The position numbers and the translations under genes were made by a program. A DNA stretch of 38,817 bases from an uncultured Flavobacteriales bacterium (GTDB lineage: Bacteria; Bacteroidota; Bacteroidia; Flavobacteriales_D; Sanyastnellaceae): NCBI GenBank assembly GCA_913041135.1, contig CAJWIF010000008.1, positions 1 to 38,817 of the forward strand, written 5' to 3'. How positions within the stretch are numbered: position 1 is the first letter of the stretch; each line of letters opens with the position of its first letter. The notes beneath the pieces were generated by a model. It did no database searches, was not told where the DNA came from, and worked only from the letters and a program-made list of their open reading frames with translations. Below are positions 1 through 38,817 of the stretch, one piece after another.

Positions 1-900
1 GCCAGGCGCAGCGATTTTGCTCAGATCGTTGCGCACGAGATCGCAAATCATCACGTTCTCTGCACGCTCCTTGGTATCGTGATACAATTGATGCGCAAGG
101 ATTTCATCTTCTTCAGCATTTTGACCTCGCCGAATTGTCCCTTTGATGGGTGAGGATGTGATCCGCTTCCCACGTTTTTTCAAGAACAATTCGGGCGAGC
201 CACACAGCAAGTCAAATTCACCTGCTTTAATAAGTGCACTATACGGCGCGCGTGTTTTCCGCTGCAGACGCACATACGCATTCCAGGGGCTGTCAATTTT
301 ACCATCACCGTGGTATTCTTGGCACAGGTTCAATTCGTAAACATCACCCCGTTGAATGTGTTTCTTGACGCGTTGAACGCGCTGTAGATAGGTCGAACGA
401 TCCCATCGTGGGCGCAAGGAAATGCGCTCTGAAGAGGGTGTTTCTGAAGGAGCGTCGTGCAGAATTGATTCCAAGGCGGCATGCGCGTCGGGCTCGTCTT
501 CGCCCAACACCAATTTAGGATGCTCAAGGTCTCCGCCCCATGCCACGACAATGCGTGGTTCGACCCAGTGCATCACAGGAAAGCCAGCGCTGTCAGTTCG
601 ACGGGAATTGACCTCTTCCAGGATGTTCTTCAAGTCATAGCCCATCCACCCAAACGTCCACCCTGAGCGATCTGCTCCGGGCTTCACAAATCGAGACCAG
701 GCTTCGATGCAACCAGGTTGTTCCAACCCCCACGTGAACGACCGACGTGCCCCAATGGCAAACAAACAACGGCCCTGTGGCTGCTCATCGTACAGCAGGA
801 ATGCATGTTCTTCACGTTCAAACCACGCGGACAAATCCGGCAATTTGCGCTGAGCAATGCTGGACGTGGGGATTGGATTTTCGGCGATTTGAGATTCCAC
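1..900 (-). CDS. pabB: Aminodeoxychorismate synthase component I, 3' end outside window
   Basis: Makes 4-amino-4-deoxychorismate from chorismate and ammonia for folate synthesis. I translated 300 codons without a stop from a GTG at 900 to the window edge. Visible motifs of the chorismate-binding family are GDVYELNLC, SPELFL, PIKGTIRRG and, at the edge, DLVRNDL. The Lys in PIKGT is typical of PabB, whereas anthranilate synthase (TrpE) usually has Ala there; this is why I call PabB. Roughly the last third of the protein is missing, since the family is usually about 430-470 aa. GTG 900 is chosen because an in-frame TAG lies 21 bases upstream and no ATG occurs until about residue 70. A TATCTTCC box ends four bases before the GTG, as at other starts in this window. 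It follows hemH by 43 bases. No glutaminase partner (pabA) is visible. Confidence 0.88.
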   Translation of the reverse strand, partial: MESQIAENPIPTSSIAQRKLPDLSAWFEREEHAFLLYDEQPQGRCLFAIGARRSFTWGLEQPGCIEAWSRFVKPGADRSGWTFGWMGYDLKNILEEVNSRRTDSAGFPVMHWVEPRIVVAWGGDLEHPKLVLGEDEPDAHAALESILHDAPSETPSSERISLRPRWDRSTYLQRVQRVKKHIQRGDVYELNLCQEYHGDGKIDSPWNAYVRLQRKTRAPYSALIKAGEFDLLCGSPELFLKKRGKRITSSPIKGTIRRGQNAEEDEILAHQLYHDTKERAENVMICDLVRNDLSKIAAPG

Positions 901-904
901 GGGA

Positions 905-912
905 GGAAGATA
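905..912 (-). promoter_or_regulatory. Weak -7-like box four bases before pabB GTG
   Basis: TATCTTCC read on the minus strand, then TCCC, then the GTG of pabB. It differs from TAnnTTTG at two positions but lies at the same offset as the exact boxes before lpdA and other genes. This could be chance; its main value is in supporting the GTG start. Confidence 0.3.
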
Positions 913-943
913 CGCAGTCTATCGGGTTCGACGGATGATTCAG

Positions 944-1987
944 TTAAGCCTTACCAATCTTGCTCAATACGAGCTCTTCCAACCCTTGAATCCAGCGAGG
1001 GTGGTCGTTGAGACTTGGAACGAAGTCAAGCTGTTTGCCTCCTTTTTCTTCAAATAGCTCGACGTACTCTTCTCCAATTTCCACAATGGTTTCGAGACAA
1101 TCGGCCACAAATGCTGGACTGAAAACAAGGAGTTTTTGATCGCCTTTTCCAGCGCGCTCTTCAATGACTTTGTCACTAAAAGGTTCGACCCATCCGCCAC
1201 CCAAACGGGATTGAAAGCAGACGGTGTAGCGATCAGAGGGTATCTGAAGACGCTCTGCAAGTGCACGCGTTGTTGCATAGCAAGTCGCTTTATAACAGAA
1301 CTTATTTTGGTCATTGATCTCATCCTCACAGCTGTGGTTGGAACACTGCCGATCGTCGTATACTTTGTCCAGCTGTCGTTCTGGCAGACCATGGTAGCTA
1401 AACAAAATGTGATCGTAAGCGTTGAGGTCGAACGCTTTGGCTCGGAGTTCAAAACCATCGAGATAGCCTGGGAAATCCCAGTACTGGCTGATGGAAATCA
1501 CATCGGGAATCACATACCACTTGCTGATGATTTCAAACGCTCTTTGCAGCGTAGACCCGGTGGATGCTGAAGCATATTGTGCATAGAGTGGCAGGATGAC
1601 AATGCGGTCATAGTGATCCGCTTGCATCCGCTTCAACACGACATCCATCGATGGAGTTTGGTAGCGCATGGCCAACTCTACTGTGACTTCACCTTCAAAG
1701 GCAGTGACCATCTCAGGGCGGTTCATGCGGGTCTGGAGCAGATCTCGGACCTTTTCTCCGTGAATGAGCAAGGGAGAACCCTCATCAGTCCAAACCTTCT
1801 TGTATTCTCGAGCGCTTCGAAAGCTTCGGATGGGGGCGATGATGCCATTGACCAACAACTTCCGAGGAAGCCACGGGATATCAATGACCCGTTCGTCACC
1901 GAGAAATTCGCGGAGGTAACGTCCGACAGCTCCCGGTTTTGGGGCGTCTGGTGTCCCCAAGTTGATTAATAGAATGCCTGTTTTCAT
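944..1987 (-). CDS. hemH: Ferrochelatase
   Basis: Inserts ferrous iron into protoporphyrin IX, the last step of protoheme synthesis. The protein has 347 aa, a normal bacterial length. It begins MKTGILLINLGTPDAP, the standard ferrochelatase N-terminus, which fixes the ATG start. The catalytic region SYHGLPERQL places the invariant His near residue 199. The family block CYATTRALAERL and then QSRLGGGWVEPF follow, with the acidic active-site stretch ETIVEIGEEY toward the C-terminus. It lies 102 bases downstream of lpdA and 43 bases upstream of pabB on the same strand, so the three may be partly co-transcribed. No clear TAnnTTTG box precedes it; a TATCTACT stretch touches the ATG but does not fit. 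The family assignment is firm. Confidence 0.96.
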   Translation of the reverse strand: MKTGILLINLGTPDAPKPGAVGRYLREFLGDERVIDIPWLPRKLLVNGIIAPIRSFRSAREYKKVWTDEGSPLLIHGEKVRDLLQTRMNRPEMVTAFEGEVTVELAMRYQTPSMDVVLKRMQADHYDRIVILPLYAQYASASTGSTLQRAFEIISKWYVIPDVISISQYWDFPGYLDGFELRAKAFDLNAYDHILFSYHGLPERQLDKVYDDRQCSNHSCEDEINDQNKFCYKATCYATTRALAERLQIPSDRYTVCFQSRLGGGWVEPFSDKVIEERAGKGDQKLLVFSPAFVADCLETIVEIGEEYVELFEEKGGKQLDFVPSLNDHPRWIQGLEELVLSKIGKA

Positions 1988-2089
1988 AGTAGATAAATCA
2001 ACAAGTTGGAGGCCTCGTGGTTCAATTCAACCGTCAATTTTTTCCGGTCAGGTCCACGTTGTCGATTCCATGCGTTCAACATCATTCCA

Positions 2090-3493
2090 TCAGATGTGCA
2101 GCGCGCGGTTGTCTGTCGCAGCAAGGGCAGCTTCTTTGATCGCTTCGGTGAATGTCGGGTGGGCGTGTGACATGCGGCTGATGTCCTCAGCGGTAGCACG
2201 AAACTCCATGGCTACAACGGCTTCAGCAATCATGTCGGCAGCCCGCGGTCCGCAAATGTGAATGCCCAAAATTTCATCCGTGTCGGCGTGAGCCAAGACC
2301 TTGACTGAACCATCCGTGTCCATAGATGCCCGCGCCCTTCCGCTGGCCTTGAAAGGGAATGAACCTGATTTGTATGCGACTTCCGACGCTTTCAGTTGTT
2401 CCTCTGTCTTTCCTACTCCGGCCACTTCGGGCCATGTGTACACCACATTGGGAATTAAATTGTAGTCGATGTGCGGATGCTGTCCTGCGATGACCTCTGC
2501 AGCTACAACACCTTCTTCCTCGGCCTTGTGCGCGAGCATGGCACCACGAACAACGTCACCGATGGCGAATATGTGAGGAACGGATGTTCGCATCTGCTCG
2601 TCTACAGGGATGCGTCCGCGCTCATCCAAAGAAAGCCCAGCCGCCTCCACATTGAGACCGGCGGTAAAGGGTTTTCGCCCAACCGAAACGAGGCAATATT
2701 CTGTTTTCCATTCCACCTCTTGCCCTTTCTTATCGTCGGCTTTTACCACAACACCTTTCGCGCTTGCTTTGACCTCTTTGACCCCATGCTGAAGATGGAA
2801 TTTTACGCCCAACTTTTTCATGGAACGCATGAGCTCTTTGCCCATCGTCCGGTCCATGGTTGGAATGATGGTGTCCTGGTATTCAACAACGTGAACTTCC
2901 GTCCCCAAACGAGCATAAACACTCCCTAATTCCAACCCGATGACACCTCCGCCAATGACCACCATGTGTTTGGGCAAGTCCCTTAAGCTCAACGCTTCGG
3001 TCGATGTGATGACCCGCTTTTTGTCCACATTGATAAAGGGTAGGGAAGCAGGCTTTGATCCCGTGGCAATGATGATGTGCTTTCCGCTAATAGCGGTGGC
3101 CTTGCCTTTACTCGGTGTCACAGCAATGGTGTGCAGATCGACAAAAGAGCCGGTTCCCGTGTGCACTTCGATTCCGTTTTTTTTCATCAGGAAATCAATA
3201 CCGGCCACCGTTTGTTCAACAACGCCCGCCTTGCGGGAGATCATTTGTTTGAAGTCAAGCTTCCAGTCTGAGGCGTGAATGCCGTGTTCTGAAAACTGAT
3301 GCAGTGCTTGGTGGTAATGCTCGGAGCTATCCAAAAGTGCTTTGGACGGTATGCAACCAACATTCAAGCAGGTGCCTCCAAGCGAGCTGTATTTCTCAAC
3401 CAATGCGGTTTTGTTCCCCAATTGTGCTGAGCGAATGGCAGCGACGTACCCTCCAGGTCCGCTGCCGATGACGATAACATCGTAAGATTCCAT
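2090..3493 (-). CDS. lpdA: Dihydrolipoyl dehydrogenase (E3)
   Basis: FAD enzyme that reoxidises dihydrolipoyl groups of 2-oxo acid dehydrogenase complexes with NAD. The protein has 467 aa. The N-terminal FAD-binding motif is VIGSGPGGYVAA, and the redox disulfide motif GGTCLNVGCIPSK gives Cys42 and Cys47. The second nucleotide-binding motif is GGGVIGLELGSVYARLG, the FAD motif is IFAIGDVV, and the C-terminal HAHPTFTEAI supplies the His-Glu pair. The open frame extends 46 codons upstream, but ATG 3493 (MESYDVIVIG) matches the family start. An exact TATCTTTG box lies four bases before it, so the upstream extension is probably untranslated. The partner E1 and E2 genes sucA and sucB lie about 5 kb away on the other strand. 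Confidence 0.97.
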   Translation of the reverse strand: MESYDVIVIGSGPGGYVAAIRSAQLGNKTALVEKYSSLGGTCLNVGCIPSKALLDSSEHYHQALHQFSEHGIHASDWKLDFKQMISRKAGVVEQTVAGIDFLMKKNGIEVHTGTGSFVDLHTIAVTPSKGKATAISGKHIIIATGSKPASLPFINVDKKRVITSTEALSLRDLPKHMVVIGGGVIGLELGSVYARLGTEVHVVEYQDTIIPTMDRTMGKELMRSMKKLGVKFHLQHGVKEVKASAKGVVVKADDKKGQEVEWKTEYCLVSVGRKPFTAGLNVEAAGLSLDERGRIPVDEQMRTSVPHIFAIGDVVRGAMLAHKAEEEGVVAAEVIAGQHPHIDYNLIPNVVYTWPEVAGVGKTEEQLKASEVAYKSGSFPFKASGRARASMDTDGSVKVLAHADTDEILGIHICGPRAADMIAEAVVAMEFRATAEDISRMSHAHPTFTEAIKEAALAATDNRALHI

Positions 3494-3497
3494 GATG

Positions 3498-3505
3498 CAA
3501 AGATA
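3498..3505 (-). promoter_or_regulatory. Exact TAnnTTTG box four bases before lpdA ATG
   Basis: TATCTTTG on the minus strand is followed by CATC and then the lpdA ATG. It matches the Bacteroidota -7 consensus exactly. A TTG occurs 14 bases upstream, shorter than the usual 17-23 spacing. If the transcript starts about five bases after the box, the mRNA is leaderless or nearly so. Confidence 0.65.
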
Positions 3506-3570
3506 AAGCGAACGCCTCGCAATGATGGCAGTGGACCCGTCTTTAGCGCCTGCCATTGCCAAGGAAAAAA

Positions 3571-3578
3571 TATGTTTC
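3571..3578 (+). promoter_or_regulatory. Possible -7 box upstream of RND exporter
   Basis: TATGTTTC (one mismatch to TAnnTTTG), 83 bases before the TTG start of the exporter gene. A TTG lies 12 bases upstream, shorter than ideal. It is the best plus-strand candidate in the divergent lpdA/exporter interval, but it is weak. Confidence 0.25.
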
Positions 3579-3661
3579 TTTGCAACGCGGTTGCAGCCGG
3601 GTACTCCCTGCGTTGAGTCGCCTATGAACATGCCTCAAATCGCCTCAAAATCAATGCTGCG

Positions 3662-6208
3662 TTGATCTGGAATCGCATTGCATCCGTACTACTTCGGCAG
3701 CGTTTATTGCTGCTTATCATCATCGGGTGCTTAACCGTTTTGATGGCTTTGCAGATTCCGAATTTGAGGTTACAGTACACTTTCGGGGGACTTTTGCCTT
3801 CAACGGATACCACGGCGATTGAGTACCAGCATTTCATTGAGAATTTTGGTACAGAGGGAAATGTCTTGCTGATCGGTGCGGACGCACGTGACCTGAGATC
3901 TCCTGAAGGTTTGCAGGCATGGTATGAATTGGCGGAGTCCATCCGGTTCATGGATACCCGTCGAGATACAGTGGATGACGGTATCGACAAGCTTGTTCCA
4001 CTTTCGCTCATCGACAGCGTATTTTCCATTACCCACTCCTTCTCCTTAGAAAAGGACACCGCGTTGCGTCGATTTACGCTGATGCCATTGGTCGACCCGG
4101 GTGCCATGGAAGTGGGGGGTGCGGTGGATTCAATCTTTGTCCAGAACCTGTTTGATCAGGTAGAATCACTGCCTTTCTATGAAGGCCTGCTGTATACAAA
4201 ACGCGGGGACGCGACGCTTTTGACCGTTTTTTTGGATGCTGATTTATTCAATTCGAAGAAACGAGGGACGGTTGTTGAGGACGTGGTCGCGCTGACTGAT
4301 CTATGGAGCGAAAAGCACGGCATTGACTTGGCGATCAGTGGTCTTCCCTTCATCCGAACGGAAATGACCAACAAGGTCAAAGGAGAAATAGGGTGGTTCA
4401 TCGGTGCGGCCATGTTGGTGACGGCCTTGCTGCTCTTATTGTTTTTCCGAAATCCAACCATTACCGGAGTGAGTTTGCTGGTGGTTGGTATGGGCGTGAT
4501 CTGGTCCTTAGGCACGATTTCATTGCTGGATTATCCGGTCAATTTGTTGATGAGTTTGATTCCTCCGTTGATGATTGTCATCGGTGTTCCCAACTGCATT
4601 TATTTGGTCAATAAATACCATGCAGAATACAAACGTCATGGCAATAAAGCCATGGCATTGCAGCGCATGGTGGTCAAAGTTGGCAATGCTACGTTGCTCA
4701 CAAACGTTACCACCGCATTGGGTTTTGCGACGTTTATTTTCACGCACAGTGATATGCTCCGGCAGTTTGGTGTGGTGGCTGCCATCAATATTTTAGTCGT
4801 TTTTGTTATTTCCATCATCGTGATTCCTGCGTTGATGACCTTTTTACCTGCTCCACGGGTGAAGCACACGCGGCATTTGGATCGCCGGTGGATGTTTGTG
4901 TTTGTCAATCACTTGGTAAGAATTGTCCAAGAAAAAAGACCCCATGTGTATGCCGGTGCGTTGGTTATTTTCTTGTTCAGTATCGCTGGGGTTTCTCAAA
5001 TGGTCACCACAGGAAACATCGTGGATGATTTGCCGGAACATGATCGGGTCATTCGGGACTTGAAATGGATGGAGCAGCGCTTCAACGGGGCCATGCCATT
5101 TGAAATGCTAGTGGATACGCGGAGGACCAACGGGGCGACCAATCCGAATGTGTTGAAACGCATTGAATCGCTTCAGGAGATCTTGAAGGAGTACCCTGAG
5201 TTCAGCAGATCAATTAGTGCGGTCGATGCTAGTAAATTTGCGACCCAGGCTTTTTACGGTGGTTCGCCTGAGCGCTATCGCTTGCCCTCGCGACAAGAAC
5301 GCTCGTTCATTGGGCCTTGGATTCGGGGAACGGCAGAAGCCGCAGAAGGGGCTTCCGCATCGGGCGACGTCATGGCTAACTTCTTTGATTCCACACAATC
5401 CATGACCCGAATTTCGACGCAGATGGCGGACGTGGGGACACTGGAAATGCGGGATTTAATGCTGGAATTACGGCCACGCCTAGACAGTCTTTTTCCACCA
5501 GAGAAATTTGATCTCATCTTGACGGGCACGAGCGTGGTGTTTTTGGAAGGAACGAGTTACATGGTTCGGAATCTCGGCATTTCTATCGCTTTGGCGATTT
5601 GTGTGATTGCATTGATGATGGCGCTTTTGTTTAAATCTGCCCGCATGGTGGGCATAGCGCTCATTCCTAACTTATTTCCTCTGCTTTTCACCGCAGGTTT
5701 CATGGGGTGGACCGGTATCCCGATCAAGCCGTCTACGATTTTAGTCTTCAGCATCGCCTTTGGAATTTCGGTGGATGACACCATACACTTTTTGGCGAAA
5801 TACCGTCAAGAGCTGAACTTCAAATCGTGGAACATCAAGGAGTCCGTGATTCTAGCTCTGAAAGAAACAGGGGTGAGTATGATGTACACTTCCATCGTGT
5901 TGTTTTTTGGGTTCTTGATGTTTGCGATGTCGGGATTTGACGGGACGCGGTCACTGGGTATCTTGGTGTCAATCACTCTTGGGGTGGCCATGTTTACCAA
6001 CCTGCTTTTGCTCCCCAGCTTGTTACTTGCTTTTGAGAAATCACTTACCACCAAGTCGTTTTCAGAACCGTTCTTTTCAATTTTGGATGAGGAAGAGGAC
6101 ATCGAATTGGAAGAGTTGTCCATTCAGGAGGGGACGTCGCCGGGTAAGGGTGAAGAACAACACGAGGCGTTAATTCAGCAGCGAAAAAACAAAGGGCATT
6201 CGTCTTGA
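3662..6208 (+). CDS. RND superfamily exporter (MMPL/HAE3-like)
   Basis: Large membrane transporter of 848 aa, likely driven by proton flux; the substrate is unknown (lipids or hydrophobic compounds are typical of relatives). The layout is the RND duplication: one N-terminal membrane segment (about residues 11-31), a soluble domain, a membrane bundle (about 240-400), then the same again (membrane segment near 425, soluble domain, bundle near 640-800). The second bundle contains [16 protein letters not shown], a hallmark block of this family. The C-terminal tail is cytosolic and very acidic ([13 protein letters not shown]). The start is a TTG at 3662: an in-frame TGA lies 48 bases upstream, there is no ATG or GTG in between, and [14 protein letters not shown] looks like the family N-terminus. 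It is followed 31 bases later by rfbA. Confidence 0.85.
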
Positions 6209-6239
6209 GACCGTTGAAAGAATATTCAATATCTGTACC

Positions 6240-7109
6240 ATGAAAGGTATTATTTTAGCAGGAGGGTCTGGAACCCGATTGTGGCCATTGACCCGAGCCA
6301 TCAGCAAACAGCTAATGCCGATATACGACAAGCCGATGATTTATTATCCGCTGTCGACGTTGATGTTGAGTGGCGTTCGGGAGATCCTCATCATCTCTAC
6401 TCCCACCGACTTGCCCGGTTTTGAGAGGTTGTTGGGCGATGGAAGCGACATCGGTTGTACGATTGAATATGAGGAACAGGCCGTCCCAAATGGATTGGCA
6501 CAAGCCTTTGTGATCGGAGAGTCCTTCATTGGCTCGGACAAGGTGGCATTGGTACTCGGTGACAACATCTTTTACGGAAAGGGCTTTGGTCGGCAATTGC
6601 GGGCCAATACGGACCCGGTGGGGGCAATAGTTTACGCCTACTACGTGACCAATCCTGAGCGATACGGTGTTGTTTCATTCGACGGTGATGATCGGGTCAC
6701 AAGCATTGAAGAAAAGCCAGACAATCCCGAGTCGAATTACGCAGTTCCAGGCCTGTATTTTTATGACAACAGCGTGGTCGAAATCGCGAAAAAGCTGAAG
6801 CCAAGCGCTCGTGGAGAGTATGAAATAACCGATGTCAACCGGGCGTACTTGGAGGCTGGAAAACTGCTCGTTTCAAAACTGGATCGTGGCATGGCGTGGT
6901 TGGATACCGGTACGCATGCATCATTGATGCAAGCCTCGCAGTATGTTCAAGTCATTGAAGAACGGCAGGGGTTGAAAATCGGGTGCATTGAAGAAATCGC
7001 TTGGAGAATGGGATACATCTCCGATGACCAACTTAAAAAAGTAGCGGAACCGTTGCGTAAGTCAGGTTACGGTGATTACCTCTTGGATCAATTATCGCGC
7101 GGGCTATAA
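6240..7109 (+). CDS. rfbA: Glucose-1-phosphate thymidylyltransferase
   Basis: Makes dTDP-glucose from dTTP and glucose 1-phosphate, the first step toward dTDP-L-rhamnose. The 289-aa length is standard. The nucleotide-binding signature [11 protein letters not shown] is at residues 8-18, followed by [32 protein letters not shown] carries the metal-binding Asp, and [21 protein letters not shown] and WLDTGTH are also family blocks. It sits between an RND exporter and a polyprenyl synthase instead of beside rfbB and rfbC. rfbD is present 14 kb away, while rfbB and rfbC are not seen here. It is probably co-transcribed with its neighbours, with gaps of 31 and 11 bases. Confidence 0.96.
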
Positions 7110-7120
7110 AACGGCAATCA

Positions 7121-8104
7121 ATGAGTCAAGCGAATTTGGAGCGTCTGAAGTTAGAAGCGAACCGGGCTACCGATGCCTTTCTTGCTGAATGGCCGGCTGA
7201 TGCGGATGATGGTCTGTACGCGCCCATTCATTACCTGATGTCTTTGGGTGGAAAGCGTCTACGTGCTGTGCTGGCGTTGGCGGCATCCGAGGCGGAGGGG
7301 CAACCCTTGGAAAAGGCACTTCCTGCAGCGTTGGCTGTGGAGTTGTTTCACAACTTTACTTTGATGCACGATGACATCATGGACGAGGCGCCTTTGCGCC
7401 GAGGCCAAGAAACGGTGCATCAACGGTGGGGGTCGAATGCGGCAATCCTCTCAGGAGATGCCATGTTTACATTGGCTTCGATGGCCTTAACAGGGTTGAA
7501 CGCGTCGGCGTTGCCCAAGGCGCTGCATTTGTTCAATCAAACAGCGTTAGAAGTGTGCATTGGCCAGCAGGCAGACATGGCTTTTGAATTGCGTGAAGAC
7601 GTCACGTTGGACGAATATTGGAACATGATTCGCCTGAAGACATCGGTTCTTGTCGCGGCATCATTGGCTTTGGGTGCCCGAGCTGCTGGTGCGTCGGAGG
7701 ATCGGATTCAATTGTGGTATCGGTTGGGAGAGCAGTTGGGATTGGCTTTTCAAATGCAAGACGATCTGTTGGACGCCTTTGGCACTGCCGCAACGGGAAA
7801 GCAAATGGGTGGAGACATCCTCTCGGACAAAAAGACCTATTTGCGCATCCACACGTGGGAGCGGGCATCAGCAGTGCAGCGAGAGGAATTGGAACGTTGG
7901 AATGGCAAAGGCCATGACCACAAAAGCAAGGTAACGGCTGTTAAAGCGATTATGGTCGAATTGGGCTCTGATAGCGCAGCACGTCACCGCATGGAAGAGT
8001 GCGTTGATGCGGCCGTCGCGTGCATGGATGCTTTGGAGCTTCAGGGGACCCACCGAGAATGGTTTGAATTTGTTGCTGGATTGGTCACCACGCGACAGTC
8101 CTGA
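7121..8104 (+). CDS. Polyprenyl diphosphate synthase (trans-type)
   Basis: Condenses isopentenyl diphosphate with allylic diphosphates; the exact chain length cannot be read from sequence alone. The protein has 327 aa. The Lys-Arg substrate region is GGKRLRAVLAL (about 43-53). The first aspartate-rich motif is MHDDIMDEAPLRRG (Asp84, Asp85, Asp88) and the second is FQMQDDLLDAFG. The residues before the first motif are HNFTLMHDD; the presence of large residues a few places upstream would favour a C15-C20 product, but this is inference. It starts 11 bases after rfbA and is followed 2 bases later by a small unknown gene, which suggests one operon. ispD elsewhere in the window serves the same pathway. 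Confidence 0.92.
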   Translation: MSQANLERLKLEANRATDAFLAEWPADADDGLYAPIHYLMSLGGKRLRAVLALAASEAEGQPLEKALPAALAVELFHNFTLMHDDIMDEAPLRRGQETVHQRWGSNAAILSGDAMFTLASMALTGLNASALPKALHLFNQTALEVCIGQQADMAFELREDVTLDEYWNMIRLKTSVLVAASLALGARAAGASEDRIQLWYRLGEQLGLAFQMQDDLLDAFGTAATGKQMGGDILSDKKTYLRIHTWERASAVQREELERWNGKGHDHKSKVTAVKAIMVELGSDSAARHRMEECVDAAVACMDALELQGTHREWFEFVAGLVTTRQS

Positions 8105-8106
8105 AC

Positions 8107-8454
8107 ATGGAATGGGAGGTGATGCTACCGGATCGAGAAACGCCCGATGAATGGAGTCACTCGAAATTCTTGGAAGCGGTTCAAGAGCAATTGATCAAAG
8201 ACTTCGAATGGGATGCCGAGCGTGTTACTTCTGCCTCGATTTCACTGCTTCAATTGCTTGAGGACCATATCTCTTGGAGTTTAGATCGTAGCGCAACACC
8301 TGTCTTTACGGCTTTTTACAGACTTGATTTGGGCGAGGGGCTTGTCCGAAGCATCCTACATGATTGTGATCGAGAGGAGGCATCGAGGCAATTGGCCGAG
8401 AAGTCACTTCAACGCGCAGCCCTCAAAGTTTGGACGCGCTGGAGTTATTCATAG
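8107..8454 (+). CDS. Unrecognised 115-aa protein downstream of polyprenyl synthase
   Basis: I do not recognise a family. The product is 115 aa, soluble-looking and Trp-rich, with no membrane segment or signal peptide. It begins MEWEVMLPDRETPDEW, has an amphipathic helix-like stretch around residues 20-50, and ends KVWTRWSYS. The ATG lies 2 bases after the TGA of the polyprenyl synthase, which suggests translational coupling and is the main reason to accept it as a gene. No other frame in this stretch encodes a better candidate. It could be an accessory protein with a late-stage role in the operon, but nothing in the sequence says which. Confidence 0.7.
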   Translation: MEWEVMLPDRETPDEWSHSKFLEAVQEQLIKDFEWDAERVTSASISLLQLLEDHISWSLDRSATPVFTAFYRLDLGEGLVRSILHDCDREEASRQLAEKSLQRAALKVWTRWSYS

Positions 8455-8503
8455 GTCTCACGCTTTTGCATCGCTGTAAATAGGCTTGGTGCTTGCGGTC
8501 ATG

Positions 8504-8511
8504 TATCTTTG
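8504..8511 (+). promoter_or_regulatory. sucA promoter -7 box
   Basis: TATCTTTG, an exact TAnnTTTG match, 24 bases before ATG 8536. A TTG 15 bases upstream could be the -33 element. The box overlaps the TTG that begins the longest open frame, so that TTG cannot be the normal start if transcription begins just downstream. Confidence 0.65.
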
Positions 8512-8535
8512 TCAGTCGAAACACGTACTGTCCTC

Positions 8536-11262
8536 ATGGACCCTCTAGATTTTATCAGTCAGGCAGAGCCAAACGCACTGGACGCGCTATACCAGCAATA
8601 CTGCTCTGACCCCGAGTCCGTCGACGCGAGTTGGCAGCTTTTTTTCAAAGGTTTTGATTTGGCTTTGGCCTCCTATGATAAGGAAGCGCCGACCCCTCAA
8701 ACGCTCAAGGAGTTTCAAGTCATCAACTTGATTCAAGCCTACCGCTCACGAGGACACTTATTTACCCGGACCAATCCCGTTCGCGCACGTCGGGTATACA
8801 CGCCCGATTTGAGCTTGTCCAATTTTGGACTGTCTGAATTGGACTTGCCCGTGGTATTTCAAGCAGGACATAAGGTGGGATTGGGGGAAGCGACTTTGCA
8901 ACAGATTGTTGAACACCTCGAGGAGACGTACTGCCATAGCATCGGAATTGAGTACATGATGATCCAAGATGTGGATCGCAAGGCGTGGGTGCGAAAAAAT
9001 ATTGAGTTAGCGAATCGTCCGCGGATCGAATTGGCCGACCGGATTCAGATTTTAAAGAAGCTATCGCAAGCAACCTTGTTTGAAGAATTCTTGCAGAAAA
9101 AATTTGTGGGCCAAAAGCGGTTCTCTTTGGAGGGAGGGGAGACCTTGATCGCTGCGTTGGACGCCGTGATTGAAGAAGGGACATTGCAGGGCGTTCAGGA
9201 GGTGTTCATTGGCATGGCACACCGGGGTCGATTGTCCACGTTGGCGCATGTTTTGGGCAAGCCTTACGAAGAGATTTTCTGTGAATTTGAAGGCAAGGCT
9301 TACGATGATGAAATGGAATTTGACGGCGATGTCAAGTACCATTTGGGTTATTCGAAAACAGTAACTGCGGACTCGGGCGAGTCAGTCTCTATTTCATTGG
9401 CTCCGAACCCTTCGCACTTGGAGGCCGTTGGACCCGTGGTCCAAGGAATGGCTCGAGCTCGCATTGATGATTTGGGAGGGGATGAGACCAAAGTGTTGCC
9501 CATCTTGATCCATGGAGATGCGGCATTTGCTGGTCAAGGGGTTGTCTACGAATTGGCGCAAATGGCCCAACTGGACGGTTACCGTACAGGGGGTACAGTG
9601 CATATCGTGGTCAATAATCAAGTTGGCTTCACAACGAATTATTTGGACGCACGGTCTTCAACATATTGCACAGATGTTAGCAAGGTGACCCAAGCATTGA
9701 GCTTCCATGTCAATGCGGATGATGCAGAAGCGGTTGTGCAAGTCATGCGCATTGCATTGAAGTATCGACAAGAATGGAAGCGGGATGTTTTCATCGACCT
9801 GTTGGGTTACCGAAAATATGGCCACAATGAAGGGGATGAACCGATGTTCACACAGCCACAGCTGTACAAAGCGATCAGCCAGCATTCAAATCCGCTCAAG
9901 ATCTACATGGAACGCCTCATCGCTGATGGGAGCATGGAGTTGACTCAGGCGGAGACCATCCGAGATGAGCAGTTGAAGCAGATGGAAAAGGCGCATGGAA
10001 AAGCGCAGAAAAGGAAAAAAGCAGAGGTACTTGATTTTCTGAGTGATTTGTGGAGTGGCTTTGAAACTCCGACAGAAGAATTATTGCATAGCACGCCGGA
10101 CACAAACGTTTCGGGGAAGAAGCTGAAAGCACTGGCCATTGCCATGTCGACTTTGCCTGAAGGAAAGAAATTCTATCGAAAATCTGTGAAGTTGATGCGG
10201 GATCGGTTGAAGATGATTGAAGATGATCGTCTGGATTGGGCACTCGGAGAAATGCTGGCGTATGCCTCATTGTTGGCTGAAGGCCACCCGGTTCGTATAA
10301 GTGGACAAGACGTAGAGCGGGGTACATTTTCACACCGGCATGCTGTTGTGAAAACCGAAGACACAGAAGAAGAAATTATTCCGCTGAATCACGTGAGTGA
10401 GGGTCAAGCGAAATTGAGTATTTACAACTCCTTGTTGAGTGAATATGCGGTAGCTGGATTTGATTATGGCTATGCCTTTGCGACGCCGAATGGATTGACC
10501 GTTTGGGAGGCGCAATTCGGGGACTTCAACAACGGGGCGCAAATCCTATTCGATCAGTTCTTGAGTGCTGCTGAAGACAAGTGGCGCACCATGAACGGAC
10601 TCACTTTGATGCTCCCTCATGGCTATGAAGGCATGGGTTCCGAGCACAGTTCTGGCCGCATGGAGCGGTTTCTGCAATTGGGAAGTGGTGAGAATATGCT
10701 CATCTGCAATGTGACTGAGCCAGCGAATTACTTTCATTTGCTGCGCCGTCAGGTCAAATGGTCCTTCAGGAAACCACTGATTATTTTCACTCCGAAAAAA
10801 CTACTGCGCTACCCGTTAGCCGTTTCTTCTTTCCAGCAGATGGGTAAGGGAGGTTTTCTAAAGGTCATCGATGATCCGCGTCATGTTGACGCAACATCGG
10901 CCGGCCGAGTAGATACTGTTATGCTGTGTACGGGGAAGGTCTACTATGATATCGTCGAGCAGCTTCAAGAAGTGCAGGCGGACAATCTTGCGTTCGTACG
11001 ATTAGAACAAATTCATCCTTTGCCAGTAGGAGAGTTGGATCAGATTATCCAGAAGTATGGAAGAGATGCCAACTACGTTTGGGTCCAAGAAGAGCCACAG
11101 AATATGGGTGCTTGGAGCTTCATGCTGCAGCATTTTACGCGCGTTCCACTTAGCGTGATTTCACGCCCTATGAGCGCTAGCCCTGCATCGGGCTCCTCGG
11201 AGGTGCACAAAAGCCGACAACAGGAGATCCTCGATGAGGTATTCGCCCATGCCAATCGATAA
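8536..11262 (+). CDS. sucA: 2-Oxoglutarate dehydrogenase E1 component
   Basis: Thiamine-diphosphate enzyme that decarboxylates 2-oxoglutarate and passes the succinyl group to lipoyl-E2 in the TCA cycle. From ATG 8536 the protein has 908 aa. The N-terminus (LDALYQQYCSDPESVDASW) is the E1o-type E2/E3-binding tail. The family blocks are IGMAHRGRLSTLAHVLGK, DVKYHLGYS, LAPNPSHLEAV, HGDAAFAGQGVVYE and NNQVGFTT for the ThDP domain, then GHNEGDEPMFTQP. The transketolase-like C-terminal half contains FGDFNNGAQILFDQF and MLPHGYEGMGSEHSSGR. The longer frame starts at TTG 8509, but a promoter box overlaps that codon, so I use the ATG. sucB follows after 47 bases. Confidence 0.95.
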   Translation: MDPLDFISQAEPNALDALYQQYCSDPESVDASWQLFFKGFDLALASYDKEAPTPQTLKEFQVINLIQAYRSRGHLFTRTNPVRARRVYTPDLSLSNFGLSELDLPVVFQAGHKVGLGEATLQQIVEHLEETYCHSIGIEYMMIQDVDRKAWVRKNIELANRPRIELADRIQILKKLSQATLFEEFLQKKFVGQKRFSLEGGETLIAALDAVIEEGTLQGVQEVFIGMAHRGRLSTLAHVLGKPYEEIFCEFEGKAYDDEMEFDGDVKYHLGYSKTVTADSGESVSISLAPNPSHLEAVGPVVQGMARARIDDLGGDETKVLPILIHGDAAFAGQGVVYELAQMAQLDGYRTGGTVHIVVNNQVGFTTNYLDARSSTYCTDVSKVTQALSFHVNADDAEAVVQVMRIALKYRQEWKRDVFIDLLGYRKYGHNEGDEPMFTQPQLYKAISQHSNPLKIYMERLIADGSMELTQAETIRDEQLKQMEKAHGKAQKRKKAEVLDFLSDLWSGFETPTEELLHSTPDTNVSGKKLKALAIAMSTLPEGKKFYRKSVKLMRDRLKMIEDDRLDWALGEMLAYASLLAEGHPVRISGQDVERGTFSHRHAVVKTEDTEEEIIPLNHVSEGQAKLSIYNSLLSEYAVAGFDYGYAFATPNGLTVWEAQFGDFNNGAQILFDQFLSAAEDKWRTMNGLTLMLPHGYEGMGSEHSSGRMERFLQLGSGENMLICNVTEPANYFHLLRRQVKWSFRKPLIIFTPKKLLRYPLAVSSFQQMGKGGFLKVIDDPRHVDATSAGRVDTVMLCTGKVYYDIVEQLQEVQADNLAFVRLEQIHPLPVGELDQIIQKYGRDANYVWVQEEPQNMGAWSFMLQHFTRVPLSVISRPMSASPASGSSEVHKSRQQEILDEVFAHANR

Positions 11263-11309
11263 TATTCGTTGAATAAATAGCTTTACTTAGCAATCAATTC
11301 TATCCTGTT

Positions 11310-12575
11310 ATGCCGACACTTGAAATGAAAGTTCCCAGTCCGGGAGAGTCCATCAGCGAAGTTGAAATCGCTACATGGTTGGTGTCCGATGGAGATTATG
11401 TCGAAAAGGACCAGGCTATCGCAGAGGTTGATTCAGACAAGGCCACCTTGGAGTTGCCTGCTGAAGAAGCAGGAATCATCACCTTGAAAGCAGAAGAAGG
11501 CGACGCCATTGCAGTCGGTGCGGTGTGTTGTTTGATTGACACGAGCGCGAAGCGTCCCGCGGAATCAAAGCCTGCTAAGGCAGCTGTTCAAGCTCCTGCC
11601 GCTGCAGCTCCAGCTCCTGTCGCCGCCGCTCCTGCTCCGAAGTCTGCTCCTGTTGCAAGTGTCAAGCCGGTATCTCCAGCTGCAGGTCATCCTTCTCCAG
11701 CGGCACGAAAAATGATGGCGGACAATGCCATCAAACCAGGTCAAGTCGCCGGGACGGGCCGGGATGGTCGAGTGATGAAACAGGATGTGTTATCCGCAAT
11801 GGCAGCTGGATTTGATGACAGTGCCACAGCAAGTTGGGGAGGAAGCAGAGAGGTCGGTCGCGTTAAAATGTCCATGCTTCGTCGCAAAGTCGCCGAACGG
11901 TTGGTTGCTGTGAAGAATGAAACCGCCATGTTGACCACGTTCAATGAAGTGGACATGAAGCCGGTAATGGATTTGCGGAAGCAATACAAGGAAGCCTTCA
12001 AAGAGGCGCATGGAGTGGGGTTGGGGTTCATGAGCTTTTTCACCAAAGCCGTAACGCATGCCATTGCTCAATATCCTTCTGTAAACGGCATGATCGATGG
12101 CAAGGAGATGATTGTCCCGGAATATGCTGATATAGGCATTGCGGTGAGCTCCCCAAAGGGTCTGATGGTTCCTGTTATGCGCAATGCAGAGTCGATGACG
12201 TTGGCAGGCATCGAAGCTGAAATTAAACGCTTGGCTTTCCGCGCGCGTGATGGCGAATTGACCATTGAAGAAATGCAAGGAGGGACGTTTACCATCACCA
12301 ATGGGGGTGTCTTTGGATCCATGTTGTCTACGCCAATTATCAATCCTCCACAAAGCGCCATTTTGGGAATGCATAATATTGTTGAGCGCCCCGTTGCGAT
12401 TAATGGCAAGGTCGAAATTCGACCAGTGATGTATGTAGCGTTGAGCTATGATCACCGGATCATCGATGGCAAGGAAAGTGTTGGCTTCTTACTCGCCATC
12501 AAAGAGATGATTGAGAATCCTGAACGCTTGCTGTTTGGAGGCAAAAAGCCTCAAGAGGTCCTCCTCGGATTGTAA
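11310..12575 (+). CDS. sucB: 2-Oxoglutarate dehydrogenase E2 (dihydrolipoyl succinyltransferase)
   Basis: Core of the 2-oxoglutarate dehydrogenase complex: transfers succinyl from its lipoyl arm to CoA. The protein has 421 aa with the usual three parts. The lipoyl domain covers about residues 1-75, with the modified Lys44 in [10 protein letters not shown]. An Ala-Pro-rich flexible linker follows (about 85-125), then the E3/E1-binding domain ([15 protein letters not shown] through [12 protein letters not shown]). The catalytic domain ends with the active-site block [16 protein letters not shown], which carries the His and Asp of HxxxDG. The succinyl type is inferred from adjacency to sucA. No promoter is obvious in the 47-base gap, so co-transcription with sucA is likely. 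Confidence 0.95.
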
Positions 12576-12587
12576 CCGTCGAGCAAA

Positions 12588-12717
12588 CAAAAGCCCCGCC
12601 AATAACTGGCAGGGCTTAGGTTGTGGTTTTGCTGACCAAGAAACACCGCATGAAAAATTCCACTGCTTTCGGCTGTTGAACCGAGGCAATGGGGATTAAA
12701 TGAAGCACATCAAAGCA
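12588..12717 (-). ncRNA. Candidate small RNA between sucB and rodA
   Basis: Not a known family to me. A minus-strand TATATTTG box (12722-12729) points into this stretch, which ends in a strong intrinsic terminator, giving a predicted RNA of about 130 nt. Inside, 12660-12692 can fold into a stem: on the minus strand CCATTGC pairs with GCAGTGG (one G-U) and TCGG pairs with CCGA around an 8-base loop. The only noteworthy short frame is an 11-codon one (MRCFLVSKTTT) whose stop touches the terminator stem, so a tiny peptide cannot be excluded. It could instead be just the 3' untranslated end of the mre-rod operon. Confidence 0.4.
12591..12617 (-). terminator. Intrinsic terminator for minus-strand transcripts (rodA side)
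   Basis: AAGCCC and GGGCTT plus GCCA and TGGC form a 10-bp stem with one mismatch and a five-base loop. On the minus strand it is followed by TTTTGTTTG. On the plus strand it could help stop the convergent sucAB transcript, but the T-tract there is poorer. Confidence 0.75.
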
Positions 12718-12721
12718 TGTG

Positions 12722-12729
12722 CAAATATA
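12722..12729 (-). promoter_or_regulatory. TATATTTG box upstream of candidate small RNA
   Basis: Exact TAnnTTTG match on the minus strand, about 100 bases downstream of the rodA stop. It points at the terminated stretch 12588-12717 and not at any protein gene. No good -33 TTG is seen at 17-23 bases, and the surroundings are AT-rich, so a chance match is possible. Confidence 0.45.
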
Positions 12730-12825
12730 CGACGAAACTCGTTTAATAAGTAATGAATTACCCAAAATCATAGATAAATGTTTTTGTGAACATCTGGAAT
12801 CGCGATGGCTTGACTTGATGATTGC

Positions 12826-14145
12826 TTATCTTAAAACTGAAACCCGTTCGGCGTCCAATCGCAACAGTATGAAAACCAGCAAGGTGAAGCCCATCAATGA
12901 CGATCCTCCAGCCGAAAAGAAAGGGAGAGGAATCCCAATGACGGGAGCCAAGCCAAGGACCATTCCGATGTTAATGAGATAATGCATGAACAGGATGCTC
13001 ACCACACCGTACGCATAGACCCGTGTGAAATCAGATCTCTGACGTTCTGCGATGGCGAGTATTCTAAACAGGAGAACGGTAAAAAGAATGATGACAAATG
13101 TGGATCCAAGGAAGCCCCACTCTTCTCCAACAGTGCAGAAGATGAAGTCAGTTTCTTGCTCAGGAACGAAACCATAAGCGGTCATGGGGCCGTTGAGAAA
13201 ACCTTTTCCTGAAAGACCACCTGAGCCAATAGCCGCTTTGGCATGCCGGATGTTGTAATCAGCATCGGGATTGCTCACATCGATACCGAAGAGAACTTGA
13301 ACGCGTTCTCGCTGATGCCGCGGTAACTGCTCCAATCCTGTATGCATTCCAGCACTCAAGAGCATGGCAGCAACAAGTGAAATCCACGTTGTATTTCGAA
13401 CGCGCCTTCGATTTCTTGGAACAACAATATTGGGGATTAATTGCCAAAAAATCAGGCAAAAAACGACAAGAATGAGCCAGAGTAAGCCGATGGCGGACTG
13501 CTCTCCAATCCAAGGATAATCTACGGTAGCGGCACTCGTGAGTATGGATGCAACGGTGATCAGTAACGCGCAAAATCCGGCGATCAAAACATTGCCAGAA
13601 AGTCCTTCACGGTAGAGCGTAAAGATGAGTCCACCAAAAACCAACGTCGTACCAGCATCGGGCTGGAGTAGCGTTAAGGCAGCAGGGATACTGACGATGG
13701 CAATGGACTGCACCAAGGTTTTCAAATCTCTCAGCTTTCCGTCACCACGACTCAGTAGCCAGGCCAATAAGAGGGCAGCGGCAGGTTTCGCAAATTCCGA
13801 TGGCTGTATACTCATACTTCCAAAACCAAACCAGGACCGGGCGCCTCCAACTTTTTTACCAATGATGAGAACCGTGAGCAACAGCACGACATTGATCACA
13901 TAATGAAGAATGGAGGTCCGGATGAAAAACTCACCTTCTATGTTCAGGATAACAACAGCAAGCACGCTGCAAATGAGAATCCAGATCAGTTGTTTGCCCT
14001 GTTTCGACCCCCAGTCGAGCCAGTCAACAGGGGATGCTCCTGCCGTAGCACTGGAAACATTGAGCCACCCCAGGATCATCATGATTGCGACGATCCCCAC
14101 TGTGAACCAGTCGATGCGTTGTCCTACGGATTGTGAGCGTCTCAT
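12826..14145 (-). CDS. rodA: Rod-shape SEDS peptidoglycan glycosyltransferase RodA
   Basis: Polymerises lipid II into glycan strands in the inner membrane, working with PBP2 and MreB for cell elongation. The protein has 439 aa with about ten hydrophobic segments. SEDS-family blocks are SIQPSEFAKPAAALLLAW, LLQPDAGTTLVF, GFVPEQETDFIFCTVGEEWGFLG and, near the C-terminus, LPFFSAGGSSLMG. It is longer than many RodA proteins because of an extra loop around residues 230-290 that includes another membrane segment. The start ATG 14145 overlaps the mrdA stop by one base (TGATG), so translation is coupled. It is the last gene of the purH/mre cluster. Confidence 0.95.
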   Translation of the reverse strand: MRRSQSVGQRIDWFTVGIVAIMMILGWLNVSSATAGASPVDWLDWGSKQGKQLIWILICSVLAVVILNIEGEFFIRTSILHYVINVVLLLTVLIIGKKVGGARSWFGFGSMSIQPSEFAKPAAALLLAWLLSRGDGKLRDLKTLVQSIAIVSIPAALTLLQPDAGTTLVFGGLIFTLYREGLSGNVLIAGFCALLITVASILTSAATVDYPWIGEQSAIGLLWLILVVFCLIFWQLIPNIVVPRNRRRVRNTTWISLVAAMLLSAGMHTGLEQLPRHQRERVQVLFGIDVSNPDADYNIRHAKAAIGSGGLSGKGFLNGPMTAYGFVPEQETDFIFCTVGEEWGFLGSTFVIILFTVLLFRILAIAERQRSDFTRVYAYGVVSILFMHYLINIGMVLGLAPVIGIPLPFFSAGGSSLMGFTLLVFILLRLDAERVSVLR

Positions 14146-15965
14146 CAATGTTCGGGAAAGGGGTAGGTGGATTCGAGGATGTGCTTTTCTTTTTCCACTT
14201 GTGAAATGGATCCGGTTAGAAATTGCTCCATCATCAAACTGGCAATGGGTGCTGCCCAATCGCCCCCAGAACCGGCATTTTCAACATACACACTCAAAGC
14301 AATGCGCGGATTTTCTTTCGGAGCGAAAGCCATAAAAACAGCGTGTGTTGCTCGCTCTCCATTTTGAACAGTTCCTGTTTTTCCGCACACCGTAATTCCT
14401 GGCACGCGTGCTTTTGTACCAGTTCCTTCGGAGGAAGCGACGACGGCTTCCATGGCCTGGATAATGGGTCGAAAGGCAGCGGGGTCAACTCCTGTCTGTA
14501 CCAATGAGTCGAGTGATTGAGGCTTGCCTTTTCCGCCAATGTCCAGGACGGTATGCGGTGTAATGAACCATCCGCGATTGGCCATAATGACGGCGAGGTT
14601 GGCCATGTGCACCGGGGTCGTGAGAAGCTCACCTTCTCCAATGGAAATGCTGTAAATAGTGGAGTAAGCCCAACGCTTTTTCCCATACATGCGATTGTAC
14701 AGGGTGGTGTCAGGAACAGATCCAGAACGCAAGCCCGATAAGTGTCCTCCTAGATCTGTTCCGATTCCGAATTTCTTAATGCGTGGACTCCATAAAGCAA
14801 GACCTTCTGAGGCGTCTTGAAAGATGTTGTCTGATCTCCCGCCCTGCACCATCCGCTTCATGACTTCATGAAAATACGGATTGCACGAATGCACGATGGC
14901 TTGTTCCAGATTGTCCATTGAATGGGCTCCATGGCAGCCTATAATATTACGGTTGCAGAGAATCCTCGAATTGGTGGTGATGACCCCTTCATCTAGCGCA
15001 ATGAGACCTTGGATCATTTTGAAAATACTTCCAGGTCGATATGTGGCGCGCATCGCACGATTGAACAGGGGCTTGGAGGGGTCTTGCAACAGTTCGGTGT
15101 AATGTGCTCCCCGATTCTTTCCCGTCAGGAAATCAGTCGAGTAGGAAGGAGCACTCACCAAAGCAAGCACTTCACCAGTTCGTGGGTCAATTGCAACAAT
15201 CGCCCCCCGCTTATTACCCATCAAGCGCTCGCCGTATGCTTGCAAGTCCATATCCAATGTGGTGGTGACGTTTTCACCGGAGGTGGGCAAGCTGTCGAAT
15301 TGACCATTTTCTAAAGGTTCACGGAAGTCATTCCGGACATCAACGAGGTGGTATTTAATCCCTTGTTTTCCGCGCAATCGCGTCTCCCACTCCAATTCCA
15401 AACCGGATTTCCCTTTGTAGTCACCAAGGCGATACCCTTGGCCTGAATTCAAGTCTTCCCGATCCGTTTCCCGGTATTCACCAAGAAGATGGCTGGCAAG
15501 GCCTCCTGCATTGGTTCGGATTGATCGGCGTTTGGATTGCAATCCGGGAAACCGCCAGAGCTCACCCGAAATCTGAGCGTAATCGTAATTCGGAATCTGC
15601 TTCAAGATGGGCGACGGACGATAGCTTGCATACGCATCGGCTTTGGCCAAGGCAGCTCTGAGTTCGGAGGTGTCCAGACGGATGGTTTGGCTCAAAGCAA
15701 TGGTGTCCAATCCGCCAGCTAACCGAGCTTGACGCGGCGTAAAAAGCAAATCATAACTGGGAACGTTGGTCAAGAATACCTCCCCATTTCGATCGAGGAT
15801 CATGCCCCGAGCAGGGTCGATGATTTCCCGTTCTTCCGTAATACGCGCTGCATAGTCTTTCCAAGCACTCGGCCCCAACTGCAATTGAAAGAGCCGACCG
15901 ATGAAAATGACCGACATGAGGAGTATGATGCCCCCGATGACCCATTGTCGTTCTTTCAGGTTCAT
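14145..15965 (-). CDS. mrdA: Penicillin-binding protein 2 (elongasome transpeptidase)
   Basis: Class B PBP that cross-links peptidoglycan during elongation and partners RodA. The protein has 606 aa. One membrane anchor covers about residues 8-28. The dimerisation domain follows, starting with the typical ARGMILDRNGEVFLTN. The transpeptidase domain has all three motifs: SxxK as SIFK (Ser313, Lys316) in the RPGSIFKM context, SxN as SCN (Ser360) and KTG as KTGT (Lys529). The open frame reaches further upstream, but ATG 15965 (MNLKERQWVIGG) matches the family and overlaps the mreD stop by four bases (ATGA). Confidence 0.95.
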   Translation of the reverse strand: MNLKERQWVIGGIILLMSVIFIGRLFQLQLGPSAWKDYAARITEEREIIDPARGMILDRNGEVFLTNVPSYDLLFTPRQARLAGGLDTIALSQTIRLDTSELRAALAKADAYASYRPSPILKQIPNYDYAQISGELWRFPGLQSKRRSIRTNAGGLASHLLGEYRETDREDLNSGQGYRLGDYKGKSGLELEWETRLRGKQGIKYHLVDVRNDFREPLENGQFDSLPTSGENVTTTLDMDLQAYGERLMGNKRGAIVAIDPRTGEVLALVSAPSYSTDFLTGKNRGAHYTELLQDPSKPLFNRAMRATYRPGSIFKMIQGLIALDEGVITTNSRILCNRNIIGCHGAHSMDNLEQAIVHSCNPYFHEVMKRMVQGGRSDNIFQDASEGLALWSPRIKKFGIGTDLGGHLSGLRSGSVPDTTLYNRMYGKKRWAYSTIYSISIGEGELLTTPVHMANLAVIMANRGWFITPHTVLDIGGKGKPQSLDSLVQTGVDPAAFRPIIQAMEAVVASSEGTGTKARVPGITVCGKTGTVQNGERATHAVFMAFAPKENPRIALSVYVENAGSGGDWAAPIASLMMEQFLTGSISQVEKEKHILESTYPFPEH

Positions 15966-16480
15966 CGTTTGCGCCGTTTGGATTGCGAGATGTAGGAAGC
16001 CATCAAAAATAGCCCCCATGTGAAGAAGGCAGAGGTCAAGGCCTTGCCCCACCCTTCGACCATCAATCCCCATCGACCCGCTTCCAAGCTAAACATCCAC
16101 AAATTGTGCGCGAGCAATAAAAGCAATGCCCTGGATGAGAACCATTGAAAACCATGTGATTGGAGGGTTCCTTGTTCCATTGTTTCATACCCTTCGCGTG
16201 GAATGAGTATCCGGTTTACGGCGGGAATACATGCCCCCATAAGCATAGCAGAGGAGGTGAAAACGCCACCTCCCATGGTCGTTAAATCAAGCAATGCTCC
16301 GGTCAATCCGCAGATCAAAAGAAGGGCCAACGGAGACAAAGTCAGCGGAAGTAAGATCAATCCGTACAGGTGAAATGTGGGCAAGAGCCAGCCGTTTCCC
16401 ATGACCAGATATTGGAAGCAAAATACTTGAAGCAACCAAGCCCCTAGCAGGGTCAAATAAGGTGTAATGGAACCGATCAT
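15962..16480 (-). CDS. mreD: Rod shape-determining protein MreD
   Basis: Small inner-membrane protein of the elongasome. The product is 172 aa and hydrophobic, with about five membrane segments. It begins MIGSITPYLTLLGAWLLQVF and contains the segment LILLPLTLSPLALLLICGL (about residues 40-58). MreD diverges strongly in Bacteroidota, so the call rests mainly on size, hydrophobicity and position between mreC and mrdA. It overlaps both neighbours by four bases, which implies tight translational coupling. Confidence 0.88.
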   Translation of the reverse strand: MIGSITPYLTLLGAWLLQVFCFQYLVMGNGWLLPTFHLYGLILLPLTLSPLALLLICGLTGALLDLTTMGGGVFTSSAMLMGACIPAVNRILIPREGYETMEQGTLQSHGFQWFSSRALLLLLAHNLWMFSLEAGRWGLMVEGWGKALTSAFFTWGLFLMASYISQSKRRKR

Positions 16481-17286
16481 GGAGCGGGATTCATCCAGTC
16501 TTGAATTTCCTGGGAGGAGCGATCGTCAACAATGTGGAGATAGCGCAGTTCTTGAAAAGGAGCGCCTAAATCGATTTGGATGCGCTGGAATTCTCCGTCT
16601 TGTTCTGGAGCGGTGGACGCAACAAAACCAAAGGTCAATTCTGGCGGGAAAACGCCTTGAAAACCAGAGGTGTAAACGGTGTCTCCGGGTGAAACAACGA
16701 GGTTTCGAGGGATGTCTTCGAGCTGTGCAATTTGGGTGTCTTTACCATTCCAGAATATGCGACCAACCGGACCGTTCTTGCCCAAACGGGCACTCCACTC
16801 CATTCCGGTATGAATCAAAGGGAGCAGTAAGGCATGGTTGGCTGTCGTCTCTACAACCTTTCCAACGGCAAAGCCTCCGTGCAAGGCGCCTTGTCCCGGT
16901 TGCACGCCATCCTCTTCACCGGAGTTGATGATGAGGAAATTTGCGCTAAGATGCGTCTTAGATCGGATAATTTCAGTAGGCACAACGGTGTTGGCAAACT
17001 TCGATTGCGCGGCAAGGGGGATGCCGCGTTGTTTGGTTTTCATAAGTTCCGACCGCAATTGCGCATTTTCCAACAAAAGCTGTTCATTCTGATGGGCCAA
17101 CTCTGTCAACTGGCTCATGTCAGATACGTATTCATCCCATGATCCCTGGACTTCAAGACTGGTGCGAACCCACCGCCCTCGAGGGTAGCCATGGCTGGAA
17201 AAAAACCATGCCAAAGCGAATCCTTGACATAGGATAAACGTCAGGATCAGTTGATGTCGAACGATGAGTCTCCAAAGATTGTACAT
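16477..17286 (-). CDS. mreC: Rod shape-determining protein MreC
   Basis: Periplasmic scaffold that links MreB and the PBP2-RodA pair. The protein has 269 aa: a short cytosolic end, one membrane segment (about residues 12-30), a coiled-coil stretch (about 55-90, with LTELAHQNEQLLLENAQLR), then the beta-rich MreC domain. Family-type features are the block SGEEDGVQPGQGAL followed by GFAVGKVVETTANHALLLPL. It starts 16 bases after mreB and ends in a four-base overlap with mreD. Confidence 0.93.
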   Translation of the reverse strand: MYNLWRLIVRHQLILTFILCQGFALAWFFSSHGYPRGRWVRTSLEVQGSWDEYVSDMSQLTELAHQNEQLLLENAQLRSELMKTKQRGIPLAAQSKFANTVVPTEIIRSKTHLSANFLIINSGEEDGVQPGQGALHGGFAVGKVVETTANHALLLPLIHTGMEWSARLGKNGPVGRIFWNGKDTQIAQLEDIPRNLVVSPGDTVYTSGFQGVFPPELTFGFVASTAPEQDGEFQRIQIDLGAPFQELRYLHIVDDRSSQEIQDWMNPAP

Positions 17287-17302
17287 GACTTCTCGTCTGC
17301 AA

Positions 17303-18328
17303 TCAATTGCGCATCAAGAAGGGGAAGCGATCAATGTTTTTCAATGCAATAGCGGTCCCTTTAGCGACTGCGTGCAGCGGATCGTCAGCAACGTGAACAG
17401 GAAGTCGAGTCCGCGCAGCAATGCGCTTATCCAATCCACGCAATAAGGCTCCACCTCCAGCGAGATAGATGCCGGTTTTGTAGATGTCTGCAGACAATTC
17501 AGGAGGCGTTTGCTCCAAGGCGCTGTGAATGGCTTCTTCGATCTTTGAAATGCTCTTATCCAGAGCTTGTGCGATTTCCCGGTAAGAGACCAAGATTTCC
17601 TTGGGAATTCCGGTCATCAAGTCCCGACCTCGGACCGGGTAGTCTTCAGGGGGATTGTCCAATTCAGGCATGGCGGATCCCACTTCAATCTTAATCTGTT
17701 CAGCCGTCCTTTCGCCGATCAAGATGTTGTGTTGCCGTCGCATATACTCTTCGATATCCGATGTAAAGTCATCTCCAGCCACGCGAATGTTTTTATCGGT
17801 GACAATGCCACCGAGCGCAATGACTGCAATTTCAGAAGTGCCTCCCCCGATGTCAATGATCATGTTGCCCATGGGTTCTTCAACATCAATACCGATTCCA
17901 ATGGCTGCGGCCATGGGTTCGTGTATGAGATAGACATCCTTTCCTCCGGCATGCTCTGCGCTATCGCCAACGGCACGCTTTTCTACCTCGGTTATTCCGG
18001 AAGGGATGCAGATGACCATACGAAGCGAAGGCGTGAACCAGCTTTTACGCACATTCATCATTTTGATCATGCCCTTGATCATTTCTTCAGCAGCCTGAAA
18101 ATCAGCAATAACGCCGTCCTTGAGCGGTCGAATTGTTTCGATGTTCTTGTGCGTTTTTCCGTGCATTTGCTGTGCTAAACGGCCAATGGCAACAATGCGG
18201 TTGGTCGAACGGTCTTTCGCAACAATGCTAGGCTCATCTACAACAACTTTATCCTGGTAGTAGATAATCGTGTTAGCTGTGCCGAGATCGATGGCGATCT
18301 CCTGCATGAAAAAATTGAACAGGCCCAT
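17303..18328 (-). CDS. mreB: Cell shape-determining actin-like protein MreB
   Basis: Actin-like ATPase whose filaments under the inner membrane guide wall synthesis. The protein has 341 aa. The N-terminus is MGLFNFFMQEIAIDLGTANT, with phosphate loop 1 DLGTANT. Other family blocks are VDEPSIVAKD, HEPMAAAIGIG, IDIGGGTSEIAVIALGG and TGIYLAGGGALLRGLD. ATG 18328 is chosen over an upstream ATG because this N-terminus fits Bacteroidota MreB. A TATATTTG box 45 bases upstream gives a short leader, so the mre genes can be transcribed separately from purH. Confidence 0.97.
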   Translation of the reverse strand: MGLFNFFMQEIAIDLGTANTIIYYQDKVVVDEPSIVAKDRSTNRIVAIGRLAQQMHGKTHKNIETIRPLKDGVIADFQAAEEMIKGMIKMMNVRKSWFTPSLRMVICIPSGITEVEKRAVGDSAEHAGGKDVYLIHEPMAAAIGIGIDVEEPMGNMIIDIGGGTSEIAVIALGGIVTDKNIRVAGDDFTSDIEEYMRRQHNILIGERTAEQIKIEVGSAMPELDNPPEDYPVRGRDLMTGIPKEILVSYREIAQALDKSISKIEEAIHSALEQTPPELSADIYKTGIYLAGGGALLRGLDKRIAARTRLPVHVADDPLHAVAKGTAIALKNIDRFPFLMRN

Positions 18329-18373
18329 AAGTGAAAGGTCAAGGTGGTGAAGCGCGAACGCGTGTGAATCACC

Positions 18374-18381
18374 CAAATATA
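18374..18381 (-). promoter_or_regulatory. mreB operon -7 box
   Basis: TATATTTG (exact TAnnTTTG) on the minus strand, 45 bases before the mreB ATG, in the purH-mreB gap. A second, weaker GACCTTTC sits exactly four bases before the ATG (two mismatches). The exact upstream box is the better candidate. Confidence 0.55.
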
Positions 18382-18447
18382 AGCAAGCGGGATGCGGATT
18401 GCACGGGGAGTGCCGTCAGAATTTATGCACTCGAAATACCGGCGAAA

Positions 18448-19980
18448 TCAATGGCGAAAATGCCGGACTCCGGTCATGTACATGGAGAGTCCATTTTCGT
18501 CACAATACGCAACACTCAGATCATCTTTAATCGACCCTCCAGGTTGAATGACAGCTTTAATTCCAGCTTGATCAGCGAGCTCCACACAATCAGGAAATGG
18601 GAAGAAGGCGTCTGAAGCCATGACTGCGCCGTTTAAATCGAATCCGAAATTATTGGCTTTGACGACAGCTTGTTTCAGCGCATCTACCCGGCTTGTTTGT
18701 CCGGTTCCACTGCCTAAAAGCTGTCGCCCTTTAGCAAAGACGATGGTGTTGGACCGCGTGTGCTTCGTCACTTTCATCGCGAAGATCAAATCGTCAAGCT
18801 GCTCTTGATTGGCCTTTTCGTTCGTGGCGAGTTTGAGGTCGTCTATCCCCTCAGTTTGAGCGTCTTTGCTTTGAACGAGGTATCCGTTGAGTGCAGATCG
18901 GACCCCGATTTCAGGCATGTCGACCGGCTTTTGAATCAATATGATGCGGTTCTTCTTTTGTTTCAACACAACGAGCGCTTCCTCGTCGAAACCGGGAGCA
19001 ATCACCACTTCGAAAAACAAGTCATGCATGGATTCTGCTGTAGCCTTGTCCACGACACGGTTGCTAATCAATACGCCGCCAAATGCGGAAACAGGATCGC
19101 CCGCCAACGCATCATTCCAAGCTTCTAGTAGTGAGCTTCGCGTCGCCAAACCACACGCGTTGTTGTGCTTGAGGACGGCAAATGTGGGGTCGTCATTTTG
19201 AAACTCTGACATCAATTGTACGGCCGCATCAACGTCCAAAAGGTTGTTGTAAGAGAGTGCCTTGCCGTGCAGCTGGTCGAATAATTTATCGAGCGGTCCG
19301 AAAAACTTGCCCGGTTGGTGGGGGTTTTCACCATAGCGCAGCGCGGTGGATTGCATTTCAGAAAGATTCAAATGCGCAATATCGCTACCTCCAATCATCC
19401 ATTCATGGATGCGCGTGTCATAGTGGGAGCTGACTCGAAATGCACGAGCCGCTAGTTCTTTTCGCTCCTCTCGAGTGGTCACGCCTTCACCATTTTGGAG
19501 CAGACTCACGAGGGAGCCATAGTCTGATTGATTGGAAACAATGACAACGTCTTCGAAGTTTTTGGCGGCAGCTCGAATGAGAGAGATTCCTCCAATATCA
19601 ATTTTTTCAATGATCTCGGCGTGGGATCCTCCGCTGGCAACAGTTTCTTCGAATGGATACAAGTCCACAATCACCAAATCAATAGCAGGGATGGCATATT
19701 CTTCCATGTGCGCGACATCCGGCGCAAACGCTCTTCGATTCAAAATGCCTCCAAACACTTTGGGGTGCAACGTCTTGACTCGTCCTCCCAAAATGGATGG
19801 ATAGTCTGTGATGGATTCAACCGGCACAACTTCTGCTCCCATTGCTTCCAGGGCAACTTGAGTCCCTCCTGTAGAGTAGATGGCAATTCCGAGTCGGGTT
19901 AACTCGCTAACGATGGGTTCCAATCCTTCTTTGTGGTAAACAGAAATGAGAGCGGACTGGATGTTGCGCGGTGCGTTCAT
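18448..19980 (-). CDS. purH: Bifunctional AICAR transformylase / IMP cyclohydrolase
   Basis: Performs the last two steps of de novo IMP synthesis. The protein has 510 aa. The N-terminal IMP cyclohydrolase domain begins IQSALISVYHKEG and includes STGGTQ, the block YPSILGGRVKTLHPKVFGGIL, and then VDLYPFEET. The C-terminal transformylase domain includes LRYGENPHQ, VLKHNNACGLA (with the active Lys-His), DPVSAFGG, and near the end SDAFFPFPDCVE. ATG 19980 starts the conserved sequence; the frame runs 15 codons further upstream but without family resemblance. Its order before mreB is common in Bacteroidota. Confidence 0.97.
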   Translation of the reverse strand: MNAPRNIQSALISVYHKEGLEPIVSELTRLGIAIYSTGGTQVALEAMGAEVVPVESITDYPSILGGRVKTLHPKVFGGILNRRAFAPDVAHMEEYAIPAIDLVIVDLYPFEETVASGGSHAEIIEKIDIGGISLIRAAAKNFEDVVIVSNQSDYGSLVSLLQNGEGVTTREERKELAARAFRVSSHYDTRIHEWMIGGSDIAHLNLSEMQSTALRYGENPHQPGKFFGPLDKLFDQLHGKALSYNNLLDVDAAVQLMSEFQNDDPTFAVLKHNNACGLATRSSLLEAWNDALAGDPVSAFGGVLISNRVVDKATAESMHDLFFEVVIAPGFDEEALVVLKQKKNRIILIQKPVDMPEIGVRSALNGYLVQSKDAQTEGIDDLKLATNEKANQEQLDDLIFAMKVTKHTRSNTIVFAKGRQLLGSGTGQTSRVDALKQAVVKANNFGFDLNGAVMASDAFFPFPDCVELADQAGIKAVIQPGGSIKDDLSVAYCDENGLSMYMTGVRHFRH

Positions 19981-20022
19981 GGGGAGAATAAGTGGAGTGG
20001 CGAATGGTACAAGAACTCTTGT

Positions 20023-20030
20023 CAAAACTA
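20023..20030 (-). promoter_or_regulatory. purH promoter -7 box
   Basis: TAGTTTTG on the minus strand (exact TAnnTTTG), 42 bases before the purH ATG, predicting a leader of about 37 bases. No TTG lies at the standard spacing. Confidence 0.5.
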
Positions 20031-20073
20031 CAATTTCTTTTTGTCTTCTGTGCGTTTAGAATGGCTCAACCTT

Positions 20074-20081
20074 TAGCTTTG
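20074..20081 (+). promoter_or_regulatory. Exact TAnnTTTG box four bases before permease ATG
   Basis: TAGCTTTG, then TTGA, then the ATG at 20086. This is the same architecture as lpdA and the cytochrome-b-like gene. It is divergent from the purH box about 45 bases away. Confidence 0.6.
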
Positions 20082-20085
20082 TTGA

Positions 20086-21327
20086 ATGCTGTGGTTGCGC
20101 CTTTTACGCGAGAGTTTCTTGTTTGCATGGTCGGCCATTTTAATGAACCGATTGCGCACCTTTTTGTCTTTGTTGGGCGTGATGGTCGGCATCTTTATGA
20201 TCACTGCTGTTTTTGCGGTAGTGGATTCATTGGAAGATGGGCTGAAGAGCACCTTTAATATTCTGGATGACGATGTGCTGTTCGTCCAAAAATGGCCGTG
20301 GTCCTTTGGAGAAGATTACCCTTGGTGGAAGTATGTTCAACGCAGAGAGGTGAGCATTCGCGACATGGAACTGCTCGGTGAGCGCATGCAAAAAGCCGAG
20401 ACCGTGGCATTTCAGGCAAAAGAGGGCGGTTCCATAGAAGCCGGCAATAGCCGCATGGATGGAATTGGTGTTCTTGCGGTTACAACGGGTTATCCTGATG
20501 TAATTTCATTGGACATTGAGCACGGACGATTTTTTTCAGCATCCGAAAGTGCTGCAGGCCAGTCAATCGCCATCATCGGCTATGACATTGCCATGGAACT
20601 GTTTGGGAGGGCAGATGCCCGGGACCGGGAAGTAGAAATCAAGGGGCAAGTGCTTCAGGTGATTGGGGTGTTTGCTCAACAAGGGTCTTCCATTGTCAAC
20701 GATGGTTTCGATCGTGCCGTTCTGGTTCCTGCCAAATTTGGATCTCGGATCATGAATTATTCCGAGGGGACGAGTATCATGGTGAAGCCAAAGGAGGATG
20801 TTTCTTCGGTTGAATTGTCCGACGAGCTCATCCAACAATTCAGGTCGATTCGACGATTGCGACCGCTCGAAGAGGATGACTTTTCGATCAACCAAATAGG
20901 AATGCTGACCTCGATATTAGATGCCATTTTTGTTCAAGTGGAATACGGAGGTTGGTTCATTGGGATCTTTGCTATTCTCGTGGGTTGCTTTAGTATCGCC
21001 AACATCATGTTTGTAAGTGTCCGGGAGCGCACCCGCATCATTGGGGTTCAAAAAGCAATTGGTGCGAAATCCACCTTTATCCTGACTCAGTTTCTGTTTG
21101 AAGCGGTTGCATTGTGCTTGTTTGGTGCATTGTTTGCGTTGCTGGCGATTGAAGGCATCGTGGTGCTGGTCAATGTGCTGGATGTGGGCATCGAACTGAA
21201 GGTGCGCCCTTCACGGATTGTAATCGCTCTAAGCGTTGCGGTGGCTTCGGGATTGCTAGCGGGTGTGGCTCCGGCGCGTAAAGCAGCGCGAATGGAGCCA
21301 GTGGAAGCGATGCGTACGAACGCGTGA
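20086..21327 (+). CDS. MacB/FtsX-type ABC transporter permease
   Basis: Permease subunit of the type that moves lipoproteins, peptides or drugs by coupling a cytosolic ATPase to periplasmic movement. The protein has 413 aa. One membrane segment lies near residues 25-47 (LSLLGVMVGIFMITAVFAV), followed by a large periplasmic MacB-PCD domain (about 50-270). Three C-terminal segments form the FtsX domain, with the typical block VRERTRIIGVQKAIGAKSTFI before the second. The C-terminus ends PARKAARMEPVEAMR, a signature of the family. No ATPase gene is adjacent. The start is supported by the box four bases upstream. The substrate is unknown. Confidence 0.9.
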   Translation: MLWLRLLRESFLFAWSAILMNRLRTFLSLLGVMVGIFMITAVFAVVDSLEDGLKSTFNILDDDVLFVQKWPWSFGEDYPWWKYVQRREVSIRDMELLGERMQKAETVAFQAKEGGSIEAGNSRMDGIGVLAVTTGYPDVISLDIEHGRFFSASESAAGQSIAIIGYDIAMELFGRADARDREVEIKGQVLQVIGVFAQQGSSIVNDGFDRAVLVPAKFGSRIMNYSEGTSIMVKPKEDVSSVELSDELIQQFRSIRRLRPLEEDDFSINQIGMLTSILDAIFVQVEYGGWFIGIFAILVGCFSIANIMFVSVRERTRIIGVQKAIGAKSTFILTQFLFEAVALCLFGALFALLAIEGIVVLVNVLDVGIELKVRPSRIVIALSVAVASGLLAGVAPARKAARMEPVEAMRTNA

Positions 21328-21342
21328 GCGTCATTCATTTTG

Positions 21343-21350
21343 TATCTTTA
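21343..21350 (+). promoter_or_regulatory. TATCTTTA box four bases before rfbD ATG
   Basis: One mismatch to TAnnTTTG, followed by GAGT and the rfbD ATG. It lies 15 bases after the permease stop, so rfbD may have its own leaderless start in addition to read-through. Confidence 0.45.
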
Positions 21351-21354
21351 GAGT

Positions 21355-22242
21355 ATGAGACGCATCATCATCACAGGTGCTCAAGGTCAATTGGGAAAGC
21401 GGTTGGTTGAGCAGTTGGGACAGCACAATGAAATGGAGGCAATTGCTCTCGATCGCAATGCCTTGAATATTTCGGATTACGATGCTGTACTCATGGCATT
21501 AGAACGCTGGTCTCCTGACGGAGTCATCAATGCTGCGGCATACACGGCTGTGGATCAGGCTGAAGACGAACAGGAGTTGGCGCATGCTGTCAATGCCAAA
21601 GGCCCGGAAAACCTGGCCAGGGCATGTGCCCTAAAAGACATCGACTTCATTCACGTTAGCACGGACTATGTGTTCAATGGATTGTCCACGACCCCATACC
21701 GAACAACAGACACCCCTGATCCGATTGGAATCTATGGGGTGACGAAACTGGCCGGTGAAACAGCTGTCCAAAAGGCCTTTTTGGATGGGGAATCCAATGC
21801 GAAACACTGGGTTTTCAGAGTGGCTTGGTTATACGATGCTGTTGGAAAGAATTTTTTAACGACGATGTTGCGCTTGGCAGAGAAAGGTCAACCGCTGCGA
21901 GTGGTCAGTGATCAATGGGCTTCCCCGACAGCAGCTGGTCCTTTGGCCGGCATGCTCATCGATTGCATGGCAGCGCCAAATCGATTGCCAGCAGCTGTTT
22001 GGCATTATGGAACGGAAGGCCCGACTCACTGGTGCGATTTTGCAAAGGCTATTTTTGAATTGAGTGATCTGCAGGTAGATGTAATCCCCTGCAGTTCAAG
22101 CGAATACCCTACGAAGGCCCGTCGACCTTCGTATTCTTATTTGGACCCTCATCCGCTGATGACAGCATTGGGACGACAAGCTGTACCTTGGAAAGACGAG
22201 CTCGAGCATTGCTTGAGCGAGCTAAATCGAACGAAGAGATGA
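21355..22242 (+). CDS. rfbD: dTDP-4-dehydrorhamnose reductase
   Basis: Last step of dTDP-L-rhamnose synthesis, reducing dTDP-4-keto-rhamnose with NAD(P)H. The protein has 295 aa. The Rossmann motif is ITGAQGQLGKRL, and family blocks are NAAAYTAVDQAEDE, HVSTDYVFNG, YGVTKLAGE (with the catalytic Tyr-Lys) and VSDQWASPT. ATG 21355 gives the standard N-terminus. Its stop overlaps the pgm start by four bases (ATGA), so sugar-nucleotide and sugar-phosphate steps are coupled. rfbA is separate, at 6.2 kb. Confidence 0.94.
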   Translation: MRRIIITGAQGQLGKRLVEQLGQHNEMEAIALDRNALNISDYDAVLMALERWSPDGVINAAAYTAVDQAEDEQELAHAVNAKGPENLARACALKDIDFIHVSTDYVFNGLSTTPYRTTDTPDPIGIYGVTKLAGETAVQKAFLDGESNAKHWVFRVAWLYDAVGKNFLTTMLRLAEKGQPLRVVSDQWASPTAAGPLAGMLIDCMAAPNRLPAAVWHYGTEGPTHWCDFAKAIFELSDLQVDVIPCSSSEYPTKARRPSYSYLDPHPLMTALGRQAVPWKDELEHCLSELNRTKR

Positions 22243-24008
22243 TGAATGCGATTGAGCTAAAGGAACATGCGCGTGAACGTGCGGGGGCTTGGACGAAGGA
22301 ACCTTTCGATGCGGCAACACGCCAAGAAGTCGGAAGGTTACTCGAGGAAAATGGAGATGCCCTTGTAGAGCATTTTTACACGGATTTGGAATTTGGAACG
22401 GGTGGTTTACGCGGTCTCATGGGACCGGGAACAAACCGCATGAATCGTTACACGGTTGCCCAGACAACGCAGGGTCTTGCGCAGTATGTTTTGGACTCGG
22501 GTTCTTCCAATCCTTCCGTTGCGATTGCACACGATTCACGAAATGGAAGTCCAGAGTTCGCACGTGTAGCAGCCGAAGTTTTGGCGGGAAATGGCATTCG
22601 CGTATTTCTTTATCCGGCATTGCGTCCAACGCCTCAATTGTCATTTACAGTGCGAAGCAAAGGATGCACGGCCGGCATCGTCATTACAGCGAGTCACAAC
22701 CCGAAAGAGTACAACGGGTATAAGGTGTATTGGAGTGATGGAGGACAAATTGTTCCACCTCATGATAGTGGGATTATCCGAGAGGTGCGCAATGTGCACT
22801 CCATGGATTCGGTTCGATGGGCCGCCGATTCGGACCTTCCGAACATTCACTTGCTTGGTGCTGGGGATGACGAAGCCTATCTCAAAACAGTTCAAGATCT
22901 ATCTCTGGATGCGGGTTTGCGGAAAGAGGGGTCTGACATGCCTTTGGTTTACACTCCGTTGCACGGGACAGGTTCAGTATCCGTTATTCCTGCCCTGAAG
23001 AATACTGGTTTTCGGAACGTACACATTGTTGAGAGCCAAAGAGAGCCAGACGGAAACTTCCCTACGGTTCACAGTCCGAACCCCGAGGAGGGAGCGGCGT
23101 TGGCTGAGGCGATTGCGTTGGCGAAACAGGTAAACGCGCAGTTGGTGATGGGAACCGATCCCGATTCGGATCGGGTAGGCATTGCAGTGCCGGACACGCT
23201 TTCGGAGAGTGGATTTCGACTGCTCAACGGCAATGAGACAGGCGCCCTATTGGTCCATTACGTCTTACAAGGCCGTAAAAATGCGGGTCAATTGAATCCC
23301 CAGACAGATTTTGTGGCCACGACCATTGTGACTTCCAATCTCATGAGTGAACTGGGGAAGCGGTTCGATTTGAAGGTCCATGAGACGCTGACGGGCTTTA
23401 AGTGGATTGCGGATGTCATCCGAAGAGAAGAAGGCCGTAGTCGTTTTGTCGTGGGAGGAGAGGAAAGCTATGGTTACATGATTGGCGATGCCGTTCGGGA
23501 TAAAGATGCCGTTGCAGCTTCGTGCTTGCTCGCAGAGATGGCTCATGTTGCTCAAGCAGCAGGAACCGATTTGTTAGGGGAATTGGAAGCCATTCACCGA
23601 GAGCATGGCCTGTATCAAGAGGCGCTGGTCTCTCAAACGCGCCAAGGACGCACGGGAAAAGCAGACATTGTTGCGCAGATGGAATCATTTCGTACAGCCC
23701 CTCCACGCGAGTTGGCCGGGGAAGAAGTTCTTGAATTGCGGGATTACCAAGAACGAAAACGCACGGTTTTTCCTTCAGAAGAAACGGAGGACATTGCCCT
23801 GCCATCATCGAATGTCATCCAATTTGTGACGTCAGCAGGGTCCATCGTAACGGCACGCCCCAGCGGTACGGAACCCAAGATCAAGTTCTATTTTTCAGTT
23901 TGTATGTCACCTGAGGAGTTGGCAAAGAAGAACAATTATGGCCAAGCGAAGAAGGAATTGGAGAGCCGAATTGCGCGCCTGAAGGCGGCTTTGGGCATCA
24001 ACGGCTAA
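22239..24008 (+). CDS. Phosphoglucomutase/phosphomannomutase family enzyme
   Basis: Alpha-D-phosphohexomutase that interconverts hexose 1- and 6-phosphates; it may supply glucose 1-phosphate to RfbA. The protein has 589 aa, the length of the PGM2-like subfamily. The N-terminal region is TDLEFGTGGLRGLMGPGTN. The catalytic phosphoserine loop is ITASHNPKEYNGYKVYW (Ser152), the metal loop DPDSDRVGIA, the sugar-binding loop GGEESYGYMIG, and the phosphate-binding loop ARPSGTEPKIKFY. The frame is open 17 codons upstream, inside rfbD, but ATG 22239 overlaps the rfbD stop and is the natural start. Glucose versus mannose preference cannot be settled from the sequence. Confidence 0.92.
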   Translation: MMNAIELKEHARERAGAWTKEPFDAATRQEVGRLLEENGDALVEHFYTDLEFGTGGLRGLMGPGTNRMNRYTVAQTTQGLAQYVLDSGSSNPSVAIAHDSRNGSPEFARVAAEVLAGNGIRVFLYPALRPTPQLSFTVRSKGCTAGIVITASHNPKEYNGYKVYWSDGGQIVPPHDSGIIREVRNVHSMDSVRWAADSDLPNIHLLGAGDDEAYLKTVQDLSLDAGLRKEGSDMPLVYTPLHGTGSVSVIPALKNTGFRNVHIVESQREPDGNFPTVHSPNPEEGAALAEAIALAKQVNAQLVMGTDPDSDRVGIAVPDTLSESGFRLLNGNETGALLVHYVLQGRKNAGQLNPQTDFVATTIVTSNLMSELGKRFDLKVHETLTGFKWIADVIRREEGRSRFVVGGEESYGYMIGDAVRDKDAVAASCLLAEMAHVAQAAGTDLLGELEAIHREHGLYQEALVSQTRQGRTGKADIVAQMESFRTAPPRELAGEEVLELRDYQERKRTVFPSEETEDIALPSSNVIQFVTSAGSIVTARPSGTEPKIKFYFSVCMSPEELAKKNNYGQAKKELESRIARLKAALGING

Positions 24009-24015
24009 AGCAACA

Positions 24016-24606
24016 TCACTTCTCTTGAAGCTGTTCGACACCACTCTGTACACTGTCTTCAAGCCGGTCCACCCCGTTTTGAAGGTTGTCTCGGAGCTCC
24101 TCCCAGGGCGTGTCCCGGCGCATTTCTGGAATGAGCATTTCAATCGCCGTTTCAACATGAGGAAATAGAATGGCTTCTTTCGCGGCGTTTTCGGGGACCC
24201 AAGCGCGTGCTCCAAAAACGGAATCCAAAGCGAATGTGATAATGCTTAGTAAGCACAGCATTTGGATGAAACCAAGAGCCATTCCTGCCAACTTATTGAC
24301 AACGCCGAGGGCTGTCAGATCAACAATCTTCTCGATCATTTTACCGATCATGTGGACTCCGATGACCACCAAGATAAAGGCGAGAACAAAGGCTGTCAGG
24401 GCCAGGACACTTTCAGGCCAATCCAATTCTTCATGGAGCCAAGTGGCAAGTCCATCCGAACCATGGAACCCGGCAAAAACGCCGGCAACGAGCGCAATTA
24501 ATGAAACGATCTTCACGACGAATCCTTTCTGGAATCCACGCCATAGAGCCCACAAAAGAGGCACTGCAAGTACAAAATCGATCGGAGCTGCATCTGGCCA
24601 TTCCAT
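24016..24606 (-). CDS. CvpA family membrane protein
   Basis: Small inner-membrane protein with 196 aa. Four hydrophobic segments lie at about residues 10-20, 28-48, 65-88 and 100-125, followed by a hydrophilic C-terminal tail ending in a probable coiled coil (DNLQNGVDRLEDSVQSGVEQ). The pattern PIDFVLAVPLLWALWRGFQKGF at the N-terminus and GKMIEKIVDLTALGVVNKLAG in the middle are typical of CvpA/colicin V production proteins. Their cell role is poorly defined (envelope maintenance in some species). It converges on pgm with a gap of 7 bases and diverges from the acetyltransferase gene with a 46-base gap. Confidence 0.85.
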   Translation of the reverse strand: MEWPDAAPIDFVLAVPLLWALWRGFQKGFVVKIVSLIALVAGVFAGFHGSDGLATWLHEELDWPESVLALTAFVLAFILVVIGVHMIGKMIEKIVDLTALGVVNKLAGMALGFIQMLCLLSIITFALDSVFGARAWVPENAAKEAILFPHVETAIEMLIPEMRRDTPWEELRDNLQNGVDRLEDSVQSGVEQLQEK

Positions 24607-24610
24607 GCAA

Positions 24611-24618
24611 GCAAGGTA
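24611..24618 (-). promoter_or_regulatory. Weak TACCTTGC box four bases before cvpA ATG
   Basis: Two mismatches to TAnnTTTG, then TTGC and the ATG. It is listed because its offset matches the other boxes. On its own it would not be convincing. Confidence 0.25.
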
Positions 24619-24640
24619 AGGTCAGGACACGGAGTGTTGG

Positions 24641-24648
24641 TACCTTTC
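24641..24648 (+). promoter_or_regulatory. TACCTTTC box four bases before acetyltransferase ATG
   Basis: One mismatch to TAnnTTTG, followed by AGAC and the ATG at 24653. This predicts a leaderless mRNA. Confidence 0.4.
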
Positions 24649-24652
24649 AGAC

Positions 24653-25144
24653 ATGGAAAATGATCGAGAAGATTGGACTGTTCGTTCTGGGGTGGTCGCA
24701 GATGTCCCCGCTATTCATCAATTAATAGTGGATTTAGCGATCTACGAACGCGCAGAGTTAGAAGTGGTGGTTACGGTGGAAACGTTGATTGCAGACGGCT
24801 TTGGGCCGGATGCGATTTACGAATTGGAAGTGGCTGAATCTGGTGGACGTGTCGTTGGGATGGCTTTGTGGTACGTGAAGTACAGCACTTGGAAAGGCAA
24901 ATGTGGTTACTTGGAAGATTTAATGGTAGCAGAATCGCACCGCGGGTTGGGAATTGGAAAGGCCCTTTTTGAAGAGGTTGCGCGAACCAGTGCCAATCGC
25001 GGCTACCTGCGCATGGAATGGCAGGTTCTGGACTGGAATGAAGCGGCGATTGGTTTCTACAAACGCCTGGGGGCAGAACTAGATGAAGAGTGGTTCAATG
25101 GCAAACTGACAGGAAATGCGCTGTCGGGCTATAAAGAAGTATAA
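24653..25144 (+). CDS. GNAT family N-acetyltransferase (diamine/thialysine acetyltransferase-like)
   Basis: Transfers acetyl from acetyl-CoA to an amine. The protein has 163 aa, a single GNAT fold. The acetyl-CoA loop is VAESHRGLGIGKALFEEV (Q/RxxGxG/A type), preceded by the strand CGYLEDLMV. The C-terminal motif MEWQVLDWNEAAIGFYKRLGA is characteristic of the spermidine/thialysine acetyltransferase branch. The substrate remains a guess. The start ATG has a TACCTTTC box four bases upstream. Its 3' side leads into a structured, terminated region. Confidence 0.87.
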   Translation: MENDREDWTVRSGVVADVPAIHQLIVDLAIYERAELEVVVTVETLIADGFGPDAIYELEVAESGGRVVGMALWYVKYSTWKGKCGYLEDLMVAESHRGLGIGKALFEEVARTSANRGYLRMEWQVLDWNEAAIGFYKRLGAELDEEWFNGKLTGNALSGYKEV

Positions 25145-25206
25145 AGAGGCAGGGCTTTCTATATTCTATTCGTTCTAACAAGAAGGAAAACGCGTAACAT
25201 TGGGTC

Positions 25207-25328
25207 GCCAGTGGATTGGTCTCCCTGGTGGGTAGAAAATCATGAGCTCACGAGTCCTGACGGCTGGTGAAGGAATGATTTAAGTTCAATGCCAAGTGGA
25301 GCAGGACATCGGTCTTGCTCCATTTTTT
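25207..25328 (+). ncRNA. Candidate structured RNA or long 3' UTR downstream of acetyltransferase
   Basis: The 277-base gap 25145-25421 has no convincing protein gene. Pairings I can trace are 25205-25211 with 25264-25270 (7 bp including one G-U), 25213-25217 with 25253-25257 (5 bp), and 25198-25202 with 25287-25291 (5 bp), ending in a strong terminator. TAACATTG at 25195-25202 is one mismatch from TAnnTTTG and would start an RNA near 25207. It could equally be the 183-base 3' UTR of the acetyltransferase mRNA. The long irregular hairpin recalls 6S-type RNAs, but I cannot match a family. The start is approximate. Confidence 0.35.
25297..25328 (+). terminator. Strong intrinsic terminator
   Basis: TGGAGCAGGAC pairs with GTCTTGCTCCA (11 bp, one G-U) around the tetraloop ATCG, followed by six T. 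It terminates plus-strand transcription after the acetyltransferase or the candidate RNA. Confidence 0.85.
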
Positions 25329-25369
25329 ATTTCACGTTGTCTTGTGACGAGTGCACTACGATTGGGCAC

Positions 25370-25392
25370 AAAAAAACCGCCTGTGAGCGGTT
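25370..25392 (-). terminator. Intrinsic terminator of DUF2795-like gene
   Basis: On the minus strand AACCGC pairs with GCGGTT around TCACAG and runs into a T-tract (A7 on the plus strand, 25370-25376). It lies about 30 bases after the gene stop. Confidence 0.85.
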
Positions 25393-25421
25393 GTTCTGTA
25401 TGATTTCAACGAATAAAGTCG

Positions 25422-25643
25422 CTAGTATTCATCTTCGTTGAAAAAGAAATCCTCTTTACTCGGATAATCTGGCCAGATGTCTTCAATGGTTTCGAAGGAA
25501 TCTCCCTCGTCTTCCAATTGTTGCAAGTTTTCGACCACCTCCAAAGGTGCACCGGCTCGCATCGCGAAATCGATTAATTCATCTTTCGTAGCCGGCCAAG
25601 GGGCATCTTCAAGATAGGAGGCAAGTTCAAGTGTCCAGTACAT
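25422..25643 (-). CDS. Small acidic DUF2795-like protein
   Basis: A 73-aa, very acidic protein beginning MYWTLELASYLEDAPWPATK and ending with SKEDFFFNEDEY. I recognise this as the widespread Bacteroidota DUF2795 small protein; its function is unknown. A central predicted helix pair contains the APLEVVENLQQLED region. The longer frame starts at a TTG three codons upstream; ATG 25643 matches the family. The gene is a complete stand-alone unit, with a consensus promoter just upstream and an intrinsic terminator just downstream, which suggests steady independent expression. Confidence 0.85.
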   Translation of the reverse strand: MYWTLELASYLEDAPWPATKDELIDFAMRAGAPLEVVENLQQLEDEGDSFETIEDIWPDYPSKEDFFFNEDEY

Positions 25644-25663
25644 GTGGTTCAAGCTTCAGCGCG

Positions 25664-25693
25664 CAAAAATAGAAGAATCGCGTTCACATCCAA
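25664..25693 (-). promoter_or_regulatory. Consensus Bacteroidota promoter of DUF2795-like gene
   Basis: TTG (25691-25693 on the minus strand), 19 bases, then TATTTTTG (25664-25671). Both elements and their spacing fit the TTG-N17-23-TAnnTTTG consensus. The box ends 20 bases before the ATG. Confidence 0.75.
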
Positions 25694-25744
25694 GTAATTT
25701 CACATAAACCTCACCAAAGCAGGTCGAATTTCAGCTGTATCCCC

Positions 25745-26302
25745 TTAAGATTCCGGTTTCCAGGGTATTTCTGCAACGTGGAGTGTCTCGCTCAAAGCGC
25801 GGCTCCAAATGAAAAACACATCGCTCAGGCGATTGAGGTAGGCAATCAAAAGAGGTGGAATGGACTCCACTTTACTCAGTCCAATGACGCGGCGTTCAGC
25901 ACGTCGACAAACAACCCGGCATAGATGGGCTGCGGAAACGGCATGGTGTCCTCCAGGAATTACAAATTGCTTCAATTCGGGTAGCGGTTCTGACTGGCTG
26001 TCCATCCACTTTTCCATTTCATCCAAGCGTGTCGAAGGAATGGTTGGAAGCCGTTGTAGCATCTCTGGATCGGTGGTTGCGAGATGACTGCCCCAGGTAA
26101 ATAAATCGGATTGCAGAGTCCGAAGAAAGTCAATGTGCGCTGCATTCTGCGCGACACACTCATGGTCTCCCAATGCACCTAACAGCGCATTCAATTCATC
26201 GAGTGTTCCGTACGCTTCGATCCGCAAGTCATCTTTCGATAGGCGCTGTCCTCCGAATAAGGAAGTCATCCCTTCATCACCCGTCCGCGTGTAAATCCGC
26301 AT
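25745..26302 (-). CDS. Cob(I)alamin adenosyltransferase, PduO type
   Basis: Uses ATP to make adenosylcobalamin, the cofactor of methylmalonyl-CoA mutase. The protein has 185 aa. The N-terminal signature is IYTRTGDEGMTSLFGGQRL, then RIEAYGTLDELNALLG. The C-terminal helix has CRVVCRRAERRVIGL, and then LNRLSDVFFIWSR. These are the conserved ATP- and cobalamin-binding blocks of the PduO/EutT-like trimeric family. The methylmalonyl-CoA epimerase gene at 37.8 kb fits the same pathway. No cobalamin riboswitch motif is seen upstream. A TAGTTTGG (26322-26329, one mismatch to the -7 box) lies 19 bases before the ATG. Confidence 0.93.
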   Translation of the reverse strand: MRIYTRTGDEGMTSLFGGQRLSKDDLRIEAYGTLDELNALLGALGDHECVAQNAAHIDFLRTLQSDLFTWGSHLATTDPEMLQRLPTIPSTRLDEMEKWMDSQSEPLPELKQFVIPGGHHAVSAAHLCRVVCRRAERRVIGLSKVESIPPLLIAYLNRLSDVFFIWSRALSETLHVAEIPWKPES

Positions 26303-26349
26303 TTTTAATTCTTTGAGAGGACCAAACTACGAAGCATGCGTTACACCCT

Positions 26350-26357
26350 TAACTTTA
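26350..26357 (+). promoter_or_regulatory. Possible -7 box for dCMP deaminase gene
   Basis: TAACTTTA (one mismatch to TAnnTTTG), 32 bases before ATG 26390. It lies after an upstream in-frame ATG (26336). If it is real, that upstream ATG is outside the transcript, which supports 26390 as the start. Confidence 0.35.
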
Positions 26358-26389
26358 CATGCTCTAGAAGTCTTTATAATTCGCAATTG

Positions 26390-26851
26390 ATGAACAGCGC
26401 TTCCACTTCGAAGGATTCCAATTCCAAGCAACGTAGATACGACGAAGCGTATATGCGCATGGCTGTGGAATGGGCTCAATTGTCACATTGCAATCGAAAG
26501 CAGGTAGGCGCGTTGATTGTAAAAGACAGAATGATCATTGCCGATGGATTCAATGGAACCCCAACGGGATTCCCGAATGCATGTGAATCGGATGCAGGAG
26601 TGACCCATTGGTATGTCTTGCATGCGGAGGCCAATGCCATTACCAAATTGGCAAAGTCCAACAACAGCGCTCAAGGTGCAACCCTTTACATCACACTGTC
26701 TCCGTGTCGGGATTGTGCCAAGTTGATATACCAAGCGGGCATTAGCCGGGTGGTCTACAAACGGGCTTACAAGGATGCTGATGGACTGAAATTCTTGGAA
26801 ACGGCTGGCGTTGAAATTTCCTCGTTGGAACTGGATGAGAAGAAAGACTGA
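26390..26851 (+). CDS. dCMP/cytidine deaminase family protein
   Basis: Zinc-dependent deaminase, probably converting dCMP to dUMP for dTMP synthesis. The protein has 153 aa. The zinc and catalytic motifs are LHAEANA (His and proton-shuttling Glu) and SPCRDCAKL (two Cys ligands). The block CNRKQVGALIVKDRMIIADG and then NGTPTGFPN is typical of ComEB-like dCMP deaminases. The frame is open from ATG 26336, but the extra 18 residues do not look conserved; MNSASTSKDSN begins the expected short variable tail. It is followed 3 bases later by the S41 protease gene. Confidence 0.88.
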   Translation: MNSASTSKDSNSKQRRYDEAYMRMAVEWAQLSHCNRKQVGALIVKDRMIIADGFNGTPTGFPNACESDAGVTHWYVLHAEANAITKLAKSNNSAQGATLYITLSPCRDCAKLIYQAGISRVVYKRAYKDADGLKFLETAGVEISSLELDEKKD

Positions 26852-26854
26852 GAA

Positions 26855-28522
26855 ATGGTGAACGAATCCGCTCCACAGCGCCCTCCAGCACCGGCATGGC
26901 AACCCTTGGCATTTGCTTTGATTCTCATTCTTGGGGTCTTCATCGGGATGTCTCAAAACACAAGCAATGAGGCTCCCTATGGTGGCTCATCTGAACGTGG
27001 GCGTGTCGTTCACATTCTGGACCGCATTGAACGGTTGTATGTGGATGAGATTGAACGCGACGCGTTAGAGTCCATTGCGGTGGAAGCCATATTGGATGAA
27101 CTGGACCCTCACAGCATGTTTTTCAGCGCAGAGGAATTGGCTGCTATGGCGGAGCCCATGGAAGGGAATTTTGAGGGAATCGGCGTGGAATTTATCATAC
27201 AAGATGACACGTTGATGGTTGTAGCTGTGATCCCCGGTGGACCTTCTGAAAAGGCAGGCATTCGCGCGGGAGACCGGATTTTGAGGGTCGACTCAACCGC
27301 AATATCGGGCTCAGATTTAACCAATAAGAAGGTGATGGAATGGCTCAAAGGGCCTCGAAATACAGAGGTTCTTGTGGGCTTGGACCGCCCAGGAGATTCC
27401 AAAGAAATTCTGCTACGTCGAGATCGAATTCCCATCCACAGTGTGGTCGCCGCTATCCCATTGAACGATGCTGTGGGATACATAAAAGTCGTGCGATTCG
27501 CACAAAACACGGCGCAAGAATTTGAGTCTGCGATGCAGAAATTGGACCGAACGGGCGTCGAAAGTGTCGTGGTTGATTTAAGGGGTAACGGCGGTGGTTA
27601 CCTGAATGCGGTTGTTCCTATGGTGGAATCGTTTTTAGAGGAAGACCAGCTGGTTGTCTACACAGAAGGTGACCACGCTTCAAGACGAACCTACGAGGCA
27701 AGACGAGACGGCCCATGGAAGGATTGGCCCTTGGCGGTTCTGATCGATGAGTCATCCGCATCGGCGAGTGAGATTTTCGCGGGAGCGATTCAGGACAATG
27801 ACCGGGGATTTGTTGTGGGACGAAGAAGCTTTGGGAAGGGGCTCGTTCAAGAAGAATTTGATGTGGCAGGCACGGGAGCATTGCGCTTGACGGTAGCGCG
27901 ATTTTACACGCCGTCAGGACGGGCCATTCAAAAGCCATATGGAGCAGGAGTGGATTATGAGGACGATTACATGGCCCGGTTTGAACGGGGTGAATTGTTC
28001 AACGAGGACAGCATTGCGGTGGTGGATAGCCTGGAATATTGGACGCCTGAGGGTCGTGTGGTACACGGAGGTGGCGGCATTGTTCCTGATTTTTTCGTGC
28101 CCTTGGATACCGCTAAATGGACTGCGTTTTTAACCGATTTGAGCTGGACAGGCATTCTGAGAGATGCTGCGTTTGGGTTTGTCGATGCGAATCGGCAGGA
28201 GTTGGAAGGTTTGGCAGGCCCCGGAGATTTTACGGTTGCCATGCAGGATCTTGCGGTGACCTTTCTGCTGGAAGAGGCAGCGAGTGCGGGCTGGGAGGCG
28301 CGTGATATAGACAAGACTGAACGAGGCCAAATTGCACGCCGATTCATGGCGCAAGTCATCCGAAATGTGTTTGGCGAAGAGGCATACCGCGCGCATTTGG
28401 CAGAGGATGACGCGGTCGTTCAAACGGCTCTTGAGCTGTTGGAACGCATTTCGCAACTAGTCGTCATCGATGGACGCTTAACTTTGCCTGTACATTCGCC
28501 TTTAACAAACGAAAATATTTAG
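26855..28522 (+). CDS. C-terminal processing peptidase, S41 family
   Basis: Periplasmic or membrane-bound serine protease with a Ser-Lys dyad. The protein has 555 aa. One N-terminal membrane segment covers about residues 17-34. The cap helix region is LDELDPHSMFFSAEE. A PDZ domain spans about 105-190 (GIGVEF, then GGPSEKAGIRAGDRIL). The catalytic core contains DLRGNGGGYL, the nucleophile region DESSASASEIFAGA (near 301-305) and GRRSFGKGLVQ (Lys328). The region after 360, about 190 residues, is the helical C-terminal extension of Bacteroidota CtpA-like proteases. It is likely co-transcribed with the deaminase and superoxide dismutase genes (3-base gaps on each side). Confidence 0.93.
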   Translation: MVNESAPQRPPAPAWQPLAFALILILGVFIGMSQNTSNEAPYGGSSERGRVVHILDRIERLYVDEIERDALESIAVEAILDELDPHSMFFSAEELAAMAEPMEGNFEGIGVEFIIQDDTLMVVAVIPGGPSEKAGIRAGDRILRVDSTAISGSDLTNKKVMEWLKGPRNTEVLVGLDRPGDSKEILLRRDRIPIHSVVAAIPLNDAVGYIKVVRFAQNTAQEFESAMQKLDRTGVESVVVDLRGNGGGYLNAVVPMVESFLEEDQLVVYTEGDHASRRTYEARRDGPWKDWPLAVLIDESSASASEIFAGAIQDNDRGFVVGRRSFGKGLVQEEFDVAGTGALRLTVARFYTPSGRAIQKPYGAGVDYEDDYMARFERGELFNEDSIAVVDSLEYWTPEGRVVHGGGGIVPDFFVPLDTAKWTAFLTDLSWTGILRDAAFGFVDANRQELEGLAGPGDFTVAMQDLAVTFLLEEAASAGWEARDIDKTERGQIARRFMAQVIRNVFGEEAYRAHLAEDDAVVQTALELLERISQLVVIDGRLTLPVHSPLTNENI

Positions 28523-28525
28523 ACC

Positions 28526-29131
28526 ATGGCTTTTGAATTACCAGCTCTTCCATACGCTTACGATGCGCTTGAACCTCATTTGGATGCACGTACCATGGAG
28601 ATCCACCATAGCAAGCACCATGCAGGCTATACCAAGAATCTCAATGCTGCTGTCGCAGGAACTGCGATGGAGGGAAAATCGATTGAAGCGTTGTTAGCGG
28701 AGCATTCAGATGTGCCCGCTGTGCGCAACAATGGTGGCGGCTACTTTAACCATGATTTATTCTGGAGTGTCATGTCACCAAACGGAGGCGGACAGCCTTC
28801 AGGTGATTTGGGGGCTGCCATTGAAACTGACTTGGGCGGGTGGACTTCTTTTCAAGAAGCGTTTGCGAAAGCAGCAGCGACACGATTCGGTTCAGGTTGG
28901 GCGTGGTTGTGTGTAAAGGATGGCAAGCTCAGTGTTTGCTCTTCTGCCAACCAAGACAATTCATTGATGCCTGGCGTAGGGTGTGGAGGAACTCCGATTC
29001 TTGGATTGGACGTTTGGGAGCACGCATACTATCTCAATTACCAAAACCGACGACCCGATTACATTGCTGCATTTTTCAATGTCATCAATTGGGATGCTGT
29101 GGCCGAGCGTTACGCAGCTGCTCGCGGGTGA
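28526..29131 (+). CDS. Superoxide dismutase (Fe/Mn family)
   Basis: Removes superoxide in the cytoplasm. The protein has 201 aa. The metal ligands are His27 (EIHHSKHH), His76 (NHDLFW), Asp162 and His166 (DVWEHAYY). Gly-Gly before NHDLFW and the tail [12 protein letters not shown] are standard. The sequence is of the Mn-type or cambialistic form, but metal choice cannot be read reliably. It lies 3 bases after the protease stop. AATATTTA four bases before the ATG is only a poor fit to the -7 box. Its TGA overlaps the GTG of ispD. Confidence 0.95.
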
Positions 29132-29799
29132 AACAGCATGTGATCATTGTTGCTGGGGGAACGGGCACGCGCATGCGGCAGTCCGTTGCGAAGCAATTCA
29201 TCGAATTGAAGGGTTTGCCACTGATGTGGTGGACCCTTCGTCGATTTCGAGAAGCGTTAGGCGATGACCTCGATGTGACCCTGGTTCTATTCCCAGGACT
29301 GTTTGAGGCGTTTGAATCGTTGGAGAAAAAGCATGGGCCAGCAGGTGTCAGTCGAGTTGTTGCGGGAGGTGAAGAACGCTGGCATTCAGTTGCCAATGGA
29401 CTGCGTGTACTTCCGGAAAATGGCCTTGTAGCCGTTCATGATGCCGTGCGTCCTTTTGCATCTGTTGAGACCATTTGTCTCTGCTTTGAAGGGGCGAAAA
29501 CCCATGGGTCTGCGGTTCCAACCGTTCCATTGAAAGACAGTGTTCGTCAGGTGAACGGAGCCGTTTCTCAGGCCTTAGACCGTTCTTCCTTACGTGCCGT
29601 TCAAACACCTCAGTGTTTTGATTTGAAGGGGCTAAAGGCAGCTTATGCCGTAGGGTTTAAGCCGGAATTTACGGATGACGCAAGTGTCTATGAACACGCT
29701 GGTCACTCGGTGCATTTGGTTGAGGGCGACCTGGAGAATATCAAAATTACCACTCCTGAAGACCTTTTGGTGGCACGGGCTTTTTTAGAACGTGACTGA
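29128..29799 (+). CDS. ispD: 2-C-methyl-D-erythritol 4-phosphate cytidylyltransferase
   Basis: Third enzyme of the MEP isoprenoid pathway, forming CDP-methylerythritol from CTP. The protein has 223 aa. The nucleotide-binding motif is [19 protein letters not shown]. The blocks [28 protein letters not shown] (substrate and CTP contacts) and FTDDASVYE follow. The start is GTG 29128, overlapping the sodA-type stop by four bases (GTGA); no ATG gives a complete nucleotide-binding motif, and the frame is open far upstream inside the dismutase gene. Translational coupling to the dismutase gene is likely. Confidence 0.92.
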
Positions 29800-29826
29800 T
29801 AAGAATGCCACGGATTCAGTGGCGAT

Positions 29827-30762
29827 TTAGGAGGAAATCACGGGATGATGCTTGGAGGAAGCGACGCGTTTTTGCATCCAGCGGACTCCAATCCAAACGA
29901 AGGGGATAGCGAAAGCAGCGGACAGGTAATCGCTCCATTCCCAGGCACCCATTTCTACCATCTCTTCTTGTACCCACTCTGCCCCAAACCAAGCCGCTAA
30001 GCAAACCGCCATGGCATTGTTGAGGAAGTGGGCAACAATGGCTGGCCATAAACTGCCGCTGTAATGCACGAGATAGCCCAGCCCAGCCCCTAAGATCATT
30101 CGGGGAAGGAAGCCATGGAACTGCAAGTGAATGGCACTGAATAAGAGCGCACTGATCCAAACTCCGGCATGTATTGAACGGGTCCAACGGGCGAACAGCG
30201 GCTGCAGGACCCCGCGAAAAGCCATCTCCTCGCAGATAGCAGGTAAAATGGCAACAGCCACCAATGTGGCTGGAAAGTGCCATGCATCATCGAAAGAAAG
30301 GAGCGAAACGGTGACTTTCTGAGCCATTTTTTCAAGCAGGTCGGCCTGCGTCACCCACGCCGTTGGCAGCAGTTCCATGCAGAGGGCATTGAGTCGATAC
30401 GTGACATCAATGAGGGGTTGTGCGCACCAAGCAAATACGATGCCCCATGCTATCCATCCGAACGATTGAGGCATACGCCCGGTGACCAAGGTCTGTCCTT
30501 TGAATAGATAGCGTGCTAAGAATGCTGCGGCACCAAAGGAAAGAAGCTGGTTGATGCTGTTGAGGATCAAGTTGTATGTGCGGCCATTGGGGGAGTCGGA
30601 AGCGCTCATAGAAGCCATCGCTTCAAGCATCGATTCGCCCGTCCATTGGATCACTAGAAATAGTCCAAGCCCGGATGCCAACCCCATTCCGGTTAGAATG
30701 AGGCAACAAAAGAAAATGAATTGGCCAAAGGGATGCATGGTCTGAAAAGCAGTTCGAATCAT
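29827..30762 (-). CDS. CPBP family intramembrane metalloprotease
   Basis: Membrane protein of 311 aa with about eight hydrophobic segments. The CPBP/Abi (CAAX protease-like) motifs are present: EEMAFRGVLQPLF (the EExxxR element), then the His-containing segments SAIHLQFHGFLPRMILG and VAHFLNNAMAV. The substrate and role are unknown; relatives include bacteriocin immunity and prenyl-protein processing enzymes. The open frame extends more than 100 codons upstream across dusB, but ATG 30762 (MIRTAFQTMHPFGQF) leads straight into the first membrane segment. It converges on ispD with a 27-base gap. Confidence 0.85.
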   Translation of the reverse strand: MIRTAFQTMHPFGQFIFFCCLILTGMGLASGLGLFLVIQWTGESMLEAMASMSASDSPNGRTYNLILNSINQLLSFGAAAFLARYLFKGQTLVTGRMPQSFGWIAWGIVFAWCAQPLIDVTYRLNALCMELLPTAWVTQADLLEKMAQKVTVSLLSFDDAWHFPATLVAVAILPAICEEMAFRGVLQPLFARWTRSIHAGVWISALLFSAIHLQFHGFLPRMILGAGLGYLVHYSGSLWPAIVAHFLNNAMAVCLAAWFGAEWVQEEMVEMGAWEWSDYLSAAFAIPFVWIGVRWMQKRVASSKHHPVISS

Positions 30763-30766
30763 GACG

Positions 30767-30774
30767 TATTTTTG
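30767..30774 (+). promoter_or_regulatory. dusB promoter -7 box
   Basis: TATTTTTG, exact TAnnTTTG, 54 bases before ATG 30829, in the divergent CPBP/dusB interval. No TTG lies at standard spacing. Confidence 0.45.
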
Positions 30775-30828
30775 TTCTGAGGTTGCAAGTTCGTTGATTG
30801 CGGCATTTTGTGGCAGACCCGAAGAAAA

Positions 30829-31815
30829 ATGATACGAATAGGAGACGTTGATATCGCTGAATTTCCATTGTTGTTGGCGCCCATGGAGGACGTTAGCGAC
30901 CCTCCGTTTCGTGCAATTTGCAAAGAATACGGGGCGGATTTGATGTACACGGAGTTTATTAGCTCTGAGGGATTGATTCGTGACGCAGCCAAAAGCAAGG
31001 CCAAGTTGGATATTTTCGAATATGAACGTCCGGTTGGCATTCAAATATTCGGAAGTGAGATCGGTTCCATGCGCCAAGCGGCAGCCATAACCGAGGCGGC
31101 ACAACCGGATATTATTGACATCAATTATGGCTGTCCTGTGAAGAAGGTGGCCTGTCGTGGTGCTGGCGCGGGCATTCTACAAGACATTCCAAAAATGGTC
31201 TCCATGACCAGGGAAATTGTGAATACTTGCACGTTGCCAGTGACGGTGAAGACGCGTTTGGGGTGGGATGACCAATCGAAACACATCGTGGAAGTAGCGG
31301 AGCGGTTGCAGGATGTCGGCATCAAGGCCATTAGCATCCACGGCCGAACGCGGGCACAGATGTACAAAGGAGAAGCCGATTGGTCATTGATCGCAGCTGT
31401 AAAGAACAACCCCCGTATCCACATCCCCGTCTTCGGTAACGGTGATATCGATTCTCCAGAAAAAGCAGTCGAATATCGAAACCGCTATGGGGTTGATGGC
31501 ATCATGATTGGCCGTGCGAGCATAGGAGCGCCGTGGATTTTCCGAGAGATTAAGCATTACATGAAAACGGGAGAGCTGCTTCCTCCGCCGACTATGGAGG
31601 AACGGGTGTCGGCCGCTCGACAACATTTCGAGAAAGGCATAGAATGGAAAGGAGAACGTCTGGGTGTAGTGGAGATGCGCAGGCATTATGCGAACTACTT
31701 TAAGGGTCTCCGAGATTTCAAGTCTCACCGCTTGGACTTGGTCACGTTGGATACTCCGAATGACATCCGGTCGAAACTAGATGAAATCGCACGAAAGGAC
31801 TGGGAATTCGCCTGA
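30829..31815 (+). CDS. dusB: tRNA-dihydrouridine synthase
   Basis: FMN enzyme that reduces uridines in the D-loop of tRNA. The protein has 328 aa. Family blocks: LLAPMEDVSDPPFRAICK (FMN phosphate region), the DINYGCPVKKVACRGAGAG loop with the catalytic Cys, VKTRLGWDD, ISIHGRTRAQMYKGEADW, then GNGDIDSPEKA and DGIMIGRASIGAPWIF. The frame begins 7 codons upstream, at ATG 30808; ATG 30829 (MIRIGDVDIAEF) fits the family. dusB is the common bacterial type; the numbering of the paralogue is a moderate-confidence call. It converges on the LolC/E-like gene with 6 bases between stops. Confidence 0.93.
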   Translation: MIRIGDVDIAEFPLLLAPMEDVSDPPFRAICKEYGADLMYTEFISSEGLIRDAAKSKAKLDIFEYERPVGIQIFGSEIGSMRQAAAITEAAQPDIIDINYGCPVKKVACRGAGAGILQDIPKMVSMTREIVNTCTLPVTVKTRLGWDDQSKHIVEVAERLQDVGIKAISIHGRTRAQMYKGEADWSLIAAVKNNPRIHIPVFGNGDIDSPEKAVEYRNRYGVDGIMIGRASIGAPWIFREIKHYMKTGELLPPPTMEERVSAARQHFEKGIEWKGERLGVVEMRRHYANYFKGLRDFKSHRLDLVTLDTPNDIRSKLDEIARKDWEFA

Positions 31816-31821
31816 ATCGAA

Positions 31822-33066
31822 TCAGTTCAATAGACGGCGAACGAGGCGTCTCACCATCCATCCGGAACCGACTCCCCCAATGACAATGACGATGGCGAGC
31901 GTGTTGATCACATCTGTCCACTCCAATTGGACAGGGTATGCGGGAATGACGGAGCCTTGAAGTTGGACCCAACCAAAAGTTTGTTGGCCCCATACCAGGA
32001 TGATTCCTGCCAACGCACCGATCGTGCCGCCAACGGTATTGATCAGGAGGCCTTGCAATGAAAATACTTGCTCAAGTCGCCAGCCACTGAGGCCCATCGC
32101 ATGCAAGACAGCCATGTCTTCGCGTTTGTCCAGAAGGAGCATGGTCAATGAGGCCATTACATTGAAGGCGGCAACAATCAAGATGAAGCTGAGGATCACA
32201 AACGTGGCCCATTTTTCCGCACGATTGGTCTGTGTGATCAACTGGTTTTTCTCAGAGCGCGTCCGAATCCGAATGGGCTGTGGAGCCAAAGCAATCGACT
32301 GCCGCATGCGTTGAGCAATCTCGTCTTCGGACATGCCGGGCAGTATGGCCAATTCAAACCGACTTACTGAATGATCCAATCCAAAGAGGTCCTGAGCAAA
32401 GGCAAGGGGGGCAAGAACATACCGGCTGTCTAAATCAGCGTTGATGGAAAAAGCATCGCACCCCAAGGCCTCTCGCGATTGAAAAGCGCGTTCTCGATGT
32501 TTTGATAGTTTTTTACCTCGGATGGGAGCTTTGAAACGAATCAAAGCGTGTTCCGGCCCTTCATTGATCCGGCCGATTCCCAACATGTTGCGCACGCCAA
32601 TTCCCAATGTGACACACGGGATACCGTGCAATTCAGGAAGCCATTTCTTCGATCGTAAAGCCCGTTCTATGGGAGCGCCTTGAAGCAATAGAGAGTCAAA
32701 TGCGAGCAGGGTAACCACAAGGGGTGCGCCGGTGCCAAATGCTGCCACGGACTCCTCTTCGATTACCGGAGCAGCTGCCAGGATGATTGGGGACTCACTT
32801 TCAGGCCCCCACTGTTCCATGGCCCAATCTCCAACTTCATCGGAGAGTACCGTTCCGGTAACAGGGACCAAAGCAATGGGTGCGTCGAGCGTCCCGAACA
32901 ATTCGGTCACGACCGATTCGATGCCATTGAAGGCACTCAAAATCGCAATCATCGCCGCGGTAACAGCCGCAATGACAAACATGGAAATCGCAGAAATAAG
33001 GTGGGTGAGGTTCCTAGATTTGGAACTAAGGGCATAACGCCAGGCAAGTCGAACTGGCAGTCTCAC
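31822..33066 (-). CDS. LolC/E-like ABC transporter permease (FtsX family)
   Basis: Inner-membrane permease that probably releases lipoproteins for transfer to the outer membrane. The protein has 414 aa. It starts MRLPVRLAWRYALSSKSRNL, typical of LolC/E, followed by a membrane segment (about 23-45), a periplasmic domain, and three C-terminal segments. The third block, LLDKREDMAVLHAMGLSGWRLEQVF, is the family hallmark. The cognate ATPase is not adjacent. Only two bases lie between the rbfA stop and its ATG; this pairing with rbfA is widespread in Bacteroidota. Functional specificity (lipoprotein versus other substrate) is inference. Confidence 0.88.
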   Translation of the reverse strand: MRLPVRLAWRYALSSKSRNLTHLISAISMFVIAAVTAAMIAILSAFNGIESVVTELFGTLDAPIALVPVTGTVLSDEVGDWAMEQWGPESESPIILAAAPVIEEESVAAFGTGAPLVVTLLAFDSLLLQGAPIERALRSKKWLPELHGIPCVTLGIGVRNMLGIGRINEGPEHALIRFKAPIRGKKLSKHRERAFQSREALGCDAFSINADLDSRYVLAPLAFAQDLFGLDHSVSRFELAILPGMSEDEIAQRMRQSIALAPQPIRIRTRSEKNQLITQTNRAEKWATFVILSFILIVAAFNVMASLTMLLLDKREDMAVLHAMGLSGWRLEQVFSLQGLLINTVGGTIGALAGIILVWGQQTFGWVQLQGSVIPAYPVQLEWTDVINTLAIVIVIGGVGSGWMVRRLVRRLLN

Positions 33067-33068
33067 GA

Positions 33069-33407
33069 TTACTTTTTCAAGGCTTCGTTGATCGCCTCAT
33101 AATAATCGAGACTATCATCCAAGTAAAAATTCAATTCTGGAATAATCCGCACCTGCTTACCGATCTTATCGCTGAGTGCTTTGCGGATACGCCATCCTTC
33201 GTTCTTCACGGCTTGCAACGCGACGTGCTTGTCCGGAACGGCCATAAAACTCAAGTAGACTTTGGACAAACCCAAGTCGGGAGCCATCCGCACCTTCGTG
33301 ACTGAAATGAAGATTCCTCCAAACCATTCCCCGCTACGTTGCTGAAAAATGGTGCTCAAATCCCTGCGGATGAGTTCGGCTACTTTTTCTTGACGGATTC
33401 CTCCCAT
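33069..33407 (-). CDS. rbfA: Ribosome-binding factor A
   Basis: Assists late maturation of the 30S subunit and 16S rRNA 5' end. The protein has 112 aa, a single KH-like domain. Blocks: IRQEKVAELIRRDLSTIF at the N-terminus, ISVTKVRMAPDLGLSKVYLSF in the middle, and RIRKALSDKIGKQVRIIPELNFYLDDS at the C-terminus. The frame reaches nine codons further upstream, but ATG 33407 fits the family and has GACCTTTG four bases before it. It follows hflX by 42 bases; both products act on ribosomes. Confidence 0.93.
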   Translation of the reverse strand: MGGIRQEKVAELIRRDLSTIFQQRSGEWFGGIFISVTKVRMAPDLGLSKVYLSFMAVPDKHVALQAVKNEGWRIRKALSDKIGKQVRIIPELNFYLDDSLDYYEAINEALKK

Positions 33408-33411
33408 GTGC

Positions 33412-33419
33412 CAAAGGTC
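33412..33419 (-). promoter_or_regulatory. GACCTTTG box four bases before rbfA ATG
   Basis: One mismatch to TAnnTTTG, then GCAC and ATG 33407. It lies inside the 42-base gap after hflX, suggesting a separate leaderless promoter for rbfA and the permease. Confidence 0.4.
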
Positions 33420-33449
33420 GCAAACATGCGCCAATGCGTGACCTCTGAA

Positions 33450-34628
33450 TCAATAAAGAAACTGCTGGTATGGATATCGTTTGACATGAATCGCTCGAAC
33501 CTTCTCATAAATGAGCTCTTTCAATTCATCCACACCTGTTTTTTCGATGGCGGATAAAAAGAGAACTTCGTGTCCAGCCGATTCATAGCGGTCTTTGATT
33601 CCATTGATCTGATCCACGCGCGTGGGGCCGAAAGGCTCTTCCTCCAAGCGGTCCATCTTGTTGAATACGATCACTACAGGCTTGTCATCGCTGCCAATTT
33701 CCGCCAAGGTGCCGGTGACGACGTCAATGTGGTCTTCGAACTGCGGGTGGCTGACGTCCACGACATGGAGCAAGAGGTCGCTCTCACGCGTTTCATCCAA
33801 TGTGGATTTGAAGCTCTCAATCAATTGGTGGGGTAACTTTCGGATGAACCCAACCGTGTCACTGAGAAGGAAAGGAAGGTTTTGTAAAACCACCTTCCGC
33901 ACAGTCGTATCCAGTGTAGCGAAAAGCTTGTCTTCAGCAAAGACGTCACTTTTAGAAAGAAGCGTCATCATGGTGCTTTTGCCGGCATTGGTGTATCCAA
34001 CGAGCGCAACTCGGACCATGGAACCCCGATTGCCTCGCTGGGTTGCCATTTGCTTGTCGATCGCGAGCAGCTCTTTTTTGAGCAAGGCGATTCGATCGCG
34101 AATAATCCGTCGGTCCGTCTCAATTTCTTTCTCTCCAGGACCCTTCATGCCGATTCCCCCTTTTTGCTTCTGCAAGTGCGACCACATATTGGTTAAACGA
34201 GGAAGCAAGTATTGGTATTGAGCCAGTTCAACTTGGGTTTTGGCGTGCGCGGTACGAGCCCGTTGAGCGAATATGTCCAAGATGAGGTTGGGACGGTCCA
34301 AGATCTTTCGTTCGGGAATTACCTTCTCCAAATTTCGCATTTGGGTTGCCGTCAACTCGTCGTCGAAAATGAGAATGTCAATGTCATGCTCTTCAACGTA
34401 CTCTTTGATTTCAAGGGCTTTTCCGGATCCAACGAACGTGCGGATGTCGGGTTTGTCCAATCCTTGAATAAAGACGCGCTTGGAAATGGCTTGAGCGGTA
34501 GAGGCAAGGAAAGCCAACTCATCCAGATATTCCTCAACGAGCGCTCGAGTAACCCGGCCGGTGATCAATCCGATTAAAACGCAGGTTTCTGGCTCACGTT
34601 CCGTGCTGATGAGTTTTTTCTCTAACAT
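33450..34628 (-). CDS. hflX: Ribosome-associated GTPase HflX
   Basis: GTPase that binds 50S subunits and rescues stalled or hibernating ribosomes. The protein has 392 aa. The N-terminal domain has the glycine-rich HflX repeat region (TFVGSGKALEIKEY, then FDDELTATQMRNLEK). The linker with GGIGMKGPGEKEIETDRR precedes the G domain: G1 GYTNAGKST, G3 DTVGFIRKLPHQLIESF, G4 NKMD. The C-terminus is short. Its ATG lies 3 bases after the cytochrome c gene stop, so it is co-transcribed with redox proteins. Confidence 0.96.
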   Translation of the reverse strand: MLEKKLISTEREPETCVLIGLITGRVTRALVEEYLDELAFLASTAQAISKRVFIQGLDKPDIRTFVGSGKALEIKEYVEEHDIDILIFDDELTATQMRNLEKVIPERKILDRPNLILDIFAQRARTAHAKTQVELAQYQYLLPRLTNMWSHLQKQKGGIGMKGPGEKEIETDRRIIRDRIALLKKELLAIDKQMATQRGNRGSMVRVALVGYTNAGKSTMMTLLSKSDVFAEDKLFATLDTTVRKVVLQNLPFLLSDTVGFIRKLPHQLIESFKSTLDETRESDLLLHVVDVSHPQFEDHIDVVTGTLAEIGSDDKPVVIVFNKMDRLEEEPFGPTRVDQINGIKDRYESAGHEVLFLSAIEKTGVDELKELIYEKVRAIHVKRYPYQQFLY

Positions 34629-34631
34629 TGT

Positions 34632-34976
34632 TTAGTCGCGAAATTGCTCAATATATTTGGCGATTCCACGGATCGTGGCATCATCCAAAATGCCTTTTTG
34701 AGGAGGCATCGTGCCCTTTCCATAGGTGATCAGTGCCACGCGTTCTTCCAAGGACATCTCGGACAACGAGAGATCGGGTGCTTTGGAGGCCATAAGACGA
34801 CCATCTGTTCCATGGCACAACGAACATTTCATGGTGTAGGCACGCTGAATCTGACCGTCAGATGGAGGTGCTTTCTTGACGCTATTCTGGGCAGTGTTGT
34901 CCGTTGAACCGCATCCCATTCCCATGAGAACACAGCCCAAGAGCATGGCGCCGCTCCAAGCCAAACGATGTCCCAT
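34632..34976 (-). CDS. c-type cytochrome, probable lipoprotein
   Basis: Small monohaem cytochrome c with 114 aa. A hydrophobic signal region with Cys candidates for lipidation (LLGC near residue 14 and MGC near 22) is followed by a linker and one haem site CSLCH, with the sixth-ligand Met likely in GKGTMPPQKG. The tail IRGIAKYIEQFRD is the standard C-terminal helix. ATG 34976 overlaps the upstream gene's TGA by one base; an alternative ATG lies three codons earlier. Together with the preceding membrane protein it may form an electron-transfer pair. Electron donor and acceptor are unknown. Confidence 0.88.
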   Translation of the reverse strand: MGHRLAWSGAMLLGCVLMGMGCGSTDNTAQNSVKKAPPSDGQIQRAYTMKCSLCHGTDGRLMASKAPDLSLSEMSLEERVALITYGKGTMPPQKGILDDATIRGIAKYIEQFRD

Positions 34977-35428
34977 CAAAACCATCCGTAGGCTTCAAAG
35001 CCTGGCCGGATAGGCCAAGGAATGCTGGCCATGATAAGGACCAAAGCGAGACCAAAAAAGAGGAATTGACGTTTGTATTTAACCGTGTCGTCGGAAGCGC
35101 GCTTGACCAAGCTGTGTCCAAGTGTCCCCAGTATTACAGCGATGAGCATGCCGATGAGATGTTCGACGACAAAGAACCGCATGACCGCAATGCCCATGAT
35201 GGTCGAATCACCCAACATTGATGACCACCCTTTTCCTATGTACAATGTCAATCCGAGTAGGAGTTGAACGTGCAAGCTGATCATGGTAAACAAGCCGAGT
35301 TTGGCCTGCTTTGCCGAGAAGGCGTCGCCTTTGCTTTTTCCGATGCGGGATTGAATTAAAGTCCAAACCAGCAAAAACAATACGACCCAACGAAGGGCAC
35401 TGTGGAGGTGTTGAAATCCTGTGAGCAT
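34976..35428 (-). CDS. Cytochrome-b-like four-helix membrane protein
   Basis: A 150-aa membrane protein with four hydrophobic segments (about 12-28, 45-65, 80-105, 121-138). Conserved-looking His residues fall where haem b ligands would: HLHSALRW at the first helix, LHVQLLLG in the second, VEHLIGM and TLGHSLVK near the third. I recognise the pattern as the small protein often called cytochrome B in Bacteroidota; biochemical function is not established as far as I know. It ends PWPIRPGFEAYGWF. It is followed directly by a c-type cytochrome gene. An exact TATCTTTG box lies four bases before its ATG. Confidence 0.8.
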   Translation of the reverse strand: MLTGFQHLHSALRWVVLFLLVWTLIQSRIGKSKGDAFSAKQAKLGLFTMISLHVQLLLGLTLYIGKGWSSMLGDSTIMGIAVMRFFVVEHLIGMLIAVILGTLGHSLVKRASDDTVKYKRQFLFFGLALVLIMASIPWPIRPGFEAYGWF

Positions 35429-35432
35429 GGTT

Positions 35433-35440
35433 CAAAGATA
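35433..35440 (-). promoter_or_regulatory. Exact TAnnTTTG box four bases before cytochrome-b-like ATG
   Basis: TATCTTTG, AACC, ATG on the minus strand. The box touches the 3' base of the gdhA terminator stem, so termination and initiation signals abut. Confidence 0.65.
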
Positions 35441-35476
35441 ACGCCCCAAGTCTGCTGTTAGCGAGACTTGGGGCGT
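35441..35476 (-). terminator. 13-bp perfect hairpin after gdhA
   Basis: ACGCCCCAAGTCT pairs perfectly with AGACTTGGGGCGT around a ten-base loop, starting 25 bases after the gdhA stop. On the minus strand it is followed by TATCTTTG and not by a pure T-tract, so it is an imperfect intrinsic terminator. On the plus strand a CAATTCTTTT follows, but no plus gene needs it. Confidence 0.65.
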
Positions 35477-35501
35477 CAATTCTTTTAAAACGAGACAGGT
35501 G

Positions 35502-36857
35502 TCAGACGACGCCTTGATCAATCATCGAGTCAGCAACTTTCACGAAGCCCGCAATGTTGGCGCCTCGCACATAATTCACATGACCATCGGCGTTCTTCCC
35601 GTAGGCCACACATTGGCTATGAATGTCTTTCATAATGGTGAGCAATCGCTCATCCACTTCTTCTCGAGACCAGCTGATCCGCAAACTGTTTTGTGACATC
35701 TCCAATCCGCTAGTTGCGACTCCACCTGCATTGGATGCTTTGCCTGGGGCAAACAACACCTTGGCCTGGTCGAATACCTCAATGGCTTCTGGGGTACTCG
35801 GCATGTTGGCACCTTCTGCAATGACAATGCAGCCGTTATTTACGAGTGCGTGCGCTTCCTCTTCATTGAGTTCATTCTGCGTTGCACACGGAAATGCGGC
35901 GTGACAAGCAATGCCCCAAGGCCGTTGGCCTCCGTGGAATGTGGCTCCAGGGAATTGGGCAACGTATTCTTGGATACGGCCTCTTCGATTGTTCTTGAGG
36001 TCCATGATCCAGTCCAACTTCGCGCGGTCGATTCCAGCAGGATCATGAATGAATCCTTTGGAGTCGGACATGGTGAGCACCTTGGCTCCCATTTGAATGC
36101 ATTTTTCAGCGGCATATTGCGCCACGTTGCCCGATCCGGAGATGACAGCGGACTTGCCCTCGAAATTTTCGCCTTTTGTCGCAAGCATCTCTGCAGCGAA
36201 GTAAACGGTACCATAGCCGGTCGCTTCAGGGCGGATCAACGATCCTCCCCAATTGCGGCCTTTGCCTGTAAGGACGCCTGTAAACTCATTGCGCAAACGC
36301 TTGTATTGACCAAAGAGATAGCCAATTTCACGACCACCAACGCCGATGTCTCCTGCGGGGACATCTGTGTTGGGACCAATGTGTCGAGACAATTCCGTCA
36401 TGAAACTCTGGCAAAAACGCATCACCTCAGCATCCGATTTCCCCTTGGGATTGAAATCGGAACCGCCTTTTCCGCCGCCCATGGGCAACGTGGTTAAGCT
36501 GTTCTTGAACACCTGCTCGAATCCGAGGAATTTCAAAACACTCAACGTCACCGTCGGGTGAAACCGCAACCCGCCTTTGTAAGGCCCGATTGCCGAATTG
36601 AATTCTACCCGGTAACCGCGGTTGATTTGAACTTCGCCCGCATCAGTTGTCCAAGGAACTCGGAAAATAATCGTTCGTTCTGGCTCAACCATGCGTTCCA
36701 AAATGCGATGCTTCGCATATTGGGGGTGGTCAGCAATGAAAGGAATGACGGTCTCAGCGACCTCTTGTACCGCTTGAATGAACTCAGGTTCATGTGCGTT
36801 TTGGGCAGCCACTTGTGCCATGAAGGCATCAATCTGCGCCTGGTGAGATAGGGACAT
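35502..36857 (-). CDS. gdhA: Glutamate dehydrogenase (NADP-type)
   Basis: Interconverts 2-oxoglutarate plus ammonia and glutamate. The 451-aa length and sequence fit the hexameric NADP-preferring family. Glutamate-site blocks: GPYKGGLRFHPTV and PMGGGKGGSDFNPKGKS (catalytic Lys), DVPAGDIGVGGREIGYLFG, and RPEATGYG. The nucleotide-binding domain shows SGSGNVAQYAAEK. Start ATG 36857 (MSLSHQAQIDAFM); a TTG one codon earlier is ignored. Its promoter box overlaps the end of the upstream SDR gene region, so it may be expressed independently. Confidence 0.96.
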   Translation of the reverse strand: MSLSHQAQIDAFMAQVAAQNAHEPEFIQAVQEVAETVIPFIADHPQYAKHRILERMVEPERTIIFRVPWTTDAGEVQINRGYRVEFNSAIGPYKGGLRFHPTVTLSVLKFLGFEQVFKNSLTTLPMGGGKGGSDFNPKGKSDAEVMRFCQSFMTELSRHIGPNTDVPAGDIGVGGREIGYLFGQYKRLRNEFTGVLTGKGRNWGGSLIRPEATGYGTVYFAAEMLATKGENFEGKSAVISGSGNVAQYAAEKCIQMGAKVLTMSDSKGFIHDPAGIDRAKLDWIMDLKNNRRGRIQEYVAQFPGATFHGGQRPWGIACHAAFPCATQNELNEEEAHALVNNGCIVIAEGANMPSTPEAIEVFDQAKVLFAPGKASNAGGVATSGLEMSQNSLRISWSREEVDERLLTIMKDIHSQCVAYGKNADGHVNYVRGANIAGFVKVADSMIDQGVV

Positions 36858-36884
36858 CAACGTATATATTAACGTTCAGAGCGA

Positions 36885-36892
36885 CAAATCTA
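36885..36892 (-). promoter_or_regulatory. gdhA promoter -7 box
   Basis: TAGATTTG (exact TAnnTTTG) on the minus strand, 27 bases before the gdhA ATG and 2 bases after the SDR stop codon. No TTG lies at standard spacing. Confidence 0.5.
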
Positions 36893-36894
36893 AG

Positions 36895-37698
36895 TCACAA
36901 GGACAAAGTTCGACCACCATCAACCGGTAAATTGATTCCGGAAATGTAACTCGCTGAAGGCGAAGCTAAAAAAGCGATGGCGCGAGCAATCTCTTCAGGT
37001 TTTCCTGTGCGGTTCATGGGAACAGCTGCAGCCATCTGATTGCGAATAGCTTCCTTGGATAAACCCGATTTGAGCGCTTTTGAAGAAATGATTTCATCAA
37101 GGCGGCCCGTGTCAGTTGCTCCAGGTAGGACATTGTTGACAGTGATGCCATGCATACCCACCTCATTGGCCCATGTTTTGGCCCAGTTAGCGACGGCACC
37201 TCGTACGGTATTGCTAACGCCTAAACCGGAAAGAGGTTGTTTAACGCTCGTACTGATCACATTGATAATCCGGCCAAATCCGGCCTCTTTCATTCCAGGG
37301 AAAACGGCCTGTGCGAGCAGTTGATTGCAAATCAGGTGTTGCTCAAATGTCTTCATAAAGGCCTCCGGAGTTGCTTCAACGATGGGGCCGCCAGCAGGGC
37401 CACCTGTGTTGTTGACGAGAATATGAACAGTTTCGGAATCGACTATGGCGCCGATTTGTTCTTGAACATCTGCAGGGTGACTGAAGTCAGCCACGGCGAA
37501 AGCATGCCGACTAGGCTCTTCAAGTGACTGCAACGCCGCTTCAAGTTTCTGCGCATTGCGCGCCACGATAATAACCCGTGCTCCCAATCCAGCCAAGTGC
37601 TGGGCTGTAGCTAAACCAATTCCTTGAGAAGCGCCGCACACTACGGCAGTTCTGTTCTCCAAGTTCATTGGCATCCAGTTTGATCCTTGATGACTCAT
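36895..37698 (-). CDS. Short-chain dehydrogenase/reductase
   Basis: NAD(P)-dependent oxidoreductase of the classical SDR type, 267 aa. Cofactor motif GASQGIGLA, NTGG (the NNAG-like motif; here NNTGG), catalytic Ser in NVISTS. At the usual YxxxK position the sequence reads GVSNTVRGAVANWAKTW: the Tyr is replaced, with a Lys four to eight residues later. This variation is typical of the 3-oxoacyl-reductase-like atypical branch, so activity is uncertain. The C-terminal ISGINLPVDGGR is standard. ATG 37698 is chosen because TACCTTCG lies four bases upstream; a later Met (37668) would also fit the Rossmann start. The substrate is unknown. Confidence 0.85.
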   Translation of the reverse strand: MSHQGSNWMPMNLENRTAVVCGASQGIGLATAQHLAGLGARVIIVARNAQKLEAALQSLEEPSRHAFAVADFSHPADVQEQIGAIVDSETVHILVNNTGGPAGGPIVEATPEAFMKTFEQHLICNQLLAQAVFPGMKEAGFGRIINVISTSVKQPLSGLGVSNTVRGAVANWAKTWANEVGMHGITVNNVLPGATDTGRLDEIISSKALKSGLSKEAIRNQMAAAVPMNRTGKPEEIARAIAFLASPSASYISGINLPVDGGRTLSL

Positions 37699-37702
37699 GC
37701 TG

Positions 37703-37710
37703 CGAAGGTA
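37703..37710 (-). promoter_or_regulatory. TACCTTCG box four bases before SDR ATG
   Basis: One mismatch to TAnnTTTG, then CAGC and ATG 37698 on the minus strand. Confidence 0.4.
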
Positions 37711-37777
37711 GCAAGGAGCGGCAGGATTTGGTGTGCTTCGACTGGGTCACGCGTGTGTGCGTCCTTTAAAATCGCTT

Positions 37778-37785
37778 TACATTTG
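37778..37785 (+). promoter_or_regulatory. mce promoter -7 box
   Basis: TACATTTG (exact TAnnTTTG), 21 bases before the epimerase ATG, divergent from the SDR box. Confidence 0.5.
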
Positions 37786-37806
37786 AGAAACCGCAGGTTA
37801 GCAAGC

Positions 37807-38205
37807 ATGAAGCGCATCGATCACATAGGAATTGCCGTTCGGGATTTACACGAAGCTGAAAAGGTTTTCACCGACGTGCTGGGCGTAGGACCTTTCAAAA
37901 AGGAATCTGTTGATGATGAGTCGGTCCAAGTGAGCTTTTTTCAAGCGGGAGAAAGCAAAGTTGAGCTCCTGGAGTCCACGACTGAAGATGGTCCCATTGC
38001 GCGCCACATTGAAAAGAGAGGCGAAGGATTGCACCATGTTGCCTTTCATGTGGATGATTTGGATGCGGAGTTGAAGCGGTTGGAAGAATTGGGCTACAGG
38101 ATCGTTTCAGGACCGAAATCAGGGGCCGACAATAAGACCATTGCTTTTTTACATCCTGCTGATGCCAATAAGGTGTTGGTTGAATTGTGTGCGGATTCCG
38201 CTTGA
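37807..38205 (+). CDS. mce: Methylmalonyl-CoA epimerase
   Basis: Interconverts (S)- and (R)-methylmalonyl-CoA between carboxylase and B12-dependent mutase in propionate metabolism. The protein has 132 aa, a vicinal-oxygen-chelate (glyoxalase) fold of two modules. Metal ligands expected in the family are visible: DHIGIAV (His6), LHHVAFHVDD in the second half, and the C-terminal Glu in VLVELC. The N-terminus MKRIDHIGIAVRDL fixes ATG 37807, although the frame is open further upstream. The adenosyltransferase at 25.7 kb supplies the mutase cofactor. Confidence 0.93.
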   Translation: MKRIDHIGIAVRDLHEAEKVFTDVLGVGPFKKESVDDESVQVSFFQAGESKVELLESTTEDGPIARHIEKRGEGLHHVAFHVDDLDAELKRLEELGYRIVSGPKSGADNKTIAFLHPADANKVLVELCADSA

Positions 38206-38206
38206 G

Positions 38207-38817
38207 TCAATTCCCTCGAGACCAGCGCATTTTCTTGCGCATTTTGGGGCCAAACAAATCTCTTCCAGGTTGGCCATCCGGAGCACCGACACACGAAGCT
38301 GCTGGACGCTTTTTGAGCAAATCCCATGAAATGCTGAATTGCCACGGTCTGTAACTGCCTTCCATCCAATCCCAAGCACCTCCTCCTTGGAGGGCAGTCG
38401 GTTCCAATTGGACCAAATCGGTATTGACCAGTAGTCGAAGAAATCGTCCCGATTGTGTCCGCACGCCCAACCCCAATCCGCCTTCAAACGCCAAGCGCCA
38501 GTCTGAAGGATTGGGCAGGGGCAAAAATAAAGAATCCGCTCCGACACGGGAAGTTTCCAATCCGAACTCGCGATTCCATCCGATTCCGATATGCGCATCC
38601 AAAAAGAAGTCGGGCATGATCTCAATGGCACGATGGACTTGAAGTGCCGTTTGCAACGTAAACACCGATTCTCCTCGATCCACGAGTGTGTCTGCGACCA
38701 TCGGAGCCCCCGGGGAGTTTCCTGCAACGCGTCCTATAAACTCTGAATTCGCAGCATGTCGGATCCCCCCCAACTCGATGCTCCATCGATCCCACAGAAT
38801 CGGTTCTTTGACAGTCC
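38207..38817 (-). CDS. Putative outer-membrane beta-barrel protein, 5' end outside window
   Basis: The frame is open from the window edge to the stop at 38207, about 203 codons seen, so the N-terminus and any signal peptide are missing. I do not recognise a family. The visible part has alternating hydrophobic/aromatic stretches resembling beta-strands (WSIELGGIRHA, LDAHIGIGWNREFG, LAFEGGLGLGVRT, LRLLVNTDLVQLEP, WQFSISWDLL). After the last strand comes a basic tail of about 40 residues, so it does not end in the usual aromatic residue of classical porins. The stop lies one base from the mce stop, on the opposite strand. Confidence 0.55.
   Translation of the reverse strand, partial: TVKEPILWDRWSIELGGIRHAANSEFIGRVAGNSPGAPMVADTLVDRGESVFTLQTALQVHRAIEIMPDFFLDAHIGIGWNREFGLETSRVGADSLFLPLPNPSDWRLAFEGGLGLGVRTQSGRFLRLLVNTDLVQLEPTALQGGGAWDWMEGSYRPWQFSISWDLLKKRPAASCVGAPDGQPGRDLFGPKMRKKMRWSRGN

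Follow-up and report, generated by a model that had tools for sequence, protein, structure and literature searches.

The -7 promoter box of Bacteroidota, TAnnTTTG, stands exactly four bases before the ATG of many genes in the genome of this uncultured relative of Flavobacterium. We put a probability of roughly 0.87 on the reading that these promoters start transcription at the A of the ATG and would yield leaderless mRNAs, beside an ordinary leadered class, with 5' ends predicted from sequence. The box would be the -7 element of the housekeeping sigma factor, here in the form TAHHTTYG, placed so that the transcription start coincides with the A of the start codon. The mRNA would begin 5'-AUG, and ribosomes would therefore have to initiate without a leader, at a start codon that forms the 5' end. 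RNA polymerase rarely initiates with C, so a C at -1 may help in that no base would be added before the AUG. The leaderless class of this lineage appears to be larger than in three mapped Bacteroidota species and can be read from the DNA alone.

The box and its offset in the window and the genome

The window, the whole 38.8 kb stretch of DNA analyzed, holds three exact TAnnTTTG-N4-ATG sites. They precede lpdA, encoding dihydrolipoyl dehydrogenase (TATCTTTG-CATC-ATG at 3505-3491, minus strand; CDS 3493-2090; TIGR01350 over cut-off), a MacB/FtsX-type permease recognized by Pfam (TAGCTTTG-TTGA-ATG at 20074-20088, plus strand; CDS 20086-21327), and a 150-aa protein (TATCTTTG-AACC-ATG at 35440-35426, minus strand; CDS 35428-34976). 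The last had been labeled cytochrome-b-like in the earlier note; it has no match in Pfam or NCBIfam, and the label is thus unsupported. Four further genes carry the box with one mismatch at the same offset: rfbD/rmlD (TATCTTTA-GAGT-ATG at 21343-21357, plus strand; CDS 21355-22242; TIGR01214), a GNAT acetyltransferase (TACCTTTC-AGAC-ATG at 24641-24655, plus strand; CDS 24653-25144), rbfA (GACCTTTG-GCAC-ATG at 33405-33419, minus strand; CDS 33407-33069; PF02033), and an SDR-family oxidoreductase (TACCTTCG-CAGC-ATG at 37696-37710, minus strand; CDS 37698-36895). All seven sites exist as first described, with one correction: TTCG is no defect but a recurrent alternative form of the box.

Three other genes had been listed as weaker versions. 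The cvpA box (TACCTTGC-TTGC-ATG at 24604-24618, minus strand; CDS 24606-24016) does lie at the same offset; it is of the TAnnTTGY type and fits another known form, TAnnTTGC-N4-ATG, rather than a weak TAnnTTTG. The gene at 18328 on the minus strand, which we take to be the mreB of that list, has GACCTTTC with two mismatches here but four in the related genomes G462 and G454. The GTG start of pabB is preceded by TATCTTCC, a stretch kept in two near relatives, but GTG starts have no clear peak at gap 4 in the sample. As a contrast, in a leadered promoter at 8504-8538 (plus strand), 24 bases separate TATCTTTG from the ATG at 8536.

The three exact sites exceed chance expectation, as had been claimed: shuffled windows average 0.35 exact matches, and none of 100 reaches three. 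Counted without the ATG, the box shows no enrichment in the window (20 occurrences versus 15.2 in shuffles, with 16 of 100 shuffles reaching 20). The signal is therefore the offset, not the box.

The genome-wide peak at offset four that the earlier note proposed to look for is present, both in whole-genome counts and in a held-out sample. The plain pattern occurs 79 times in the genome versus 13 for the reversed pattern, and the refined pattern TAHHTTYG-N3-C-ATG 96 times versus 4; the control here is the pattern read backwards rather than a shifted gap, and the assembly is incomplete (174 contigs). The held-out sample comprised 20 stretches (L021-L040) from base 1 of contigs C18 and C21-C39, chosen without regard to hits, with the hit list already seen. 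The other 20 stretches (L001-L020) were placed partly on known hits, and numbers from the full sample therefore lean high. Genes were called with our own, unbenchmarked caller. Of 122 boxes in the held-out stretches, 10 are followed at gap 4 by the ATG of an ORF of at least 80 aa, and each of the other gaps from 0 to 44 accounts for at most 4. When a box model was trained on 40 sites from elsewhere, 29 of 288 held-out genes pass at gap 4 versus a mean of 1.2 and a maximum of 9 at other offsets. The peak spans a single base, and gap 3 is empty. A smaller peak, again confined to a single gap, stands at gap 16, where 10 held-out genes pass threshold 6 and 7 pass threshold 8. The gap-4 peak is found at ATG only: with up to one mismatch, GTG starts give 4 versus 2.4 expected and TTG starts 5 versus 6.7, at limited power because most of the 269 GTG and 474 TTG candidate genes probably start elsewhere.

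By these counts, the N4 class would make up roughly 7-12% of genes and about 40% of box-bearing promoters near starts. The suggestion that leaderless translation may be common in this organism is supported from the DNA, provided that common is taken to mean this size, beside a leadered class.

A probable promoter element conserved in relatives

Base profiles were drawn from 74 gap-4 sites, of which about 10 are expected by chance (background 10.0). The TTTG form is present at 25 genes and the TTCG form at 20 (background 0.25 per gap), and TAnnTTGC occurs at 6 (0.27 per gap). C occupies -1 in 80-90% of gap-4 sites. G is found at -9 in 0 of 74 sites. At -10 it is avoided only in part, occurring in 17% of the exact sites and 7% of those with one mismatch. 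In F. johnsoniae promoters, G is virtually absent at both N positions of the -7 box, and the -33 element is much less evident (PMC6847099, in the portion available); the profile of the 74 sites here gave no clear -33 signal (TTTG) by eye. At other ATG starts of this genome, positions -15 to -11 are A-rich.

The gap-4 box stands at transcription-unit starts rather than inside operons: 6 of 74 genes with the box are operon-internal compared with 178 of 513 without it (p=7.6e-7). This rarity argues for a promoter element and against an mRNA signal. A leadered class coexists, in which the box lies about 14-45 bases ahead of the ATG; the same box sums to 58 at gaps 14-32, over a background of about 1 per gap. 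Downstream of 56 leadered boxes, A is the fifth base in 41% of cases and C the fourth in 34%, and the leadered class therefore gives no independent confirmation of the exact start point inside this genome. The lack of G at -9, the position at transcription-unit starts, and conservation in relatives support the identification of the box as the Bacteroidota -7 element.

The box and its offset persist in relatives while the flanks diverge. For the seven window genes, 25 near-relative pairs were compared column by column: identity is 84-88% at -13 to -11, 92-100% at -8 to -6, and 100% at the ATG, but 28-56% from -34 to -14; the G of the box (-5) is identical in just 64%. The N4 arrangement is kept in 20 of the 25 rows, compared with 2 of 88 for other genes of the same four genomes; in the remaining rows the box is shifted to gap 3 or 5 (four rows) or carries two mismatches (one row).

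Individual genes follow this pattern to different extents. For lpdA, all five congener loci read (L041-L044, L066) have the N4 box, two with one mismatch. In G457 the lpdA box lies at gap 22, and outside the genus 17 of 21 loci with an exact box have it at gap 19-28, equivalent to a leader of about 15-24 nt, versus none in the genus. The permease has an exact N4 box in G452, G453, G454, and G455, and in G457 (51% protein identity) with the start shifted one codon; in G462 the gap is 5. The rfbD/rmlD box keeps N4 with one mismatch in G452, G453, G455, and G457 (start again shifted one codon) and lies at gap 3 in G462 and G454. For the GNAT gene, G453, G454, and G455 have N4 with no more than one mismatch and G452 has it with two; the gap is 5 in G462, and G457 has no N4 box before this gene. 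The rbfA box has one mismatch in G452, G453, and G462 and two in G454, while the cvpA form is kept in G452 and G453 and not in G462, G454, G455, or G457. All four relatives read for the 150-aa protein retain its exact N4 box, and all four read for the SDR gene have TAnnTTCG at N4. The contrasting leadered box (ATG 8536) is also present in G453, G454, and, with one mismatch, G462, at gap 24-25.

Alternative readings of the offset

Is the box read by RNA polymerase or by the ribosome? The use of upstream bases for start selection in Bacteroidota (PMC6847099, PMC9976891, in the accessible parts of both) and the A-rich positions at other starts in this genome would fit a Kozak-like translation signal in the mRNA, with transcription starting further upstream. 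However, operon-internal genes need such signals equally, and we reject an mRNA-level element on the depletion of the box before them. The second class formed by the same box at gaps 14-32 and the absence of G at -9, which matches the promoter, also make this explanation highly improbable.

Chance and base composition, met by reading many start regions, could be invoked for just three exact sites in 38.8 kb where the bare box is not enriched; the shuffles, the genome-wide and held-out counts, and conservation in relatives lead us to reject this, and its likelihood is negligible. We likewise rejected the idea that every promoter shares an initiator with C at -1, because C is found there after just 34% of leadered boxes. 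That same low figure, with C being a poor initiating base, weighs against promoters that lie near the start codon but leave leaders of 1-4 bases, as does the width of the gap-4 peak. Such nearly leaderless messages are quite unlikely, even though gaps 5, 6, and 7 are used by 9, 4, and 4 genes (45 at gap 4) and the spacing in F. johnsoniae is 4 or 5 bases (PMC6847099, as far as available).

Known leaderless systems and the anti-Shine-Dalgarno sequence

How does the proposed leaderless class compare with mapped species? Short or absent leaders proved uncommon in three transcript maps. From the accessible parts of the reports, 5.5% of mapped mRNAs are leaderless in F. psychrophilum (PMC9723704), 87% of leaders exceed 10 nt in F. 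johnsoniae (PMC6847099), and about 3.7% of 5' UTRs are shorter than 10 nt in B. thetaiotaomicron (PMC7366714). The sigma-A (sigma-ABfr) promoters of the two Flavobacterium species share the -7 box TAnnTTTG (TAHHTTTG), many 4-5-base spacings from box to start point (for F. johnsoniae, PMC6847099), and a minor leaderless class. Here, in contrast, about 42% of box promoters near starts lie at gaps 3-5 (held-out sample), the TTCG form at gap 4 comes close to TTTG in number, and -1 shows a marked preference for C.

Leaderless (TA-led) genes of Actinobacteria and Deinococcus-Thermus have a core promoter about 12 bases before the start codon, a fixed placement also present here, but their boxes are TANNNT; the same survey, whose signal definition may overlook TAnnTTTG, reported leaderless genes for 1 of 37 Bacteroidetes/Chlorobi genomes, at 2.4% (PMC3160421, in the part available). 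Leaderless mRNAs and C before the start codon had already been suggested for the phylum in silico: non-Shine-Dalgarno (SD) genes of four Bacteroidetes species show C just before the start codon and AT-rich upstream sequence, as here, and Bacteroidetes are said to have been reported with many leaderless mRNAs (PMC5397173). Unlike the present analysis, that work averages all non-SD genes and, in its accessible text, gives no box, fixed offset, or gene list.

The N4 excess is larger here than in most other Bacteroidota sampled, on a tally of 60 rows and 95 same-class rows, with further rows read by eye; the Maribacter sample comprised 89 kb. Across 22 genomes of the genus, the plain N4 pattern totals 1554 versus 284 reversed. 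The one genus genome of 22 in which a complete 16S 3' end was found (G014) has the anti-SD core UCUCC; our own assembly gave no 16S match in its 174 contigs. Among 20 high-excess genomes scanned, 7 had a 16S match and 5 a readable 3' end. In the single genome read from each of three genera of the family, the anti-SD core carries a change, with two different substitutions among them. The Chryseobacterium group (anti-SD UCUCA) also has a substituted CCUCC core, but its rpsU keeps a fully complementary SD (PMC9976891, in the portion available), whereas rpsU has no SD in six of six genomes read from this genus.

An explanation by the anti-SD change alone is rejected, as the N4 excess also occurs with intact CCUCC in family members (129 versus 48 in G025, 126 versus 42 in G026, 115 versus 31 in G031) and in f36 genomes with canonical 16S tails (33 versus 10 in G162, 41 versus 16 in G116). 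It is possible, though doubtful, that leaderless initiation became a main mode in the family and the ribosome followed, given the altered anti-SD and the lack of an SD at rpsU, usually the last SD user in Flavobacteriales, with SD pairing perhaps abandoned. The lineage offers a natural setting for asking if leaderless translation spreads as SD pairing decays. It also provides a compact layout for divergent promoters, and start codons can be corrected by the N4 rule; thus the start of lpdA is placed at 3493, in line with the starts of its orthologs, and not at an upstream in-frame codon.

A box fixed four bases before the start codon

The three exact TAnnTTTG-N4-ATG sites that an earlier note had listed in the window (lpdA, a permease gene and the gene for a 150-aa protein) and its four one-mismatch sites (rfbD/rmlD, a GNAT gene, rbfA and an SDR gene) are all present where it had placed them. 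Shuffling the window 100 times yielded a mean of 0.35 exact matches and never as many as three. When no ATG is required, the window holds 20 boxes against 15.2 expected, which is chance frequency, and it is therefore the offset that matters. A TAnnTTGC-type box at gap 4 (four bases between box and ATG) fits one more window gene, cvpA. The starts of cvpA (minus strand) and the GNAT gene (plus strand) are separated by 46 bp at 24604-24655, with an N4 box on either side.

The genome-wide peak that the same note called for appears both in the organism's own assembly and in an unselected sample. The assembly (2.295 Mb, 174 contigs) contains 79 exact N4 sites, compared with 13 for the reversed-pattern control. 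Counting an ATG only if it opens an ORF of at least 80 aa, 33 ATGs lie at gap 4 from the 292 boxes of an 828,620-base sample; the runner-up, gap 5, has 9. No other single distance between box and start is as common in this genome sample as gap 4. In 20 held-out stretches chosen irrespective of hits (393 kb), 10 of 122 boxes have an ATG at gap 4, and all other gaps from 0 to 44 have at most 4. We called genes with our own dicodon gene caller (724 in total, 333 held out). If one mismatch is tolerated, the box stands at gap 4 before 34 of the 292 held-out genes that have an ATG candidate (gaps 9-40: mean 4.4, maximum 12). With 40 sites from beyond the held-out stretches as training data, a weight matrix placed 29 of 288 held-out genes at gap 4 at threshold 7 (other shifts: mean 1.2, maximum 9) and 39 of 288 at threshold 4 (mean 3.6, maximum 13). 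By strict consensus the class comprises about 7% of genes; the weight matrix raises this to about 10-12%.

These sites refine the box itself. The third T of TTTG is replaced by C in 48% of one-mismatch sites, and at gap 4 TAHHTTCG precedes 20 genes (per-gap background 0.25) and TAHHTTTG 25 (background 0.71). None of the 74 sites has G at -9; chance alone would be expected to supply about 10 of the sites. C occupies -1 in 90% of the 30 exact and 80% of the 44 one-mismatch sites. Among other ATG starts the figure is 47%, among internal in-frame ATGs 39%, and at the equivalent place after 56 boxes lying farther upstream 34%. The combined pattern TAHHTTYG-N3-C-ATG has 96 sites in the genome, with 4 for the control. 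TAnnTTGC has a gap-4 peak of its own (6 genes versus 0.27 per gap), and TAnnTTGT is absent there in the same gene sample. The TAnnTTGC form matches Flavobacterium psychrophilum motif SM5, given as TAnnTTGY at -12 to -5 in the accessible part of its report (PMC9723704).

Promoter or translation signal

A ribosome-read translation signal would have no reason to be missing from operon-internal genes, defined here as those whose start overlaps or lies within 15 bases of a same-strand upstream gene. The box is scarce at such genes (6 of 74 boxed genes versus 178 of 513 others, p=7.6e-7), and for this reason we rejected that reading and regard the box as a promoter. The gap-4 class is real, conserved and promoter-based. 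It is best read as leaderless, and we infer 5' ends at the A of the ATG. Five divergent pairs of sites, taken from the genome-wide exact and refined-pattern sets and lying before candidate gene starts, leave 32-50 bp between their ATGs (C2 40720/40761, C10 30796/30821, C14 7279/7302, C63 6778/6817 and C108 2496/2533, on contigs of the assembly), so that any -33 region would lie near or inside the opposite gene. Ten exact-box held-out genes look like ordinary housekeeping and metabolic genes: eight had Pfam matches (tRNA methyl transferase, epimerase, class-III aminotransferase, outer membrane efflux protein, CinA, M42 peptidase, carboxyl transferase and TruB) and two had none at 1e-8.

Box positions are bimodal, with a gap-4 peak one base wide, few boxes at gaps 8-15 and a wide hump to about gap 45. 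The held-out estimate is 19.3 leaderless genes (gaps 3-5) and 26.8 leadered genes (gaps 14-45), a leaderless share of 0.42; the share is 0.47 in the full sample, which was partly placed on known hits. It is 0.55 in the congener G014 (9 sites at gaps 3-5), 0.59 in the family member G023 (10 sites), 0.53 in G201 of another family (8 sites) and 0.28 for the window region across five congeners (12 sites). The lower shares in Maribacter (0.16; 3 sites, 89 kb) and Algoriphagus (0.26; 3 sites, 200 kb) contrast with this lineage, which is suggestive only. The leadered class of our sample has minor single-gap peaks at 16 and 34 (9 genes each); at gap 34, 5 of the 11 rows listed are a second ATG 30 bases inside genes with an N4 box.

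Neither leaderless mRNAs nor the TAnnTTTG box are new. The accessible portions of earlier reports give about 3.7% of 5' UTRs below 10 nt in Bacteroides thetaiotaomicron, 5.5% leaderless in F. psychrophilum (PMC9723704), and leaders longer than 10 nt in 87% in F. johnsoniae (PMC6847099); of 37 Bacteroidetes/Chlorobi genomes surveyed, one contained leaderless genes (PMC3160421). Another, likewise seen in part, says that Bacteroidetes have been reported with many leaderless mRNAs, and describes a C signal directly before the start codons of their non-SD genes (PMC5397173). Among the open-access PMC titles and abstract openings listed, we found no report of a fixed TAnnTTTG-N4-ATG class in Bacteroidota.

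Conservation and breadth

Orthologs of the seven window genes (25 pairs from G453, G462, G454 and G455) have diverged upstream DNA, with column identities of 28-56% at -34 to -14, 84-88% at -13 to -11, 52% at -10, 72% at -9, 92-100% at -8 to -6, 64% at -5 and 100% in the ATG. Of the 25 pairs, 24 retain a box at gaps 3-5. With at most one mismatch, the N4 box is kept at 6/7 genes in G452 (0/20 other genes), 7/7 in G453 (0/29), 4/7 in G462 (1/25), 5/7 in G454 (1/27), 4/4 in G455 (0/7) and 2/4 in the more distant G457 (1/11).

The orthologs of lpdA, examined at 47 of 80 loci, show the history of box placement. Four loci have the exact box at gap 4 (L041, L042, L044 and L114) and two congeners have it with one mismatch (L043 and L066). 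The exact box stands at gap 19-28 in 17 loci, which would give a leader of about 15-24 nt, and beyond gap 28 in four (L059, L081, L082 and L120); 20 lack an exact box within 60 bases. L041, whose LpdA is 97% identical, is labelled Flavobacteriales bacterium ANT-22, and L114 is titled a Chryseobacterium gleum MAG of 1.7 Mb, a label that may be wrong.

N4 counts against control are 1554 versus 284 in the genus (22 genomes), 1347 versus 409 in 15 other family members and 1871 versus 1140 in 23 other order members. Among 95 same-class genomes, none matches the ratio of our genome (6.1) and G416 alone reaches its excess per Mb. The trait is graded and not restricted to the genus, since outside that set our genome is exceeded per Mb by G044 of the order (128 versus 33 in 2.2 Mb) and, within the family, by G024 (136 versus 39 in 2.5 Mb), and in ratio, though with fewer sites, by three f36 genomes of the phylum (G201, 56 versus 8; G193, 38 versus 6; G170, 28 versus 4).

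The ribosome side

A scan of the assembly's contigs found no 16S gene. The congener G014 has a complete one (L176, G014:C27) ending in GGATTATCTCC, an altered anti-SD core; this region shares 94% identity with its counterpart in congener G001 and 89.7%, 89.5% and 84.9% with those in family members G025, G026 and G031. Of 395 phylum genomes searched with the pattern GGAAGGTGCGGCTGGANNNNNTCC, 105 matched, with ACCTCC in every match listed; the other 290 are uninformative on the tail. Within the family, tails were read in 11 of 114 genomes with a pattern requiring CTCC: eight have ACCTCC and the other three are altered, G014 to TATCTCC and both G553 and G562 to TAACTCC. In two other family genera, one genome each, the 16S 3' end shows GGATTAACTCC.

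Many Flavobacteriales bear a single strong SD at rpsU, according to the accessible part of PMC9976891. Pairing of rpsU with the canonical tail is -15.9 kcal/mol in G028 and -4.3 to -6.2 in G526, G032, G031 and G026; it is -0.3 to -1.4 in all six genus genomes examined (reaching -2.1 if the genus tail is used), +0.6 to -0.3 in 3/3 g14 genomes and, in four g10 genomes, -0.1 to -4.0. A coupling of anti-SD decay to the spread of leaderless genes is a lead rather than an established result. A simple link is disfavoured because family members with ACCTCC also pair weakly (G025, -3.1; G022, -2.2; G490, -1.3), and G025 and G022 show N4 excess as well.

A box lies about 20 bases upstream of the genus bS21 gene (L198-L202 and L204), which lacks a Shine-Dalgarno sequence; G028 of the same family has a strong one. 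In family f16, the single 16S tail read (G334, L181) has ATCTCA at the anti-SD, and the N4/control ratio there (2.05, 8 genomes) is higher than in f17 (1.32, 40 genomes; p=1.4e-5).
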